From: Fictibacillus arsenicus
GTDB lineage: Bacteria; Bacillota; Bacilli; Bacillales; Fictibacillaceae
Assembly (NCBI RefSeq): GCF_001642935.1
Contig: NZ_CP016761.1
Location: 558,001-622,000, forward strand
Length of the DNA stretch: 64,000 nt
Direction of reading: 5' to 3'
The position numbers were made by a program, and so were the translations under genes. Of the stretch, positions 1-64,000 are shown one piece after another (the first letter of the stretch is position 1; every line of letters begins with the position of its first letter). The notes beneath the pieces were generated by a model. The model was given only the letters and a program-made list of their open reading frames with translations. It ran no database searches and was not told the DNA's origin.

Positions 1-1
1 A

Positions 2-1381
2 CCTACACCTGAGCTTTCTTTTGCAGTGAGATACTTAAAAGCGTATAGCGGTATTGTTATTACCGCGAGTCACAACCCTCCAGAATATAACGGTTATAAA
101 GTGTACGGACCAGATGGCGGACAGCTCCCGCCTAAAGAAGCGGATGAAGTGATCCAAAAGGTAAATGCAGTTGATGATGAACTATTAATAGATGTGAAGA
201 CTGAAGAAGAATTAAAAAATGCAGGTTTAATCGAAGTAATCGGTGAAGAGATTGATAAAGCTTATATGGAACAGCTTACTAAGATCAGCTTGAACCGTGA
301 AGTTATTAAAGAAATGCATGATTTAAGCATTGTTTTTACTCCGCTGCATGGAACAGCTAATACACCAGTAAGAGAAGGACTCAAGCAGCTTGGATTTACG
401 AATGTGACTGTTGTCAAAGAGCAAGAGCAGCCTGATCCGAATTTTTCTACAGTAAAATCACCTAATCCTGAAGAACATGCTGCATTTGAACTGGCTATTC
501 AGTATGGAAAAGAAAATGATGCTGAAATCCTAATGGCAACTGATCCAGATGCAGACAGAGTCGGGATTGCAGTGAAAAATAATAAAGGTGAATATGAAAT
601 CTTAACGGGTAACCAAACGGGAGCCCTCATGCTGGAATACATTCTTTCTCAGCGTAAAGAAAAAGGCAGCCTTTGTTCTAAAGGTATCGTATTTAAAACA
701 ATTGTAACCTCAGAGTTAGGACGTGTTATTGCTGAATCTTATGGTTTAACATGTGAAGATACACTTACAGGGTTCAAATTTATTGGTGAAAAAATTAAAG
801 AATATGAAAAGAGCGGAGAACATTCCTTTATTTTCGGGTACGAAGAAAGCTATGGTTCATTAATTGGTGACTTTGTGCGTGATAAAGATGCTGTACAAGC
901 ATGTTTAATGGGTGCAGAAATGGCTGCATATTATAAAAAACAAGGCAAAACGCTTTATGATGCGTTAACGGATGTTTATGAAAAGTACGGTTATTATAAG
1001 GAAGGACTCGAATCTCTGACGTTAAAAGGAAAATCTGGCGCTGAGCAGATAGTAAACCTGCTTGCTGGATTTAGAGCTGATCTGCCGCTTGAGATCAACG
1101 GACAAAAGATGGATGTTACGGAGGATTATCAAGCAAGTATCCGATATACTATAGAAAGTGATACGAATGATGATATTATTCTTCCGAAATCAAATGTACT
1201 TAAATATAAGTTAGCTGACGGATCATGGTTCTGTGTAAGACCTTCAGGAACAGAACCGAAAATTAAGTTTTATTTCGGAGTACAAGCTAAATCAAATGAG
1301 AAAGCCAACGAAGCATTAGCTTCATTAAAGCAGGCTGTTATGGATTTGGTTCATGAACGAATGCAAAAGGTGGAACAATAA
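2..1381 (+). CDS. pgcA: Phosphoglucomutase/phosphomannomutase, 5' end cut by window
   Basis: Interconverts hexose 1- and 6-phosphates, feeding UDP-glucose and wall glycopolymer synthesis. The reading frame is open to the left edge, so this is the C-terminal ~459 residues of a protein usually near 580; the GTG at 26 is internal, not a start. The catalytic phosphoserine motif TASHNP, the metal loop DPDADR, the sugar-binding motif GYEESYG and the C-terminal phosphate-binding motif RPSGTEPK are all visible. The four-domain alpha-D-phosphohexomutase order is intact. A dispersed repeat begins about 55 bases after the stop. The PgcA-type assignment rests on motif spacing and overall similarity. Confidence 0.93.
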
Positions 1382-1436
1382 TAAATAATGAATGGCTGTA
1401 AGGCAGTGCCTGCAGCCAATTTCCATCTATAAATAT

Positions 1437-1658
1437 GGCTGTTTTCACAAGCTTTGTCGCTAACTGGAAATGGTTGATTTCCGCTCCAGGATGCTCGCTT
1501 TCCGCGGGGCGTGCGGTGAGCCTCCTCGCGCTTTGCGCCTTTAGGAGTCTCACCTGTCACCCTGATCCCGCAGGAGTCTCGCACCTTACGCTTCAATCAA
1601 CTTATCAACGAAGCGTATGCAAAAAGAGTCATAAGCAACCGTCTTTTAGAAAAGAGAC
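1437..1658 (+). repeat. Dispersed MITE-like repeat, copy R1
   Basis: Non-coding unit that starts GGCTGTTTTC, contains the GC-rich core CTCGCTTTCCGCGGGGC and ends with AGCAAC..CTTTTAGAAAA, which is roughly the inverted complement of the start. It fills most of the 356-base gap between pgcA and cstR, ending just before the cstR promoter. The same unit recurs at 5959, 31016, 53105, 58640, 61412 and 62390. Confidence 0.85.
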
Positions 1659-1672
1659 TTTAAATATAACGT

Positions 1673-1701
1673 TTGACATTAAAATTATAATGATGTAATA
1701 T
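1673..1701 (+). promoter_or_regulatory. SigA promoter of cstR
   Basis: TTGACA at 1673-1678, a 17-base spacer and TAATAT at 1696-1701. The -10 box runs directly into a CstR-type operator at 1700. Confidence 0.8.
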
Positions 1702-1715
1702 ACCCCTATAGGTAT
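1700..1715. promoter_or_regulatory. CstR-type operator 1
   Basis: ATACCCCTATAGGTAT, a 16-bp dyad overlapping the -10 region of the cstR promoter, so repressor binding would autoregulate cstR. The same dyad type occurs four more times in this operon. Confidence 0.8.
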
Positions 1716-1737
1716 TTTACGAAGAGGAGGTGCTGAT

Positions 1738-2001
1738 TTGGAATACACACAAGAAATGAAAAATCGTCTAAGAAGAATTGAGGGGCAAATTCGTGGTGTC
1801 TTGCGTATGTTAGAAGAAGAGCAAGATTGTAAAGCCGTTATCACACAGCTTTCTGCCTCACGAACTGCTATTGATCGTACGATTGGATTAATTGTCGGCA
1901 CGAACCTTGAGCAATGCTTGCGTGATCAAATGAAAAACGGAGAAGAAATGAACTCCGATCTTGTAAAAGAAGCCGTTCAGCTTCTTGTAAAAAGCCGCTA
2001 A
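1738..2001 (+). CDS. cstR: CsoR-family persulfide-sensing repressor (CstR/YrkD type)
   Basis: 87-residue all-helical DNA-binding repressor, TTG start after GAGGAGGTG. Of the three metal ligands of copper-sensing CsoR (Cys-His-Cys) only the two cysteines remain, C31 and C60. The position four before C60 is Asn56 instead of His. That Cys pair without His is the signature of CstR, in which persulfides crosslink the two thiols and release DNA. The neighbours are sulfur-transfer and persulfide-oxidation genes and the operators match CstR sites, so a persulfide sensor fits much better than a copper sensor. Operator 1 implies autoregulation. Confidence 0.92.
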   Translation: MEYTQEMKNRLRRIEGQIRGVLRMLEEEQDCKAVITQLSASRTAIDRTIGLIVGTNLEQCLRDQMKNGEEMNSDLVKEAVQLLVKSR

Positions 2002-2023
2002 TATCTGTCATAAGGATAGCCTG

Positions 2024-2052
2024 TTGACAGATTCTCTTTTATTATTTAATAT
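2024..2052 (+). promoter_or_regulatory. SigA promoter of the sulfur operon
   Basis: TTGACA 2024-2029, 17-base spacer, TAATAT 2047-2052. This is the same arrangement as the cstR promoter, with operator 2 starting inside the -10 box. Confidence 0.82.
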
Positions 2053-2066
2053 ACCCCTATGGGTAT
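2051..2066. promoter_or_regulatory. CstR-type operator 2
   Basis: ATACCCCTATGGGTAT, nearly perfect dyad covering the -10/+1 region of the operon promoter. Confidence 0.82.
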
Positions 2067-2094
2067 AATTTAATAAATTTTTTTGAGTTTTCAT

Positions 2095-2110
2095 ATACCT
2101 ATGCGGGTAT
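2095..2110. promoter_or_regulatory. CstR-type operator 3
   Basis: ATACCTATGCGGGTAT, in the 5' leader. It lies 44 bases (about four helical turns) after operator 2. Confidence 0.7.
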
Positions 2111-2145
2111 ATATGATTGGTTAAAAAAATATGGAGGTAATAAGC

Positions 2146-2718
2146 ATGAGTATTAAAGTAGATCAAGTTTTAGACTGTAAAGGGTTATCATGTCCAATGC
2201 CGATTGTACGTACGAAAAAAGCGATGGATCAGCTTGAGGCAGGTCAAGTTATTGAAGTTCAAGCAACAGACAAAGGTTCTCTAGCTGATATGCAAGGATG
2301 GGCAAGAAACACAGGAAACCAGTATTTAGGCACAAATGAAGAGGGAGATGTTCTTAAACATTACTTAAGAAAATCAAACCCTGGTGAAGTAAAAGAAGCA
2401 GCAAAGTATGAGCATACGATTCAGAACGATGAATTAGAAAAAGCTTTGGCTGAGAACAAAGACGGCATGATTTTGCTTGATGTGAGAGAACCTGCAGAAT
2501 ATGAGTTCAAGCGTATACCTGGGGCAGTATCTATTCCTTTGGGAGAACTTGAAAGCAAAATAGACACACTTGATAAAAATAAAGAAATCAATGTCATTTG
2601 TCGTACTGGCTCAAGAAGTGATATGGCTGCACAAATTTTATCTGAAAAAGGTTTTGAGCGTGTGAAAAACGTATTGCCTGGAATGACTGAATGGACTGGG
2701 CCTGTAGAAGAAAATTAA
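2146..2718 (+). CDS. yrkF: TusA-rhodanese fusion sulfurtransferase (YrkF type)
   Basis: 190 residues. Residues ~5-75 are a TusA/SirA domain with the sulfur-carrying Cys16 in GLSCPMPI. Residues ~85-187 are a rhodanese with active-site Cys152 in the loop CRTGSR. It should relay persulfide sulfur between low-molecular thiols, TusA/DsrE partners and the dioxygenase encoded next. The start is taken at 2146 because GGAGGTAA lies at 2133-2140; an in-frame ATG at 2131 overlaps that site and would lack its own. First gene behind the CstR-controlled promoter. The fusion order matches B. subtilis YrkF; the S. aureus counterpart is CstA. Confidence 0.92.
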   Translation: MSIKVDQVLDCKGLSCPMPIVRTKKAMDQLEAGQVIEVQATDKGSLADMQGWARNTGNQYLGTNEEGDVLKHYLRKSNPGEVKEAAKYEHTIQNDELEKALAENKDGMILLDVREPAEYEFKRIPGAVSIPLGELESKIDTLDKNKEINVICRTGSRSDMAAQILSEKGFERVKNVLPGMTEWTGPVEEN

Positions 2719-2736
2719 AAAATTTTAATTGAAAAT

Positions 2737-2752
2737 ATACCTGGGGAGGTAT
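2737..2752. promoter_or_regulatory. CstR-type operator 4, overlapping a ribosome site
   Basis: ATACCTGGGGAGGTAT. Its right half contains GGGGAGGT, the Shine-Dalgarno sequence of the next gene (ATG at 2761), so one half-site may be constrained by translation. Confidence 0.5.
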
Positions 2753-2760
2753 TTGATAAA

Positions 2761-3885
2761 ATGGTTAAAGCATTAACAGCTAAAGAAGTAGCAAAACGTG
2801 TTGTTGAAGGCAAAATGTTTATTCTAGATGTTCGTAATGAAAGTGATTTTAAAGACTGGAAAATCGAAGGTAAAGATATTGAGTCAATCAACCGTCCGTA
2901 TTTCGATCTAATTGATGGTGTAGAGGATGTATTGGAACACCTTCCAAAAGAAGAAGTGTTGGTTGTTTGTGCTAAAGAAGGATCTTCTGTAATGGTAGCA
3001 GAGATGCTTGATGAAGCAGGAATTAAAGATGTTTATTACCTTGAAGGCGGTATGAAGGCTTGGAGCGAATACTTGTTGCCCGTGAAGATCGGCGACTTAA
3101 AGGATGGCGGTTCAATCTATCAATTCAACCGTATCGGTAAAGGCTGCCTTTCTTACCTTGTTGAATCAAACGGAGAAGCAGCGATCATTGATTCTGCTCG
3201 TACAATTGAAGCTTATGAAGATTTTGCTAAAGAAAACAATATTGAAATTAAGCACATGATCGATACACACCTTCATGCTGACCACATTTCTGGCGGACGC
3301 CGTCTTGCGGAAAAAACTAACGCAACTTACTGGCTGCCTCCAAAAGATGCTGAAGAAGTAACTTTCTCTTATGAAGCATTAGAAGAAGACAAAGACATTA
3401 CGATCGGTAATACAAAGATTGAAATTCAGCCGCTTTATACTCCAGGTCATACGATCGGAAGTACTTCTATGATCGTTGACGGACAATACTTGCTTTCTGG
3501 AGATATTCTGTTTGTTGATTCAATCGGACGTCCAGACCTTGCTGGTAAAGCTGAGGACTGGGTAAGCGATCTGCATGATTCTTTATACAACAAATACAAC
3601 AATCTTTCAAAAGATCTAATTGTATTGCCAGCTCACTTTGGTAAAATCAGCGAACTTGATGAAAAAGGTGCTGTTCAAGCTCCTCTAGGCGAGCTGTTTG
3701 AAAAGAACGAAGGGTTAAATATCGAAAGCGATGATGAATTCCGCAGAGCTGTAACAGAAAACTTACCGCCACAGCCTAATGCATATCAAGAAATCCGTCA
3801 GACAAACATGGGGAAAATCGATCCAACAACTGACGAACAGCGCGAGATGGAAATTGGTCCAAACCGCTGTGCAATCACTGAGTAA
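2761..3885 (+). CDS. yrkH: Rhodanese-metallo-beta-lactamase fusion, persulfide dioxygenase (YrkH/CstB type)
   Basis: 374 residues. The N-terminal rhodanese (~1-105) has Cys70 in the loop CAKEGSS. A metallo-beta-lactamase domain follows (~110-330) with HLHADH at 170-175, His230, Asp248 and His292. Persulfide dioxygenases use the His/His/Asp set to bind one iron and oxidise persulfides to sulfite; the rhodanese then moves sulfur onto sulfite to give thiosulfate. The Cys near the C-terminus (NRCAITE) is unexplained. Together with the TusA, DsrE and TauE neighbours it forms a sulfide/persulfide clearing pathway. The domain order, rhodanese first, differs from S. aureus CstB as I recall it. Confidence 0.9.
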
Positions 3886-3927
3886 ATAAAACAAAACTTA
3901 AACTAAAATTACCAGGAGGTTCTTCAA

Positions 3928-4155
3928 ATGAACGTAAAACAAACTTTAGACACAAAAGGGTTATCTTGCCCAATGCCAATCGTAAAAACAAAAAAAGCAA
4001 TGGATGGTCTTGCTAGCGGAGGCATCTTAGAAGTACTTGCAACTGATAAAGGTGCAGTAAATGACTTATCAGCATGGTCAAAATCATCTGGTCATGAATT
4101 ATTAGACCATAAAGAAGAAGACGGCGTATTCAAGTTCTATATTCAAAAAGGGTAA
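3928..4155 (+). CDS. yrkI: TusA-family sulfur carrier (YrkI type)
   Basis: 75-residue single-domain TusA/SirA protein with the carrier cysteine in GLSCPMPI. Closely resembles the TusA half of the fusion two genes upstream (shared GLSCPMPIV and TKKAMD), suggesting duplication. AGGAGG precedes the ATG by 8 bases. Probably accepts persulfide sulfur and hands it to DsrE or a rhodanese in the same operon. Confidence 0.92.
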   Translation: MNVKQTLDTKGLSCPMPIVKTKKAMDGLASGGILEVLATDKGAVNDLSAWSKSSGHELLDHKEEDGVFKFYIQKG

Positions 4156-4170
4156 AAAAATTTTAAATGC

Positions 4171-4194
4171 AAGGATACCTATATAGGTATCCTT
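4171..4194. promoter_or_regulatory. CstR-type operator 5 inside a perfect 24-bp palindrome
   Basis: The core ATACCTATATAGGTAT (4175-4190) is perfectly symmetric and the symmetry extends four more bases each side. It lies between yrkI and yrkE inside the operon. There is no T-run after it and no -10 box before the ATG at 4216, so it fits neither a terminator nor an obvious promoter. Confidence 0.72.
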
Positions 4195-4215
4195 GACAAA
4201 AGGGAGAGTTGGAAA

Positions 4216-4698
4216 ATGGAACAAACACAAGATAAATCAACAATGGTCGTATTCAGCGGTGATCTTGATAAAGCGATGGCGAGTTTTATTATCGCAACAG
4301 GTGCAGCTGCTATGGGGAAACAAGTGACGATGTTCTTTACATTCTGGGGATTAAACATCTTAAGAAAAGAAGAATACGTAAATGTGAAGAAAACATTCAT
4401 GGATAAAATGTTCGCGAAAATGATGCCAAGAGGACCTGAAAAACTTGGTATTTCTAAAATGAACTATGGCGGTCTAGGCGGAAAGATGATGAAGTATACG
4501 ATGAAAAAGAAAAACATTGTAACGCTTAAAGAATTAATCGAGATGGCTCAAGACCTAGATGTGAAGATGGTTGCATGTACAATGTCTATGGATGTTATGG
4601 GTATTACGAAAGATGAGCTTATTGATGGTCTTGATTATGCTGGTGTAGCTTCTTACCTTGCTGATGCAGATGAGTCCAAGATCAACTTGTTTATCTAA
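4216..4698 (+). CDS. yrkE: DsrE/DsrF-like sulfur-relay protein (YrkE type)
   Basis: 160 residues, the family length. DsrE2-like proteins carry sulfur on one cysteine; here the only clear candidate is in MVACTMSMDV near residue 121. The strongly basic Met-rich middle (MKYTMKKKN) is typical of this subfamily. It probably exchanges sulfur with TusA proteins of the same operon and may be membrane-associated. GGGAGAG precedes the ATG. Confidence 0.87.
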   Translation: MEQTQDKSTMVVFSGDLDKAMASFIIATGAAAMGKQVTMFFTFWGLNILRKEEYVNVKKTFMDKMFAKMMPRGPEKLGISKMNYGGLGGKMMKYTMKKKNIVTLKELIEMAQDLDVKMVACTMSMDVMGITKDELIDGLDYAGVASYLADADESKINLFI

Positions 4699-4726
4699 AT
4701 AAAATCAGCCATGGGGGAGTGAAGTC

Positions 4727-5506
4727 ATGGAATTAGGATTCATAATAACGATTTTTTTAATAGGCTTTATAGGTTCTTTTATATCCGGAATGGTAGGGAT
4801 CGGCGGATCGATCATCAAGTATCCAATGCTTCTATATATTCCAGCTATGCTAGGCTTCACAGCATACTCGGCTCATGAGGTTTCAGGTATAAGTGCGGTT
4901 CAAGTTTTTTTCGCTACTATAGGTGGGGTTTGGGCTTATCGTAAAGGCGGTTATTTGAACAAGACTCTTATTATCTATATGGGTTCAGCTATTCTGTTAG
5001 GAAGCTTTATTGGCGGATATGGTTCACAGGCAATGTCAGAGGGACAGATTAATATCGTATATGCAGTATTAGCGACGATAGCAGCTGTAATGATGCTTAT
5101 TCCTAAGAAGGGCATTGATGACATTCCATTAGATCAAGTGAAGTTTAATAAATGGCTGGCAGCGGGACTCGCATTTATTGTAGGTGTAGCAGCAGGTATA
5201 GTAGGTGCAGCTGGAGCGTTTATCCTTGTTCCGATCATGTTGGTTGTTCTTAAGATACCAACTCGAATGACGATTGCCACATCACTTGCTATCACCTTCA
5301 TTTCATCAATCGGTGCAACGATTGGTAAGATCACGACTGGTCAAGTATTGTTATGGCCAGCAGTCATCATGGTAGTAGCAAGTCTGATCGCGTCTCCGCT
5401 TGGAGCTCAATTCGGTAAAAAAATAAATACAAAAATCCTTCAATTCATCTTAGCTGCACTAATTATTGCAACGTCAATTAAGATTTGGCTAGATATTTTA
5501 GGATAA
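4727..5506 (+). CDS. yrkJ: TauE/SafE-family sulfite/sulfur-anion exporter (YrkJ type)
   Basis: 259-residue integral membrane protein with about eight hydrophobic segments in two halves. Each half starts with a Gly-rich motif ([14 protein letters not shown] near residue 20, [13 protein letters not shown] near 160), the TauE/SafE signature. In this setting the likely cargo is sulfite or thiosulfate made by the dioxygenase-rhodanese. GGGGAGTG precedes the ATG. Its TAA is followed immediately by the DUF302 region. Confidence 0.9.
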
Positions 5507-5569
5507 ATGTTTGCCTGTTCATCAATTAGGCAAGACATACTAAGAAAGACACAAACAAGGGAGATGCTT

Positions 5570-5953
5570 ATGTTTCATTACACAGTCGAGACAACAATGA
5601 CAATGGAAGAAGCGGCTCAAAAATTAGAGGAACAGTTAAAAGAAGAAAAGTTCGGTGTGCTATGGCAGTTTAACGTAAAAGAAAAGCTGCAGGAAAAAGG
5701 ACTGGACTATAACGATGATTTTCTTATTTTAGAGGTATGCAACCCACATGAAGCGAAGGAAGTTCTGACACAGAATAAGATGATCGGATATTTCTTGCCT
5801 TGTAAAATGGTGTTGTATACAGATGAGGGGAAGACGAAAATCGGAATGCCGAAGCCGACTGAGTTTGTAAAACTGCTCAACGACCAAGACCTAGAACAAA
5901 AAGCAAAAGACATTGAAGACCGATTGATCGCATGTATGGATAAAACCGTTTGA
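5570..5953 (+). CDS. DUF302 family protein
   Basis: 127-residue soluble protein of the DUF302 fold, often found next to rhodanese/TusA genes; molecular function unknown. ATG 5570 is chosen because AAGGGAG lies 7 bases upstream. The frame stays open upstream to an ATG at 5507 directly after yrkJ, but that stretch (FACSSIRQD...) is not DUF302-like. Two cysteines (LEVCNP, FLPCKM) could take part in sulfur transfer. Last gene of the operon; a dispersed repeat starts 5 bases after the stop. Confidence 0.8.
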   Translation: MFHYTVETTMTMEEAAQKLEEQLKEEKFGVLWQFNVKEKLQEKGLDYNDDFLILEVCNPHEAKEVLTQNKMIGYFLPCKMVLYTDEGKTKIGMPKPTEFVKLLNDQDLEQKAKDIEDRLIACMDKTV

Positions 5954-5958
5954 TTAAA

Positions 5959-6180
5959 GGCTCTTTTCAAGAAGATTGTTGCATATGATTCTTTTTATGA
6001 AGACACTTCGTTGACATGTTGATTGGAGTGCAAGGTGCGAGACTCCTGCGGGATCAGCGGGACAGGTGAGACTCCTAAGGGTGCAAAGCGCCGAGGAGGC
6101 TCACCGCACGCCCCGCGGAAAGCGAGCATCCTGGAGCGGAAATCAACCACTTCTAATAGCAGCATCGTTGCAAAAACAGT
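5959..6180 (-). repeat. Dispersed MITE-like repeat, copy R2
   Basis: Inverted orientation relative to R1, the two bracketing the sulfur operon. Begins GGCTCTTTTC, carries the core GCCCCGCGGAAAGCGAGC and ends GTTGCAAAAACAG. It fills the gap between the DUF302 gene and the YitT terminator. Confidence 0.85.
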
Positions 6181-6192
6181 TTTATTTTAAAA

Positions 6193-6219
6193 AAAGAGCC
6201 TGTCTGGGGCTCTTTCTTT
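6193..6219. terminator. Terminator between repeat R2 and the YitT gene
   Basis: Stem AAAGAGCC/GGCTCTTT with a 7-base loop and A/T runs on both sides; serves the minus-strand YitT gene and could act in both directions. Confidence 0.75.
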
Positions 6220-6805
6220 ATGTGCTCTTGTAAAATTGGATTGACCGGATAAGTGTCATTGTCATCGTTGCAAACCCTACCGAAAGAATTGTAACGAGGG
6301 AATAAAATAAAATCCCTTCTCCCATCACATAAAGCCCAGCTAATATAACGGCTGCATCGATCAAAAAAATGACCATGCCGACATTTATCGAAAGCCAGCG
6401 TGATACGAAAAGTGCCAGCAGATCAGTTCCGCCAGTACTTGTTTCGTGCCTCAGCATCCAGCCAATACCTGTTCCAATAAACAAACCGCCAATTACAGAA
6501 CTCTCAATGATTGAAACAGAAAACATACCTCTTAATGGAGTCAAAAGATCAATGATTAAGGAAGAAACTAAGAGACCATGAATGCTGTTAATAAAATAGC
6601 GGCGTTCGAGCTTCCATGCTATAAGATATATAGGAATGCTTAATAAAATCAGGGTTAGACCAACTTTATAGCCCCATACATATTTTACGATAAGACTGAT
6701 CCCGATCATCCCGCCATCCAGTAAATGAAAAGGGACAATAAATCCATTTATTCCTATACCGAGCAGCACGCTGCCCAAAAAGATTGCTACAGTACGTTTC
6801 ATCAT
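6218..6805 (-). CDS. YitT family membrane protein, short form
   Basis: About 195 residues with five to six hydrophobic segments and the conserved signatures FHLLDGGMIGIS and ETSTGGTDLLAL of the YitT/YpjC membrane domain. The soluble DUF2179 domain that normally follows is absent; the protein ends right after the last membrane segment. Function unknown. Start taken at the paired ATGs (6805/6802) with AGGGATG upstream; an ATG at 6814 is also in frame. Monocistronic. Confidence 0.8.
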   Translation of the reverse strand: MMKRTVAIFLGSVLLGIGINGFIVPFHLLDGGMIGISLIVKYVWGYKVGLTLILLSIPIYLIAWKLERRYFINSIHGLLVSSLIIDLLTPLRGMFSVSIIESSVIGGLFIGTGIGWMLRHETSTGGTDLLALFVSRWLSINVGMVIFLIDAAVILAGLYVMGEGILFYSLVTILSVGFATMTMTLIRSIQFYKST

Positions 6806-6890
6806 GGCAATCATCCCTGTCTAATGTGATTACTAGATAATATGCGGGTTTGTCCAGGAATAGTCATTATGGCGAGCGGTTGACATACAA

Positions 6891-6916
6891 AATCCCCCTG
6901 CTATTCAGCAGGGGGA
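6891..6916 (-). terminator. Terminator of the ars operon
   Basis: AATCCCCCTGC / GCAGGGGGAT stem with a 6-base loop. Read on the minus strand it lies 8 bases after the arsI stop and is followed by a short T-run. Confidence 0.85.
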
Positions 6917-6923
6917 TGTGCGT

Positions 6924-7388
6924 TTATTTCTTTGTGAATCCTAATTGAATCGTTTGCGGTTTTTGTGGCGGAGCACAGCAAAGTGACAGATCGCGTGCAT
7001 CTCCAGCAGATTCAAACTTAGAGTCTTCTTTCGTGTAGAAGATCTCCCAAGCGTTGCCGTCCGGATCATAGATCCATACCTTATCTTGAACGGCATAGCA
7101 GCATGTCGTGTCCATCTCGTCGATTAATAACAGACCTGCTTTACGAAGACGTTCACCCATAGCGAGTACGTCTTCTGTGTTATTTACTTGAAAACCTAAG
7201 TGGTTCAGCACGCCTTCTTTTTCGAAGGGACGCACATTCAGGGAAAAGTGTAGTCCTGGTTCATCCAGTTCGAATTTTGCATAGTTTTCTTTTACTTTTG
7301 CTGGTTCTTGCCCGAAAAAGTTTTTATAAAACTCAAGTGATTTCTCTAAATTTGAACAGTTAACAGCAACATGCATACGTTGGATCAT
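6924..7388 (-). CDS. arsI: ArsI/CadI-family dioxygenase, organoarsenical C-As lyase
   Basis: 154-residue two-module glyoxalase/dioxygenase-fold protein. Predicted metal ligands are His6, His63 and Glu115; the vicinal pair Cys96-Cys97 is the trivalent-arsenic site of ArsI. A second Cys pair, 137-138, lies in the C-terminal tail. ArsI uses Fe(II) and O2 to cleave the methyl-As bond of trivalent methylarsenicals. ATG 7388 is preferred (AGGAG about ten bases upstream); a GTG at 7397 sits inside that site. Third gene after arsR and arsB, 18 bases downstream of arsB. The related CadI cadmium-induced proteins share the fold, but the Cys pair and context favour arsenic. Confidence 0.88.
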   Translation of the reverse strand: MIQRMHVAVNCSNLEKSLEFYKNFFGQEPAKVKENYAKFELDEPGLHFSLNVRPFEKEGVLNHLGFQVNNTEDVLAMGERLRKAGLLLIDEMDTTCCYAVQDKVWIYDPDGNAWEIFYTKEDSKFESAGDARDLSLCCAPPQKPQTIQLGFTKK

Positions 7389-7406
7389 GATTTGCACTCT
7401 CCTTTT

Positions 7407-8708
7407 TTATGATAATAGCAATAGCCATAGATATAGGCCGGTTAAAGTAATAAACAATGTTGGAACCGTTAGAAGGATACCAATTTTAAAGTAATAGCCC
7501 CACGTGATTTTTACACCCTTTTTAGATAAAACGTGCAGCCATAAGAGGGTTGCTAATGACCCAATAGGTGTAATCTTTGGTCCAAGATCTGAACCAATAA
7601 CGTTTGCGTAAATCAATGCTTCGCGGATAACACCAGAAGTTTCTGTACCTTGAATAGCTAAAGCGTCAATCATTACAGTCGGCATGTTATTCATTACCGA
7701 TGAAAGAATCGCTGCGATAAAGCCCATACCGATCGTAGCAGCAAACAATCCTTGGTCTGCAACAACTTGAATTACGTTTCCGAGCATATCAGTAAGTCCT
7801 GCATTACGAAGACCATAAACAACTACATACATACCGATTGAGAATACGACAACCGTCCAAGGTGCGTCTTTAACGACTTTTTTCGTTTCGATAGCTGGAC
7901 TTTTACGAGCAGCTAAGATAAATATTAGTGCTGCAGCTCCTGCAATAAATGATACAGGAATACCGATAAATTCACTTGTTAAATAACCTGCTAAAAGAAC
8001 AGCAAGGATCACCCATGATAGCTTGAAAAGCTTCTGATCACGAATGGCTTCTTTCGGTTTTTTTAATTGGGAAAGATCATAGTTTTCAGGGATATCTTTA
8101 CCGAAAAAGATAAGCAGAACAAGCATGCTCGCTATTAAAGAAAAGAAGTTCGGTATGATCATCCGGCTTGCGTATTCAACGAATCCGATGTTGAAAAAAT
8201 CAGCTGAAACAATGTTTACTAAGTTTGACACGACAAGCGGCAAAGAAGTCGTATCTGCAATAAATCCGCTCGCCATAATAAAAGGAAGAACCATTGATTC
8301 TTTGAAATTAAGTGCGCGGACTTGTGCAAGTACGATTGGTGTCAGGATTAATGCTGCACCATCGTTAGCGAAGAATGCGGAAACAGCAGCTCCAAGAAGG
8401 ATGACATATGTAAACATCTTCTTGCCGTTCCCGCCAGCAAGTCTTGCCATATGAAGGGCAGACCATTCAAAAAAGCCGATTTCGTCCAAAATGATCGATA
8501 TGAGAATGATCGCAACAAAAGCTAATGTTGCGTTCCAAACGATACCTGTAACGGTCCAGACGTCTGCAGGACTTACGACTTTTAGAAGAAGTGCAATAGT
8601 CGCACCGATTGTAGCAGACCATCCGATTGAAAGACCTCTAGGCTGCCAGATAACAAAAGTAATCGTAACTAGAAATACAGCGAAGGCCGTAATCGCCATG
8701 CTGTCCAT
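7407..8708 (-). CDS. arsB: Arsenite efflux permease ArsB
   Basis: 433-residue membrane antiporter with about 12 segments, belonging to the ArsB/NhaD ion transporter superfamily. Conserved parts include [14 protein letters not shown] near residue 115 and the repeat-related [12 protein letters not shown] and [19 protein letters not shown] in the second half. It expels As(III)/Sb(III) after ArsC reduces arsenate. Second gene of arsR-arsB-arsI, with GGGGGAATTG before the ATG. Its single-gene pump form needs no ArsA ATPase, and none is seen. Confidence 0.95.
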
Positions 8709-8741
8709 ATCAATTCCCCCAATTGCTCCTGATTTTCTATG

Positions 8742-9062
8742 TTAGCAGCAAACCTTACCGCCCGAAGCTTTAAGTTGTTCAATTTTCTCTGACATATCAG
8801 GAAGAGCTTCTAAGTTTGCTTTTATAAAAGGATAGATCTCACCGTCGATGGAGTAAAATATCCATTGACTGTTTCGTCGTTCTTTAACTAATTTGGCTTG
8901 CTTTAATTTTCTTAAATGTTGTGAAATACTAGGTTGTGTCATTTTTAATATTTCAACCAGCTCGCATACACATAATTCTTCGTGACGGAGTAAAGCTAAA
9001 ATATTCAAGCGTGTTTTATCTGCCATTGCTTTGTAACAATCGGTTAACTGATCCAGTTCCAT
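8742..9062 (-). CDS. arsR: ArsR-family arsenite-responsive repressor
   Basis: 106-residue winged-helix repressor. The alpha-3 metalloid motif ELCVCEL places Cys31 and Cys33 in the R773/pI258-type As(III) site, and the protein ends VCC, giving more thiols. It should repress its own operon and probably the divergent arsC. Two 20-bp dyads lie in the 138-base divergent region. Overall length and helix-turn-helix (TQPSISQHLRKL) are normal for the family. Confidence 0.95.
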   Translation of the reverse strand: MELDQLTDCYKAMADKTRLNILALLRHEELCVCELVEILKMTQPSISQHLRKLKQAKLVKERRNSQWIFYSIDGEIYPFIKANLEALPDMSEKIEQLKASGGKVCC

Positions 9063-9082
9063 ATCGATTTCACCTCATTAGT

Positions 9083-9102
9083 ATATAACCATATGTTTAT
9101 AT
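9083..9102. promoter_or_regulatory. ArsR-type operator, arsRBI side
   Basis: ATATAA-C-CATATG-T-TTATAT: a 20-bp dyad with one mismatched pair, 20 bases upstream of the arsR start. Confidence 0.65.
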
Positions 9103-9133
9103 AAAATGTCAAAGAATATATAAATAAATATTG

Positions 9134-9153
9134 ATATAAGGATATACTTATAT
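9134..9153. promoter_or_regulatory. ArsR-type operator, arsC side
   Basis: ATATAAG-GATATA-CTTATAT, a 20-bp dyad, 47 bases before arsC. Its outer arms resemble those of the arsR-side dyad, implying joint control of both transcripts. Confidence 0.6.
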
Positions 9154-9200
9154 TATGATGGTCACGAAAGAAAGTTCTTTAATCTTAGGAGGTTTTAAAC

Positions 9201-9602
9201 ATGGCGAAACCAATCATCTATTTCCTTTGCACAGGAAACTCTTGTCGTTCTCAGATGGCTGAAGGATTCGGACACCACTATCTTAGTGATAAATATGACG
9301 TATATTCTGCTGGAATTGAAGCGCACGGTGTAAACCCGAATGCTGTTAAAGCGATGAAAGAAGTAGATATCGACATTACAAATCAGACTTCTGATGTAAT
9401 TGATAAAGATATCTTAGAAAAAGCTGACTTAGTTGTAACGCTTTGTGGACATGCCAATGACGTATGTCCGGCAACACCGCCTCATAAAAAGCGTGAACAC
9501 TGGGGATTTGATGACCCTGCAGGGAAAGAGTGGAGCGAATTCCAGCGTGTACGTGACGAAATCGCAGCACGTATCAAGCGTTTTGCTGAAACAGGAGAAT
9601 AA
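9201..9602 (+). CDS. arsC: Thioredoxin-coupled arsenate reductase ArsC
   Basis: 133 residues with the low-molecular-weight phosphatase fold. The P-loop CTGNSCRS contains Cys10 and Cys15, and the redox pair Cys82/Cys89 lies in LCGHANDVC. These are the positions used by pI258-type ArsC, which cycles through thioredoxin. Reduces arsenate to arsenite for export by ArsB. Transcribed divergently from arsRBI, an unusual split because arsC is more often the last gene of the ars operon. Followed by a strong terminator. Confidence 0.96.
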
Positions 9603-9614
9603 TTGTAGCAGACA

Positions 9615-9648
9615 AGCTCAGAAGCCGATGGTTTCTGAGCTTTTTTTG
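9615..9648 (+). terminator. Terminator of arsC
   Basis: AGCTCAGAA / TTCTGAGCT stem and a run of seven T. Confidence 0.9.
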
Positions 9649-9693
9649 TATGAATTCTCTCATTTAGTTCATGTTAGTAATGAGGTGAATGAT

Positions 9694-10929
9694 GTGAAAC
9701 GATTAACTATTCTGTTGATTAGCATGTTGATAATGATTATGAATTATCCGAACCATTCCGAAGCGGCTGAGGGAAAAGCTGCTTTTATTCGTAAAGATGG
9801 ACTTTGGTTAAAAGATGGGGATGTGGAAAGAAGGTTAGTTGAAGGCAGTAAGCTGTCACACCCGAAATTCTCTAGTGATGGAATGTATATCAGTTACATG
9901 GCTGGTGAGGGTGAAGCAAAAGAGTTATGGGTATACAACCGGGTGACTCGTCTAAAAAGAAATGTGTTTACAGGTGTTGTTGAGATGCCAAGATGGTCAC
10001 CAGGAGGTCAGCTGCTCGCTTGGAAAAGCGGGAGCGTTCTAAATGTAATAGATGTGTCAAAGCCGGCGTCATCTTTTCAAAATGTAATCATTGGTGTTGG
10101 AAACTATAGCTGGACACCTGATAGTAAAGGGTTTGTTGTTTCCTCTTCAGCTAGTTTGCAGCCAGATGGATGGACCCCTGTTCAGATCTTTACGGTTCCG
10201 GCAGATGCAAAAGGCGATTTGAAAAAAGTGAGGAAAATTACTACTTTGCCAGAAATGAGTGATTCTTTTTTCGCTATCGGCACAACAAAATTTAAGTGGG
10301 GGATGAAGAATAGCGTTTTTACTTTTATCGCCTGCCCCACTGCTTCATTGTCGGCTGACAGCAACACATTAATGATTGTTTCAAAGAACGGATCAAACAC
10401 TAAAATGATCGCAAATATGTTAAGTAACTCAAATTGGTTTCACTGGTCTCCAAAAACTGAAAGATTGGCTTTTATTAATGGGATAGGAAGACTTGTCTCT
10501 GAAAATAAACGATTAACCATTTGGGACTCACGAAGCGGAAAAGAAGTGGATCTAAGTTTTAAAGGTTATGCTGATGGAGATTTCACATGGAGGAATGACC
10601 GTGAAATCGTTGTAAGCAGGCAGATTGAGTGGGGATGGGAAGTGCCTGAAGAAAAAAGATCTAAGCCATTCCTAGCTTTGGTTGATACAACGACAAGGAG
10701 TGCTAAAAGATTAACTCAGCCCGAGAAGGGAGCTGCAGACGAATATCCTAAAAAATTGCCTAATGAAGCGATTATTTGGGTAAGAACATTTGCAATCTCT
10801 AATCAATCAAAAGTTATGAAAAAGGTAAATCCAGGATCTAAAGAAACCGTTTGGATCGATAAATTAGTAAAACCTACTGAGGAATATTACGGATGGCCAA
10901 GCGTATTGGATGTTTATCAAGGTAAGTAG
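9694..10929 (+). CDS. Secreted TolB-like beta-propeller protein
   Basis: 411 residues. The GTG at 9694 is chosen because it gives a signal peptide (MKRLTILLISMLIMIM, cleavage near SEAAEG) after GAGGTGAATG; the frame upstream runs into the arsC terminator. The mature part has repeated PD40/WD-like strands (HPKFSSDGMYIS, MPRWSPGGQLLAW, YSWTPDSKGFVVS, FHWSPKTERLAF), about six blades. Probably an exported scaffold or sensor; no catalytic residues are recognised. Stands alone between two terminators. Confidence 0.75.
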   Translation: MKRLTILLISMLIMIMNYPNHSEAAEGKAAFIRKDGLWLKDGDVERRLVEGSKLSHPKFSSDGMYISYMAGEGEAKELWVYNRVTRLKRNVFTGVVEMPRWSPGGQLLAWKSGSVLNVIDVSKPASSFQNVIIGVGNYSWTPDSKGFVVSSSASLQPDGWTPVQIFTVPADAKGDLKKVRKITTLPEMSDSFFAIGTTKFKWGMKNSVFTFIACPTASLSADSNTLMIVSKNGSNTKMIANMLSNSNWFHWSPKTERLAFINGIGRLVSENKRLTIWDSRSGKEVDLSFKGYADGDFTWRNDREIVVSRQIEWGWEVPEEKRSKPFLALVDTTTRSAKRLTQPEKGAADEYPKKLPNEAIIWVRTFAISNQSKVMKKVNPGSKETVWIDKLVKPTEEYYGWPSVLDVYQGK

Positions 10930-10933
10930 TGAG

Positions 10934-10967
10934 AGAAGCATCCCCTTTAGGGGATGCTTCTTATTTT
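10934..10967 (+). terminator. Terminator of the TolB-like gene
   Basis: Perfect 12-bp stem AGAAGCATCCCC / GGGGATGCTTCT, loop TTTA, then T-rich. Confidence 0.92.
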
Positions 10968-11090
10968 AGCAGAAGGCTGGGAAATAAATGTCGATGAAAC
11001 TCGATATACGAAGGAGTAAAAGTAAATTGTGAGCAAACCTTGGTCCTTTTGGAGTATTTTATTAGCTCAGGAAGCTGAAACGACGAAGGG

Positions 11091-11133
11091 AAATAAATTG
11101 TTGGGGGACCAGTCCCCAACAATTTATTTTTTT
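11091..11133 (+). terminator. Probable attenuator hairpin before the efflux gene
   Basis: Perfect 16-bp stem (left arm 11091-11106, right arm 11114-11129) followed by a U-run, 62 bases before the MFS start. Loop bases GGACCA (11106-11111) are complementary to TGGTCC at 11041-11046, offering an alternative pairing. Confidence 0.75.
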
Positions 11134-11141
11134 CTAAAGGA

Positions 11142-11181
11142 TTCTCTCTGCTTAATAAGTAATTTTATTAAGCAGAGAGAA
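11142..11181 (+). promoter_or_regulatory. Second leader hairpin next to the ribosome site
   Basis: Perfect 16-bp stem (11142-11157 with 11166-11181) and an 8-base loop, no T-run. Its right arm abuts AAAGGGGA, the Shine-Dalgarno of the MFS gene, so it could affect initiation. Confidence 0.65.
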
Positions 11182-11195
11182 AGGGGATTTAATAA

Positions 11196-12434
11196 ATGCA
11201 GTCTTTACGTAAAAATACACACCTAGAAACGCAGCCGTTATATAAGAATGTAAAAGTAATGAATTTGCTTGGAAGTAAATTTATATCATTTTTAGGCGAT
11301 CAAGTTTACCTCCTCGTACTTCCGCTGATTGTACTTCAGCTTACAGGTTCTGCTGTTTCTATGGGGATCATAGCTGCTGTGGAAAGGATCCCGGTTTTCT
11401 TCCAGCCTATAGCTGGATGGATAGCAGATACATATAACCGGAAAAGAATTCTTTATTTCAGTGATCTCTCCAGAGGATTTTTATTGCTGCTGCTTGCTGC
11501 GCTCTACCAAACCGATACACTTGAATTTTGGCATATTGCAGCGGGGGCCTTATTCATGGGTTGGCTGACGCAGCTACATAATGCAGCTGGGTTTGCTTTT
11601 TTACCTCATCTCGTACAAAAAGAAAGGCTACATGAAGCAAACGCATGGGATGAAGGATTATTTCAAACGGCAATCGTTATTGGTCCGGCACTGGGAGGAC
11701 TGCTAGTTTCAATGACTGCTCCAGGCGCAGGTCTCTTCTTAAACGCAATATCATTCTTTTTAACTTTTTGGATGATCACTAAAATACATATTGAACACGA
11801 AAATAAGGTAACCCCCTATAATCGGCATACCTTTTTTCACGCATTTGCTTCAGAACTCAAAGAAGGTTTTAAACATGTGTTTAATACGAAGATCATTTGG
11901 TATACAAACTTGGCGCTCATGATATCAACTTTTGGAACAACGATGTTTTTAACGTTACTTATTTTCCACCTAAAAGAAGTTCTCTTTTTTAAGCCTGCTG
12001 AGATTGGGATCATACTCTCATTAGGCGGTTTGATGGCGATCGCTGGAGCCCTGGTAACAAACAGAATGAGCAGGATTTTCAGATTTCAGACGATCTTAAT
12101 GTTCGCGCATCTAACAGGAGGACTTTCCATCATTGGACTCGCATTCTCTGAAACTTTTATTAGTGTCGCGATAACGAATGCGATTGGTGTATTAGCTGCT
12201 TGTATGATCAATCCTTGTATTCGAACAATTCGTCAGACGCATACCCCTGATCATTTATTAGGCAGAGTTCAGGCCACAAGCAGATGGATGACGTGGTTAT
12301 TGCTGCTGGTCTCAGCGATACTATCAGGTTATTTGGCGTCGTCTACCAGCTCAACGTTTACTATTACAATTGGCGGAATTGTTACAGCAGGTACGTTTCT
12401 GTTTTATTTATTGCCCTCAGTTCGAAAAGCTTAA
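11196..12434 (+). CDS. MFS drug-efflux transporter (MefA/MFS_3 type)
   Basis: 412-residue major facilitator with 12 predicted membrane segments. Motif A-like loop [17 protein letters not shown] follows segment 2, and IGPALGGLL and [11 protein letters not shown] are typical of the macrolide-efflux/enterobactin-exporter group. The substrate is not predictable from sequence. AAAGGGGA precedes the ATG by about nine bases. The leader with a terminator hairpin directly upstream suggests drug-inducible attenuation. Ends 96 bases before spoVR with no terminator seen in between. Confidence 0.85.
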
Positions 12435-12529
12435 ATTTAAAACACGTCCGATTTTCGCTCTTGTTTTCTCATGAATGTCCGTTTTCTTTCATACAGTTAA
12501 AAGTAAGGAAAAAGCAGGAGGGGGAAAAC

Positions 12530-13939
12530 ATGAACTGGGACTTGCAAAATAAAGAGCTTGAAAAAGCAATTGCTGAAATTACTGAGATTGCAGACCACTT
12601 TGGCCTTGATTTTTACCCTATGCGGTATGAGATATGTCCGGCTGATATTATTTATACTTTTGGTGCGTATGGAATGCCCACACGTTTTTCACACTGGAGC
12701 TTCGGAAAACAGTTCCACAAAATGAAGCTTCAATATGATTTGGGATTAAGCAAAATCTATGAACTGGTAATCAATTCAGACCCATGTTATGCATTTTTGC
12801 TAGATACAAACTCATTGATACAAAATAAGCTTATCATTGCCCATGTTCTTGCTCATTGTGACTTCTTTAAGAACAATGTCCGCTTTTCAAACACGAGAAG
12901 GGACATGGTAGAGTGCATGACAGCTACGGCAGAACGAGTGGCTCAGTACGAACATCTATATGGAAAAAAAGAAGTAGAGCAGTTCTTGGATGCTGTGCTT
13001 GCTATCCAAGAACACATCGACCCGTCAATCGTTAGGAACAGACTAAACTATGTGTTTGGTGAAGATGATGAAATAATACCTAAGAAAGAAACGCCTTACG
13101 ATGACTTATGGAAAATCGATGATAAAAAAGGTCCTAAGCCTGCATTGAAAAAGAAAAAATCTTTTCCGCCTCAGCCTGAGAAAGATATTCTTTTGTTTAT
13201 TGAGCAATACAGCCGTGAACTAGAAGAATGGCAGAGGGATATTTTATCAATGATGCGAGAAGAAATGCTTTATTTCTGGCCGCAGCTCGAAACAAAAATC
13301 ATGAACGAAGGCTGGGCATCTTATTGGCACGCCAAAATCCTGCAAGAAATGGACTTAACCTCTCATGAAACAATCGAGTTCGCTAAACTGAACGCTGGAG
13401 TTGTCCAGCCATCCAAGACATCCATCAATCCATATTACTTAGGACTTCAAGTATTTAAAGATATTGAAGAACGATACAACAACCCAGATGAAGAGCTAAT
13501 CAGGCAAGGAGTTAAACCTGGTTCTGGACGAGAAAAAATGTTCGAAGTCCGTGAACTGGAGTCCGACATGTCTTTTATCCGAAACTATCTAACAAAGGAT
13601 CTAGCTCAGCGGGAAGACATGTACCTGTTCCAAAAACAGGGGAAGGAATACAAAATTGTCGATAAGCAATGGGAAGAAGTCCGTGATCAGCTCGTTAGTA
13701 TGAGGGTAAACGGAGGGTTTCCGTATATCACAGTAAATGATGCAGATTATATGAAGAATGGGGAGCTATACCTCAATCATAGCTATGAGGATATGGAACT
13801 TGATGTGAAGTATCTTGAGAAGGTATTACCGCATCTTCATCATCTTTGGGGACGCCCTGTTCATATGGAGACGAAGATCGAGCAGAAGCCTGTATTGTTC
13901 ACATTTGATGGGAAGACTGTGCATCGAAAGTACCTATAA
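12530..13939 (+). CDS. spoVR: Stage V sporulation protein R
   Basis: 469 residues, the normal SpoVR length, full-length similarity including [16 protein letters not shown] and the His/Glu-rich central part ([22 protein letters not shown]) that resembles a metallohydrolase site. Needed for spore cortex formation in B. subtilis; biochemical activity unresolved. ATG 12530 is chosen because it follows GGAGGGGG; upstream codons in frame belong to the previous gene in another frame. Ends two bases before a TTAAAC-type palindrome and a terminator. Confidence 0.95.
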
Positions 13940-13941
13940 AA

Positions 13942-13957
13942 TTAAACGAGCGTTTAA
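13942..13957. repeat. TTAAAC-N4-GTTTAA palindrome, copy 1
   Basis: TTAAACGAGCGTTTAA, two bases after the spoVR stop and 11 before its terminator hairpin. Confidence 0.9.
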
Positions 13958-13968
13958 AAACTGATAGG

Positions 13969-13999
13969 AAAAAGCACGCTGGTGGCGTGCTTTTTATTT
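13969..13999 (+). terminator. Terminator of spoVR
   Basis: AAAAAGCACGC / GCGTGCTTTTT, loop TGGTG. The same GCACGC..GCGTGC stem recurs after several other genes here. Confidence 0.92.
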
Positions 14000-14164
14000 T
14001 GGGAACATAGAATATACAGCCTGAAAGAGTTAAGTTTTTTAAATCCACCGTATAAATGATGCTGTCATGTATGAAAGTGATCTGATACCCACCACTCTGC
14101 GTTCCGCATACTTACGGTTCCTTCAACGTGAGTGACATCAAACGGAAAATAACTTACAAACGAA

Positions 14165-14456
14165 ATGCCTTATTCGCCTCTTGTCATGTCAGCGGTCTTG
14201 CTACTGGCATTCTTCTTTTTCAACGAGTGGCGCGCAGATTAGCTCAATGGGTATTTATGAGGAAGTCCCAGGAGAGAGGTACATAGAAGAAGTATTAAAT
14301 ATCAAGTTTACGGGTACCAATCCATTTTACGATCAAAAATTAATTGATAAGACTCCTATGATGAACCGCTATGACATTATTTTATTGTATAAAACTGAAA
14401 CTATTGATGTAGATGAGATTAATCAGTCACCTTCTTATAAAATATCAACAAATTAG
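14165..14456 (+). pseudogene. Frameshifted remnant of an unknown small membrane-anchored protein
   Basis: From ATG 14165 the frame reads MPYSPLVMSAVLLLAFFFFN, a membrane segment, and stops at GCAGATTAG. One frame over, coding-like sequence continues (QISSMGIYEEVPGERYIEEV to YKISTN, stop 14456). A single indel near 14235 would join them. No ribosome site is evident and I do not recognise the family. The 14000-14160 stretch before it holds nothing I can support. Confidence 0.35.
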
Positions 14457-14493
14457 GGTTAGATTGTAATTAAAAGAAAGTAGGAACTGAAAT

Positions 14494-14872
14494 ATGAAAA
14501 ATAGCACAATTTTCCCGTTGGGACAAAAAGTTCATGCAAACTTTATTGGTGATGCATATTTACAAATGGTGTTTACTGATCCAACACCACTCAACACTTC
14601 AATGGGGAATGTAACATTTGCGCCTGGATCCCGCAATAACTGGCACTCTCATAAAGCTGGACAAGTTTTGTTAGTCACCGGGGGGAAGGATGGTATCAAG
14701 AAGAAGAAAAACCAGCGCAATTACTTAAAACAGGCGATGTAGTGAATATTCCGGCGAATGTAAAACATGGCATGGAGCGACAAAAAACAGCTGGTTTGTA
14801 CATTTAGCAATGACACCAGGAGAAACCGATTGGTTAGAGCCTGTCAATGATGAATGGTATAGCAAATTATAA
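14494..14872 (+). pseudogene. Cupin-domain protein, two frameshifts
   Basis: Starts with ATG 14494 and follows a small cupin through NNWHSHKAGQVLLVTGG, the first metal-binding motif. The frame then breaks in the GGGGGG run near 14682 and continues one frame over as WYQEEEKPAQLLKTGDVVNI. It breaks again near 14770 (AAACATGGCAT, where one T seems missing) before resuming as WHGATKNSWFVHLAMTPGET to the TAA at 14872. Intact relatives are ~130-residue (R)-mandelonitrile-lyase-like cupins. Two independent shifts argue for decay next to the IS element. Confidence 0.8.
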
Positions 14873-14954
14873 ATATAACACCATCTAATTGTAGATCGAT
14901 AGGAAAGGAAAAACAATAATGCATAAGCGCTGTCCATCGGAAGTATCTCTAAAT

Positions 14955-14970
14955 TTAAACAAGCGTTTAA
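14955..14970. repeat. TTAAAC-N4-GTTTAA palindrome, copy 2
   Basis: TTAAACAAGCGTTTAA, 14 bases before the terminator hairpin that carries the IS insertion. Confidence 0.9.
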
Positions 14971-14984
14971 AAACTAATCGAAAA

Positions 14985-15005
14985 AAGCACGCAGATAGCG
15001 TGCTT
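14985..15005 (+). repeat. Left target-site duplication: complete terminator hairpin
   Basis: 21 bases forming the stem AAGCACGC / GCGTGCTT with loop AGATA, identical to 16530-16550 on the other side of the IS. Confidence 0.88.
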
Positions 15006-15087
15006 CAGCTTGTAGACAAAGTCAGATGTCTACAAGCTTTTTTTATTGTAGAATTAAATTAGATAATGTTTGAGGGGAGAAATTTAC

Positions 15088-15663
15088 ATGTTATCTAAGC
15101 ATTCTACTGAAGGACGTCACCAAGTTACTCTAGCAGCTCTTGACGAGCTTGTACCTCAGGATCATTTGGTACGAAAAATTGATCAAGTCATGGATTTTGA
15201 CTTTATTTATGATGCCGTAAAACATACATATTCTTTGGATAATGGCAGACCGAGCGTGGACCCTGTTGTTTTAGTCAAAATGGTGCTCCTTCAATATTTA
15301 TTTGGTATTCGATCAATGCGCCAAACGATAAAAGAGATTGAAACGAATGTCGCTTATCGTTGGTTTTTAGGCTATGACTTCAGCGAGAAGATACCTCATT
15401 TTTCAACGTTCGGGAAGAATTACGCACGTCGTTTCCATGATAGTGATCTTTTCGAACAGATCTTCTATCGGATTCTACGTGAAGCTACGAATTATGGTCT
15501 GGTTGATCCCACTATTGCTTTTATCGATTCCACGCATGTGAAAGCCAATGCCAATAAGAAGAAGTTTGATAAGAAGATAGTACGTGTGGAAACGCGCAGC
15601 TATCAAAACAAACTTGAAGAAGAAATCAATATCGACCGTGAGGCACACGGAAAAAAGCACTAA
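15088..15663 (+). CDS. IS1182-family transposase, N-terminal part
   Basis: 191 residues from ATG 15088 (AGGGGAG seven bases upstream). Contains the DUF772-type N-terminal domain (DELVPQDHLVRKIDQV, SMRQTIKEIETNVAYRWFLGY) and the first catalytic Asp in FIDSTHVKANANKKK. It stops at 15661 directly after the heptamer AAAAAAG (15651-15657). A -1 slip there would fuse it to the downstream frame and give a full ~450-residue transposase. Confidence 0.88.
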   Translation: MLSKHSTEGRHQVTLAALDELVPQDHLVRKIDQVMDFDFIYDAVKHTYSLDNGRPSVDPVVLVKMVLLQYLFGIRSMRQTIKEIETNVAYRWFLGYDFSEKIPHFSTFGKNYARRFHDSDLFEQIFYRILREATNYGLVDPTIAFIDSTHVKANANKKKFDKKIVRVETRSYQNKLEEEINIDREAHGKKH

Positions 15664-16442
15664 CCCCTCAAACAAAAGAAGATACGAAAGAAGTTAAAGT
15701 GAGCACTACGGATCCGGAGAGTGGCTACTATGTAAAGGACGAACGGGAAAAGCTGTTTGCGTACTCTTTTCACACCGCCAGTGATTCAAGAGGTTTTATT
15801 CTTGGAAGTCTCGTCACCGGAGCCAATGTTCATGACAGTAGAATGCTCGAGCCACTTGTAAATCAGTTGTTAGAAAACGTAGGAAAACCGAACGCCTTAG
15901 CTGTAGATGCAGGATATAAAACACCGCCGATTGCCAAGTTTTTGATGGACCAGGAAATTCGCCCAGTAATGCCTTACACACGACCGAAAACCAAAGATGG
16001 ATACATGAAGAAGTACGAATATGTTTACGATGAACATTACGATCAATACATATGTCCGCAAGGCGAAACGTTACCCTATAGAACGACGACCCGCGAGGGC
16101 TATCGTCAATACGCTTCCAATCCTTTGAAGTGCAAACAGTGTCCTTTGCTTTCTCAATGTACGCAGAGTAAACAGCACATCAAGATGATCCACCGGCACA
16201 TCTGGGAGGAGTACTTGGAGGAAGCCGATCACCTTCGTCATACGGAGGAGAATAAAAAAATATATGCACAGCGAAAAGAAACGATTGAACGTGTCTTCGC
16301 TGATGCAAAAGAAAAGCATGGTATGCGTTGGACGAAGCTGAGAGGGCTTAAAAAAGTTTCCGCGCACGCGATGCTTACTTTCGCTGCCATGAATCTTAAA
16401 AAACTGGCAAACTGGACATGGCGAGGTCCATGTCCAGTGTAA
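15658..16442 (+). CDS. IS1182-family transposase, C-terminal part (-1 frame)
   Basis: Continues the transposase in the -1 frame (ALTPQTKEDTKEVKVSTTDP...). It carries the second catalytic Asp in LAVDAGYKTPP, a Cys-rich zinc-type motif (YICPQG, CKQCPLLSQC) and the catalytic Glu in RKETIERVFADAKEKHGMRW. It has no good start of its own (the GTG at 15699 lacks a ribosome site), so it is probably made only as a frameshift fusion, or the element is a one-base mutant. Confidence 0.82.
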
Positions 16443-16481
16443 GTTAAGCTAGAATTCCTTTGGAAAACCTAGAAAAAATGA

Positions 16482-16519
16482 ACAAACCCCATCTCAAATC
16501 AATTTGAGATGGGGTTTGT
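16482..16519. terminator. Hairpin at the right end of the IS
   Basis: Perfect 17-bp stem around loop TCAA overlapping the right inverted repeat; no T-run, so it may be a transposase recognition or shielding structure. Confidence 0.7.
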
Positions 16520-16529
16520 CTACGTTCTG

Positions 16530-16550
16530 AAGCACGCAGATAGCGTGCTT
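16530..16550 (+). repeat. Right target-site duplication: second copy of the terminator hairpin
   Basis: Identical to 14985-15005. It keeps the original T-run (GTGCTTTTTG), so it remains a working terminator for transcripts leaving the IS. Confidence 0.88.
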
Positions 16551-16684
16551 TTTGTTATTCCTTGGTCTAACAATATCGTATTAAATATAGCTAGTTATAA
16601 ATTCAGATATCATATTGTTTTCATGATATTGTTCTTTTAATTATAACTTGTGTCATATACATTTTCAGATAAGGAGGAATGTGT

Positions 16685-17632
16685 ATGCCCAAAAAGGTTC
16701 TTCTTTTTACAGATTTGGGAATAGATGATGCTTTTGCTCTTATTTATGCCTTTTTCCGTAAAGACGTAAAAATATTGGGGATAGTTGCTGATTATGGGAA
16801 CGTATCGAGAACAAATGCAATTAGGAATATTAATTATATAAAGTACATTATGGGACAAGAAAAAATTCCAGTATTTCTCGGTGCATCTGTTCCACTAACT
16901 GGCATTTCGGTTCAGTTTTTTCCTGAAGTACATGGAGAAGCGGGCTTAGGACCAATCATTCCTCCAGATATTCCTTACCCAGTATTCCCTATTAATGATA
17001 TTTATCAGATAATAGATGAAGATATAGAGGACCTCACAATCATCAACCTTGGAAGATTATCTTCGTTAGCAACTACATTTATCCTTAATTTAGAAAAGAT
17101 GAAAAAAGTAAAGGAGTATATTTGCATGGGAGGAGCGTTCTTCTATCCAGGGAATGTAACAGCCGTAGCAGAAGCCAATTTTTACTCTGACCCCTATGCA
17201 GCAAATCTAGTCTTGCTCCATGCTAGAAATTTGACGATCATTCCATTAAACATTACACAAAACGCACTCGTTACTCCCGAAATGGTTCAAACGATTGATA
17301 GATTCCATCAGAATACTCAGGATCCCGCAGGACTCATGATCAAACCAATGTTGGACTACTATTATAATTTTTACTCTAAATCAAACCCAGGTATTAAAGG
17401 AAGTCCTATGCATGATTTTATGACGATATGGTTTATGTTGCATCCAGAATTTGTGAACGTTTCGAGAGTACCAATAAAAGTTATACCCGACAGAGGGGAA
17501 GGTTTTGGTCAAAGCATTGCTGACTTTCGTTTTACAACAAACCCAGAGTATAGAACCCATAGCGTCGCTTTTTCTTTTAATTATGAAGCCTTTAAACAAA
17601 GCATTATGGATACCCTCTTAACTAGGAGGTGA
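16685..17632 (+). CDS. Nucleoside hydrolase family protein
   Basis: 315 residues of the inosine/uridine-preferring nucleoside hydrolase fold. Asp10, Asp14 and Asp15 (TDLGIDDAFAL) match the calcium-binding cluster and MHDFMTIW near residue 243 supplies the late Asp. The usual first Asp of the DxDxxxDD motif is Phe8, so activity may be altered. ATG 16685 is seven bases after AAGGAGG; an ATG at 16679 is too close. Would release ribose from purine or pyrimidine nucleosides. Confidence 0.83.
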   Translation: MPKKVLLFTDLGIDDAFALIYAFFRKDVKILGIVADYGNVSRTNAIRNINYIKYIMGQEKIPVFLGASVPLTGISVQFFPEVHGEAGLGPIIPPDIPYPVFPINDIYQIIDEDIEDLTIINLGRLSSLATTFILNLEKMKKVKEYICMGGAFFYPGNVTAVAEANFYSDPYAANLVLLHARNLTIIPLNITQNALVTPEMVQTIDRFHQNTQDPAGLMIKPMLDYYYNFYSKSNPGIKGSPMHDFMTIWFMLHPEFVNVSRVPIKVIPDRGEGFGQSIADFRFTTNPEYRTHSVAFSFNYEAFKQSIMDTLLTRR

Positions 17633-17689
17633 GTGTTATTTTCGATTAAAACATAATTTATGTGCATTATTACCTGAAGAACAATAATA

Positions 17690-17761
17690 AATAAACCCTT
17701 TAAAAGTGTATACGGCACAACAGCATTTGAAGAAATGTCACAAATAATTGATGGGGGATAA
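17690..17761 (+). pseudogene. Short coding-like tail of an unknown gene
   Basis: A frame reading INKPFKSVYGTTAFEEMSQI and ending at TAA 17759-17761 looks like the C-terminus of a lost gene. A TTAAAC palindrome follows after three bases, as after intact genes elsewhere. No start or ribosome site. Low confidence. Confidence 0.25.
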
Positions 17762-17764
17762 AAA

Positions 17765-17780
17765 TTAAACAAATGTTTAA
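17765..17780. repeat. TTAAAC-N4-GTTTAA palindrome, copy 3
   Basis: TTAAACAAATGTTTAA, 13 bases before a GCACGCC..GCGTGC terminator. Confidence 0.9.
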
Positions 17781-17792
17781 TTTTTGCATAAG

Positions 17793-17817
17793 AAAAAGCA
17801 CGCCCTGGCGTGCTTTT
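17793..17817. terminator. Terminator between nucleoside hydrolase and lysR
   Basis: AAAAGCACGC / GCGTGCTTTT, short loop; A- and T-runs on both sides suggest action on both converging transcripts. Confidence 0.88.
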
Positions 17818-17839
17818 GTTGTCTTTGTTGATATTTTCG

Positions 17840-18775
17840 TTAGCTTTGTTGGGCTGATTCCATTTCTTGAATTCGACATGTCACTCCTTTTTTAGTTTCA
17901 ATAATCGAATTTAAAACAAGTTCTACAAAAGCTTCTACTGCTGGAGATAACCACTTTTTCTTTTTAATCAACATATGAGAATAAATGGGTTCGAATTTTT
18001 CAGAATGAGTTAATACTTTTAACTTTCCATTCTCAACTTCATTTTTAACTGTAATGTAAGGCAACGCAGCAAATCCAAGTCCACTCATTACAATCTGTTT
18101 GATTGCTTCTATACTCCATAGCTCCATAGTTTGAAAGTTATTGTGCATGCCATGCTTTAAAAGGTATCTTTCAAACATTGTTCTATAACTGCAGCCTTCT
18201 TCATTTGTTATGAAAAAATGATTGAATTTACTTTTTTTGTAATTGTCAAAATGGTTTGGACCGTCATTACTACTTACAATGACAATTTTCTCTTCTGCTA
18301 AAGAATAATGAATGCATTTTTCTAGTTCGATTTCAGGATAGACCATGAATGCAACATCTACCCGTCCACTCATTAAGTCAATTTGGTTTTGCCCACATGT
18401 CCCGTTGGTTAATATTAATTTGACATTAGGATATTTTAAGGAATATTCCTTTATTATTTGACCAAGCCTAGAGATTGTTAAAGACTCTGGTGCAGCCACT
18501 TTTATAACTCCATTAACTTCGTTGGTGCTTCGCATATTCTTGATCTGTTCGTGAGTAGAAAGTAAATCTTCCGCTAAAGATATTAACTCTCTACCTATAT
18601 GAGTAAGCTGTAAATTTCTTTTTATATAAGTAAAAAGCTCTCCACCGATCTCCTCTTCAAGCGCTTGAATATGTGAAGTGATAGTAGATTGAGTATAGCC
18701 TAACTTCAAGGCCGCTCCTGTATAAGTTCCTATTTCTACAATAGTCAGAAACGTTTTCAGATGTCTAATTTCCAT
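17840..18775 (-). CDS. LysR-family regulator, divergent from a LysE exporter
   Basis: 311 residues. The start is placed at MEIRHLKTFL (18775), which follows AAGGAGAGACG; upstream frame codons do not belong to the family. The N-terminal winged helix (GAALKLGYTQSTITSHIQAL) is typical; the effector domain spans ~90-295. Transcribed away from the LysE-type exporter 134 bases off, so it probably activates that gene in response to the exported compound. Confidence 0.9.
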   Translation of the reverse strand: MEIRHLKTFLTIVEIGTYTGAALKLGYTQSTITSHIQALEEEIGGELFTYIKRNLQLTHIGRELISLAEDLLSTHEQIKNMRSTNEVNGVIKVAAPESLTISRLGQIIKEYSLKYPNVKLILTNGTCGQNQIDLMSGRVDVAFMVYPEIELEKCIHYSLAEEKIVIVSSNDGPNHFDNYKKSKFNHFFITNEEGCSYRTMFERYLLKHGMHNNFQTMELWSIEAIKQIVMSGLGFAALPYITVKNEVENGKLKVLTHSEKFEPIYSHMLIKKKKWLSPAVEAFVELVLNSIIETKKGVTCRIQEMESAQQS

Positions 18776-18909
18776 ATCGTCTCTCCTTAAGGTGTAAGTT
18801 GTATCGAAAAAAATGATAATGGATTTTTCAATTTCAATTTTATTTATACTTATGGTCATCATACAATAAAGGCTATTCGATAGTAAATTAATTAAATGAA
18901 GGTGAGTCT

Positions 18910-19488
18910 ATGAGTATAGCAGCGTTTTTTTCGTATGTAATTATTACATCCATTACACCTGGACCAAGTAACATCTTGATAATGAATGAGGCGAGGAGGT
19001 TTGGACTTAAAGGTTCATGGAGGTTTATTAGCGGCATCTTGGCAGGATTTGCCGTACTTGGGATTTTGAGTGGAGTATTTACAGCTAGTCTTTATAATGT
19101 AATTCCCTTTTTAGAGCCATATTTGAAATTTGCTGGTGCAGTATATCTACTCTACATGGCTTGGCAGGTGGGTCTATCAAATAGTGCCAAGGAGAATTTA
19201 AGAGATGTGCAATCTTCCTTTTTATCAGGTTTTATCTTCCAAATTATAAATGTTAAAAGCATTTTGTTCTTTTTAACATTGATGAGTGCTTTTATTTTAC
19301 CGTTTAATGATTCTCTTAAAAACGTAATTATCTATTTAGCATTGGCCATTTTTCTAGGATGGTTAGCATTGCTTTTGTGGACAGGGTTTGGATCAATGTT
19401 TAAAAAAATTTTTGCCAAACATGAAAAGTCATTTCGGTTAGTAATGTGTTCGTTATTAATTTACTCTGCGGTTACGATTTTTCTGTGA
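18910..19488 (+). CDS. LysE/RhtB-family amino-acid exporter
   Basis: 192-residue membrane protein, about six segments, with the family signature ITPGPSNILIMNEARRFGLKG near the N-terminus. Exports an amino acid or related metabolite; substrate unknown. Paired divergently with a LysR gene, as in lysE/lysG systems. AAGGTGAG before the ATG. Followed by 157 bases holding a degenerate TTAAACAAATGTATAA at 19538 and no gene I can support. Confidence 0.88.
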   Translation: MSIAAFFSYVIITSITPGPSNILIMNEARRFGLKGSWRFISGILAGFAVLGILSGVFTASLYNVIPFLEPYLKFAGAVYLLYMAWQVGLSNSAKENLRDVQSSFLSGFIFQIINVKSILFFLTLMSAFILPFNDSLKNVIIYLALAIFLGWLALLLWTGFGSMFKKIFAKHEKSFRLVMCSLLIYSAVTIFL

Positions 19489-19645
19489 TAATTAATGAGA
19501 TGTTAGAGGTGAATATAAACTAGTAGTTTTATCAAATTAAACAAATGTATAAAAAGAGTTAGGGAAAAGGATGATGCTTGCTTTCAGCTGTAAACATTTA
19601 CTATGCCTACAGCTGAGAATCTCTCGAACCCTAAGGGAATTGAGC

Positions 19646-20536
19646 TTAAATAACACAGGAGTCATGATTAATAAATCGTATAAAGGCATCTGCCGCAGGA
19701 CTGGGGAAGGTCTCTTTATGCCGGACAATATGAAAGTTTCTAAGAACCTTTAAGTCTTTTCCTTCTAATACTTGAATCTCTCCAAACTTTGTTTCCATTT
19801 GAATGGTTCTTTTAGAAACAAAACTAATGTATTCTCCGGTTAAAACTGCTTGTTTGATCGCTTCAGTTGAGTCTAGTTCAATATATTTTTGAAGAGAAAC
19901 CTCGTGTTGTCTAAGGTGTTTTTCAATAGTTTTACGTGTGTTTGAATCTTGCCCTCTCATTACGAACTTCTCATTCATTATGTCTTCAAGTCTTAAATTT
20001 TTCTGCTTGGTAAGGGGGTGATTCTTCCTTGCGATCAAGACGATCTCATCTTGCAGCAGAATCTCGTTGATTACCGATGTAATTACAGGTACTTCAGGGA
20101 TAATGGCTATATCAAGTAAATTGTTTTTAACTTTAAATAGAATTTCATCCGTTGGCTGGATTTCTAATTTAATGCTTACACCTGGATATTTTTTCATAAA
20201 GTTGATGACAATCGGAGCCATCAAGTAGTTCCCGATTGTAGTACTAGCTCCAACCACGATTGATCCACTTTCTAGATTTTTCATTCCTTCCATAACAGAC
20301 TCCGTTTTGCCTACTAAAGAGAGAATTTTTTCTGCCATTTCGAACAAAACCAATCCAGAGTCGGTCAGTTTAATCTCCCTTCCTACACGATGGAAAAGGG
20401 TTAATCCAAACTTCTGTTCCATTGATTCTATTTGTCTTGAAACAGCTGGTTGACTGATGGAGAGTTCATTTGCAGCTCGTGTAAAACTTTTTTGCTTTGC
20501 AACATGATAAAACGTTTTAAGCTGATAAAAATCCAT
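19646..20536 (-). CDS. LysR-family regulator (CysL/YwfK-like)
   Basis: 296 residues, full length, with the LysR helix-turn-helix (RAANELSISQPAVSRQIESM) and a PBP-like effector domain. Overall it resembles the CysL/CbbR branch. It faces away from a small gene plus MFS gene across a 120-base region with divergent promoters and probably regulates that pair. The effector is unknown. Confidence 0.88.
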   Translation of the reverse strand: MDFYQLKTFYHVAKQKSFTRAANELSISQPAVSRQIESMEQKFGLTLFHRVGREIKLTDSGLVLFEMAEKILSLVGKTESVMEGMKNLESGSIVVGASTTIGNYLMAPIVINFMKKYPGVSIKLEIQPTDEILFKVKNNLLDIAIIPEVPVITSVINEILLQDEIVLIARKNHPLTKQKNLRLEDIMNEKFVMRGQDSNTRKTIEKHLRQHEVSLQKYIELDSTEAIKQAVLTGEYISFVSKRTIQMETKFGEIQVLEGKDLKVLRNFHIVRHKETFPSPAADAFIRFINHDSCVI

Positions 20537-20656
20537 GGATCATCCTCTCTTTCTTCTATAACGTAACCGTATAGAGGGTATTACAAATATGCATTTTTAT
20601 TATATTTCAATTAAGAATAGAATGGAAGAAAGGTAACTTATTCGGGAGAGGATCTT

Positions 20657-20869
20657 ATGTCTTGGTTTAAAAGAAACCCAATATATTTAGTCCATTTAAC
20701 GATAAGTTCTGGTGAGTCATTTAAGGTACAACAATTATTAAGTAAATGGGGAATTCCCTTTAAACTTGAAATATCTTCATCCTGCATCCTTCTAAAAGTA
20801 AAAGAAGAGCATATAGCACTTGCGAAAGACGTTGTTAAGATTGCTTGCATTAAGACAGGGGATGTATAA
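20657..20869 (+). CDS. Small conserved-looking protein before an MFS gene
   Basis: 70 residues, ATG after GGGAGAGGAT, ending two bases before the MFS start, so the two are co-transcribed. Predicted as one alpha/beta fold (YLVHLTISSGESFKVQQLLS then SSCILLKVKEEHIALAKDVV), reminiscent of the ferredoxin-like DUF2007 signal-transducing proteins, but I do not recognise it with certainty. Possibly a ligand-binding partner of the transporter. Confidence 0.65.
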   Translation: MSWFKRNPIYLVHLTISSGESFKVQQLLSKWGIPFKLEISSSCILLKVKEEHIALAKDVVKIACIKTGDV

Positions 20870-20871
20870 GC

Positions 20872-22164
20872 ATGCTAAGTGACAAAATAGAAGTATTTGA
20901 TCAGAGAAACAGCCTTTCATCTGAAAAATTAAAACAGATATATAAGAGAACATTATTAGTTGTAAGTATTTCACAAATCTTTGGTGGGGCAGGACTCGCT
21001 GCTGGAATTACTGTTGGTGCACTTCTTGCACAGCAAATGATGGGGACAGATGCATTTTCAGGTTTGCCTGCTGCCCTTTTCACAATCGGCTCAGCAGCAG
21101 CTGCGTTTATAGTGGGGCGTCTTTCTCAACGGTATGGACGCCGAACAGGGTTAACAATTGGATTTTTGGCAGGGGGTCTGGGAGCATTAGGTGTTGTTAT
21201 AGCTGCTATAACAAACAGCATTTTGCTTTTATTTGTTTCTTTATTTATATACGGTGCGGGTACAGCTACAAATTTACAAGCTCGTTATGCAGGTACTGAT
21301 TTAGCACATGAAAACCAGCGTGCGACAGCGATTAGTATTATTTTAGTTTCAACAACAGTTGGTGCTTTTGCAGGTCCTAATTTAGTTGGTGTGATGGGGG
21401 ATTTTGCTATATCAATTGGTGTTCCAGCTCTTGCAGGACCTTTCATCTTATCGGGAACGGCATTTATAATAGCTGGACTTATTATTTTCCTTATGCTTCG
21501 TCCAGATCCTTTCTTGTTCGTAAAAATGATGGAAGCTAGTTTAAGCGAACAAGTCTTTGAAGGATCTTTAACTAAAAGTAATCAATACAACAATAAAAGA
21601 GGCATTGCAATCGGTGCGGCTGTCATGATTCTTACACAGCTTGTGATGATTGCAATAATGACGATGACTCCAGTTCATATGAAACATCACGGACACGGAC
21701 TTAGCGAAATAGGTCTAGTTATTGGTGTTCATATCGGTTCGATGTATCTGCCTTCACTCGTTACGGGTGTCCTAGTTGATAAAATTGGCCGTACTGCGAT
21801 GGTTATTGCTTCAGGAATCACATTGCTTCTCGCGGGTGTAATAGCCGCAATCGCACCGGGTGACTCTATGTTTTTTCTAATAATTGCTCTATCTTTACTA
21901 GGACTAGGCTGGAATTTCGGATTGATTAGCGGTACTACTATATTAGTGGATTCTACACAGTCTTCTACCCGAGCTAAAACTCAAGGCACGATTGATGTAT
22001 TGATAGCATTAGCGGGAGCTACTGGTGGAGCTATGTCTGGAATGATTGTTGCTTACTCTAGTTATGCAGCATTATCATTTGCTGGGGGAGTATTGGCACT
22101 CTTGCTGATTCCCGTTGTGGTTAATTATCGCGGGACTCTAAGACAGAAAATTAATCAAAGGTGA
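20872..22164 (+). CDS. MFS transporter
   Basis: 430 residues with 12 predicted segments, the motif A loop GRLSQRYGRRTGLTIG after segment 2 and a related loop LVDKIGRTAMVIA in the second half. The N-terminal ~25 residues are cytosolic. Co-transcribed with the 70-residue protein and opposite a LysR gene; substrate unknown. Followed by a TTAAAC palindrome and terminator. Confidence 0.87.
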   Translation: MLSDKIEVFDQRNSLSSEKLKQIYKRTLLVVSISQIFGGAGLAAGITVGALLAQQMMGTDAFSGLPAALFTIGSAAAAFIVGRLSQRYGRRTGLTIGFLAGGLGALGVVIAAITNSILLLFVSLFIYGAGTATNLQARYAGTDLAHENQRATAISIILVSTTVGAFAGPNLVGVMGDFAISIGVPALAGPFILSGTAFIIAGLIIFLMLRPDPFLFVKMMEASLSEQVFEGSLTKSNQYNNKRGIAIGAAVMILTQLVMIAIMTMTPVHMKHHGHGLSEIGLVIGVHIGSMYLPSLVTGVLVDKIGRTAMVIASGITLLLAGVIAAIAPGDSMFFLIIALSLLGLGWNFGLISGTTILVDSTQSSTRAKTQGTIDVLIALAGATGGAMSGMIVAYSSYAALSFAGGVLALLLIPVVVNYRGTLRQKINQR

Positions 22165-22172
22165 CTATGAAC

Positions 22173-22188
22173 TTAAACAAGTGTTTAA
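22173..22188. repeat. TTAAAC-N4-GTTTAA palindrome, copy 4
   Basis: TTAAACAAGTGTTTAA, eight bases after the MFS stop and 13 before the terminator stem. Confidence 0.9.
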
Positions 22189-22201
22189 ATTTGCCTACAA
22201 G

Positions 22202-22226
22202 AAGCACGCTACTGGCGTGCTTTTTG
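22202..22226 (+). terminator. Terminator of the MFS operon
   Basis: AAGCACGC / GCGTGCTT stem followed by TTTTT. Confidence 0.9.
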
Positions 22227-22274
22227 CTATGCTTATGTATAATATGGGTAAATAAAACTTGGAGGAGACATTAA

Positions 22275-22973
22275 ATGAAAACCATTTTAATTGTTGATGA
22301 TGAACCAAAATTACGGGAAGTGGTCTCTTCTTATTTAAAGAAAGATGGATTTCGAACTCTGGAAGCGTCTAACGGAAAAGATGCTCTTCACAATATTTCT
22401 GCTGAAAATGTAGATCTTGTAGTACTTGATTTAATGCTGCCGGATATGAGCGGAGAAGAAATTTGCCAAGAGATACGGAGGCGATTCAGTGTTCCGATCC
22501 TTATGCTGACTGCAAAAATAAATGAAGAAGATCGAATCAAAGGATTATCAATTGGTGCAGATGATTATATGATAAAACCGTTTAGTTCCCGTGAGCTTGT
22601 TTTGAGAGTGAAAACCATTTTACGACGTTCAGGGGATGGAGAATTATTAGCTGAACAGATTACATATAACGATGGTGAACTGAAGATAGCGGCTGATAAA
22701 CAAGAGGTTCATGTTAAGGGACGGTTAATCAACCTTACTCCAAATGAATATAAATTGCTGATTACTTTTGCAAGACATCCAAACCGTATTTTCTCTAGAG
22801 ATGAATTGATCGAAAAGATTCTGGGATTTGATTATGAAGGCGGTACACGAACGATCGATCAGCATGTGAAGAACCTGCGTCACAAGATTGAAAGCAACCC
22901 GAAAGCACCCCAATATATCGTTACCGTTTTTGCAATGGGATATAAGTTTACAGGAGGGGGTTCTCATGTTTAG
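22275..22973 (+). CDS. OmpR-family response regulator
   Basis: 232 residues. Receiver domain 1-120 with acidic pocket DDEP, phosphoacceptor Asp in VVLDLMLPD, Thr in LMLTAK and Lys in IKPF; winged-helix DNA-binding domain ~130-228 (TPNEYKLL, GGTRTIDQHVKNLRHKI). ATG follows GGAGGAGAC. Its last codons overlap the kinase start by eight bases, so translation is coupled. The signal is unknown; the neighbouring ydhK is a candidate target. Confidence 0.95.
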   Translation: MKTILIVDDEPKLREVVSSYLKKDGFRTLEASNGKDALHNISAENVDLVVLDLMLPDMSGEEICQEIRRRFSVPILMLTAKINEEDRIKGLSIGADDYMIKPFSSRELVLRVKTILRRSGDGELLAEQITYNDGELKIAADKQEVHVKGRLINLTPNEYKLLITFARHPNRIFSRDELIEKILGFDYEGGTRTIDQHVKNLRHKIESNPKAPQYIVTVFAMGYKFTGGGSHV

Positions 22974-24036
22974 AGGGCTTCATGCAAGATTAACGATTAG
23001 TTTTGTGTTTGCTGCTTCATCTATTCTTATTATTGCAAGCATTATTATCATACTGGAAGTACATTATCATTTAAATATGTTTAAAGAAGATGTACCTGAT
23101 TTTAATAGTATAAGTCCGTTGACACACCATTTCGAAAGAGCACTGTTAAGCTCTATAATTTGGACTTCAATTGGAGCAATTCCCTTAGTCTGCATCATTA
23201 GTTATTTTGTTGCGAAAAACCTATCAAAACCGCTCATCTTAATGAGAAAAGCAGCAGAAAAAATGGCAAGGGGAGACCTTCAGGCAAGAGTTAAAACATT
23301 AGGAAACGATGAATTGAATGAACTCGGTATGTCTCTAAACCAGTTAGCTTCTCAACTTCAACGGCAAGAATCAGCTCGAAAAAATATGACTTCAGACATT
23401 GCCCATGAGTTACGAACGCCTCTCGCAACCATCAAAAGTCATCTAGAAGCCTTTGAGGACGGTGTTTTTCAGCCAACGCCTGAGAGGATTCACTCGCTTA
23501 AAGAAGAAATAGAGCGGCTGATACTATTAGTACAAGATCTTGAACACCTTACCGAAATGGAATCTCCGCAATCTGTCCTTGAGCTTAAGAAAGAGGACTT
23601 AAACAAAGTTATAGACAAAAGCATCGACGCAGTATCAGCCACATATGTACAGAAAGGTGTAAGGCTTGAAAGCAGTTCTAACGCTCCCATTGAATTAAGT
23701 GTGGATGCAAAGCGTATGACTCAGGTGTTTATCAATCTTTTAAGCAATGCATTAACCTACACTCCTGCTGGCGGGTACGTAACAGTTACAGCTGCGGAAG
23801 TACCCGATCTTGTTCATGTTACGGTAAAGGATACAGGTAAAGGAATTCCGAAAGATGAAGTCGAACAAGTGTTTGAACGTTTTTATAGAAGTGAGAAGTC
23901 TAGAAATAGAGAATATGGCGGAAGCGGAATTGGTTTGACTATTGTTAAGAGGATTGTAGAAGCTCATGATGGCCAAATATGGATTGAAAGTGAACTTGGT
24001 AAAGGTACTGAAGTCCATATTCGTTTTTCTAAATAA
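22966..24036 (+). CDS. Sensor histidine kinase
   Basis: 356 residues. Two membrane segments (~12-34 and ~66-90) enclose a very short extracytoplasmic loop of about 30 residues. HAMP ~90-140, phosphoacceptor His in SDIAHELRTPLAT, and HATPase with NLLSNALTY, DTGKGIP, YGGSGIGL. ATG 22966 lies after AGGAGGGGG and overlaps the response-regulator stop. The tiny loop suggests intramembrane sensing or a partner protein. Confidence 0.94.
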   Translation: MFRGLHARLTISFVFAASSILIIASIIIILEVHYHLNMFKEDVPDFNSISPLTHHFERALLSSIIWTSIGAIPLVCIISYFVAKNLSKPLILMRKAAEKMARGDLQARVKTLGNDELNELGMSLNQLASQLQRQESARKNMTSDIAHELRTPLATIKSHLEAFEDGVFQPTPERIHSLKEEIERLILLVQDLEHLTEMESPQSVLELKKEDLNKVIDKSIDAVSATYVQKGVRLESSSNAPIELSVDAKRMTQVFINLLSNALTYTPAGGYVTVTAAEVPDLVHVTVKDTGKGIPKDEVEQVFERFYRSEKSRNREYGGSGIGLTIVKRIVEAHDGQIWIESELGKGTEVHIRFSK

Positions 24037-24067
24037 AAAAAGTCTCCAGCGCTGGAGACTTTTTTTG
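24035..24067. terminator. Bidirectional terminator
   Basis: Perfect 32-bp palindrome AAAAAAAGTCTCCAGC / GCTGGAGACTTTTTTT between converging genes; closes both the kinase and ydhK transcripts. Confidence 0.93.
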
Positions 24068-24073
24068 CGCTTA

Positions 24074-24634
24074 TTATTCAGCTGATAATTCGCTTTCTGT
24101 TACCCATTTATGGTTTGTTACTTTTTCACCGCCAGTTGTTGGTGTGTAATCAACCATATAAACAGTCGTTTTTTCTGCCGAATCTATAGTTGCCTTAGCA
24201 CCTTTCATCCCTTTCATATGGTCAGCGTTAAGTGTAACTTCAGCTCCTGGCTTTAAGGGTGGATCCTCAGCATCCTTAAGCTCTTCATGTATAACCCATT
24301 TATGATCAGTTACTTTTTTTCCGCCAGTTGTGGGTGTGTAAGATACCGTATAAACAGTAGTATCATAAGCTCCAACAATCGTTGCTTCAGCTCCATCCAT
24401 GCCTTTCATGTGATCGGCTTTAATGATAGCCTTGCTATCAACTGGAAAAGCAGGATCTTTAGCTTCTTTTAAACCTTTAGGCACTTCACCAGACCCTGAA
24501 TGATCCATTTTGCCATGTTCCGTTCCTTCGTGTGTTTCTTCTTTTTGATTTTTATTTTTGTCGTTGCCACAAGCCGCAAGAGTAAGGGAGAATGCAAGCA
24601 GCAATGTTAAGAATAGATTGTTCTTTAGCTTCAT
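24074..24634 (-). CDS. ydhK: YdhK-family lipoprotein (two DUF1541 repeats)
   Basis: 186 residues from the ATG after AAGGAGGATT. A lipoprotein signal ends in LAAC, and a His/Asp-rich linker (HEGTEHGKMDHSGSG) resembles metal-binding linkers. Two DUF1541 repeats of ~55 residues follow, each with KADHMKGM or NADHMKGM and YTPTTGGxKVTxHKWV. Membrane-anchored outside the cell; function unknown, copper or other metal handling is possible. Convergent with the two-component system. Confidence 0.9.
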   Translation of the reverse strand: MKLKNNLFLTLLLAFSLTLAACGNDKNKNQKEETHEGTEHGKMDHSGSGEVPKGLKEAKDPAFPVDSKAIIKADHMKGMDGAEATIVGAYDTTVYTVSYTPTTGGKKVTDHKWVIHEELKDAEDPPLKPGAEVTLNADHMKGMKGAKATIDSAEKTTVYMVDYTPTTGGEKVTNHKWVTESELSAE

Positions 24635-24738
24635 TTTTAATCCTCCTTCTGTTAATAGGTTGCCCATTAAAGTGTTAATAACTTCAATACTGTTTTATTA
24701 TAAAAAGCAAATATGAAGAAGTTGTGAAGAGAAACAAA

Positions 24739-24754
24739 ATCAATTTTTTTTGAT
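24739..24754. promoter_or_regulatory. ArsR2 operator a
   Basis: ATCAATTTTTTTTGAT dyad ending eight bases before the -35 box. Confidence 0.6.
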
Positions 24755-24761
24755 TTAATAG

Positions 24762-24789
24762 TTGCAAATTAGAAAATAAAGGATATAAT
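24762..24789 (+). promoter_or_regulatory. Promoter of the second arsR operon
   Basis: TTGCAA 24762-24767, 16-base spacer, TATAAT 24784-24789, flanked by ArsR2 dyads. Confidence 0.75.
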
Positions 24790-24797
24790 GAAATTAC

Positions 24798-24813
24798 ATC
24801 AAATAATTTTGAT
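24798..24813. promoter_or_regulatory. ArsR2 operator b
   Basis: ATCAAATAATTTTGAT just after the -10 box (symmetry extends to 24796-24815, ACATCAAA..TTTGATGT); ideal for blocking initiation. Confidence 0.72.
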
Positions 24814-24830
24814 GTTAGGGGTGGTTAAAA

Positions 24831-25166
24831 ATGAAAAAAGAAATACCTTTACTAAACAATATCAATCCAGCAACAAATCTTGACTTTGAAAAGTATGAAC
24901 AAAAATTCAAGGCATTAGCCGATCAGCAGAGGCTCCAGATCATAAATATACTAGCGCTTAAAGAAAGTGTATGTGTATGTGATCTGACACCGATGATTGA
25001 TATGCCACAATCAAAACTATCGTATCACTTAAAGATTTTATTAGAAGCTGACTTAATTCAAAAAGAAAAAAGAGGGACCTGGAACTATTATTCTTTGAAC
25101 CTAAAGGAACTAAAAGGTCTTTTATCTGATCAGTTGTGCTGTGTGTTCTTGCCATCTTGTTGTTAA
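24831..25166 (+). CDS. ArsR-family metalloid repressor, second locus
   Basis: 111-residue winged helix with ESVCVCDLTPM, the CVC metalloid motif in the recognition region, and a thiol-rich C-terminus (LCCVFLPSCC). It therefore offers up to seven cysteines, more than arsR at 8742. ATG after GGGGTGG. Heads an operon with two Cys-Cys mini-proteins and an ArsP-like permease, and dyads ATCAA-N6-TTGAT flank its promoter. Probably senses trivalent or methylated arsenic. Confidence 0.9.
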   Translation: MKKEIPLLNNINPATNLDFEKYEQKFKALADQQRLQIINILALKESVCVCDLTPMIDMPQSKLSYHLKILLEADLIQKEKRGTWNYYSLNLKELKGLLSDQLCCVFLPSCC

Positions 25167-25207
25167 ATGAGTACTACAATTTGTAGTATTTCATTTTTAA
25201 ATAAAAC

Positions 25208-25223
25208 ATCAATTTTTTTTGAT
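25208..25223. promoter_or_regulatory. ArsR2 operator c, inside the operon
   Basis: ATCAATTTTTTTTGAT, with a degenerate fourth copy at 25230-25245 (AACAAATTTTTTTGAT), between arsR2 and the first small gene. Suggests a second regulated start here. Confidence 0.6.
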
Positions 25224-25264
25224 GTATAAAACAAATTTTTTTGATATAAAAGGAGGATACGTTT

Positions 25265-25432
25265 ATGAACCATTATTACCTTGAATACATCTTGCAAAAT
25301 CACCGGAAAGAATTAGAAAAAGTGAGCAGCGAACATTGGAAACTTCAGATAGAAGAAAAGAAAAAACTATCTTTTAGAAATTTATTTACTAGAAAGACAG
25401 CCGTTCAAAATAACCAAGTGTGCTGTGCTTGA
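25265..25432 (+). CDS. 55-residue protein ending in Cys-Cys
   Basis: ATG 25265 follows AAGGAGGATAC, a strong ribosome site, and the frame ends 21 bases before the permease ATG. The product is charged and mostly helical (YILQNHRKELEKVSSEHWKL) and ends QVCCA; the Cys pair is the only thiol. No family recognised. Its position in an ArsR operon and the similar pairs in the 43-residue protein downstream suggest metalloid binding or delivery to the permease. Confidence 0.75.
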   Translation: MNHYYLEYILQNHRKELEKVSSEHWKLQIEEKKKLSFRNLFTRKTAVQNNQVCCA

Positions 25433-25452
25433 TTGAAAAGGAGCAGAAAATC

Positions 25453-26319
25453 ATGTGGCTAGAAACCTTTAAAAGTTTTTTGAGCATTGCATTAGAACTC
25501 ACCGTATTATTTGTGGCTATCTCTTTTGTTATCAACCTGCTTCAGTCTTACGTTCCATACGAAAAAGTGGAGAAATATTTGAGTGGTAAGAACAAAGGTC
25601 TAGCAGCGGTTTTTGCACTGATCTTTGCCTTCATTACACCTTTTTGTTCATGCTCTACCATTCCGGTTGTCGTAAACATGCTGAAAAAGAAGATGCCGTT
25701 TTCCATTGTAATGGTTTTCTTGTTCTCATCGCCAGTGTTGGACCCAACAATCATTACCATAATGGGGGTTATTCTTGGCTGGAAAGTAACGATAATCTAT
25801 ACCATTATAACCGCAGTTTTTTCTGTCATAATCGGTTTCACATTAGAAGCTTTTGGATTCGAGAAATCAGTGAAAAACGTGGTAATGACAGGCTATAAAG
25901 AAGAGTCCAAAAAGTTTGACGTGAGAGCCGCACTGCGGGAGACGCTTGGGTTGATGAAGAGTGTTTATCCTTATCTTATATTAGGAGCAGCAATAGGCGC
26001 TATCATTCATAGTCTGGTACCAACAAACTGGATTGCCGGTACATTTGGAAGTGATAATTGGTGGATTGTCCCGATTGCTGCAATAGTGGGAATTCCATTA
26101 TACATCAGGCTCTCCAGTATGATTCCTATCTCCCAAGTACTGATTGCAAAAGGGATGGCACTGGGACCAGTTATGGCTTTGATGATCAGTTCGGCAGGTG
26201 CTAGTTTACCAGAGGTCGTCTTATTAAAATCTATTTTTAAAAAGGAGCTAGTCATTACATTTGTAGCCTCAGTTATCACGATGTCTACAGTCTCGGGTTT
26301 CATATTCTATCTTGTTTAA
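25453..26319 (+). CDS. ArsP/YraQ-type permease (DUF318/UPF0718)
   Basis: 288 residues, about eight membrane segments. The family motif FCSCSTIPVVVNMLKKK contains the Cys-x-Cys at the pore entry and is followed by FLFSSPVLDPTIITIMG. ArsP members export trivalent methyl or aromatic arsenicals; other members of the fold have unknown cargo. ATG 25453 follows AAGGAGC; an upstream TTG in frame lies inside the preceding gene. Third gene of the ArsR2 operon. Confidence 0.87.
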   Translation: MWLETFKSFLSIALELTVLFVAISFVINLLQSYVPYEKVEKYLSGKNKGLAAVFALIFAFITPFCSCSTIPVVVNMLKKKMPFSIVMVFLFSSPVLDPTIITIMGVILGWKVTIIYTIITAVFSVIIGFTLEAFGFEKSVKNVVMTGYKEESKKFDVRAALRETLGLMKSVYPYLILGAAIGAIIHSLVPTNWIAGTFGSDNWWIVPIAAIVGIPLYIRLSSMIPISQVLIAKGMALGPVMALMISSAGASLPEVVLLKSIFKKELVITFVASVITMSTVSGFIFYLV

Positions 26320-26347
26320 ATTGCTTTATTGAAAGGAGGTGAAGAGG

Positions 26348-26479
26348 ATGAGCTTTATCAAAATACTTTTAGGCGATAAAAAGGAAAATGAATGCTGCAG
26401 CATTGAGATTAAAGAAGTTAAGAGTGGAGAAGAGTCTTGCTGTGAAAATGATAAGAAAGATAATAAGTGCTGTGTTTAA
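26348..26479 (+). CDS. 43-residue protein with three Cys-Cys pairs
   Basis: ATG 26348 is eight bases after GAAAGGAGGTG, a near-perfect ribosome site. Sequence begins MSFIKILLGDKKENECCSIE and has further pairs in EESCCEN and at the C-terminus (NKCCV); the rest is mostly Lys, Glu and Asp. No known fold. Three vicinal thiol pairs in an As-type operon strongly suggest an arsenic- or metal-sequestering peptide. A terminator follows 29 bases later. Confidence 0.82.
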   Translation: MSFIKILLGDKKENECCSIEIKEVKSGEESCCENDKKDNKCCV

Positions 26480-26508
26480 AAAGAGTGAATGTTCACCTAA
26501 AACATTTT

Positions 26509-26540
26509 GAAACCCTCACTGATGTGTGAGGGTTTCATCA
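26509..26540 (+). terminator. Terminator of the ArsR2 operon
   Basis: GAAACCCTCAC / GTGAGGGTTTC stem, six-base loop; weak T-run (TTTCATCAATTT). Confidence 0.8.
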
Positions 26541-26590
26541 ATTTAACATATAATTTCTTCTAAATTCTTTTGCTTGAGCATTTTTGCTTA

Positions 26591-27778
26591 TTATAATGAG
26601 GTCATCAACAATCCGCCAATAGCACCTGTTACAACAATAACCCATGGTGGAAGCTTCCAATAAACCAGCATGCTGAAGAGTACTGCTGCAAAAGCAAAAT
26701 CAATTGGTTTTAAGATCGTACTCGTCCAAATTGGGTTATAAAATGCTGAAATCAGTATCCCGACAACAGCCGCATTCACACCCATTAATGCTCCTTTAAT
26801 TTTAGGGTTTCGACGCAGCATATTCCAAAAGGGAAGTGTACCCAAGATTAAAAGAAACGCAGGAAGGAAGATTGCAAACGTTGCTAATAATCCACCTTGC
26901 CATCCGTTCATAACTGCTCCGAGATATGCTGCAAAAGTAAATAGAGGTCCAGGTACAGCTTGTGCAGCACCGTATCCAGCTAAAAATGCTTCTTCACTAA
27001 TCCAATCTGTTGGAACAAATTCACGCTCCAATAATGGCAAGACAACATGTCCGCCGCCAAACACTAAGGAACCTGAACGGTAAAAGCTGTCAAAGAGTGC
27101 AATCCAGCTGATTGAAGTTGCTTCTCTTATTATTGGTAAAAGAATAAGCAAACTAAAGAACAGTGTTAAACAAATGACTGCAAATGTGCGTGAGACAGGA
27201 AATTTAAATTCAGTATCTTCACTATCTGCTTGCTGACGGTACAAGATAAAACCAATAATTCCAGCAACAAGAATGACTCCAACTTGTGAAAAAGCCGTTT
27301 GCCAGAGAAGTGAAACTACTAAAGCGAACAATGCGATGGTCTTTCGTTTTAAATCAGGAGTTAATTTTTCAGCCATGCCTAGAATGGCATGTGCAACAAC
27401 TGCGACAGCAACAATTTTTAATCCATGTATCCAGCTGAGGTCGCCAACATCAAGTCCTTCCAAAACGAGTTCAAATAGAATAAGCGCGATAACCGAAGGC
27501 AGTGTAAACCCTATAAAAGAAATTACGCCTCCCAAAACGCCTCCGCGCATAACGCCAATTCCTATACCTACTTGGCTGCTCGCTGGTCCGGGCAAGAACT
27601 GACACAGTGCAACAAGATCTGCGTAGCTTTTTTCATCCATCCACTTTCTTTTTCTTACATATTCTTCGTGAAAGTACCCTAAGTGTGCAATTGGCCCGCC
27701 AAAAGAAGTTAAGCCAAGCCTGGTTGAGATCAGGAGTATTTCTAATAATGTTTTGAAACGATTTTGTTCATGCTTCAA
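26591..27778 (-). CDS. chrA: Chromate transporter ChrA, two-domain form
   Basis: 395 residues, about 10-12 membrane segments in two homologous halves. Each has the signature FGGPIAHLGY..QFLPGPASSQVGIGIG or FGGGHVVLPLLEREF..AQAVPGPLFTFAAYLG. Exports chromate, driven by the proton gradient. TTG start at 27778 after GAGGTGAAAG; no in-frame ATG is better placed. Follows a PadR gene 16 bases upstream, the usual partner in Bacillus. Confidence 0.93.
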   Translation of the reverse strand: MKHEQNRFKTLLEILLISTRLGLTSFGGPIAHLGYFHEEYVRKRKWMDEKSYADLVALCQFLPGPASSQVGIGIGVMRGGVLGGVISFIGFTLPSVIALILFELVLEGLDVGDLSWIHGLKIVAVAVVAHAILGMAEKLTPDLKRKTIALFALVVSLLWQTAFSQVGVILVAGIIGFILYRQQADSEDTEFKFPVSRTFAVICLTLFFSLLILLPIIREATSISWIALFDSFYRSGSLVFGGGHVVLPLLEREFVPTDWISEEAFLAGYGAAQAVPGPLFTFAAYLGAVMNGWQGGLLATFAIFLPAFLLILGTLPFWNMLRRNPKIKGALMGVNAAVVGILISAFYNPIWTSTILKPIDFAFAAVLFSMLVYWKLPPWVIVVTGAIGGLLMTSL

Positions 27779-27794
27779 TGCTCTTTCACCTCAG

Positions 27795-28103
27795 TTAATC
27801 TTTAATTTCTTTGAAAAGTTCATAAGCTTTTTTTCTTGCTTCAACAAGCACTAGATTTCCTTTTTCAGTAGAAGTGTAGTACTTTCTGATTTTACCTTCT
27901 ACATTTTTATCCTCTTTTTTTAAAAGGCCGTCTGATTCCATATTGTGAAGAATTGGATAGAGGGTGCCGGTACTTATATTGTAGCCATGCTCTTTTAGCT
28001 CCTCTAACATCCATACTCCATAAATGGGATGTTCTTTTGCGTGGTGCAAGATGTGTATTTGTATAAATCCAAGGAAAAGTTTTCTTAATACCTTTTCTTC
28101 CAT
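27795..28103 (-). CDS. PadR-family regulator of chrA
   Basis: 102 residues from MEEKVLRKLF after AAGGAAGGTGACG; a longer reading exists but has no ribosome site. PadR winged helix with YGVWMLEELKEHGYNISTGT and LYPILHNMESDGLLKK. First gene of padR-chrA, so likely autoregulatory and controlling chromate efflux. The gap to 28361 holds only divergent promoter-like AT-rich sequence. Confidence 0.9.
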   Translation of the reverse strand: MEEKVLRKLFLGFIQIHILHHAKEHPIYGVWMLEELKEHGYNISTGTLYPILHNMESDGLLKKEDKNVEGKIRKYYTSTEKGNLVLVEARKKAYELFKEIKD

Positions 28104-28361
28104 TGCGTCACCTTCCTTAATTACGAAACTCAATATCGACTTTCGAAAACAAGATAACATGTCTTCATTCAAAGTTCAACTGAATACCTATAAGATTTAC
28201 ATTATAGTAATAATTCTTTCAAAAAGAAAAAGAACTGGATTCCATAGAGTGTTAAAAAACCTTATATTATTTTCACAGTTTAGGCAGTTTATGGTTTTTT
28301 AATGGTACAATAAAAAGAAACTGATATATTAAAACTAATATAGATGCGGAGAGTGAAAGCA

Positions 28362-29186
28362 GTGGAATCGACATTAACGGTTGCCAATTATCTAAAAGAA
28401 AACGCTGACCTTCTAGCTAATAAAATCGTTGATGATATTATTAAAAAGTTTGGTTTTCAAGTTCCTCCAAACGATATTGTACAAGCAAAAAAGGTGTATG
28501 CTGAATTTCTAGAATTCTTGAGTGAATCTATTGACTGTAAAGAAGGATCTGTTCCAGATAAACTTGTTGAATGGAGCAGAGATAACGGTAAGAAGACTGC
28601 AGCTAAACATAATAGAATCTCTGATATCCTGATTCGTTACCCTGACACTCGAATGGTATTTGCAGATTTTATTATGGATATTAGTTTGGAACATGGATTG
28701 GGTACAAAAGACGTAGTGCTAATCCTTAAACGTGTTCACCACATGCTCGATGTCAGCTTAAATGAGACGGTTCTTGCATTTGAAAGACGTTCAGAGGAGC
28801 TTCTATTAAATGCAAAAAAAGAGCTTAGGGAATTGTCTACACCTATCGTACCTATTCAAGACGGACTTGCAGTTCTGCCATTAATCGGGTCGATTGATAC
28901 TGATAGAACAGAGCATCTAATGAATGGCGTACTGCCAAAAATTCCGGAAATGAATATTGAACGGCTTATCATAGATTTTTCAGGAATTGTTGCTATTGAT
29001 ACTGAGGTAGCTGCAAATATATTTAATGTGTACAGAGTACTTGGTTTGTTAGGAATCGATGTACTTGTAACAGGTCTTCGTCCAGAACTGGCGATCAATG
29101 CTGTTTCAGAGGGGATTGACTTTACTTCTATAAAAACATTCGCTAGCGTGAAGCAGGCGATTGAGAGCATTAGATCGTATTCTTAA
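28362..29186 (+). CDS. RsbR-type stressosome protein with STAS domain
   Basis: 274 residues. Non-heme globin-like N-terminal domain (~1-150) and STAS domain (~165-265). GTG 28362 is chosen, eight bases after GGAGAG. The first phosphorylated Thr of RsbRA is kept (AIDTEVAANIF, codon 29001), but the second, Thr205 in RsbRA, is Asn here (ELAINAVSEG, codon 29097). Such paralogues form the stressosome with RsbS and RsbT upstream of SigB; no rsb genes are nearby. Its stop is followed at once by a TTAAAC palindrome. Confidence 0.85.
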   Translation: MESTLTVANYLKENADLLANKIVDDIIKKFGFQVPPNDIVQAKKVYAEFLEFLSESIDCKEGSVPDKLVEWSRDNGKKTAAKHNRISDILIRYPDTRMVFADFIMDISLEHGLGTKDVVLILKRVHHMLDVSLNETVLAFERRSEELLLNAKKELRELSTPIVPIQDGLAVLPLIGSIDTDRTEHLMNGVLPKIPEMNIERLIIDFSGIVAIDTEVAANIFNVYRVLGLLGIDVLVTGLRPELAINAVSEGIDFTSIKTFASVKQAIESIRSYS

Positions 29187-29202
29187 TTAAACATTTGTTT
29201 AA
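29187..29202. repeat. TTAAAC-N4-GTTTAA palindrome, copy 5
   Basis: TTAAACATTTGTTTAA starting on the base after the rsbR-like stop codon. Confidence 0.92.
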
Positions 29203-29208
29203 AGGTGA

Positions 29209-29244
29209 AAACCAGCATGCCATGGCATGCTGGTTTATTTTTTG
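29209..29244 (+). terminator. Terminator of the rsbR-like gene
   Basis: AAACCAGCATGCC / GGCATGCTGGTTT perfect 13-bp stem and T-rich tail. Confidence 0.92.
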
Positions 29245-29266
29245 TTTTTCTATATATTTTGCCGTT

Positions 29267-29551
29267 TTACTTTGCTTTATTTTTTATATAGTTGATAAAT
29301 CCTTCCCGGTGTCCTTCGCTTTCTATTATTTTGCGGACATAATAAGGGTCTTTTAATAATCCGTTTTGTTTATCAAGTAATACCCATTCTTTTAACTTGG
29401 GGTCACTGATTAGCTCTTCATACCATTTTTCGCTTTCTAATTCTGCCCAAAGTTCTTTTATGTCAGGATCTTTTATTTTTAAAACTCGTTTTTGTATGAC
29501 TTCAATTATGAGTCCAGCTGTGATCAAACAAAGCAATAAGAAAAGCAGCAT
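29267..29551 (-). CDS. Small membrane-anchored hypothetical protein
   Basis: 94 residues, start after GGAGGC. One N-terminal membrane segment (MLLFLLLCLITAGLIIEVI), then a charged cytosolic or surface domain rich in Trp/Leu/Lys (ELWAELESEKWYEELISDPK). Family not recognised. Single gene, convergent with the rsbR-like gene and divergent from a kinase gene. Confidence 0.7.
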   Translation of the reverse strand: MLLFLLLCLITAGLIIEVIQKRVLKIKDPDIKELWAELESEKWYEELISDPKLKEWVLLDKQNGLLKDPYYVRKIIESEGHREGFINYIKNKAK

Positions 29552-29674
29552 CTTTATAGCCTCCGATTATATAAAACATTTGGAAAATATTTTTTGAAAA
29601 TAAAAGTATTAATAAATAATTCTATTGTCATTCTTTGGAACTAAATGTAATATTTTCAGTAATAGGTCTAATGG

Positions 29675-30937
29675 ATGGTGAATGGATTGGAAATTACCCA
29701 GCATTTATTATTTAACTTGTCTCTATTACTCATTTTTATTTTCATATGTATCATCTGGTCTTTAAAAAGAAAAGATCCGGCTTTAATTTCTAAAAGAGCA
29801 GCGATCGTTTGCGGCATCGCGGCGATATGGGCGTGTATAGTGCTTGCCTATGAACTGACGGAAACAACTCGTTTTGATTTAAGAGAAGTACCTGTGATAA
29901 TCGGCGGCCTATACATGGGGATCGGACCTATTCTGTCATTGGCAATCATTTTGTTAAGAGGGTTGCATGGTTTAGACACCGGGTTCTTTTTAAATATCTT
30001 AATATACGGACCCCTTGCCTTACTATTATGGCGTGTATATCCATTGTTTTGGAAGAAGAGTCCAAAGCAGAGGATTATCATCTCGGTAAGTATAACCTTA
30101 ATTACTAGTTTAGCAACTATCGCAACAATGGAAATCAATAAAATTGACCTGAACCGTTTTGATGCTTATTTTGCTTTTCTGGTTATTCCACCGCTGGGGA
30201 TGCTGATCACTTCGAGTACTATTGAATTTGTCAGATCGAATCTGATGATGAGACAACAGTTGTTTAAATCGGAAAAATTAGCAGCTGTCGAACAAATGGG
30301 AGCGGCGATTTCTCATGAGATCAGAAACCCTCTTACTGTATCAAAAGGATTTGTTCAGCTTCTAGAAGAGGAATCTATACATCCTGATAAACAGAAGGAA
30401 TACTTAAGTTTAATAAGAGAAGGTCTCGATTCTGCAGAACAAGTTATTCAAGACTATTTAACATTTTCAAAACCCACGATTGATTCTATGGAAGAATTAA
30501 ACGTCGAGCAAGAGCTTAATCAAATTATTACTATATTAATCCCTACAGCAAATCAGCATTCCGTACTGATTTCTGGTCAATTTTCACCCTCGGCATATGT
30601 TTCAGGCGACAGGCAAAAATTCAGGCAATGCATGTTAAATGTAATAAAGAACGGGATAGAGTCTATGCCTCATGGAGGGAAATTATCTATTTCTGTAAAT
30701 CAGGATAATAATCTCGTAACGATAGAAATAAAAGACACGGGTATAGGCATGACAAAGGAACAAATAAATCGTTTAGGAGAGCCTTATTACTCAACAAAAG
30801 GCGCCAAAGGCACTGGTCTTGGAATGATGGTGGCTTTTAGTGTCATAAGAGCAATGAACGGAACAGTTCAGATTACGAGTGAACTAAAAAAAGGTACAGC
30901 CTTTACAATTCAATTTCCCTGTACATACTCTGGTTAA
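29675..30937 (+). CDS. KinB-like sensor histidine kinase (5TM-LYT sensor)
   Basis: 420 residues. About six membrane segments form the 5TM-5TMR_LYT sensor region (GGLYMGIGPILSLAIILLRG). Then come HisKA with SHEIRNPLTVSKGF and HATPase with NVIKNGIESM, DTGIGM, KGTGLGMMV. No receiver or gene for one nearby, so an orphan kinase, as for the sporulation kinases that feed Spo0F. ATG 29675 has a poor ribosome site; a TTG at 29687 after GGTG is an alternative start. Confidence 0.85.
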   Translation: MVNGLEITQHLLFNLSLLLIFIFICIIWSLKRKDPALISKRAAIVCGIAAIWACIVLAYELTETTRFDLREVPVIIGGLYMGIGPILSLAIILLRGLHGLDTGFFLNILIYGPLALLLWRVYPLFWKKSPKQRIIISVSITLITSLATIATMEINKIDLNRFDAYFAFLVIPPLGMLITSSTIEFVRSNLMMRQQLFKSEKLAAVEQMGAAISHEIRNPLTVSKGFVQLLEEESIHPDKQKEYLSLIREGLDSAEQVIQDYLTFSKPTIDSMEELNVEQELNQIITILIPTANQHSVLISGQFSPSAYVSGDRQKFRQCMLNVIKNGIESMPHGGKLSISVNQDNNLVTIEIKDTGIGMTKEQINRLGEPYYSTKGAKGTGLGMMVAFSVIRAMNGTVQITSELKKGTAFTIQFPCTYSG

Positions 30938-30943
30938 AAAGTA

Positions 30944-30984
30944 AAAACAGCACGCTTCTGAACTGAAGCGGGCTGTTTCTTTTT
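30944..30984 (+). terminator. Terminator of the KinB-like gene
   Basis: AAACAGCaCGCTTC / GAAGCGgGCTGTTT stem with one mismatch, then TTCTTTTT. Confidence 0.88.
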
Positions 30985-31015
30985 ATCGGCTGTTATCTAA
31001 ATGACAGTCGCTTTT

Positions 31016-31168
31016 AGTCATTTTATTATATAACTTCATTGAAAAGTTGATTGGAGTGTAAGGTGGGAGACTCCGGCGGGCTCACCGCCCGCCCCCGCCC
31101 CGCGGAGAGCGAGCATTCAGAAGCGGCAATCAATTACTCTCAAGAACAACAAAGATTGCGAAAACAGC
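31016..31168 (-). repeat. Dispersed MITE-like repeat, copy R3 (internally deleted)
   Basis: Short copy: outer parts (TTCATTGAAAAGTTGATTGGAG and GCGAAAACAGC) and the core CCCCGCCCCGCGGAGAGCGA are kept, but the middle is missing and the core is expanded with extra CCGCC units. Confidence 0.75.
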
Positions 31169-31186
31169 ATTTTTATATTTAAAAAT

Positions 31187-31555
31187 TCACCAAACATCGA
31201 ACCATAATGGTCCTTTGTCGTCAGGATCGCCATTATAATTCACAAAAATTTCTTCACCAGCATCAATTTCTTTGAGCGAAAAGAAATCAACGGTTTCTTT
31301 TTTTAAATTATTTTCAAATATTGCATTTGGAGAATAGGAATGGTTAAATAATGACCCATATCCGAGCGCGATCGCTACATGATCATAATTTTCTCCCCAG
31401 TTAAAATAATAGTTCCGCAATGCAGTTTTTTTCAACTTATAGTATTGATTGTCGGGGCATACAATCACAGGTGCCTGGTGAATCAATTCGCCTTCTTGAA
31501 TAGTGCGTGCAGCAAAAATTCCTCTGCCGTATCGAGATTTTTTAATTTCAATCAA
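31187..31555 (-). CDS. SET-domain protein, putative lysine methyltransferase
   Basis: 122 residues, essentially a bare SET domain: GRGIFAARTIQEGELI at the N-terminus, the AdoMet-binding NHSYSPNA near residue 77 and EEIFVNYNG near residue 101 with the catalytic-type Tyr. No pre- or post-SET cysteines, although a DPDDKGPLWFD tail follows. Substrate unknown. Start TTG 31555, with GGTGGTGAC just upstream inside a preceding small frame. Confidence 0.85.
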   Translation of the reverse strand: MIEIKKSRYGRGIFAARTIQEGELIHQAPVIVCPDNQYYKLKKTALRNYYFNWGENYDHVAIALGYGSLFNHSYSPNAIFENNLKKETVDFFSLKEIDAGEEIFVNYNGDPDDKGPLWFDVW

Positions 31556-31562
31556 TTTTTAG

Positions 31563-31667
31563 TCACCACCATTCTTCTGCATCAAAAAAATTCATGTCAT
31601 CATAAGGTATGAAGAATGGGGACTTAAAGAAAGTGCGTGTGCCTACTAATTCAAGATATTTGAGCAA
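31563..31667 (-). pseudogene. Coding-like 34-codon frame preceding the SET gene
   Basis: Reads LLKYLELVGTRTFFKSPFFI, then PYDDMNFFDAEEWW, and stops seven bases before the SET start. It begins at the foot of the yqfW terminator with no ribosome site, so it is more likely the tail of a deleted gene than an active one. If translated it would couple to the SET gene. Confidence 0.3.
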
Positions 31668-31669
31668 AA

Positions 31670-31700
31670 AAATAGTGCGCAGAGAAGCGCACTATTTGCT
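31670..31700 (-). terminator. Terminator of the GCHII-ribD-yqfW unit
   Basis: AAATAGTGCGC / GCGCACTATTT stem; on the minus strand followed by a run of T (31663-31672 complement). Confidence 0.88.
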
Positions 31701-32270
31701 CGTATTATGTTTTTTAACAATATCTTTTAATTCCGACCAATTCGTTAATCGAGGAAATTCCATATGCTGATTATAGGATTGGTCCCTGACATACAGCTGT
31801 ACAGATTCATTTGTAAGAGTCTCTAATACATTTGGTTTGTCGTCAAAATAATAATCTAAATGAAGTTCTTTGATGGTATGTATTTTTTCTTCATCCTTCA
31901 TACCACAAAAGAACCTGCCTTCCTGCACAGGAAAACCGGCTTTTTCTACCCACTTTTTTGTTTGTTCACAATGTTTGGCAGGTCTTGCTGTAATATAGTA
32001 AATTTCATGGCCTTGTTTATGAAGCTCTTGCAACACTTCAACAGCGTCAGGATATGCAGGACAGTCACTGAAGTAGATTTCTTCCATGGAATCGATCCAT
32101 AATTGATTGCCTTCCTTTTTTGAAAGCCCGAACGGCTCATGGATCTCTAATGTTTTGATCGTATGAAAAACATTAATAGGAAGATCTTGTTTTAGCTTTT
32201 TATTATAGATATGAAAAGCATGCTCTCGTAAACTTATTAAAGTATCGTCAATATCGAAACCTAATCGCAT
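31692..32270 (-). CDS. yqfW: HAD-family 5'(3')-deoxyribonucleotidase-like protein (YqfW type)
   Basis: 192 residues. HAD motif I FDIDDTLI near the N-terminus, motif II Thr/Ser in YITARP, motif IV DYYFDDKP; NT5C-like cap. Predicted phosphatase acting on nucleotides or similar small phosphates, cytosolic. Lies 12 bases after ribD, so it may remove the phosphate from the pyrimidine intermediate that RibD makes; that role is inference from position. Confidence 0.85.
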   Translation of the reverse strand: MRLGFDIDDTLISLREHAFHIYNKKLKQDLPINVFHTIKTLEIHEPFGLSKKEGNQLWIDSMEEIYFSDCPAYPDAVEVLQELHKQGHEIYYITARPAKHCEQTKKWVEKAGFPVQEGRFFCGMKDEEKIHTIKELHLDYYFDDKPNVLETLTNESVQLYVRDQSYNQHMEFPRLTNWSELKDIVKKHNTSK

Positions 32271-32282
32271 TTGGAAAACCTC

Positions 32283-33371
32283 TTAAATGTATTTTGGGTA
32301 ACCGGTAAATTTAAAATCAGGACCGATTGGAGTTACGTGTAAATCAGTCAATTCAATAGCATCTGCCATTTTTTCTATTCCTTTGCCTCCAAAGAATGAA
32401 GGGGATTCATTGCCGCCGATCAATTTCGGTGCCATATAAAATATAGCTTTATCGACAAGCTTGTTCTCAAGGAAAGCCGCATTTATCGTTCCGCCGCCTT
32501 CAATAAGGAGGGAAGAGACCAGGTTTTCTCCTAAAATTTCAAGAACACGATATGGATCTACTTGAGGGCTATCTGTAATAAATACTTTAGCTCCAAGTTC
32601 TTCTATTTGATCTTTCTTTTCTTTAACATGGTTTTCAGTAGTGAAAACCCATGTTTCAGCTTGATGATCGTTAAGTACTTTTGAATCTAATGGGATCTTA
32701 AGTGTTGAATCCATAATCACCCGAATAGGATTCCGTCCGTTTGGAATTCTAGCGGTTAATTCAGGGTCATCATGAATGACAGTGTTGACCCCGACAAGAA
32801 TGGCTTGATTCTCATTTCGAAGCTTATGAACATCTAATCTGGATTCTGAAGATGTAATCCATTTGCTGTTATTTGAATAGCTTGCTATTTTGCCATCAAG
32901 GGTTACTCCGGACTTAAGTGTAACAAAAGGCAGTTTCTTTACGATGAATTTATTGAATACCTCATTCATTTTACGTGATTTTTCTTCAAGTATACCGACT
33001 TCAACCTCAATACCGGCATCTTCTAGAATTTTTACTCCCCGTCCTGAAACGAGAGGATTAGGGTCTAATGCAGCAATGACTACTTTTTTTATGCCGGCTT
33101 CTGCGATCGCCACAGCACATGGTCCAGTTCTTCCGTGATGAGAACAGGGTTCTAGTGTAACATAGATGGTACCGCCCAACGCGTTATCACCGGCCATACG
33201 TAAAGCATGTATTTCCGCATGAGGTTCACCGGCTTTAAGGTGTGCTCCTATTCCAACAATACGATTATCATTCACAATCACTGAACCTACTAAAGGGTTC
33301 GAATCTGTTTGACCTTTCATAGCCAGTGCATTCTCAAGAGCGAGCTGCATATAGAATTCATGACTGCTCAT
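32283..33371 (-). CDS. ribD: Bifunctional riboflavin deaminase/reductase
   Basis: 362 residues. Deaminase domain 1-145 with zinc ligands in HAEIHAL and PCSHHGRTGPC; reductase domain 146-360 (SGVTLDGKIA, EGGGTINAAFL). Converts the GTP cyclohydrolase product to the ribitylamino-pyrimidine phosphate. Its ATG overlaps the end of the upstream cyclohydrolase II gene by 14 bases, so translation is coupled. In B. subtilis ribD heads the rib operon; here it is 26 kb from ribE-ribBA-ribH and on the other strand. Confidence 0.96.
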   Translation of the reverse strand: MSSHEFYMQLALENALAMKGQTDSNPLVGSVIVNDNRIVGIGAHLKAGEPHAEIHALRMAGDNALGGTIYVTLEPCSHHGRTGPCAVAIAEAGIKKVVIAALDPNPLVSGRGVKILEDAGIEVEVGILEEKSRKMNEVFNKFIVKKLPFVTLKSGVTLDGKIASYSNNSKWITSSESRLDVHKLRNENQAILVGVNTVIHDDPELTARIPNGRNPIRVIMDSTLKIPLDSKVLNDHQAETWVFTTENHVKEKKDQIEELGAKVFITDSPQVDPYRVLEILGENLVSSLLIEGGGTINAAFLENKLVDKAIFYMAPKLIGGNESPSFFGGKGIEKMADAIELTDLHVTPIGPDFKFTGYPKYI

Positions 33372-34119
33372 TTGGAAAAGTCCCTTCGTCTTCTAAGTGG
33401 CCGGATCGGTTGATTTTTGTCTGGAGGTATTTTTCATTGAATTCAGAGATATCCCCCCAGATAGGAGTTCGGCCGGAAACAGGTAATCCGGCTCTCATAA
33501 GTGCTTCAAGTTTTTTAGGATTATTTGTAATCAAGGTAACAGGTTTTGTACGTAAAGCTTTTAAGACTTCAATCGCATCATCATAGTTTCTGGAATCATC
33601 AACAAAACCTAAGCTTTCATTAGCTTCTACAGTATCTTGTCCATTTTCTTGCAGGACATAAGCCATAGCTTTACTGAATAGTCCAATTCCGCGTCCTTCA
33701 TGGTTTGCCAGATAAAATAAAGCGCCTGTACCGTGCTCTGTGATCATTTTCATTGACTGTTTAAGCTGATAGCCGCAGTCACAGCGCTTGCTGCCGAAAA
33801 TATCTCCTGTATGACAGATGGAGTGCATACGAATGAGCGCATCTTCGCTGTATTCGAAGTCACCGTAAACTAATACACTTGATTGCTGATATTCGGCCAG
33901 ATTTGATGAAGACAATTTATTAATAATTTCTTCAAAGTTTTCGGTTTGCTCACAGCCCTCCAGCCAGCAGTACCATTTGAACACAACCGTTTCACCATAC
34001 AAATTAACAGGAAGGCGTATTGGTCCGACTAAATAGATGGCTCCCTCATCCTTTTTAATCACTTGTATTTTATCTTCTAAAATAGAAAGGACTTTTTCGT
34101 TGAAAGTGCTTTGTATCAT
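33358..34119 (-). CDS. Divergent GTP cyclohydrolase II-like protein
   Basis: 253 residues. The zinc/catalytic segment HSICHTGDIFGSKRCDCG matches GTP cyclohydrolase II, as do EGRGIGL and ITNNPKK. The usual RQEGRGIGL reads NHEGRGIGL, so the conserved Arg that contacts substrate is changed, and ~80 residues unlike RibA precede the domain. Together with ribD it could supply riboflavin precursors, or start a pathway to another pyrimidine product. RibBA at 59683 carries a canonical domain. No FMN riboswitch is seen upstream. Confidence 0.85.
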   Translation of the reverse strand: MIQSTFNEKVLSILEDKIQVIKKDEGAIYLVGPIRLPVNLYGETVVFKWYCWLEGCEQTENFEEIINKLSSSNLAEYQQSSVLVYGDFEYSEDALIRMHSICHTGDIFGSKRCDCGYQLKQSMKMITEHGTGALFYLANHEGRGIGLFSKAMAYVLQENGQDTVEANESLGFVDDSRNYDDAIEVLKALRTKPVTLITNNPKKLEALMRAGLPVSGRTPIWGDISEFNEKYLQTKINRSGHLEDEGTFPNEQS

Positions 34120-34279
34120 GTTATTTTCCCCTTTAGGTTTGCGTAATAAAACAATTCGAGTATAGGTCTATTTTATACTACATAATTCATTTGATAGAAG
34201 TGTTTTGCTCTTATTGGAAAAAAAAAGCATTGAATCTCCGTGTAAAGGTGATTCAAGCTATTATCGAAAAACATAGTTT

Positions 34280-34930
34280 TTAAGGAATATACACCGATTT
34301 TACATGATTCAGCTTAAAATAAACGGTTTCTCCATTAGCGTTAATTAATTCAATCAGGTTGCCTTTCCGATTTTTGAGTAATCCTATTTTATCTTGATCC
34401 TCACCCATATCGAAAACTGCAATTTTCCCTTCAAATTTCTTTATTTGCTCCTCAAATGAACGGCTAAGGGAAGGTACATCAGGCAGGTCAGAATGAACAG
34501 AGTAAGGGGATGTATTTTGTTCAAAAAGCGTCAGCCATTTCAGATGAGCCAGAGGAATATAAATAAGTTTATATACGGGAGAATAAAGTACTAAATAATC
34601 ACTTAGTATATTAATTATTGTTCCGTGAAGCGTTTTTTTTCCTAAAACGTGTATCTGAATGTACAAACCTTTAGCATTTGTTAAGATGCTGCGGTATGAA
34701 ATGGGTGCATCATCTTCTGAAAACGGCAGTACTGCAGGCTGTTTAATTTCCTGATTATCCTCTTCAGCAAGGACTGCCTTTTGGACATGTAAGAGAGGAA
34801 TATAGAAAAATGTTTGTCCATCAAAAAGTACTAAAATATCATTTCCAAAATCGGTCAGTATTCCTTTAAAACTATGTCCGGTTATTTTTAGTTTTATTTG
34901 TTTGTTTAACATGTGACTAAAATGATTCAA
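34280..34930 (-). CDS. DUF2642-like protein with three LSm-like repeats
   Basis: 216 residues from TTG 34930 after AGGAGAAG. Three tandem ~55-residue units share the pattern beta-G-x-(I/L)-x-G-x3-N-hydrophobic-...-(Y/F)-x-(I/L)-(P/N)-hxH-V: GHSFKGILTDFGNDILVLF, KTLHGTIINILSDYLVLY and DKIGLLKNRKGNLIELI. This looks like SH3/LSm barrels as in DUF2642 proteins, some of which are spore-coat associated. No signal peptide. Function unknown. Confidence 0.65.
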   Translation of the reverse strand: MNHFSHMLNKQIKLKITGHSFKGILTDFGNDILVLFDGQTFFYIPLLHVQKAVLAEEDNQEIKQPAVLPFSEDDAPISYRSILTNAKGLYIQIHVLGKKTLHGTIINILSDYLVLYSPVYKLIYIPLAHLKWLTLFEQNTSPYSVHSDLPDVPSLSRSFEEQIKKFEGKIAVFDMGEDQDKIGLLKNRKGNLIELINANGETVYFKLNHVKSVYIP

Positions 34931-34971
34931 TTTAATCTTCTCCTATAAATATTCATAAGTTTTACCAGACA

Positions 34972-36333
34972 TTAACTTAAGATAAAAATAAAATGTACCC
35001 ATGTATATAGCAATATCAGTGTTACTGCTAATGTAAGAGGTACTGCTATTAACGAAATCCGCAAATAGTCTTTCCACTTCATTTTAATTTTATTTTGTTT
35101 TAAAAGATGCATCCATATCAACGAAGCCAAAGTTCCAATCGGGAGTATTAATGCACCGATGTCACTGCCTGCTATACTAGCCAGATACATTGTTTTTAAA
35201 GTAATGGGATCCAGATTCATTTCTGTAAGTGTTATGGTGCCAATAAGCAATGCAGGGTGGTTATTAAAGAGGTTTGAAAGGATCGTAACCAGTCCTCCCA
35301 TTAATAAGGTTGCTTGGAACAGACCTTGTTCAACGATCGGTGTGCAAATTCTCAGGAGTAGATCGGTTAGTCCCGTATTATGAAGTCCGTAGATGATTAC
35401 ATACATAGAAAAAGCGAAGATAAAAATGTACCATGGGGTTTTCTTTATAATATCGATTGGGTTTGTTCTGAGATAGTACCATCTCCATATTAACAGGACT
35501 AATGAACCTAGGACTGCAATAAACTCAATTGGGATAGAAAAGTATGAAGCAATAAAGATTGAGCACCTGATTAGTAAAACAAACAGTAAAATCTTTAGCA
35601 TGAACTTTGTTCGCTGACGTTTTGTTTCAACAGATACCGTACCTTTAAGAGGGTGGAATTTCTTTGTGAAAAAGGATTGTTCAATATCATACGTCAAATT
35701 AGGAAGTTTTTTAGGCAGCCTCTTTTTCACGAGAAAATACATCAGATAAGACATGAATAGTAAGCCTAGCGTAGCCGGCACAATCATCATCGCTGTATAC
35801 ATATAAAGGGTCATGTCTACTATTTTTAAAGAGATTAGATTTACAATGTTACTTACCCCAATTGGAGTGCTCGATGCTGTTGCAGTAAGAGCACCAGTTA
35901 ACAGATAGGGTATTTGCTGGTGAGGTTTTAACCTGAAATTTTTGAGAAGCAGAATTAATATCGGAGTGGTTATTAAAATACTTCCGTCATTATTAAATAA
36001 AAGGGTCATTAGAAAACATAAAAGTTGGATGTACCAATATAGACGGTATCCTGATCCTTTAGATAGAATAGCAAGACGGGAAGCTGACCAATGAAAAAAA
36101 CCAAAGCTTTCAAGAATAACTGCCATGACAATGGTTGAGATAATGGTAATCGATGCTCCGCCAATCTTATGAAGGATTTCAAGTACATCAGCTTGAGTCA
36201 CTATGCCTGTAATAAGTATGATACAGGCTCCGATTGCTGCTGGCCAAGCCTCGTTGATGCCTTTTGGTCTCCAAAATATAACTAACATAGTCATAAGGAA
36301 GACGAAAACGGAAATCATGATGTGAAGATTCAT
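34972..36333 (-). CDS. ArsB/NhaD-superfamily permease, second copy
   Basis: 453 residues, about 12 membrane segments, with the same landmarks as ArsB at 7407: LFNNDGSILITTPI, LSNLFNNHPALLIG, GSDIGALILPIGTLASLIWMH. It is not next to any ArsR or ArsC gene, and the sequence has diverged well beyond a recent duplicate. Cargo could be arsenite or another anion. ATG after GACGAAG. The 286-base gap to the GH18 gene shows nothing I can support beyond promoter-like AT-rich DNA. Confidence 0.83.
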   Translation of the reverse strand: MNLHIMISVFVFLMTMLVIFWRPKGINEAWPAAIGACIILITGIVTQADVLEILHKIGGASITIISTIVMAVILESFGFFHWSASRLAILSKGSGYRLYWYIQLLCFLMTLLFNNDGSILITTPILILLLKNFRLKPHQQIPYLLTGALTATASSTPIGVSNIVNLISLKIVDMTLYMYTAMMIVPATLGLLFMSYLMYFLVKKRLPKKLPNLTYDIEQSFFTKKFHPLKGTVSVETKRQRTKFMLKILLFVLLIRCSIFIASYFSIPIEFIAVLGSLVLLIWRWYYLRTNPIDIIKKTPWYIFIFAFSMYVIIYGLHNTGLTDLLLRICTPIVEQGLFQATLLMGGLVTILSNLFNNHPALLIGTITLTEMNLDPITLKTMYLASIAGSDIGALILPIGTLASLIWMHLLKQNKIKMKWKDYLRISLIAVPLTLAVTLILLYTWVHFIFILS

Positions 36334-36619
36334 TGACGTTCTTCGTCCCTTCTTCTTTTTAATATCATCAAGTAAATACTTGTCCTACATTATATGAAAA
36401 ACAATCACTGGCGACTGTATACTAGACTATAAAAATAAAAATGGTCATTTCGTCTAACTAGAATTTGTTAGTTATCTGACCAAATACGTTTAGTACGCAA
36501 TGAATTCTAATAGACAGGAGCGGAGAAACATACCTCTTTTCCACTAAGTACCTGTTCAGTTCCACTCAATCAGACGGTAATCTAAATTAGTAGTTAAATA
36601 GATTCATCTGGAGGGAACT

Positions 36620-38113
36620 GTGAATAAATTTGTTTTTGTTTTAACGATTGGTTTTATTCTATCTATTAACGGTGCAAAAACTTCATATGCAGCAGATACA
36701 ATGACAGTTGGTACTGTTTCAGCGGATAAAGCATCTATATATGAAAAGTCTAAATTAAATTCAAATATAGTAAAGAATCTCGTAAAGGGTGAGGAATATC
36801 CGATCCTTGAAAAAAAGGACGCTTCTCCTTCAGCTCAGGTACATACTGTTAAGGATGGAGATACGTATTCTCTCATCGCAAAACAATATGGAATTACCGT
36901 CAGTGAGCTGCAAGGTGTAAACCATTTATTAGGTACACGACTATATATCGGGCAGCGGCTTATGATTCCACAAGAGATGCAGAGTCATCGCATAGACATA
37001 AATGATTCATTATGGAAGATTGCAAGACACTATCATGTTTCCTCAGATACCTTAATAAAACATAATGGTTTAAAGGCGATTATTCTTGAAACTGGAAATG
37101 AGCTGAAGATTCCATCAGGTTTTTACAAGGTACAGCTTTTAGGGAGAAAAACAGGGTGGATTCCTAAATCAAATGTTGATATTAAGGAAGTAAATCGTTT
37201 TAACCTAGGCTGGAAATATAACGGAACAAGCGCTTCTTATAAGAAGCAGCTGAAGATAGATGGGTTAAATGTAGTCTCACCAAGGTGGTATACAATAAGC
37301 AATACAGAATTAGTCAGCATAAATGCAAATGAAGGGTATGCCAAAGCCGCTGCCGAAGCAGGAAAACAAGTGTGGCCTCTCTTTGGTAATAAGTTCGATC
37401 CGGAGCTGACAGACTTCATGCTTTCAGATCCTGATAAACGCCATAAAGTGATTGAAGTGATAAAAAATTCTCTGCTCCGTACAAAGAGTCAAGGAATTAA
37501 TGTGGATTTTGAAAACATTGATCCTAAGAATAAACAAGATTATGTGTTATTTATTCACGAATTTAAAACGGCACTTGAACCATACAATATTGTTGTTTCC
37601 GTTGATGTGAGCAGGGAGAATGCAGATCCGTTCTGGTCTGGCAGTTTGGATAGAGCAGGCCTCGGAAAAGCGGCTGATTATATTGTTATGATGGGATATG
37701 ACGAACATTGGGCAAGCAGTCCAAAAGCGGGTTCTGTTGCGTCTATTGCTTGGACGCGTGAAGGAATTAAGCTTTTAATGAAGGAAGTTCCTTCTCATAA
37801 AATTGTGTTGGGAGTACCGTTCTATACACGTGAATGGATCACAAACGCTAACGGGCAAGTAAGGAGCATCGACAGAACAATACTTGAAACAGATAAGCTG
37901 ATTCAGGAAAAAGGACTTGTGAAAAAGTGGGATTGGAAGACATCACAAAACTATGTGGAATTTATGGAAAATGGCGAAAAACACAAGATCTGGGTGGAGG
38001 ATAGAGATTCCATGAAACTTCGCTATGACCTTGTGGAGAAGTATCACTTGAGGGGAACGGCTGCCTGGTATGTAGGCGGAGCCTCGGAAGATATTTGGAA
38101 CATTTTAAAATAG
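36620..38113 (+). CDS. Secreted LysM-GH18 glycosidase (spore cortex/coat lytic type)
   Basis: 497 residues, GTG start after GGAGGG. Signal peptide to ~AKTSYAAD; SH3-like region (~28-70); LysM 1 (~74-117, VHTVKDGDTYSLIAKQYGIT); LysM 2 (~120-160, HRIDINDSLWKIARHYHVS). The GH18 barrel (~190-497) has catalytic Glu in INVDFENID. Relatives SleL/YaaH act as N-acetylglucosaminidases on spore cortex fragments, and the LysM pair tethers them to peptidoglycan. Unlike YaaH it has a clear export signal and SH3-like segment, so a wall role in growing cells is possible. Confidence 0.88.
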   Translation: MNKFVFVLTIGFILSINGAKTSYAADTMTVGTVSADKASIYEKSKLNSNIVKNLVKGEEYPILEKKDASPSAQVHTVKDGDTYSLIAKQYGITVSELQGVNHLLGTRLYIGQRLMIPQEMQSHRIDINDSLWKIARHYHVSSDTLIKHNGLKAIILETGNELKIPSGFYKVQLLGRKTGWIPKSNVDIKEVNRFNLGWKYNGTSASYKKQLKIDGLNVVSPRWYTISNTELVSINANEGYAKAAAEAGKQVWPLFGNKFDPELTDFMLSDPDKRHKVIEVIKNSLLRTKSQGINVDFENIDPKNKQDYVLFIHEFKTALEPYNIVVSVDVSRENADPFWSGSLDRAGLGKAADYIVMMGYDEHWASSPKAGSVASIAWTREGIKLLMKEVPSHKIVLGVPFYTREWITNANGQVRSIDRTILETDKLIQEKGLVKKWDWKTSQNYVEFMENGEKHKIWVEDRDSMKLRYDLVEKYHLRGTAAWYVGGASEDIWNILK

Positions 38114-38128
38114 AGAAAGATTATATTG

Positions 38129-38164
38129 AAGCTGACTTTTTTTAGGGAAAGTCAGCTTTTTTTA
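38129..38164 (+). terminator. Terminator of the GH18 gene
   Basis: AAGCTGACTTT / AAAGTCAGCTT stem with TTTTTTT. Confidence 0.92.
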
Positions 38165-38205
38165 TGATTAATTTGGGTTTTATTGGAAAGGTGTGTGATG
38201 GTGAG

Positions 38206-38284
38206 TCATTTTTATGTAATCTGCTCATTTTTTATATGATGAAGTGCGTTTTTTATGTGATTCTTTTCTGTTTTTATGTGATCG
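38206..38284 (+). repeat. Array of TTTTTATGTGAT-type repeats, 20-21 bp period
   Basis: Four units (ATG at 38214, 38234 as ATATGAT, 38255, 38276), each led by a T-run. Spacings are 20, 21 and 21 bases, two helical turns. Lies between the GH18 terminator and the ECF sigma promoter. Confidence 0.7.
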
Positions 38285-38363
38285 GGAGGATGTTCGATGA
38301 AATGAGTCCCATACGGCAACAAAATTACGCTAAAATAAAAAATGGAAATAAATTCATATGTTA

Positions 38364-38392
38364 TGCAACTTTTTATAATGGGTCTCCGTCTA
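38364..38392 (+). promoter_or_regulatory. ECF-type promoter, probable autoregulation
   Basis: TGCAAC (38364-38369), 17 bases, CGTCTA (38387-38392). This fits the AAC/CGTC pattern of Bacillus ECF sigma factors, 32 bases before the sigma gene's start. Confidence 0.7.
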
Positions 38393-38424
38393 ACAAACGA
38401 TTAATACTTGGGAGGGCGACATAT

Positions 38425-38976
38425 GTGGTAAAGAGCAATACGGCCGTAAAAGAGTATCCACAAAGTGAGATTGATCAATTAAATTACCTTATGGATGAAT
38501 ACGGTGAAGAAATCAAAAGATTAGCGTTCACGTACACAAAGAACTGGCAGCAGGCTGAAGATATAACACAAGAGATTTTCATAAGCGCTTATAATCACAT
38601 AAGTGATTTTCGGGAACAATCAACAATTAAAACGTGGATTTACCGAATCGCGATAAATAAATGCAAAGATTATGTGCGAAGCTGGCATTACACGAAAGCG
38701 TTATTAACCAACACGTTTTATCAAAAATCAAATAGTTTGTCACCAGAAGAAGAATATCTAGAATTCGAGCAAAAAGAACAGATAAGCAAATTGATTCTTG
38801 AGCTGCCGATTAAGTATAGAGAAGTCATTATCTTATATTACTTTAAAGAGTTTTCTTTAGAAGAAATTGCTGCAGCTTTAGACAGCAATCTAAATACTGT
38901 TAAATCCCGTTTGAGAAGAGCGAAAAAAAATCTGGAAACCAAAATGGAAAAGGAAGGAGGGGGTTACAATGGATAA
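38425..38976 (+). CDS. ECF-family RNA polymerase sigma factor
   Basis: 183 residues from GTG 38425, eight bases after GGAGGG; the frame is open further upstream but crosses the ECF promoter. Region 2 (~25-90: FTYTKNWQQAEDITQEIFIS, STIKTWIYRIAINKCKDY) and region 4 (~120-175: LPIKYREVIILYYFKEFSLE) are intact. The downstream membrane protein overlaps by eight bases and is its likely anti-sigma factor. The closest known types are SigV/SigM/SigW; the regulon cannot be read from here. Confidence 0.93.
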   Translation: MVKSNTAVKEYPQSEIDQLNYLMDEYGEEIKRLAFTYTKNWQQAEDITQEIFISAYNHISDFREQSTIKTWIYRIAINKCKDYVRSWHYTKALLTNTFYQKSNSLSPEEEYLEFEQKEQISKLILELPIKYREVIILYYFKEFSLEEIAAALDSNLNTVKSRLRRAKKNLETKMEKEGGGYNG

Positions 38977-40078
38977 AATGCTCAAAGAAATGAAAGGCGA
39001 CTTTGAGAATTATTTGAATGAAGATAAGGTCTTCACAGAACAAGAAAAGAGAAGGATTATAAATCAAATGAGATATTCAAGTGCAGAAAACAAGAGACAG
39101 ATGGTTTTTCCAAAAGTCATTAGTTCGGTTACATTGGTATCTCTTTGTGCTTTAATCGTTTTTCTAGTCTTAAACTTCACTGATGCAGGCGAAAAAAGTC
39201 AGCCTGCTGATCTACATAAAGATAAAACGGTTATTAAAAAAGATCCTGTGGAAAAAGAAAATCCCGTAAAAACCCTCCCAAAATACAGTGATAAAGAAAT
39301 ATCGGATAAAGTAAACTTGCTTCAAAGCAATATTGTGATGGGCATGGCTGAAGAAGAAGTTATTAATCTTTTAGGAAATGATTATGTGGAAATTGATAAC
39401 TCTGATAGCGAAAGCGGCTCTGTTAAACAAATAGGCTATAATTTCTTAGTCAGTGATTCAGCTGATCAGCTCAAAATCTCACCAGAAATTGCTGTTGAGA
39501 GTATTCATAATAGGGAGATTGGAATTCAGTTCTATGTCGGTCTTTCAAATCAATACGAAGTGCTTTGGACGACAACAAATTTTGCAGAAGGTGATTCTGT
39601 AATTATGATATCGAATGGAATAAATGGTCGTAAAACTGAGAAAATATACCCTGATACTCACTTGGATGTGATCAGATTTACATTAACACCAGCAGAAGAA
39701 GTTATTTATCAGAAATTCTTGCAAGACCTCGATGAGCAACATCTTAAAGGCTTAAATCCGGTTAGCATTTCTAAGCTATATGTTCAAGCTCAATTAGATA
39801 AAAGATACAATGCAGTTTATGCCCTTTACACTGATCGGGAAGGATATGTCCAATGGACAAAGGAAGATGATGAAAGAATACCTGAGTCTGACCGGGGCAC
39901 AATCATTAATACATTAACAACTTATAATAATATAGATTCAGGAAACTTTATTCCAGACGGGGATCATAATGGATATATTGAGTATGAAGCAAGTCAGAAT
40001 GCTGATGCTAAATCTGGTTTTAAAATGGTAAAAGATGAGGACGGGATATGGAACGTTTCATTTATGCCGATTCAATAA
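38969..40078 (+). CDS. Membrane-bound anti-sigma factor
   Basis: 369 residues. A cytosolic N-terminal region of ~45 residues binds sigma, one membrane segment follows (~47-67, VISSVTLVSLCALIVFLVLN), then a large extracytoplasmic domain of ~300 residues that is acidic and not recognised. ATG overlaps the sigma gene and follows GGAGGGGG. The short N-terminal part lacks the HxxxCxxC zinc motif, so it is not a ZAS-type anti-sigma factor; assignment rests on coupling and topology. Confidence 0.8.
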   Translation: MDKMLKEMKGDFENYLNEDKVFTEQEKRRIINQMRYSSAENKRQMVFPKVISSVTLVSLCALIVFLVLNFTDAGEKSQPADLHKDKTVIKKDPVEKENPVKTLPKYSDKEISDKVNLLQSNIVMGMAEEEVINLLGNDYVEIDNSDSESGSVKQIGYNFLVSDSADQLKISPEIAVESIHNREIGIQFYVGLSNQYEVLWTTTNFAEGDSVIMISNGINGRKTEKIYPDTHLDVIRFTLTPAEEVIYQKFLQDLDEQHLKGLNPVSISKLYVQAQLDKRYNAVYALYTDREGYVQWTKEDDERIPESDRGTIINTLTTYNNIDSGNFIPDGDHNGYIEYEASQNADAKSGFKMVKDEDGIWNVSFMPIQ

Positions 40079-40081
40079 AAC

Positions 40082-40116
40082 AAAGAGCTAACCAAATTAA
40101 TCGGTTAGCTCTTTTT
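40082..40116. terminator. Bidirectional terminator
   Basis: AAAGAGCTAACC / GGTTAGCTCTTT stem with flanking A and T runs, between the anti-sigma gene and a small minus-strand gene. Confidence 0.9.
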
Positions 40117-40264
40117 AAAGAAGTTTGCTTATTACAATCACTACGATGCCGATAAGGGTTAAGCTGTAATTATGAACAAGATTGTTTTCCTCAGTTGTAT
40201 CAACATGAGGACTGAATAGCTCATCAAAGGCTTTTTTTCGGAGACCGGTTTCATGGATAAACAT
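40115..40264 (-). CDS. 49-residue membrane protein
   Basis: Starts ATG 40264 after AAGGAAGCGAAG. Begins MFIHETGLRKKAFDELFSPH, has a soluble acidic middle and ends in one membrane segment (YSLTLIGIVVIVISKLL) before the stop. Tail-anchored topology. No family recognised. Convergent with the anti-sigma gene and sharing its terminator. Confidence 0.55.
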   Translation of the reverse strand: MFIHETGLRKKAFDELFSPHVDTTEENNLVHNYSLTLIGIVVIVISKLL

Positions 40265-40435
40265 GATACTTCGCTTCCTTCCCTATTGAAATCGCTTTCA
40301 TACTTCCATTATAAAGAAATTTAATATTAAAATCAAAATATTCTAAAAATTTATCTTGTTTTGTTAGAGATGGTTTTTGTCGTTAGAGTTACTCACCACT
40401 TTTGCTTTATCTGACAATCCTTTGTTTTTATCCAT

Positions 40436-40472
40436 AAAAAAAGGAGTACACGTTAAAGTGTATCCTTTTTCC
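40436..40472 (-). terminator. Terminator of sulP
   Basis: GGAtACAC-type stem: AAAAAGGAGTACAC / GTGTATCCTTTTT with a bulge; on the minus strand it ends in TTTTTTT. Confidence 0.8.
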
Positions 40473-40482
40473 GTACAATTAT

Positions 40483-41955
40483 TTAATGAACTGAAATGTT
40501 AGCATTTGCTTTATCGTGGACAGCCAGTTTTTTTACTAAAACTGAGCTTTCTTCGTTTAACCCTGTAATCTCTACATTTACATTATTCTGGCGATATTTC
40601 ATAACTACCTTATCAATAGCACCGACTGCTGAATCATCCCAAAGGTGAGACTGTGTTAGGTCAATGACTACAGACTTTACATCCTCAGAAAAGTCAAAAT
40701 GGGAAACGAAATCTGTCACGGATGCAAAGAATAGTTGTCCTTTAACAAAATATGTTTTTTTGTTTAAAGCATCATCCATATGCGATTGAATTTCAACTTT
40801 TGAGATTTTAGCGGCAAAGAATAATGCACTAAGAATTACACCTGCCAGCACACCTTTTGATAAATCATGTGTTAATACTACTGTTACCACAGTAACAATC
40901 ATCACTGCTGCATCTGTTTTAGGCATAACGTGCAGTTTAGTTAGTGAAGACCAATCAAATGTGCCGATCGAAACCATGATCATAACACCCACTAATGCAG
41001 CCATAGGAATCTGAACTAAAACATCATTTAATAAAATAATCAGAACCATTAAGAAAGCGCCGGCTACAAAAGTAGATAGACGTCCTCGTCCACCAGATTT
41101 TACATTAATAACGGATTGCCCGATCATCGCACAGCCAGCCATGCCTCCAAAGAATCCTGCCACAATGTTGGCAATACCTTGTCCTTTTGCTTCTTTATTT
41201 TTATCACTTTCCGTATCAGTCATATCATCAACGATTTGAGCAGTTAGTAATGATTCCAATAATCCAACAAGAGCTAATGCAAATGAGTAAGGAAAAATAA
41301 TTTGCAGTGTTTCAAATGTTAATGGGATATCTGGAATTAAGAACATTGGAAGAGCTTGTGTTAATTCACCCATATCTCCAACTGTTCGTACTGAAGATCC
41401 TGACATCACTGCGATAATTGTAATAACGATGATCGCAATTAACGGTGAAGGAACTGCTTTCGTAATTCTAGGAAATAAATAAATGATAGCCAAAGCACCA
41501 GCGACCATTGCATACATAATCCATGATTCTCCAATGAAATGAGGGAGCTGCGCCATGAAAATTAAAATAGCTAATGCGTTAACAAAGCCGATCATAACTG
41601 AGCGCGGTACAAACTTCATATACTTTCCGAGCTTAAGAAGTCCTATAATAATTTGAATAACCCCTGTTAAAATCGTAGCCGCCAATAGATATTTTAATCC
41701 ATGATCTGCTACTAACGCTACCATCAATAATGCCATTGCACCTGTAGCAGCGGATATCATACCTGGTCTTCCGCCAACGAATGCAATTACAACTGCAATA
41801 CAAAATGAGGCATATAAGCCCACCATCGGGTCTACACCTGCAATGATTGAGAAAGCAATCCCTTCTGGAATCAAGGCTAATGCCACAACGATACCAGCAA
41901 GAACATCTCCACGTATGTTCCCGAACCACTCCTGTTTAATTGTCTGTAAATCCAA
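40483..41955 (-). CDS. SulP-family anion transporter with STAS domain
   Basis: 490 residues from TTG 41955 (GAGAGGTG upstream; the in-frame GTG at 41964 lies in that ribosome site). About 11-14 membrane segments with the SulP signature [17 protein letters not shown] and [25 protein letters not shown], and a C-terminal STAS domain (~390-485, [21 protein letters not shown]). Carries sulfate, bicarbonate or another anion. Monocistronic. The 339-base stretch from 41965 to 42303 shows promoter-like AT-rich DNA and one weak hairpin at ~42250-42277. Confidence 0.9.
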
Positions 41956-42303
41956 AAAATACACCTCTCTCTTTTATATGAAAACTGTTTTTTGACTTTC
42001 AACTCTCATGAAAGTCTGGCCGATGTCAACGCGTTCGATTATACCACGTTAAGTAATAATTAGGTAATGAAATGTAAGCGCATATATTAGGTTTTTTTTA
42101 TTTTCATATTAATAGGAGAAAAATACATTTTTGAATATTTAAGAGGAGAAAAGGAGAAAAGAGCCGAAATAAAAAATATCAGTTTGTCGAAAAGCCTATA
42201 AGTTAGTAAATACAGCTTGGAAAGACAAATTAGGCTTAGAAATAAAAAAACAGCTTATAAATAATTTAAAGCTGTAAAAATAACTAAAAAATGAGGTGTA
42301 ACC

Positions 42304-42822
42304 ATGGACAAAATGCCATCAACCTACGAATATGCAGATTATTATGCTTCTTATGTAAAATTAGTTCCGCAGGGTGATATTATCCAGATCTTAAGGGAAC
42401 AAATGAAAGAAACATTCGCCTTGCTCAGCACACTAACTGAACCGCAAAGTGAATACAGATATGCGGCGGGAAAGTGGAGTATAAAAGAAGTCATCGGACA
42501 TATTACTGACACAGAGAGAATAATGAGCTATAGGCTTCTTTCTATAGCAAGAGGAGAAAGAGCATCTCTTCCAGGCTATGATGAGAATGAATATGTAGCG
42601 GAGGCTAATTTTGATAAACAATCGCTAAAAGATCTCCTGGATCACTTTGCGTGTGTCCGCCAGTCTACCATTCATCTCATTAAGAGCTTAAGTGGCGAAT
42701 CACTTTCACGCAGAGGAACTGCAAATAATAGTGAAGTAACAGCTCAAGCATTGATCACGATTATCGCTGGTCATGAATTGCATCACCGAAAGATTATTCA
42801 AGAACGATATTTGAACCTCTAA
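42304..42822 (+). CDS. DinB/YfiT-like metal-binding protein
   Basis: 172 residues, four-helix DinB fold with the three His metal ligands in VIGHITDTERI and GHELHHRKII. Members act as thiol transferases or metal hydrolases; the substrate is unknown. ATG after GAGGTG. Its stop is followed directly by a TTAAAC palindrome and a terminator. Confidence 0.88.
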   Translation: MDKMPSTYEYADYYASYVKLVPQGDIIQILREQMKETFALLSTLTEPQSEYRYAAGKWSIKEVIGHITDTERIMSYRLLSIARGERASLPGYDENEYVAEANFDKQSLKDLLDHFACVRQSTIHLIKSLSGESLSRRGTANNSEVTAQALITIIAGHELHHRKIIQERYLNL

Positions 42823-42838
42823 TTAAACAAACGTTTAA
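42823..42838. repeat. TTAAAC-N4-GTTTAA palindrome, copy 6
   Basis: TTAAACAAACGTTTAA, beginning on the base after the dinB-like stop. Confidence 0.92.
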
Positions 42839-42866
42839 AAACAGCACGTCATTGCGTGCTGTTTTC
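42838..42866. terminator. Terminator between dinB-like and amine oxidase genes
   Basis: ACAGCACG / CGTGCTGT stem with A-run before and T-run after; can serve both converging genes. Confidence 0.88.
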
Positions 42867-42874
42867 CATTTTAA

Positions 42875-44332
42875 TTAACCGTTAATTTCTTTAGCGACCC
42901 TTATGCCCGACTCAACAGCCCCTTCAATCCACCCGTGTTTTAAGCTTGTATGTTCTCCTGCAAAATGAAGTCTGCCTTCTGGAGATTTGATGGCTTCATA
43001 CAATTCACTTTCCTGATAGGGTTTAAACAAAGCAAAACATCCTGCAGCATTTGGATCAAATGACCAGCTGTGGGCATGACCTGTAACAAAGTGATGATAG
43101 ACTTGCTCACCATGAAATAGGGACAAAAAGTGAAGAGTCTCTTTGATTCGCATCTCATTTGTTGCGCTTCGCCAAGGTACTGTATCATCCTCCCATGTAT
43201 AACTTCCTAAAACGATCCCTGATGATATGCCTTTTTTGTTCTTGTTTGGGTAATAAGTGAAGCGAGAAGAAAAGTCTGTAACGGATTTGCCTCCTGTTAG
43301 ACCGTTTTTTTCCCAAAAGCGATGTTTGAATTCAATTCCTATCTTAGTTGAAGGAACATAATGAAGTTCTCTGATCGCTTTTCGTTTGTGATAAGAAAGA
43401 GAGTTGAATGGTTCAATGTGCACGAAGTTAAGTACAGAAAACGGAATCGTGATGATGACGCGATCTGCTTCAAATCTGTAGCGGTGCAAGGTTTGAGGGC
43501 TTTCGGTGTATAAGATGACCTTATTCTGGTCGTTTACAATCCGAACTAGCTTTTGTCCAAAATAAATATGGTGTCGCAGTTCCTTAAGAAAAGCGCGCGG
43601 AAGCAAATCGTTTCCGCCTGTTATTTCTATATATTTTAAATCTGGTTTTATAAAAATAATCAGGATATCGCGGAGGACTTCGAGAAAAGACAGTTCAGGA
43701 AGTCCTTCGAGGGATAGTAGAACTTTAATCTTATCGATTGCACCAGAAGATAAGGACCTTCGGAAAGGGTTGTGTCTTAAAAAGTTGTCTAATGAGTAAT
43801 GCTGAAAGTTTTGAATGACGATCGGCCAATGTTTATCAGGATCTTTTTCTAGAAAATCAATTAAAGGCTGCACAGCATATCTCATAAGCTGCTCAGCAGT
43901 TTTCCCTTTTTCAGTTTCGGCTAAAGGGAAACGAAGGATTTCTGGATTTTGTTCGTACATGCTTTGATTAGTACGAACACCATTCACATAGATGATGTCG
44001 TGAGGGTTGCTGTTGATAAATTCATTTGTAGGTAAATTAAACTTTTTAATGTATTCCATAACAAGTTTATGGTTTTCAGGGATACGCATCGCTCCAGCTT
44101 CAAAATAATGACCGTGTGTAAAGGGAGCTCGTATCGTATAGACCCGGCCTCCGACACGATGTGAAGATTCAAGGATTTGAACATCATGACCGGCAGCTTT
44201 TAGAAGGGAAGCGGCAGTCAGTCCAGCCATGCCAGCTCCTACTATGATGATTTTTTGGGGAGAAGATGTTTTGTTTAACCCAACTTTAATCGTGTTCAGC
44301 ATCTCTTCGTCTGTTAATCGGCTGAAGTTCAT
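42875..44332 (-). CDS. Flavin amine oxidase (YobN-like L-amino-acid oxidase)
   Basis: 485 residues. FAD-binding Rossmann motif VGAGMAGLTAASLLKAAGH (~31-49) followed by GGRVYT; C-terminal FAD motif HFAGEHTSLKHGWIEGAVESG, as in monoamine and L-amino-acid oxidases. No signal peptide, so cytosolic. Oxidises an amine or amino acid to imine with H2O2 release; the substrate is unknown. Monocistronic between two terminators. Confidence 0.88.
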   Translation of the reverse strand: MNFSRLTDEEMLNTIKVGLNKTSSPQKIIIVGAGMAGLTAASLLKAAGHDVQILESSHRVGGRVYTIRAPFTHGHYFEAGAMRIPENHKLVMEYIKKFNLPTNEFINSNPHDIIYVNGVRTNQSMYEQNPEILRFPLAETEKGKTAEQLMRYAVQPLIDFLEKDPDKHWPIVIQNFQHYSLDNFLRHNPFRRSLSSGAIDKIKVLLSLEGLPELSFLEVLRDILIIFIKPDLKYIEITGGNDLLPRAFLKELRHHIYFGQKLVRIVNDQNKVILYTESPQTLHRYRFEADRVIITIPFSVLNFVHIEPFNSLSYHKRKAIRELHYVPSTKIGIEFKHRFWEKNGLTGGKSVTDFSSRFTYYPNKNKKGISSGIVLGSYTWEDDTVPWRSATNEMRIKETLHFLSLFHGEQVYHHFVTGHAHSWSFDPNAAGCFALFKPYQESELYEAIKSPEGRLHFAGEHTSLKHGWIEGAVESGIRVAKEING

Positions 44333-44420
44333 AGGTTCTCCCCCTGTAACTCTTTCTCTTTATTTTGTTTTAATAATGTATTTCATGCTTTTGTAAAATA
44401 TTAATTTGTAAATAAAACTA

Positions 44421-44445
44421 AACGGCAGCCTCTCAGGCTGCCGTT
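44421..44445. terminator. Terminator downstream of ytcD
   Basis: AACGGCAGCC / GGCTGCCGTT stem, loop TCTCA, between ytcD and the amine oxidase promoter region. Confidence 0.85.
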
Positions 44446-44452
44446 CGTCATA

Positions 44453-44815
44453 TTATATTTGCTTAATCTCTACAGGTTTGACCAATACACTTTCTTTGTC
44501 AGGATACGTTTTCTCAATATGCTGTTCCCCCCAAGCGCAAAGAGCATCCAGAATGCCTTTTAATGACCATCCGTACTCTGTTAAAGAATATTCAACACGC
44601 GGGGGAACTTGATTAAAGACTTCGCGCAGAATCACGCCGTCTTCTTCCAGTTCCCGCAGCTGCTGCGTCAGCATTTTTTGTGTAATACCCGGCATCAATC
44701 TTTTTAGTTCTCCAGTTCTTCGCTTTTCTTTTATAAGGTGGCATAAGATTACCACCTTCCACTTGCCGCCGATCACTTCGAGTGCAGCTTCGACAGGAAT
44801 ATTATATTTTTTCAT
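44453..44815 (-). CDS. ytcD: HxlR-family regulator (YtcD-like)
   Basis: 120 residues from the ATG after TGGAGGC. HxlR winged helix (ALEVIGGKWKVVILCHL, GITQKMLTQQLRELEEDG). Divergent from an AraJ-type MFS gene, the same arrangement as ytcD/ytbD in B. subtilis. Three ~17-bp direct repeats between the two genes are candidate binding sites. HxlR proteins often sense electrophiles or redox state through Cys; two (LCHL, DALCAW) are present. Confidence 0.87.
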   Translation of the reverse strand: MKKYNIPVEAALEVIGGKWKVVILCHLIKEKRRTGELKRLMPGITQKMLTQQLRELEEDGVILREVFNQVPPRVEYSLTEYGWSLKGILDALCAWGEQHIEKTYPDKESVLVKPVEIKQI

Positions 44816-44842
44816 GAGATAAAAGCCTCCAGTATTCAATTA

Positions 44843-44895
44843 TTACTTTTTAGTGCCTACATTACTTAAAAGTGCGTACTTACTTAAAGTTCGTA
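44843..44895. promoter_or_regulatory. Three direct repeats in the ytcD/ytbD intergenic region
   Basis: TTACTTTTTAGTGCCTA (44843), TTACTTAAAAGTGCGTA (44862) and TTACTTAAAGTTCGTA (44880), spaced 19 and 18 bases. Likely operators for the HxlR protein. Confidence 0.7.
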
Positions 44896-44973
44896 TATGA
44901 AACATAATAGCATCAAGTCATTCAGTTGACCAGTTAGCATGGCTTAAACAAAATAAAGTGGAGGGAATTATAA

Positions 44974-46179
44974 ATGAATATAGCCGCAGTAAAAGTGGAT
45001 TCCGCGAAAACAAAAGGCGGTTTTCCAGCATTATTAGCATTAGCGATTTCAGCATTTGGAATCGGAACAACAGAATTCGTGCCAGTAGGTTTATTATCAT
45101 CATTAGCCAATGATCTAAATATATCCATCACATTAGCGGGATTATTAATATCTGGTTATGCAATGGGTGTTGCGTTCGGAGCTCCTATTCTTACAGCTTT
45201 AACGAATAAAATGAATAGAAAAACATTGCTTATGCTGCTCATGATTGTTTTTATAGCAGGGAACAGCATTGCAGCTCTTTCTACTAGTTTTAGTTTGCTG
45301 CTGGTAGCGCGTTTTATTACAGCTTTCTCTCATGGTGTTTTCTTTTCAATTGGGGCAACGATTGCCGCTGATTTAGTTCCCGAGCATAAGCGTGCGAGTG
45401 CAATAGCCTTTATGTTTACGGGATTAACCGTTGCAACAGTTACAGGAGTTCCTTTAGGTACATTTATTGGACAAACCTTCGGATGGAGAGCAACGTTTTG
45501 GGCAGTAGCGCTTCTAGGTGTAGCAGCTATTATCGCAAGTGCTATTCTAGTGCCAAAGAATTTAAAAGAAGCACCTCCTTCAAGTTTGAAGGACCAAGTG
45601 AAAGTCATTAAAAATGGCCGATTGCTGCTTGCTTTTTCTATAACAGCACTGGGTTACGGCGGAACTTTTGTCGCCTTCACTTATTTAGCACCGATTTTAG
45701 AAGATGTGACCGGGTATGCTCCAAAAGCAGTCAGTTTTATTTTATTGGGTTACGGAATAGCAGTTGCAATCGGTAATACCATTGGGGGTAAAGCTGCAGA
45801 TAAAAATCCTGTAAAAGCTTTGTTCTGGATGTTTGTTGTCCAGGCGATTGTCCTTGTTATCTTATCGTATACTGCGCCATACAAGATAGCTGGAACAATT
45901 ACGATCTTCTTCTTAGGATTGTTAGCTTTCATGAACGTTCCTGGTCTTCAGGTGTATGTGGTAAAACTAGCCGAAAGATATGTTCCTTCAGCTGTTAATG
46001 TAGCATCTGCAATTAATATCGCTGCATTTAACCTAGGTATTGCAATAGGAGCTTTTGTTGGAGGAGTCATTGTGGATTCAATAGGAATCATTCATACTCC
46101 ATGGATTGGCGGAGTAATGGTGTTTGGTGCTGTTCTTTTAACAGCATGGAGCGGCCAGCTCGAAAAAAGAGATAAGTAA
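44974..46179 (+). CDS. ytbD: MFS exporter (YtbD/AraJ type)
   Basis: 401 residues, 12 predicted segments. The family signature FGIGTTEFVPVGLLSSLAND in segment 1 and GVPLGTFIGQTFGWRATFW in segment 5 mark the AraJ/NepI/YdhP purine-nucleoside/drug exporters. ATG after GTGGAGGG. Divergent from the HxlR regulator that should control it. Substrate unknown. Confidence 0.88.
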   Translation: MNIAAVKVDSAKTKGGFPALLALAISAFGIGTTEFVPVGLLSSLANDLNISITLAGLLISGYAMGVAFGAPILTALTNKMNRKTLLMLLMIVFIAGNSIAALSTSFSLLLVARFITAFSHGVFFSIGATIAADLVPEHKRASAIAFMFTGLTVATVTGVPLGTFIGQTFGWRATFWAVALLGVAAIIASAILVPKNLKEAPPSSLKDQVKVIKNGRLLLAFSITALGYGGTFVAFTYLAPILEDVTGYAPKAVSFILLGYGIAVAIGNTIGGKAADKNPVKALFWMFVVQAIVLVILSYTAPYKIAGTITIFFLGLLAFMNVPGLQVYVVKLAERYVPSAVNVASAINIAAFNLGIAIGAFVGGVIVDSIGIIHTPWIGGVMVFGAVLLTAWSGQLEKRDK

Positions 46180-46183
46180 TACA

Positions 46184-46214
46184 AAAGGCAGTCCTAATAG
46201 GGACTGCCATTTTG
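46184..46214. terminator. Terminator between two converging MFS genes
   Basis: GGCAGTCC / GGACTGCC stem with AAAA before and TTTT after. Confidence 0.87.
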
Positions 46215-46218
46215 ATTT

Positions 46219-46287
46219 TGCTTATTTCGTAAACTTTGCTGCTATTGGAAGTGGCTGATTTCTGATCCAGGATACTCGCAAGATTCC
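46219..46287 (+). repeat. Fragment of the dispersed repeat inside a coding region, R8
   Basis: TTTCGTAAACTTTG.TGCTATTGGAAGTGG.TGATTTC..TCCAGGAT.CTCGC matches the outer ~60 bases of the dispersed repeat (compare 61412 and 1437) at most positions. It forms the last ~22 codons and stop of the minus-strand MFS gene. Confidence 0.8.
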
Positions 46288-47463
46288 GATAGCCCCGACT
46301 GCAATAATCACCATTGAAAAAATTATCATATTAGAAGGGATAGACGCTAATTTATAGGTGAAGCTTGCAATAAAAGTACCCATAGCGAGACCTAGCCCGC
46401 CAATTAGGGCACGAAAGCTGTAGATTTTTCCGATATGGGTTTCAGGGAAATCAGTTTGAATCATTGTTAACAGCATAATGTCTCCCATAGGACTTCCAAA
46501 CGCTGCAATTACCGCTCCAATTAAAGCAACCGAAAGAGAATCTGTTGAGGCAATCACAATAAACCCTGCGCCTAAAATGAGGTGGCCGGCATACATAAAT
46601 AAAATGCTTCTTTTCAATGTACCGGCTGCAAAGAGGCTTAATAAATTTCCGATACCATATGCTCCGCCAATGAGACCAAATGCCCCTGCACTTTCTTTTA
46701 AGATTTGCTCAGTAAAAAGAGGAACACCTACCATATAGACAGCACCCCAGCATAAATTCACCATTCCAAGACTTATTGATGCCCACAGGAGAACTTTATG
46801 ATTTTTTAATAAAGAGATAGCTATCTTAAAATCAATCAAAGGAGATTTTTGTTCATAATTCATTTTCTTGGTTTCACTTTTTTGTACAAAGGCTTTGCTA
46901 ATGATAACGAGAGCGATGGCTGAAAGGATAAAGGTAACAGCGTCTAAAGTGAAAAAATGAGGCAATGGCAGAAATCCAAGAAAGGCTCCCGTTAAACCAG
47001 GACCGAAAATTCTAGCCAGTCTATGCGTCGTATCCATCAACGCATTTGTTTGCTGAAGAAGTTCTGAATCCCTGCACAAAGATGGGAGGCTAGCCTGAAG
47101 TGAAGGATTAAAGAAGGTGCCTAATCCGGATACAATTACACTGATTATTACGAGATGCCAAACGGTAAGTGTTGAGTACCACTCAATGAAAGGGAGCAGA
47201 CCAACAAATAATGCACGCAGGATATCCGTTATAATCATTGTTCTGTGACGGTTCCACCGGTCTGCGTAAATTCCGCCTAAAATACCAAAAAACAAAGCGG
47301 AGAAAGTACCCGCTCCAATTACATATGCAGCTGATGCACCTAATTCTTTTATTGCGATCCACGTTATTGCAACCACATACAAATGATCACCGATAGCTGA
47401 AAATAATTGGCTTACCCATAAAATAACTAAGTTAGAATTCTTAAAGACTCTATGAAAACCCAA
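46222..47463 (-). CDS. MFS transporter, multidrug/MefA-like, with repeat-derived C-terminus
   Basis: 413 residues from TTG 47463 (AAAGGG eight bases upstream; the GTG at 47472 sits inside that site). 12 segments; motif A loop GGIYADRWNRHRTMIITD and RIFGPGLTGAFLGF are typical of MFS_3 efflux proteins. The final ~22 residues (RVSWIRNQPLPIAAKFTK and before) are encoded by a piece of the dispersed repeat, so the original C-terminus has been replaced. Opposite a LysR gene, its likely regulator. Confidence 0.86.
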   Translation of the reverse strand: MGFHRVFKNSNLVILWVSQLFSAIGDHLYVVAITWIAIKELGASAAYVIGAGTFSALFFGILGGIYADRWNRHRTMIITDILRALFVGLLPFIEWYSTLTVWHLVIISVIVSGLGTFFNPSLQASLPSLCRDSELLQQTNALMDTTHRLARIFGPGLTGAFLGFLPLPHFFTLDAVTFILSAIALVIISKAFVQKSETKKMNYEQKSPLIDFKIAISLLKNHKVLLWASISLGMVNLCWGAVYMVGVPLFTEQILKESAGAFGLIGGAYGIGNLLSLFAAGTLKRSILFMYAGHLILGAGFIVIASTDSLSVALIGAVIAAFGSPMGDIMLLTMIQTDFPETHIGKIYSFRALIGGLGLAMGTFIASFTYKLASIPSNMIIFSMVIIAVGAIGILRVSWIRNQPLPIAAKFTK

Positions 47464-47575
47464 ATTAAACACCCTTTCTTTTCGTATATTCAGAAAAAGT
47501 GTAAGATAACAATGACTATAAAACAATATAATATAGACTATATGATTTATTAAAAATATTAATAGAGGTGATGGT

Positions 47576-48490
47576 ATGGATACAAATCAATTATTAGCTT
47601 TTGAACATGTTGTTCGCCACGGCAGTTTCAGTAAAGCTGCTAGAATGATGGATATTTCTCAGCCGACAATCAGTATACGTATTAAGAACTTAGAGGAGGA
47701 AGTGGGAGGTGAACTTTTCAAAAGGGGAGGAAACAAGCTGGAGTTGTCGGAATTAGGAAGAACATTTCTCCCTTTTGCGCAGCAAGCCATTGAAACAATA
47801 AACAAAGGGATCGAGCAAGCCAAGCTTGCTAAAGAAGGAAGAGGAGGGAAAATAGCAATTGGAACATTGCCGACACTTGCTGCTCATTATTTTTCCTCTG
47901 CACTGGCTACATTGCATAAAACGCATCCTCACATAGGAATTGTCGTACATACAGGTCATAATCAGGAGCTGTTAGAAATGCTGTACGAAGGCTATGTAAA
48001 ACTGTGTATCATGACATATCCTTTCTTTAATACTGAGTTGAAGAGTTTACTGCACATTAGAGAACCATTAGTCTTAGTAACTCACCCTGACCATCCTTTA
48101 GCAAATAGAGGTGAAATTGAGATAAGTGATTTAAGAAAAACGGCAGATCCTTTTTTATTAGTAGACTGGAGTGTTGAAACAAAAAGAGTTCAAAGAGATA
48201 TGATAGGAAGCGATAGTGATTTTGAAGTGCCGCCGCAAACAGCTTATGATCTGCTTAAGAGCGGGATGGGAGTCGCTCTTTTGACAGAAACAATGGTCTC
48301 TCAAGATATTAAGCAAGGCACTCTTGTTTCATTGTCTGTAAAGGGATTTCCTAAACTATATAGGGAGAGTGCCTTGGTACAGTTGAAAAGAGAAAAGGAG
48401 ATTCCCTCGCCGTTAAGAACTTTTATTAGCGTATTTAGTGATGAAATCGAAAAGGAAAAATCCTGTGAGTTAAAGTCGTTTACGTTCTGA
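47576..48490 (+). CDS. LysR-family regulator
   Basis: 304 residues with an intact helix-turn-helix (KAARMMDISQPTISIRIKNL) and effector domain (~90-290). Divergent from the MFS gene across 112 bases, so probable regulator of that exporter. Ends exactly where the converging ger operon ends, with no terminator between. Confidence 0.9.
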   Translation: MDTNQLLAFEHVVRHGSFSKAARMMDISQPTISIRIKNLEEEVGGELFKRGGNKLELSELGRTFLPFAQQAIETINKGIEQAKLAKEGRGGKIAIGTLPTLAAHYFSSALATLHKTHPHIGIVVHTGHNQELLEMLYEGYVKLCIMTYPFFNTELKSLLHIREPLVLVTHPDHPLANRGEIEISDLRKTADPFLLVDWSVETKRVQRDMIGSDSDFEVPPQTAYDLLKSGMGVALLTETMVSQDIKQGTLVSLSVKGFPKLYRESALVQLKREKEIPSPLRTFISVFSDEIEKEKSCELKSFTF

Positions 48491-49591
48491 TCAAGCCGTT
48501 TGTTTCCTGTTTCTATTCTTCACTTTGGCAATAATCGCTACTATTAACAGAGGGAGGAAGCCAAAGAAAAAGGTTACGGCAGACTGCATAACAGATCCTG
48601 ACTCTCCAAGTTCAATTTCATTTTTATACATCGTAAGAGAGAGAAATAAGACAATGCACGCTATGATAAAAATAAAGTTCAAAGGTTTTACTTTAAGAAG
48701 GGTAGATAATGCTTGATCCAGAATAAATAGAAGCAGTGCAATCTTCATATAGGAACCTAGGATTAAAGCTATGCCAAATATTGCTTCAATCCTTTCGATA
48801 ATCTCACCTATACTAATTAATTGAGCAAGAACATGTAATGGAAATTTTTTCAAAAACACCAACGAACCTAGAGCAAGTATCGAACAAATGATGGTTAGCG
48901 ATAAAATAATCCCGTTTATGAATAAACCTAGATATAGCCACTTATTAATGGTCTGTCCCTGTTTCGGCTTCACGAGATACAAAATCATCGCAAAGAACAG
49001 GATATCCATGTAAGGGAACCCGAAACCTATGTACATCCCGTTTAGGATGGGTTTAAATCCTAAAGGCGCCAGAGGCAGTAAGTTGCTAAATTCATAAACG
49101 TTAAATGGCAAGATAAGCATAATTACTACGATGAAAAGCAATATGTACATCATCAGATGAAACATGCGAGCCATTACTTCTATTCCTGCTTTGGCTGTCA
49201 GTCCCGCTGTTAATAAAATGAGCAAATGAAAGATAAAGAGAGGTGTTTCTCTCATCATTGAGGTTGTAAAGTACTGTCCCATTCCATATACGATGTTAGC
49301 TGTTATATATAAGATTACTAAAATAAGAGGCAGGATAAATACATATGCCCATACGTTTCCAAGCGTGAATCTGACCTGGTTCACGTAGCATTCATTTGGA
49401 TATTGATTATGCAGACTGAGCACAAGATATAAAATGATAAAGCCAGCTAAGTTAGCTAAAAGAATAGAAATCCATGCGGCATTTTGTGCAGCTGCAAGCA
49501 GAGGCCCTTGAATGTTAATGAGGGCCGATCCTGTTATATAAACTTGAAACAAAACGGCCATCTGCCAATAACTAATTTTACCTGCGTGCAT
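48491..49591 (-). CDS. Spore germinant receptor subunit B (GerAB-type permease)
   Basis: 366 residues, ten membrane segments, APC-superfamily fold. Start placed at MHAGKISYWQM (49591), which has AAGGAG seven bases upstream; a longer frame to 49624 overlaps the preceding gene. B subunits bind the germinant in the inner spore membrane. Last gene of the four-gene operon A-C-D-B. The ligand cannot be predicted. Confidence 0.92.
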   Translation of the reverse strand: MHAGKISYWQMAVLFQVYITGSALINIQGPLLAAAQNAAWISILLANLAGFIILYLVLSLHNQYPNECYVNQVRFTLGNVWAYVFILPLILVILYITANIVYGMGQYFTTSMMRETPLFIFHLLILLTAGLTAKAGIEVMARMFHLMMYILLFIVVIMLILPFNVYEFSNLLPLAPLGFKPILNGMYIGFGFPYMDILFFAMILYLVKPKQGQTINKWLYLGLFINGIILSLTIICSILALGSLVFLKKFPLHVLAQLISIGEIIERIEAIFGIALILGSYMKIALLLFILDQALSTLLKVKPLNFIFIIACIVLFLSLTMYKNEIELGESGSVMQSAVTFFFGFLPLLIVAIIAKVKNRNRKQTA

Positions 49592-49605
49592 AGAATTGCT
49601 CCTTG

Positions 49606-49836
49606 TTATTTTACTTTTAGCCATGAAATAACGGTTTCTGCTAATGGACCAAAGATGAAATAAAAGAACTCATCCAAATTTGGGAAGTTCTTGCCGAAAA
49701 CAAATGAATAGACCAAATAAATGGCTGGAACGGAAAGGACTATATAAATTCTTTTCAATTTTTCATCTTGTTTAATCGCTCTGAAATCAAAGAATAGAAA
49801 TGCGATTATGAATAAAATAATGATTTTTTCTGTCAT
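49606..49836 (-). CDS. Small two-segment membrane protein, Ger D-subunit type
   Basis: 76 residues with two hydrophobic segments (KIIILFIIAFLFFDF and IYIVLSVPAIYLVYSFVF). Its last codons supply the ribosome site for the B gene. Small two-segment D proteins encoded beside ger A-B-C genes modulate receptor output; position and topology fit that class. Confidence 0.75.
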   Translation of the reverse strand: MTEKIIILFIIAFLFFDFRAIKQDEKLKRIYIVLSVPAIYLVYSFVFGKNFPNLDEFFYFIFGPLAETVISWLKVK

Positions 49837-49846
49837 AGGGATTCCT

Positions 49847-50992
49847 CTATTTTTGATGGAATGGCTTACTTATATCGGTACCAGTGTTAATAACATTTAC
49901 ATTCGCTTTTACGTGAAAAACGGTCTTTTTGAAATACGGTACTTTTTCTTTTTGAATTTCCGCCCAAAATTGAGGCTCACTTTTATAAATCTTGTTTCCT
50001 AATCCTATAACATCTAGATTTTTCTTTTGAGATTTCTTTAGTAATTTTGTAATGTTACTGTTGATCTGATTCTCAATTCTTTCATTAAGCTTTTCAAGCT
50101 GAGGAGCTGTTTCAAGATTTGTACATTCCAATTCTCCAATACTCGCTTGGATTTTCGGCTCGATCGTATAATGAATCTCTTCCCCTTTGATCGAGAGGGA
50201 TGTTTTTGTATACGCCTCAGTTACCTCAAACGTTTCTTCAGGTCTTTGACCATTGCATTCTACTTCAATGATTCCAAATTGAAACTCATTTAAAGTGAAA
50301 AGAAGGGATTTTGATTCTTTATTTGATAAAATGGTTTTTATTTTTCCATTTTGAAGAACCGTCAGTCCATCCACATAAATACTGTTCACTTTTTCTTCTT
50401 CTTTTTTTAGGAAAGGTGCGTAGGCAGTATCCACTTCATTGTGCAGCTGTTTTCCCAGCGTAAATAAGTTTGCGGGGTACGTTTTTGCGCTGAACTTGCT
50501 CCCTGTTTTTGTTGTTTCATTCAGCTGCTCACTCACCGTGTTCTCAACATGGGGCTTTTCGTTTAAAAAATCAGCAGCAGTTCCTTTTGTAATACCAACT
50601 CCTGTTAACAGCCTTGGCTCATGATCACGGTAAAAGAAATCAAGTACTTCACCGACACTATGCTGTTTTGCAATACGTTCACTGATCACGATGAATCGAA
50701 CATGTCCCCAGTTTGCTTTTCTTCCCGTATGAATGGTAACGTCTCGAATAGCTTCGAATACTGTCTTTGCCTCTGTTTCCAGATTGAAAAACGATTCACC
50801 ACCACCGCTCCCGGCAGAACCGATTTTTGGGGCAGGTTTATAAAATTGAGTGGTCAATCTAATTGTTCCATCTTTATTTTGATCAATGGCTAGGGACTGA
50901 ACAAACAGATATTCCGTTAACTCTGAGTGGTCCCAGCATCCTGATAAAAAAAGGAGGGAAGAGGCAACGATGAATTTTATTAACTTTTTCAT
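49847..50992 (-). CDS. Spore germinant receptor subunit C (GerAC-type lipoprotein)
   Basis: 381 residues. Lipoprotein signal MKKLIKFIVASSLLFLSGCW with lipobox LSGC, then the three-domain GerC fold (CWDHSELTEYLFVQSLAIDQ, RKANWGHVRFIVISERIA). Anchored to the outer face of the inner spore membrane. Second gene of the ger operon. AAAGGAGGAAAGAG precedes the ATG. Confidence 0.93.
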   Translation of the reverse strand: MKKLIKFIVASSLLFLSGCWDHSELTEYLFVQSLAIDQNKDGTIRLTTQFYKPAPKIGSAGSGGGESFFNLETEAKTVFEAIRDVTIHTGRKANWGHVRFIVISERIAKQHSVGEVLDFFYRDHEPRLLTGVGITKGTAADFLNEKPHVENTVSEQLNETTKTGSKFSAKTYPANLFTLGKQLHNEVDTAYAPFLKKEEEKVNSIYVDGLTVLQNGKIKTILSNKESKSLLFTLNEFQFGIIEVECNGQRPEETFEVTEAYTKTSLSIKGEEIHYTIEPKIQASIGELECTNLETAPQLEKLNERIENQINSNITKLLKKSQKKNLDVIGLGNKIYKSEPQFWAEIQKEKVPYFKKTVFHVKANVNVINTGTDISKPFHQK

Positions 50993-51019
50993 GCAGCTCT
51001 TTCCTCCTTTTTTGTTTGT

Positions 51020-52510
51020 TTATAATTCTTTTCCAGTATTCCGGTTTCTCAGCAACTTCTTCAAAGAAACCCGGAAGAAACCATCTTTTAATAATGACGT
51101 GCTGTTTAATGTGAAAGTTCCAAGGTAAGGCTCTGTTAATACCTTTAGCTTTGATAGGTGAAGGAAGATTAGAATAAACCCCAAGAAAAGTCCGAACCCT
51201 CCCATCATGGCAGCAAGAAACATCAATGGTATTCGTAATAAACGTGCTGCAAATCCGAAATCGTAATAAGGAATTGAGAAAGAAGCAATCCCCGTAAGTC
51301 CGATGACAACGATCATGATAGGTGAGGTAAGACCAGCATTAATAGAGGCTTCTCCGATAATTAAGGCGCCAACGATACTTACGGTAGAACCAATAGGTTT
51401 TGGCAGCCGGATTCCCGCTTCTTGTAAGAGTTCGAAAAAAAAGAGCATGATTAATGCCTCTACAAGCGCAGGGAATGGGATGCCTTCCCGTGTGTCCAGC
51501 AGGGCAATAAGCAGGACGGTCGGAATGAGCTCCTGATGAAAAGTAGTTAATGCGATATAAATGCTGGGCAAGGCTAAACTCAGAACAAAACCTATAAATC
51601 TCACGAGACGGATAATAGATGAAAAAATAGATCTTTGATAATAATCAGATGCCGATTGAAAGAATTCATTAAAAAGGCCAGGACAGATTACAATAGTTCC
51701 GGTGCCTTCCATTAGGATGACAATTTTCCCCTCCAACAAAGAAGCAGCAGCGACATCTGGTCGTTCCGTAAAACGGTATTGAGGGAAAGGGGTAATTGTT
51801 GACTCTTCGATTAATTCAGCAATATAGGTTGTTTCAAGAATTTCTTCTGTCGTTATCTTGTTAATTCGCCGTTCAAATTCCTCAAGCATTTGAAAATTAA
51901 CTGTGCCATCCAAATAGCCATAAACAAATTTTGTGTTCGACTTGTTTTGTGTTTGTTTAAAACAGAATTTTAAGTCTGGAGTTTTTAGCCTTGAGCGGAT
52001 GAGCCCAAGGTTTTTTTGCAAGTTTTCAATCGTCCCTTCACGAGGACCGACAACAACAACTTCATTTTGCGGCTCTGCTACGCTTCTCTTTTCTACAGAG
52101 GAAGCATCGATGCTTATCGCCTGGTTCCATTTATCAAACAGAAGTACGATATGTCCATTCACGATATTTGCGTTTAATTCGTTATAGTTTTTCAAAAGCA
52201 TGACAGGCCTTGAAGCTATTCCTTTGTTTTCAAAGAAGTTCTTAATTTGCTCTACAGTAACCGAAAGTGAGAGCGCAGCTTCAAAGTCTGGCATATCTTT
52301 AATGATTGTGTGAAGCAAGTTTGATTTTTCTTCCTGAATAAGAGAGTCACAGTGTACAACAAGAGCTTCTTGTTTATAGTTTCTTCCGAATTGGAAATTT
52401 CGAATTTTAATATCATCACAGTTTTTATAAAGATTGCGAATATACTCTTCATTGTCTGGAAGGTTTTTATAAATAGGGATTTCAATTTTAGTTGTATCCA
52501 ATGACTTCAC
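51020..52510 (-). CDS. Spore germinant receptor subunit A (GerAA-type)
   Basis: 496 residues. Soluble N-terminal domain (~1-240), then about five to six membrane segments with the GerA signature ALVEALIMLFFFELLQEAGIR and GSTVSIVGALIIGEASINAG. A subunits form the oligomeric ion-conducting core of the receptor. Heads the operon; ATG after CAGGTGAAG. Expression is expected in the forespore; I did not find a convincing SigG promoter. Confidence 0.94.
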   Translation of the reverse strand: MKSLDTTKIEIPIYKNLPDNEEYIRNLYKNCDDIKIRNFQFGRNYKQEALVVHCDSLIQEEKSNLLHTIIKDMPDFEAALSLSVTVEQIKNFFENKGIASRPVMLLKNYNELNANIVNGHIVLLFDKWNQAISIDASSVEKRSVAEPQNEVVVVGPREGTIENLQKNLGLIRSRLKTPDLKFCFKQTQNKSNTKFVYGYLDGTVNFQMLEEFERRINKITTEEILETTYIAELIEESTITPFPQYRFTERPDVAAASLLEGKIVILMEGTGTIVICPGLFNEFFQSASDYYQRSIFSSIIRLVRFIGFVLSLALPSIYIALTTFHQELIPTVLLIALLDTREGIPFPALVEALIMLFFFELLQEAGIRLPKPIGSTVSIVGALIIGEASINAGLTSPIMIVVIGLTGIASFSIPYYDFGFAARLLRIPLMFLAAMMGGFGLFLGFILIFLHLSKLKVLTEPYLGTFTLNSTSLLKDGFFRVSLKKLLRNRNTGKEL

Positions 52511-52621
52511 CTGCCTTATCCTTAATAATGTTTGATAAGCAAGGGAAATCTATACATTATTTACCATGAAAGATGAGCGCTGATTCCTTGACACTTAATA
52601 GAGTTTTTTCAATAATATAGG

Positions 52622-52731
52622 AAGAATAGCTTTCTAGGGTTCCGCAGTGACTGTTCGCTGGTCTGGTCCGAGAGAAGGCGCACAATGGATACATTGTGTA
52701 CACGGAGGGATAAAAGCCTGGGAGGATATAG
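52622..52731 (+). ncRNA. Guanidine-I (ykkC) riboswitch
   Basis: Contains the class signature elements TCTAGGGTTCCG, GGTCTGGTCCGAGAG, a GGCGCACA..TGTG stem and ACACGGAGGGATAAAAGCC in order. An expression-platform hairpin and a guanidinium exporter follow, exactly the expected target. Turns on export when guanidinium binds. Confidence 0.93.
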
Positions 52732-52757
52732 TTATATATCTTTCTGGGCTTTATTTA
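52713..52757 (+). terminator. Riboswitch-controlled terminator
   Basis: AAAGCC..GGATATA / TATATC..GGGCTTT long stem with GU pairs and a T-rich tail; its left arm overlaps the 3' part of the aptamer. Confidence 0.85.
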
Positions 52758-52775
52758 TTGTAGGAGGTCAATATA

Positions 52776-53099
52776 ATGGCATGGGTGTACTTGTTCATTG
52801 CAGGTATCTTTGAAATCGTTTGGGCGATAGGGCTTAAATATACGAATGGATTCACTAGATTGTGGCCGTCGATTGTAACCGTAATCGGAATGATCATCAG
52901 TTTTTATTTTTTGTCACAAGCTACAAAAGTTCTGCCGATCGGGACGGCTTATACGATTTGGACGGGGATAGGCGCAGCTGGAGCGGTTATTTTAGGAATT
53001 GTCCTATTCGGTGAGCCGAAGACCGTGCTTCGTTTTGTATTTTTAGCATTTGTAATTACGGGAATTATTGGTTTGAAGGTTACTGCGGGTAGTCAATAA
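52776..53099 (+). CDS. gdx: Guanidinium exporter of the SMR family (Gdx/SugE)
   Basis: 107 residues, four membrane segments, the normal SMR length. The key Glu is in AGIFEIVWAIGLKYTNGF, and WPSIVTVIGMIISFYFLS and GTAYTIWTGIGAAGAVILG follow the Gdx pattern. Works as an antiparallel dimer exchanging guanidinium for protons. AGGAGGTC before the ATG; controlled by the riboswitch upstream. Only one SMR gene is present, fitting homodimeric Gdx. Confidence 0.95.
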   Translation: MAWVYLFIAGIFEIVWAIGLKYTNGFTRLWPSIVTVIGMIISFYFLSQATKVLPIGTAYTIWTGIGAAGAVILGIVLFGEPKTVLRFVFLAFVITGIIGLKVTAGSQ

Positions 53100-53104
53100 A
53101 AGAT

Positions 53105-53331
53105 GGATTTTTTCATAAACTTTGCTGTTTTTGGAGGTTGTTGATTTCCGTTCCAGGTGCTCGCTTTCCGCGGGGCAGGCGGTCTTCAAGTAAAAGCTAC
53201 CGATGTGAGCTTCCTCGTCGCATGCCTAGCGAGAAGCTTCTCAGGTGGTAGGCACGCACCTTCCCCTTCAATCAACAGTTCAATGAAGAACTTCAAACCT
53301 CTCTATAGCAACATTCATTTAGAAAATAGCC
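53105..53331 (+). repeat. Dispersed MITE-like repeat, copy R4
   Basis: Orientation as R1. Its middle section (TCAAGTAAAAGCTACCGATG to GGTAGGCACGCACCTTCC) is shared in reverse with R5, defining a subfamily distinct from R1/R2. Fills the gap between gdx and the bactofilin terminator. Confidence 0.83.
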
Positions 53332-53344
53332 AAAGAAAAAGAAA

Positions 53345-53396
53345 AAGCTGCCTTAAACAGGTGTTTAATGTACCTGTTCTTAGGCAGCATTTGTGG
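53345..53396 (-). terminator. Terminator of the bactofilin gene, enclosing a TTAAAC palindrome
   Basis: Outer stem GCTGCC / GGCAGC with, on the minus strand, TTTTTCTTTTTC after it; the loop contains palindrome copy 7. Confidence 0.8.
53353..53368. repeat. TTAAAC-N4-GTTTAA palindrome, copy 7
   Basis: TTAAACAGGTGTTTAA, 31 bases beyond the bactofilin stop and inside its terminator loop. Confidence 0.9.
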
Positions 53397-53398
53397 TT

Positions 53399-54184
53399 TT
53401 AGATTTTCTCTTGTGTTCCTACCTTAGCGTTTTCGTCCAGCTCAAGACTTTGTTTATATTCGATGCGATCAATGACACATCCAGGGCCGATCTCTATCGT
53501 GTTACCTCTAACTACTTTTGCATGTGTGTATTCAAGGGACACATGATCACCTTCGATCACTTCTGCAGTTAGCTGATCTGTTTGCTGACCGATAAAGAAT
53601 TTAATGAGCTTTTTGAAACCCGAAGAATCAATGTTCCTTTTTACGTTAATATTTTCACCGCCGATTTCTTTTGCTTCACAAAGGCGCAGGAGCTCAATGT
53701 CGATGTTTCCGGCATTCAGGAGACCATTGATTTTAAAATTGCCACGAGCATTAAAAGATTCTGCCTCGCAGTCACCACCAATTTTTACTTGTCCCTTAAC
53801 ATCTACCTCATCACCAGAAACATTGCCTTTAATTGAAGCAGATCCTCTTACGATGATTTCTTTTCCTTTCAGGTCGCCTTTTATATTAGATGAGCCTTGT
53901 ATTTTCACTTTGCTGCAAGTTAAATTTCCGTCAATATCAGTGCTTCCATTGATGGTCATTTCTTCAGCTTCCATGTTTCCTTCAATATGGGAAGATCCAT
54001 TGACCTTGGCAGTACCCGTTTTGATATTTCCTTCTATATGTGCACTGCCGTTGCATTTGAAAACTTCGCACTGAATATCACTGTTTATATGTGCTGACCC
54101 ATTAACTTTCACTTGATCATATTCACCGCCAGCAGCTGTTCCTGAACCTGAAATGCTTATGTTTCTTTGTTTTGTCTTTTCCAT
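53399..54184 (-). CDS. Bactofilin-like polymer-forming protein (YhbE/YhbF type)
   Basis: 261 residues. The centre is a beta-helix of about ten short repeats with the pattern NGSxHIxGNI/VNGSAHINxDI, typical of bactofilins; the C-terminal ~90 residues are a distinct non-repeat domain. Likely forms cytoskeletal filaments. It follows a yhbD-type gene by 19 bases. B. subtilis has two adjacent bactofilins (yhbE, yhbF) after yhbD, whereas only one is present here. Confidence 0.9.
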   Translation of the reverse strand: MEKTKQRNISISGSGTAAGGEYDQVKVNGSAHINSDIQCEVFKCNGSAHIEGNIKTGTAKVNGSSHIEGNMEAEEMTINGSTDIDGNLTCSKVKIQGSSNIKGDLKGKEIIVRGSASIKGNVSGDEVDVKGQVKIGGDCEAESFNARGNFKINGLLNAGNIDIELLRLCEAKEIGGENINVKRNIDSSGFKKLIKFFIGQQTDQLTAEVIEGDHVSLEYTHAKVVRGNTIEIGPGCVIDRIEYKQSLELDENAKVGTQEKI

Positions 54185-54203
54185 AACTATTCCTCCTCAA
54201 CGT

Positions 54204-54824
54204 TTACGAAATCTTTAATTTTAACTCTTCAATGCATTGATTCAGTTTGTAATGGGCAATAATTTTTGTTTGAGATTCTACGAACAGCTTAGCTGGTTCA
54301 GGTGTGAGGATAAAGAAAGATACACCCATTTTTCGAATAAAAATAAGTTCGCTTTCCTTGCCTTTTATTTCATTCGAATGTTGCTGAAGGATGTGAAGAA
54401 GTTCCATTCCTTCTGAGCGGTTCATTTCTCCAGTTTGAAGCAGGGTATCTAGTAAGTATAAGGTTAGTAATTGATCAAACGAGAAAGTAGAAGTGGTGCC
54501 ATTGTGGTTGTTATACATTTCTAAAGCAGTATAAGAAACAATGTTACGTTTTGTTAATTCCTCTGCTGATAAGGAAGTAATAGTTGGGGATGGGGAGAAC
54601 ATATCAGCAAGTTCATCTAGCGACAAATCATCTTTTAAATTCTTAATTTTTTCAACTCGCTGCAGGATATCTTCTTTTGGAAAGAATGTCTCTTGGCCTG
54701 TAAAGGTTGATTTGCGTATAAACCAGTTTTCAGGAATCAGATTTTTTCGTTTCCAGCGATATAACTGACCATACGAAATATTTGCAGCTTCTAGAAGATC
54801 TTTCTTTGAGATTAAATTTTCCAT
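54204..54824 (-). CDS. yhbD: YhbD-family protein (DUF4004, MerR-like N-terminus)
   Basis: 206 residues from the ATG after GAAGGAGGTTGAG. N-terminal MerR-like helix-turn-helix (ISKKDLLEAANISYGQLYRW), then a helical domain. Probably regulates or assists the bactofilin encoded directly downstream. No effector site recognised. Confidence 0.85.
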   Translation of the reverse strand: MENLISKKDLLEAANISYGQLYRWKRKNLIPENWFIRKSTFTGQETFFPKEDILQRVEKIKNLKDDLSLDELADMFSPSPTITSLSAEELTKRNIVSYTALEMYNNHNGTTSTFSFDQLLTLYLLDTLLQTGEMNRSEGMELLHILQQHSNEIKGKESELIFIRKMGVSFFILTPEPAKLFVESQTKIIAHYKLNQCIEELKLKIS

Positions 54825-54954
54825 GCTCAACCTCCTTCTATAACTAATGTAACATAACACTGTTACGTTACGCAAATATTTTTTCCATTTTTTTAAAGGA
54901 AATGATCTAATGGTTGTGAATATCAATAAGTATGGGAGTTACGGGGGTGGATGT

Positions 54955-55686
54955 ATGAAGGAATGGTTTAGTGAAGGGGAGTCAGGGTTTATTATGTTCG
55001 GTGCTGAACATATTATCAGCCTGCTAATAATCGTATTTATCGTAATATTCATGTACCTCTTTCGCTCTCGTATAAAAGAAATGCATTCAATAAAATACAT
55101 ATTCTTGTTGAGTCTTGCTTTATCCGAAGTGAGCTACCAGTGCTGGGCATTATATAATGGGATTTGGACAGTGAAGTTGTATCTGCCGCTTCAGCTGTGC
55201 AGTTTAAATATCCTGTTATGCATGCTCTTGCTGTTAACAGAGAATAAGAAGCTTTTTGCTTTTGTGTATCTGTTTGGCTTTACAGGTGCATTACAAGGGT
55301 TGCTTACTCCAGAACTCTATCAGCAGCCATGGCACTTTCGTTTTATCCAATATTTTTTCGCACATGGTCTCATCGTTTGGACTGCTATGTATTATGCGAT
55401 CGTAAAGTCTTTTAAAATAACGTGGGGAAGATTTTTTAAGTCGTTCCTATGGCTCAATTTCTATGCCGTAAGTGTCTACGGCATTAATATTTTGCTGAAT
55501 ACGAATTATATGTTTCTAATGAGCAAGCCTGGAAAAGCTTCGCTGATGGACTTCCTTGGTCCGTATCCATGGTACATTCTTGGTTTAGAACTGATTGCGT
55601 TTTTCATGTGTTTACTTGTATTGATTCCTGTACTGGATAAATCCTCTGAACCAATTAATAAAGACCGCTCGCCGATTGGTGCGTAG
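54955..55686 (+). CDS. ywaF: YwaF/TIGR02206 family membrane protein
   Basis: 243 residues, about seven membrane segments. Signature MFGAEHIISL near the N-terminus and LPLQLCSLNILLCMLLLL, YFFAHGLIVWTAMYY in the core. ATG 54955 follows GGGGGTGGATG; upstream codons in frame overlap the yhbD promoter. Function unknown. Monocistronic, terminator overlapping the stop. Confidence 0.87.
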   Translation: MKEWFSEGESGFIMFGAEHIISLLIIVFIVIFMYLFRSRIKEMHSIKYIFLLSLALSEVSYQCWALYNGIWTVKLYLPLQLCSLNILLCMLLLLTENKKLFAFVYLFGFTGALQGLLTPELYQQPWHFRFIQYFFAHGLIVWTAMYYAIVKSFKITWGRFFKSFLWLNFYAVSVYGINILLNTNYMFLMSKPGKASLMDFLGPYPWYILGLELIAFFMCLLVLIPVLDKSSEPINKDRSPIGA

Positions 55687-55697
55687 CGGTCTTTTTG
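55660..55697 (+). terminator. Terminator overlapping the end of ywaF
   Basis: AAAGACCGCT (within the last codons) pairs with AGCGGTCTTT after the stop, followed by T. Confidence 0.85.
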
Positions 55698-55774
55698 TAT
55701 GTTTTGTGACATCGATTGGAATGAAAAGAATAATTGGTATTTATTAGTATAATAGAAGTGAGGAGGGATATTTT

Positions 55775-56844
55775 ATGAACCAAGCTGTTATTAAGCCAAT
55801 TAAATGGGTGCCGTTTCTCGCTCTATGTTTATTAGTAATTGGGAGCAATATGATTTTGTACATGACACCATTCTTTCAGCCGGTGCCAAATCTAGTAGTA
55901 GCAGGCTCCATGTTTGATTTCCTTCTAGTTATCCCGATTCTTGTATACTACTTTATTATTCGTAAAAGATATTCTTGGAAACTCACTGTCCTTACAGCCA
56001 TCGCAAGCTATGGGCTGGCGACTTTAATTATTCCAGATTCATTATTAGTAATGTAGCCATGATCCCAAAAGCTTTACTCCTGTTAGAAGCAGGATTCGTT
56101 TCAATTGAGCTGTATTTGTTAATCATAGTTATAAGGAAGTTTCCTAAAGTAAAAGCATCTTACAGAAAGCTCCGGGTTGAACTTCCATTTCTGATTAAAA
56201 TTAAACAAGCGTTTTACTCACACTTTTCCGACAGCCGTATGCTCGATGCTGTTGTCAGTGAGATTACGATGCTTTACTATGCTTTGTTCTCCTGGAGAAA
56301 ACCAGCTTTGAAGTCAGGTGAGGTTTTTACTTTTCATAAAAAAACAAGCTTTGTCGCTCTTAATCTGATGCTGATTCATGCACTCATTATTGAATCAGTT
56401 GGACTTCACTATTTTTTTAGCAAGATCGACCACACGCTTTCTCTAGTACTGCTCTTCATCAATGTCTATTCAGTGCTTTTCCTTTTTGGCCAGATGCAGG
56501 CAGTTAAGAAAATCCCTTTAATCACAACGGAAGATTCTATCATTATGAATATCGGCTTCTTTAAGGGAATGTCACTTCCTTATACAGCCATAAAGCAAAT
56601 AAGAAGATATGAAGGACTGGATACGATATCTGCTTCAGAAAAGAAATACACTTTTGAAGCATTAGTGAGTGATTTTATTCCGGAAAAGCCATCAATCGAA
56701 ATTCTTTTAAAGGAACCTGTAGTGACAGACCTCATTTATGGATTTAAAAAGAAAGTTACTAGAGTGGTAATAAAAGTGGATGAACCTTCATCTTTAATGA
56801 ACATAATAGAAAATAGAATGACTTCTGAAAATGAAACGGATTGA
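55775..56844 (+). pseudogene. Frameshifted multispan membrane protein gene
   Basis: The first frame starts at ATG 55775 after GAGGAGGG. It encodes 93 residues with three membrane segments and stops at 56054. The second frame carries on without overlap loss (SNVAMIPKALLLLEAGFVSIE... to 56844), adding more membrane segments and a C-terminal soluble domain. One extra A in TTATTAGTAATG near 56042 would restore a ~355-residue protein. Resembles Bacillus membrane proteins often labelled beta-carotene monooxygenase without evidence. Could be a true mutation or a base-call error. Confidence 0.72.
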
Positions 56845-56946
56845 AATTTTTTAACAAATGTTCGATTTCACCTTGTTAAATGGAAATGCTATTGTTACTA
56901 TTTCAGAAGGTTATAGAAAAATTCCCTCGACAGGTGAAAATAGACT

Positions 56947-58317
56947 ATGTTTAAAAATAATTCTGCAACTACACAACAAAAAAAGAATTTCTTAACTTCT
57001 GTTCAGCTTATCGTAATCTTTTATTTATTGTCCGTTATCGCGGCTACGATTCTATTAAGTTTGCCAGTCGGACATAAAGAGGGAGTAAAGCTTTCTTTCA
57101 TTGATACATTATTTACAGCAGTAAGTGCTGTGAGTGTTACAGGGCTCACTTCAGTAAATATTTCTGAAACATTCAATCATACTGGTGTTGTTTTACTTGC
57201 TATTGTTGTTCAGATTGGCGGTATAGGTGTAATGACACTGGGAACTGCTATTTGGCTGCTAATCGGTAAAAGAATCGGTATGAGAGAGCGGCAGCTTATT
57301 ATGACAGATCAAAACCAGTCGACTTTGGCGGGTCTCGTTCAGCTTATGAAACAAATTTTAACCTTGATCATCGGGATAGAAGTTGTGGGGACTGTGCTTT
57401 TCTTTATCCTGTTCCAGCCATATTACGACACTGAACTGGAGGTACTGTACCACGCTTTCTTCGCCTCAGTTACGGCGACAACAAATGCCGGATTCGATAT
57501 TACGGGAAGCTCTCTGATGCCGTTTCGTCACGATTACCTCGTTCAGATCGTGACTATGTTTTTGATTACGTCTGGAGCGATCGGTTTTCCTGTATTGGTA
57601 GAGATCAATAATTTTATAAAAGAAAGAAAGTATTTGGAGCGCTATACATTTACTCTTTTTACAAAAGTAACAACTATTACGTTTGCATTATTAGTAGTAA
57701 CGGGAGCATTAGGAATCTACCTGTTGGAGATGAATGCTTTTTTCGAAGGTAAATCGTGGCATGAAACATTCTTTTATTCGATGTTTCAGTCTGTTACAAC
57801 CCGAAGCGGCGGATTATCTACAATGGACGTCTCAGAGTTTACCGTTCCAACTTTGCTCTTTTTGGGCGTAATGATGTTTATTGGAGCCTCTCCGAGCAGT
57901 GTCGGCGGCGGTATTCGGACAACAACATTTGCAGTAGCTGCTTTGGCGATTTTCTTTTATGCAAAAGGACGAAATACGATCAAAATCTTTAATCGGGAAA
58001 TCTACCCGGAAGATATACAAAAATCATTTATCGTAATAATCGTTGCCATGGTGCTGTGTACAACATCAACCATAATTATTTCAATTACAGACCCAATGCC
58101 GATCGAGAAAATCTTTTTTGAAGTCTGTTCCGCATTTGGAACTACAGGACTTTCAACTGGAATCACAGGTACATTAAGTTCAACCGGTAAAGTGATCTTG
58201 ATGATTTTGATGTTTATCGGACGAATCGGCGTTCTTTCTTTTCTTTTTATTATTCGAGGAAAAGTAGCGACTGAACACATTCATTATCCAAAAGAAAAAT
58301 TAATAATTGGCCAATAA
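56947..58317 (+). CDS. ktrB: TrkH/KtrB-family potassium/sodium channel subunit
   Basis: 456 residues with four M1-P-M2 repeats. Pore-loop Gly positions are seen in AVSVTGLTSVN, TATTNAGFDITG, SVTTRSGGLST and SAFGTTGLSTGI. Imports K+ together with a cytosolic RCK subunit (KtrA/KtrC), which is not next to it, as for B. subtilis KtrD. The ktrB/ktrD choice cannot be settled from sequence memory. ATG after CAGGTGAAAA. Confidence 0.88.
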   Translation: MFKNNSATTQQKKNFLTSVQLIVIFYLLSVIAATILLSLPVGHKEGVKLSFIDTLFTAVSAVSVTGLTSVNISETFNHTGVVLLAIVVQIGGIGVMTLGTAIWLLIGKRIGMRERQLIMTDQNQSTLAGLVQLMKQILTLIIGIEVVGTVLFFILFQPYYDTELEVLYHAFFASVTATTNAGFDITGSSLMPFRHDYLVQIVTMFLITSGAIGFPVLVEINNFIKERKYLERYTFTLFTKVTTITFALLVVTGALGIYLLEMNAFFEGKSWHETFFYSMFQSVTTRSGGLSTMDVSEFTVPTLLFLGVMMFIGASPSSVGGGIRTTTFAVAALAIFFYAKGRNTIKIFNREIYPEDIQKSFIVIIVAMVLCTTSTIIISITDPMPIEKIFFEVCSAFGTTGLSTGITGTLSSTGKVILMILMFIGRIGVLSFLFIIRGKVATEHIHYPKEKLIIGQ

Positions 58318-58329
58318 AAGCAATCACGT

Positions 58330-58358
58330 TTGAATTCAGCCTAATGTTTACTTATAAT
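58330..58358 (+). promoter_or_regulatory. Promoter of the riboflavin operon
   Basis: TTGAAT 58330-58335, 17 bases, TATAAT 58353-58358; transcription would start just before the FMN aptamer. Confidence 0.78.
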
Positions 58359-58376
58359 GTACATAAGTAAATAGTG

Positions 58377-58526
58377 TCCTTCGGGGTTTGGGTGAAAGTC
58401 CCGACCGGCGGTGATGAGGCTGTTAAATTGTCTCTTAGTCCGTGACCCGGTTTTGTTATTAAGCAAAAACGGTGGATTCGGTGTAAGTCCGAAGCCGACA
58501 GTATAGTCTGGATGGGAGAAGGAACG
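58377..58526 (+). ncRNA. FMN riboswitch (RFN element)
   Basis: Shows the conserved elements TTCGGGGTTTGGGTGAAAGTC, CCGACCGGCGGT, AGTCCGTGACCC, GGTGGATTCGGTGTAAGTC and GACAGTATAGTCTGGATGGG in order. It represses the ribE-ribBA-ribH operon when FMN is plentiful, through the terminator at 58596. Confidence 0.96.
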
Positions 58527-58535
58527 TGAATGCTT

Positions 58536-58551
58536 TTAAACACTTGTTTAA
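58536..58551. repeat. TTAAAC-N4-GTTTAA palindrome, copy 8
   Basis: TTAAACACTTGTTTAA in the FMN riboswitch expression platform, ten bases after the aptamer. The only copy not near a gene's 3' end. Confidence 0.9.
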
Positions 58552-58595
58552 TAAAACAGTGATTTTAAAGGTTTATTTAGTTATAGCCTTTTAAC

Positions 58596-58636
58596 AACAA
58601 CCCCGGGAGCGATTGAGTTCTCGGGGTGTTTTTTTA
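58596..58636 (+). terminator. Terminator of the FMN riboswitch
   Basis: AACCCCGggAG / CTCGGGGTGTT stem and TTTTTTT. An upstream AAAGG..GCCTTTT hairpin (58562-58593) may be the competing structure. Confidence 0.85.
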
Positions 58637-58639
58637 CAA

Positions 58640-58940
58640 GGCTTTTTTCTAAAAGATTGTTGCTACAGGGAGCTTTGAAGTTCTTCATTGAAGAGTTGAT
58701 TGCAGTGGAAGGTGCGTGCCTACCACCTGAGAAGCTTCTCGCTAGGCATGCGACGAGGAAGCTCACATCTGTAGCATTTGCTTGTAGACGCAGGAGCAAG
58801 GATACTTCTATGAAGCGGGTCAGGTGAGACACTTAAAAGTGAAACGTACGAATGTGGCTCACCGCCTGCCCCGCGGAAAGCGAGCAACCTGGTACGGAAA
58901 TCAACATCTTCCAAAAACAACAAAGTTTACGAAAACAGCC
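58640..58940 (-). repeat. Dispersed MITE-like repeat, copy R5, inside the rib leader
   Basis: About 300 bp, ends GGCTTTTTTC and GAAAACAGCC. Lies between the riboswitch terminator and ribE, so readthrough RNA must cross it. Combines the R4-type middle with the R1-type core. Confidence 0.87.
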
Positions 58941-59020
58941 TTTCACAAAAAAACTCCCAGATTCAAGCACATTTACGATCAGCGAATATTGAAAAAGAAC
59001 GGGCAAGGGAGGTAAAGTTT

Positions 59021-59671
59021 TTGTTTACAGGAATCATTGAAGAACTCGGTACGATTAAGTCTATTAATAAAGGAAACGAAACAATCGTTCTCACCATATC
59101 TGCTGAAAAAGTTCTGCAGGATGTAAACCTTGGGGACAGTATTGCAGTTAACGGGGTATGTCTTACCGTAACATCTTATAACTCTAGTCAATTCACAGTA
59201 GATGTTATGCCTGAAACGTTCAGGACTTCCACATTGAAACTTTTAAACAATCGTGATCCTGTTAATTTAGAACGGGCAATGGCAGCCGGGGGGCGGTTTG
59301 GCGGACATTTTGTTTCAGGGCATGTCGATGGAACCGGACAAATCACGGAGAAGCGTCCAGAAAAGAATGCGATCTACTATACCATTTCTCTTCCTGATCA
59401 TTTGATGAGGTACTTCATGTTAAAAGGGTCCGTATGCGTTGATGGAACGAGCCTTACTGTTTTTGATGTAACAAAGAATACAATTACGGTTTCCCTTATT
59501 CCTCATACGGCGGATCATACTATTTTAGGAAAGAAAACAACTGGAGATCTTGTAAACATCGAATGCGATATGCTTGCGAAATACGTATCCAGAATGCTGT
59601 CTCCAGAAAAAGAAAAAACTAAACAAAAGTCGAAGCTGTCTCTTGATTTCTTACAAGAGCACGGATTTTAG
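59021..59671 (+). CDS. ribE: Riboflavin synthase, alpha chain
   Basis: 216 residues, two Lum_binding repeats ([26 protein letters not shown] and [24 protein letters not shown]). Converts two lumazines to riboflavin. TTG start after GGGAGGT. The first 110 and last 100 residues are homologous halves as expected. First gene of this rib operon, where B. subtilis has ribD first. Confidence 0.97.
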
Positions 59672-59682
59672 GAGGAGAGTCA

Positions 59683-60876
59683 ATGTTCCACTCCATAGAG
59701 GAAGCTGTAGAAGATTTAAAAGCAGGAAAAATTGTTATTGTAGTTGATGATGAAGACCGTGAAAATGAAGGGGATTTTGTTGCCCTGGCAGAAGGGATAA
59801 CAGCTGAATCCATCAACTTTATGGTTACACATGGCAGAGGGTTAGTGTGTACACCGATCTCAGAAGAAATTGCAGTTAAGCTTGATTTATCCCCGATGGT
59901 TGCAGCCAATACAGATTCTCATGGCACTGCATTTACGATTAGTGTGGATCATGTATCAACTACAACTGGAATCTCAGCACAAGAACGAGCTGCCACTGTT
60001 CGTGAGCTGGTGAATGAAGACTCGGTTCCATCTGATTTCAAACGTCCTGGTCATATTTTTCCATTGATCGGTAAAACAGGCGGAGTCCTAAGAAGAGCCG
60101 GTCATACTGAAGCTGCTATCGACCTGGCAAAAATGGCGGGGAGCAAATCTGCGGGTGTTATCTGTGAAATCATGAAAGAAGACGGTACGATGGCACGTGT
60201 ACCAGAACTTGTAGAATTAGCGAAACAGCACAATATGAAGTTGATAACGATAAAAGATCTGATCACATACCGAAACAAAACAGAGCAAATGGTGAAAAGG
60301 GAAGTCGAAATCAACCTTCCAACAGAGTATGGTGATTTTAAAGCGGCTGGCTTTTCTAATGTGTTGGACAACAAAGAACATGTTGCACTGATAAAAGGTG
60401 ATATAAGCGACGGTGAGCCTGTGTTGGTGCGGGTTCACTCTGAATGTCTGACTGGAGATGTTTTTGGTTCAAACCGCTGTGACTGCGGACCTCAACTTCA
60501 TGCAGCACTTTCACAGATCGAGAAAGAAGGCCGCGGAGTCTTATTGTATATGAGGCAAGAGGGAAGAGGTATCGGACTCATTAACAAAATGAAAGCTTAC
60601 AAACTGCAAGAAGAAGGTCTTGATACAGTTGAAGCGAACGAACAGCTTGGGTTTGCGCCAGATTTGCGTGATTACGGAATCGGAGCACAAATCTTAAAAG
60701 ATCTAGGCATCAATAAAATGAAACTTCTAACGAATAATCCGAGGAAAATCGCCGGTCTTAAAGGCTATGATCTTGAAGTTACCGAGCGAGTAGCGCTTCA
60801 GATGCCTCACAATGAAAGCAATGAAGACTATTTGAAAACAAAGAAAAACAAATTGGGGCATATGCTTCATTTCTAA
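59683..60876 (+). CDS. ribBA: Bifunctional DHBP synthase/GTP cyclohydrolase II
   Basis: 397 residues. RibB domain 1-200 with the acidic active site [11 protein letters not shown] and THGRGLVC. RibA domain 205-397 with zinc ligands in [18 protein letters not shown], catalytic RQEGRGIGL and LTNNPRK. Supplies both precursors of lumazine. AGGAGGAGAG before the ATG, 11 bases after ribE. Confidence 0.98.
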
Positions 60877-60893
60877 AACAGGAGGAACCAAAA

Positions 60894-61361
60894 ATGGCAA
60901 AATTATTTGAAGGACATTTAGTTGGATCAGGATTAAAAGTAGGGATCGTTGCAGGACGCTTTAATGATTTTATTTCAGATAAATTAGTTTCTGGCGCACA
61001 GGATGCTTTCAAAAGACATGGGGTTTCAGAAGAAGATGTAGATATCGCCTGGGTTCCAGGAGCATTTGAAATTCCATTAATCGCGAAAAAGATGGCGGAC
61101 AGCGGAAACTATGATGCCGTTATTACGTTAGGAGCTGTCATCCGCGGATCGACGCCTCATTTTGATTATGTGTGCAACGAAGCTGCTAAAGGTGTAGCGC
61201 AAGCATCAATGACGAGCGGTGTGCCTGTCATTTTCGGTGTATTAACAGTAGATTCTATCGAACAGGCTATTGAAAGAGCTGGAACAAAAGCAGGAAACAA
61301 GGGCTGGGAAGCTGCGGTTTCTGCAATTGAGATGGCAAACCTAACTCGCCAGTTTTCATAA
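60894..61361 (+). CDS. ribH: 6,7-dimethyl-8-ribityllumazine synthase
   Basis: 155 residues, full length, with the substrate loops [22 protein letters not shown] and [14 protein letters not shown], including the catalytic His. Forms icosahedral shells around riboflavin synthase in bacilli. AGGAGG before the ATG; last gene of the operon, followed by a terminator. Confidence 0.98.
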
Positions 61362-61374
61362 AAATAGGTATAGA

Positions 61375-61402
61375 TAACCCGTCACATTGTGGCGGGTTTA
61401 TT
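61375..61402 (+). terminator. Terminator of the rib operon
   Basis: AACCCGTCAC / GTGGCGGGTT stem with one GU pair, then TTTATTT. Confidence 0.88.
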
Positions 61403-61411
61403 TAAATTAAT

Positions 61412-61954
61412 GGCTGTTTTTGGTTAACTTTGTTGCTATTGAAAGTGGTTGACTTCCGCTCCAGGATGCTCGCTTTCCGGGGCGTGCGGTGAGCTAAGCT
61501 AAGACTGCGGGGGATCATTTGTCTAGCTGCTGCGGCTAGCTTCTCAGTTCTGTCCCTTTTTTTATGTAAAAACGAAGGACTTTGAGCGAAAAAGGAAAAT
61601 TTTGAGCGAAACTAAAGGCAGTTTGAGCGTAGCGAGACAATCTTGAGCGTAACTCGGCGTTTTTGAGCGAAACCTCAATGAGTCTGAGCGAACGTGTAAT
61701 AAATAAAAGAACACGTACCGTGAAATTGCATCTGCCAAGGACATGAGATACTTATCATATGGTAAATGGCCATGAAGGCTAAAGCGCTATCTTAGCCCAC
61801 TCACCCATTCACCCATTCACCTTATGCTTACCGCGGATTTATCAAGAGTCCAGCTGATCCTACCCGGCGTCTCGCACCTTGCACTCCAATCAACTAGTCA
61901 ACGAAGGACCTTCACAAAAACGAATTAATAGCAACATTCTTTTAGAAAATAGCC
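61412..61954 (+). repeat. Dispersed MITE-like repeat, copy R6, with ~360-bp internal insertion
   Basis: Left part (GGCTGTTTTTGG to GCGTGCGGTGAGC, ~90 bases) and right part (GGCGTCTCGCACC to AGAAAATAGCC, ~95 bases) are ordinary repeat. Between them lies unrelated DNA containing a periodic GAGCG array. No gene can be supported within. Confidence 0.78.
61561..61692 (+). repeat. Array of TTTGAGCGAAAC repeats, 20-21 bp period
   Basis: GAGCG occurs at 61584, 61604, 61625, 61645, 61665 and 61686, spacings 20, 21, 20, 20, 21. A unit of the form TTTATGTAAAAACG stands one period before the first. Consensus TTTGAGCGwAAc with variable 8-10 bp between. Confidence 0.85.
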
Positions 61955-62046
61955 GTATTAATAAAAAGAAAAATTGGACACACATTTTTAAATTTCATGA
62001 CATATATTAACAAGTAAATTATTTTATTTAGCATATCTAAAATGAA

Positions 62047-62076
62047 TTGACATAGTTATTAGAATAGTGTTAAGAT
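62047..62076 (+). promoter_or_regulatory. Promoter of the bmrC leader
   Basis: TTGACA 62047-62052 with TAAGAT at 62071-62076 (18-base spacer), 46 bases before the small leader frame. Confidence 0.6.
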
Positions 62077-62121
62077 TACCAAAGTTACAAACTACAAAAT
62101 TATGGAAAGGATGGTTGTGTC

Positions 62122-62220
62122 ATGGTGAAAGAAATGATTGTTTCTCAATTAACGGTCTGTATTGCAATGGGCAAAGACTCTACAATTTCATATCATGGCC
62201 TGCCGGAAGAGTTGTATTAG
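62122..62220 (+). CDS. 32-residue leader peptide candidate (BmrB-like position)
   Basis: ATG 62122 follows AAAGGATGG; reads MVKEMIVSQLTVCIAMGKDS then TISYHGLPEELY, stop 62220. It sits between a promoter and two T-tailed hairpins upstream of bmrC. In B. subtilis the bmrB leader peptide controls bmrCD by antibiotic-dependent ribosome stalling. I cannot confirm sequence homology from memory; position and structure fit. Confidence 0.55.
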   Translation: MVKEMIVSQLTVCIAMGKDSTISYHGLPEELY

Positions 62221-62265
62221 GATTCCTTTCTCTTAGTTTTGTCCGATCTCTATACATATTCAATA

Positions 62266-62302
62266 CGCAGGTCACTCCAGTCGTGACGTGTGTTTTTTTA
62301 TG
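62266..62302 (+). terminator. Leader terminator 1
   Basis: GGTCAC..GTGAC-centred stem (ACGCAGGTCAC / GTGACGTGTGT) with TTTTTTT, 46 bases after the leader peptide stop. Confidence 0.6.
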
Positions 62303-62307
62303 GTTAT

Positions 62308-62345
62308 TAAAGCATATCGCCTTCGAGTGGTATGCTTTTTTATTT
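62308..62345 (+). terminator. Leader terminator 2
   Basis: AAAGCATA / TATGCTTT stem and a T6 run directly after terminator 1. Confidence 0.72.
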
Positions 62346-62389
62346 TCATTTGCACGAAGAGGCTGCTCTTCTTTTGCAATATATAAAAA

Positions 62390-62668
62390 GGCTGTTCTCT
62401 GAAAAGATTGTTGCTTTTGCTCTTTTTTCCATTCACTTCATTGACAAGTTGATTGGAGAGCAAGGTGTGAGACTCCTACGGGATCAGCGTGCCAGCTACC
62501 TGAGTATTCTTCTCGTAAGGCATGCGACGAGGAAGCCCGCTTCAGCAGAATTTTCTCGCAGACGCAGGAGCAGTACTTTCGTGGCTCACCGCACGCCCCG
62601 TGGAAAGCGAGCAACCAGGAGCGGAAATCAACCACTTTCAAGAGCAACAAAGTTTTACGGAAACAGCC
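62390..62668 (-). repeat. Dispersed MITE-like repeat, copy R7, inside the bmrC leader
   Basis: Ends GGCTGTTCTC and GAAACAGCC; core CACGCCCCGTGGAAAGCGAGC. Lies between the tandem leader terminators and the bmrC gene. Confidence 0.85.
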
Positions 62669-62692
62669 CATAAAAATCTGGAGGTAAAGGAA

Positions 62693-62752
62693 ATGGAAAA
62701 TGGAGTGTTAATGGTGTGGCTAGAACGCAAGGATCATACACTTTTTGGGTAG
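62693..62752 (+). CDS. 19-codon mini-frame before bmrC
   Basis: ATG 62693 after GGAGGTAAAGG, reading MENGVLMVWLERKDHTLFG. It ends 56 bases before bmrC. The strong ribosome site suggests translation; it may be a second leader peptide or a chance frame at the edge of repeat R7. Confidence 0.35.
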   Translation: MENGVLMVWLERKDHTLFG

Positions 62753-62808
62753 CTCAGTTTTTACAAATTGTTTAATAGAAGACAGCGAGATAGAGAGGAG
62801 AGAACGAT

Positions 62809-64000
62809 ATGTTTTCGGTTTTAGGGAAGTTAGCCTGGTTTTTTAAGAGGCATTGGATACGGTATACGGTGGCGGTTGTTCTGTTAACCGGTGTTGGAAT
62901 TATTGAGATTATTCCTCCTAAACTAATAGGAAATACAATAGATTCCATTCATATGGGTACGATCACTAGAGAAGATATGATGAAAACTCTTGGAATTTTT
63001 GTGGCAGTACTGGTATCGATGTATATCACGATGTACATCTGGATGTACCAGCTTTTTGGAGGCGCTTTTATTATAGAACGAACGATGCGTTCAAGATTCA
63101 TGCGTCACTTATTAAAAATGACTCCTACATTTTTTGAGAAAAATAGAACAGGAGATTTGATGGCACGTGCGACAAACGATTTAAAAGCCATCTCAATGAC
63201 TGCAGGATTCGGAATTTTAACACTCGTTGATTCGAGTCTTTTCATGCTTACGATCTTGTTTGTAATGGGATTTATGATCAGCTGGAAATTGACGTTTGCA
63301 GCTCTTATTCCGCTGCCGGTTATTGCATTTATTATTAAAAAGTACGGTAAAAAAGTGCATCAGCGTTTTACGGTTGCACAGGATGCTTTTGGTGAAATGA
63401 ACGATTCGGTTCTGGAAAGTATTCAAGGAGTCCGTGTTATCCGTGCTTATGTACAGGAAGAAGCGGATGTAGAACGCTTCAATAAAGTAACCGAAGACGT
63501 TTTTGAAAAGAACCTTGCTGTTTCAAGGATCGATGCTCTTTTTGAGCCAACCATTAAGATTCTTGTAGGGATGAGCTATTTGATCGGATTAGGTTATGGA
63601 GCATACATGGTTTTTCATAATACGATTACCCTTGGAGAACTTGTTACCTTCAACGTCTATCTAGGTATGCTTATCTGGCCGATGATTGCAGTGGGTGAAT
63701 TGATCAATGTTATGGAACGCGGAAGTGCTTCACTCGATCGGGTAAATGAAACGCTGGCATATGAAGCAGATGTTAAAAATCGTGAGGATCTTGTTCCTTT
63801 ATCAGATCCGGGAACGATTAAATTTGAGGATGTCACGTTCCGATATCCTTCATCAGAGTCTCATAACTTAAAAGATATTAATGTTACGGTTAAGAAAGGT
63901 GAAACACTCGGAATAGTAGGACGTACCGGAAGCGGTAAGACAACATTGCTTAAGCAATTGCTGAGAGAATATCCTGTTGGTGAAGGGAGAATCAGCTTCT
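62809..64000 (+). CDS. bmrC: Multidrug ABC exporter half-transporter BmrC (YheI type), 3' end cut by window
   Basis: 397 residues visible of ~585. Six membrane segments (~20-310; IRYTVAVVLLTGVGIIEII, FFEKNRTGDLMARATNDLKA) and the start of the nucleotide-binding domain, with Walker A GRTGSGKTT near residue 372. No stop before the window edge. AGAGAGGAGAG precedes the ATG. BmrC works with BmrD, encoded next in B. subtilis. Upstream leader structures suggest drug-induced attenuation. Confidence 0.93.
   Translation, partial: MFSVLGKLAWFFKRHWIRYTVAVVLLTGVGIIEIIPPKLIGNTIDSIHMGTITREDMMKTLGIFVAVLVSMYITMYIWMYQLFGGAFIIERTMRSRFMRHLLKMTPTFFEKNRTGDLMARATNDLKAISMTAGFGILTLVDSSLFMLTILFVMGFMISWKLTFAALIPLPVIAFIIKKYGKKVHQRFTVAQDAFGEMNDSVLESIQGVRVIRAYVQEEADVERFNKVTEDVFEKNLAVSRIDALFEPTIKILVGMSYLIGLGYGAYMVFHNTITLGELVTFNVYLGMLIWPMIAVGELINVMERGSASLDRVNETLAYEADVKNREDLVPLSDPGTIKFEDVTFRYPSSESHNLKDINVTVKKGETLGIVGRTGSGKTTLLKQLLREYPVGEGRISF

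Follow-up and report, generated by a model that had tools for sequence, protein, structure and literature searches.

In Bacillus subtilis, published work describes RefZ as a TetR-family protein produced early in sporulation that contributes to septum placement on the chromosome (chromosome capture) and whose binding motifs (RBMs) comprise five sites, one near oriC and two per arm, in the layout given in PMC6657595 and PMC11154705. The forespore of this species traps 25-30% of the chromosome, and the coordination of the septum with the trapped part in spore formers is called largely a mystery in PMC6657595. Noc, another B. subtilis protein, has fewer sites than expected in ter and close to the region of trapping (PMC4726725), and the TetR-family protein SlmA has 24-52 sites (SBSs) and acts on FtsZ (PMC6657595 and PMC4726725).

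The Fictibacillus chromosome studied here (4,055,461 bp) carries 66 exact copies of the 16-bp palindrome TTAAAC-N4-GTTTAA, a number obtained from the genome-wide count proposed by a first-pass annotation of this DNA and far above chance, with 0 copies of the reversed-pattern control. Among the papers listed by literature searches, none dealt with how many RBMs Fictibacillus has, and those listed for RefZ together with the motif letters were unrelated. We consider it likely, at a probability of roughly 80%, that the palindrome, in the form TTAAAC-RNNY-GTTTAA, is the RBM, present in greatly expanded number and arranged in belts that mark the place of the septum in Fictibacillus.

The palindrome in the 64-kb window and its gene context

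The window, meaning the whole 64-kb stretch of DNA that was analysed, contains nine exact copies of the palindrome, against 0.02 expected from dinucleotide-shuffled sequence. Eight of them had been listed in the first-pass annotation, all at their correct coordinates. The ninth (TTAAACATGTGTTTAA, 11869-11884), absent from that list, is located inside a 412-aa ORF (11196-12434); like the other RBM-like palindromes described here, it has no assigned strand. The copy at 13942-13957, with a stop codon 2 bases to its 5' side and a GCACGC hairpin to its 3' side, belongs to a duplicated 76-bp segment whose second copy carries the palindrome at 14955-14970, also followed by a GCACGC hairpin (by eye); direct comparison of the pair gives 64/76 identical positions. 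The palindromes at 22173-22188 (stop codon 8 bases 5'), 29187-29202 and 42823-42838 (both abutting a stop codon, the latter with the Bacillus-type spacer AAAC) are each followed by a terminator, as is that at 17765-17780, which lies in a convergent gene gap. Another convergent gap holds the copy at 53353-53368, and the one at 58536-58551 is intergenic between codirectional genes. Two near-copies with one mismatch each, TTAAACAAATGTATAA at 19537-19552 and TTAAACAAGCGTTTTA at 56201-56216, had been noticed previously, with their positions misplaced to 19538 and 56205.

Seen from the window, the palindrome could be taken for a signal of gene ends. Four of the nine copies (13942, 22173, 29187 and 42823) start 0-8 bases past a stop codon, and thus within 10 bases of it, as had been reported; the six described as preceding a hairpin (13942, 14955, 17765, 22173, 29187 and 42823) do so when GCACGC/GCATGC-type hairpins are judged by eye, and a stricter test accepts a terminator for five of the nine. 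The generalization that nearly every copy has a stop codon on one side and a terminator on the other breaks down beyond the window, where both features occur on one strand at 2/57 sites: 32 of these 57 lie in coding sequence, 3 within 10 bases of a stop codon, and 6 adjoin a terminator. Chromosome-wide, stop codon and terminator share a strand at 6/66 sites, 33/66 are within genes (from gene calls with a coding fraction of 0.80), and the same terminator test finds an adjoining terminator at 11 (5 of them in the window) and none at 55. The intergenic sites occupy codirectional (17), convergent (8) and divergent (8) gaps, all three classes being enriched relative to random points (12.2%, 3.4% and 4.6%, respectively).

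Intergenic copies do favour terminators (11/33, versus 75/1500 random intergenic points), also outside the window (6/25, p = 0.0015), a weaker preference that fits a binding site kept off promoters. Nonetheless, because half of the sites are in genes, all intergenic classes are enriched and placement follows distance from oriC (see below), we reject the terminator/roadblock reading; that the palindrome is a transcription roadblock, a terminator accessory or an RNA 3'-end signal is hardly credible, and of the options raised by the first-pass annotation, the roadblock, the aid to termination, the RNA signal and the mobile terminator find no support. As to a mobile terminator cassette in particular, a shared 76-bp segment was seen in the 13942/14955 pair, the one pair compared. 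The eight sites in divergent gaps would suit operators of a regulon controlled by RefZ or another protein, but convergent gaps hold as many, half of the sites are in coding sequence and chromosome position rules their placement, making a regulon very improbable.

Mirror-image belts about oriC

The distance from oriC is a strong placement rule for the palindrome. Of the 66 sites, 64 fall in two belts, one spanning +339 to +901 kb relative to oriC and the other -400 to -946 kb; the belts are mirror images of each other, with 30 sites on the right arm (30-80 degrees; median distance 673.4 kb) and 34 on the left (36-84 degrees; 672.4 kb). The narrowest interval of oriC distance that includes 64/66 sites spans 607 kb, whereas the smallest obtained in 20,000 simulations of 66 uniformly placed points is 1,532 kb. 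Both sites off the belts are atypical: one, at -47 kb and with spacer CGGG, is alone in the origin region of 339 + 400 kb, where there is no typical copy, and the other is the single site in the 2.2 Mb of ter-side DNA between the belts. One-mismatch copies are distributed likewise, with 25 in 591 kb of belt DNA (3 of which differ in the spacer only) versus 1 in 417 kb of origin-side DNA. The spacer of the exact copies is degenerate (RNNY), 8/66 being of the AAAC type. The belts extend to 80-84 degrees and so overshoot the trapped portion of the B. subtilis chromosome (25-30%).

Other Fictibacillus genomes agree with this arrangement: the 2.35 Mb between the belts of G040 is free of sites, and in G017 a 360-kb portion where the belt is expected carries 24 sites, versus 0 for 360 kb on the ter side. 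The adherence of 64/66 sites to the oriC-distance rule, together with the near-empty ter-side regions of the present genome and G040, also argues against a role at RNA 3' ends.

Reading the sites as RBMs, RefZ dimers would occupy ~64 of them in two belts mirrored about oriC; with the chromosomes stretched from pole to pole and oriC at the poles, the belts would surround the future polar septum, bound RefZ would locally inhibit or reposition FtsZ, and the septum would then form over a defined point of the chromosome, so that a reproducible part is trapped in the forespore. Both the binding of RefZ and its effect on FtsZ are here extrapolated to Fictibacillus from B. subtilis, while the number and layout of the sites are direct observations. 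The expanded RBM array is probably a belt-like, sporulation-specific nucleoid-occlusion zone that marks the septum cut on the chromosome. It is also conceivable, if more tentatively, that RefZ, which elsewhere reads five landmarks, has in Fictibacillus become the basis of a nucleoid-occlusion field that is distributed and specific to sporulation, in which tens of complexes on two half-megabase belts would generate a graded no-division zone and the cut point would be the average of many sites.

RefZ and its probable motif in related genomes

The palindrome is most likely the RBM, as suggested by its layout and its co-occurrence with RefZ. The fixed-spacer motif is present in 44/44 genomes of genus Bacillus, with 2-5 copies each (control 0), and in the 12 genomes whose main contig starts at dnaA, none of these sites (45/45) is more than 53 degrees from oriC; a misfit is Bacillus genome G443 (dnaA at 3.598 Mb), 4/5 sites of which are 0.63-1.38 Mb away. 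In G482, with a RefZ that matches 6mj1, the solved B. subtilis RefZ, at 100% identity across 191 residues, a scan of 400 kb chosen around two known exact matches and oriC yields five copies that are exact or differ at a single base (54,580; 342,414; 367,293; 3,731,571; 3,769,501), one near oriC and two per arm. These positions match the published RBM layout and point to RBM identity indirectly, by layout rather than by published letters or coordinates. Relaxing the RNNY pattern by one mismatch brings in appreciable background, with 11-15 matches in four Bacillus genomes versus 4-9 for the reversed control. Across the class, at least three sites occur in 32/81 RefZ-positive versus 1/315 RefZ-negative genomes (Fisher 7e-24, kinship ignored; the present genome and G372 left out); the exact RNNY motif is absent from 17/83 RefZ-positive genomes and occurs one to three times in 48/315 RefZ-negative ones.

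The RefZ of the present genome, which scores 246 bits against an NCBIfam cut-off of 180 (TetR family), has B. subtilis RefZ 6mj1 as its best solved-structure match. Two suggestions of the first-pass annotation, that the dyad looks like a TetR-type operator and may be a nucleoid-protein site, fit RefZ as a TetR-family nucleoid binder; its remaining options do not. The gene beside refZ is hisJ-like by translation, presumably the same neighbour as in B. subtilis. Nine further, weaker matches to the RefZ model, all below cut-off, would suit ownership of the motif in Fictibacillus by some DNA-binding protein other than RefZ (a second TetR regulator, a nucleoid or an SMC-loading factor), as would the recognition helix of RefZ, which has His at residue 44 where B. 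subtilis has Tyr; however, the class-wide link between motif and RefZ and the published RBM layout of the Bacillus copies make such an owner quite unlikely. Noc and parS were rejected as candidates: the 14-bp Noc consensus, ATTTCCCGGGAAAT, is unrelated to the palindrome, and 1.02 Mb of the chromosome contains no exact match to it (eight with at most 2 mismatches); parS-like sites (at most 2 mismatches) in the same DNA are within about 220 kb of oriC, with none in the belt DNA examined. His44 is found in 22/22 RefZ loci seen, from 25 genomes of the two expanded genera, and also in Halalkalibacter and near kin, which carry 0-3 sites; it therefore does not explain site number, and a change of the recognition helix is rejected as the cause of the expansion.

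Exact RNNY sites in the four genera of the family number 0-1, 2, 13-24 and 24-65, the last range being that of Fictibacillus. Such wide variation, and a turnover by which 6/24 aligned G040 sites are not intact in the present genome, could be expected if the extra copies were a passive by-product, accumulating without added function in belts where RefZ tolerates any site. We regard this as unlikely: in the same alignment the motif arms are 275/288 identical (95%) versus 4740/6258 (76%) for the flanks, counted as a sign of selection on the sites, the reversed control has no copies and the belts are mirror-symmetric. With 66 marks in symmetric belts and fewer or almost none in sister genera, the family amounts to a natural experiment in RefZ-site dosage; the boundary of capture may be readable from sequence alone, and it can now be tested whether more sites make the captured region wider, sharper or differently placed. 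If the reading as a nucleoid-occlusion field is true, the series of 0-1, 2, 13-24 and 24-65 sites would show such a system evolving step by step.

Comparison with RefZ-RBM, Noc and SlmA

The Fictibacillus sites share with the RefZ-RBM system of B. subtilis the palindrome arms (TTAAAC-N4-GTTTRA), symmetric siting on both chromosome arms (64/66 in mirror belts) and an orthologous RefZ above the curated cut-off. They differ in number, with 66 exact copies rather than the published layout of five; in the spacer, which is mostly AAAC in the B. subtilis system and degenerate RNNY in Fictibacillus; in occupying broad zones, each belt measuring about 0.55 Mb, where B. subtilis has paired points; in lacking a typical counterpart of the origin-proximal RBM; and in the His at RefZ position 44.

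The Noc system of B. subtilis (~70 sites) is similar in consisting of dozens of short, unevenly distributed palindromes and inhibits division over part of the nucleoid, as the Fictibacillus belts may; Noc is, however, ParB-like and has a different consensus, and its sites would be nearly complementary to the Fictibacillus belts. SlmA of E. coli, like RefZ, is of the TetR family and targets FtsZ, and its palindromic sites too number in the dozens, but these are chromosome-wide except in ter and form no belt, and SlmA belongs to Gammaproteobacteria and has no tie to sporulation. The Fictibacillus palindromes do not follow the Noc/SlmA distribution, which covers most of the chromosome except ter.

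In summary, RefZ marks are known as five points in B. subtilis, and what is new in Fictibacillus is a probable RBM array of 66 copies, 64 of them in two belts.

Chromosomal position of the palindrome

Nine copies of the 16-bp palindrome TTAAAC-N4-GTTTAA are present in the window, which spans 558,001-622,000 of the chromosome, against 0.02 expected from shuffles; the eight exact copies listed by the first-pass annotation all lie where it had placed them, and a ninth was added at 11869. The genome-wide count that it had suggested yields 66 copies in the 4,055,461-bp chromosome, far from the reversed control pattern, which has none in the same sequence. Since the spacer reads R-N-N-Y in 61/66 sites, the common form is TTAAAC-RNNY-GTTTAA (RNNY site); beyond the 16 bp, the flanks have merely a weak A/T preference.

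Position on the chromosome is the rule for these sites. With oriC placed at 4,039,700, immediately before dnaA (frame start 4,040,034), and all 66 sites mapped, the right arm carries 30 between +339 and +901 kb and the left arm 34 between −400 and −946 kb, in two mirror-image belts with median distances from oriC of 673.4 and 672.4 kb; a KS test detects no difference between the distances on the right and left arms (p = 0.21). All 61 RNNY sites are inside the belts, and both outliers, at 2,190,859 (TGCT) and 3,992,889 (CGGG), carry atypical spacers. The narrowest interval of absolute distance from oriC that holds 64/66 sites spans 607 kb, whereas in 20,000 simulated uniform placements of 66 points it never fell below 1,532 kb. 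One-mismatch copies obey the same rule, with 10 + 15 in the 591 kb of belt DNA examined (3 differing in the spacer alone) and 1 in the 417 kb of origin-side DNA examined, a ratio biased upward because belt DNA was partly picked around sites (site-by-site picking did not apply to the window or to the contiguous region 3,425,000-3,785,000).

Gene context and hairpins

The first-pass annotation had described the palindrome as lying almost always between a stop codon and a terminator. By a purpose-made codon-usage gene caller (coding fraction 0.80 of the DNA examined), half of the sites (33/66) fall inside genes, compared to 78% of random points, an enrichment in intergenic DNA (binomial 4e-7); the intergenic half comprises 17 codirectional, 8 convergent and 8 divergent locations. 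Of these 33 sites, 7 have a stop no more than 10 bases away, 11 adjoin a terminator-like hairpin and 6 combine both, versus 121, 75 and 18, respectively, of 1500 random intergenic points. The 25 intergenic sites beyond the window keep the preference for terminators (6/25, p = 0.0015) and weakly favour the stop-terminator combination (2/25, p = 0.04); stops are not favoured (3/25, p = 0.33).

Five similar GCACGC...GCGTGC hairpins, four of which adjoin a palindrome, are clustered at window positions 13,969-22,202 (~8.2 kb), and the remaining 961 kb of DNA examined has no match to this pattern. Window positions 13917-13992 and 14930-15005 correspond to a duplicated 76-bp segment (64/76 identical) that includes a gene end, the palindrome and a hairpin. 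In light of the genome-wide figures, the stop-to-terminator arrangement is a local exaggeration, helped by the hairpin cluster and the duplication, of a modest preference of which the terminator component persists. A terminator element as the identity of the palindrome is rejected on genome-wide context and the oriC-distance rule; the array is a real, well-ordered feature of a different nature.

RefZ and the motif across genomes

The F. arsenicus gene for RefZ, a TetR-family sporulation protein, is located at 2,819,001-2,819,582 on the minus strand; its score of 246 bits exceeds the cut-off of 180, which nine further matches to the RefZ model fail to reach. The protein is 97% identical to RefZ of Fictibacillus arsenicus Con a/3 and Fictibacillus sp. 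BK138, which places the genome in this genus, and among solved structures it matches B. subtilis RefZ (YttP; 6mj1) best. Within the class, 83/398 genomes have RefZ over the cut-off, as does B. subtilis alone among 14 named control genomes. Leaving aside our own genome and G372, and with kinship among genomes uncorrected, at least one RNNY site is found in 64/81 RefZ-positive versus 48/315 RefZ-negative genomes, and at least three in 32/81 versus 1/315. Exact copies are absent from 17/83 RefZ-positive genomes, where the motif has thus drifted or is weaker. G372, which is RefZ-positive and belongs to another family, has a tandem array (L251, G372:C5:146500-149000, ~814-1332) of 9 exact copies with C/T-rich spacers in 55-56 bp steps, one step of 112 spanning a variant copy; this is a natural cluster of sites resembling the RefZ-binding motif (RBM).

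In the GTDB family set (34 genomes, four genera), RNNY sites number 24-65 per genome in our genus (n = 18), 13-24 in a second (n = 7), 2 in a third (n = 1) and 0-1 in the fourth (n = 8). RefZ is present in 33/34; single-contig G032, of the fourth genus, has neither a RefZ match at E <= 1e-30 nor an RNNY site. Residue 44 of RefZ, compared across L036 and the family loci L186-L214, is His at all 22 loci available from the two expanded genera and Tyr at the 8 from the two few-site genera; His also occurs at this position in Halalkalibacter and its close relatives, which have 0-3 sites. B. subtilis has Tyr there, and its Y44A variant causes no cell filamentation in the account cited (PMC6657595).

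F. phosphorivorans DE0352 (G040) has 40 sites, at C10:351,659-860,558 and C10:3,209,022-3,456,156 with none between, and two on C13; its dnaA is at C10:9,480-10,832. Compared with the stretches of our chromosome examined, 24 aligned, 8 had no match and 8 fell outside the alignment; 18/24 are intact, a figure biased upward by the richness of the compared DNA in our own sites, and identity is 275/288 in the motif arms versus 4740/6258 in the flanks, a contrast read as selection on the motif. Against stretches of G017, 6 of our sites aligned and 4 are intact (arms 64/72, flanks 1109/1417). G017 itself has 24 sites in a 360-kb expected belt, placed by reference to its refZ and not to a mapped oriC, and 0 in 360 kb of ter-side DNA; the opening 44 kb of this genome yielded neither a site nor dnaA.

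Comparison with the Bacillus RefZ-RBM system

The form TYAAACAAAYGTTTRA occurs in 2-5 copies per genome in 44/44 genomes of the genus of G292, whose RefZ is 94% identical to 6mj1, versus 0 copies of the control pattern. The first 4 kb of one contig was examined in 16 of these genomes; in the 12 that have dnaA there, none of the 45 such sites is more than 53 degrees from oriC, and most fall at 28-42 degrees on the right or 38-53 degrees on the left; G381 has one further one-mismatch site. G458, G486, G453 and G443, lacking dnaA in the first 4 kb, were left out of this set; motif positions on G443:C1 do not fit its separately located dnaA, and this contig looks rearranged or misassembled relative to G068. 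Single near-copies are no proof of a site, since allowing one mismatch in four Bacillus genomes gives 11-15 RNNY-type matches versus 4-9 for the reversed control.

G482, with a RefZ equal to 6mj1 over 191 residues, has copies within one mismatch of TTAAACAAACGTTTRA at 54,580 near oriC, at 342,414 and 367,293, and at 3,731,571 and 3,769,501, within 400 kb examined (from 20 kb before oriC to 60 kb after it, 140 kb on each arm enclosing two exact hits, and the 40 kb that contains refZ); the remainder was scanned for the fixed-spacer pattern without mismatch, which yielded the two exact hits. As described in the cited passages, the RBMs of B. subtilis are five, one near oriC and two per arm, lie at the limit of the trapped region and keep their positions throughout Bacillus (PMC6657595, PMC11154705). 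In our view, the agreement of the five G482 positions with this layout identifies the motif as, most likely, the RBM.

In B. subtilis, the same literature describes RefZ as made early in sporulation and binding RBMs, which it requires for precise capture, and as disrupting Z-ring assembly when artificially expressed (PMC6657595). Fictibacillus RefZ would similarly bind the palindrome sites, and the belts may act jointly as a sporulation-specific nucleoid-occlusion zone round the septum. By published account, Noc sites of B. subtilis are underrepresented close to the trapping region (PMC4726725), a gap that such belts would fill.

The analysis shows how many sites there are, how symmetrically they lie and how wide the belts are, and that the motif is conserved and co-occurs with RefZ. 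The array most likely works like, and derives from, the RefZ-RBM system. By description, however, that system has five sites; with 66, the Fictibacillus array is therefore not an ordinary member of it.
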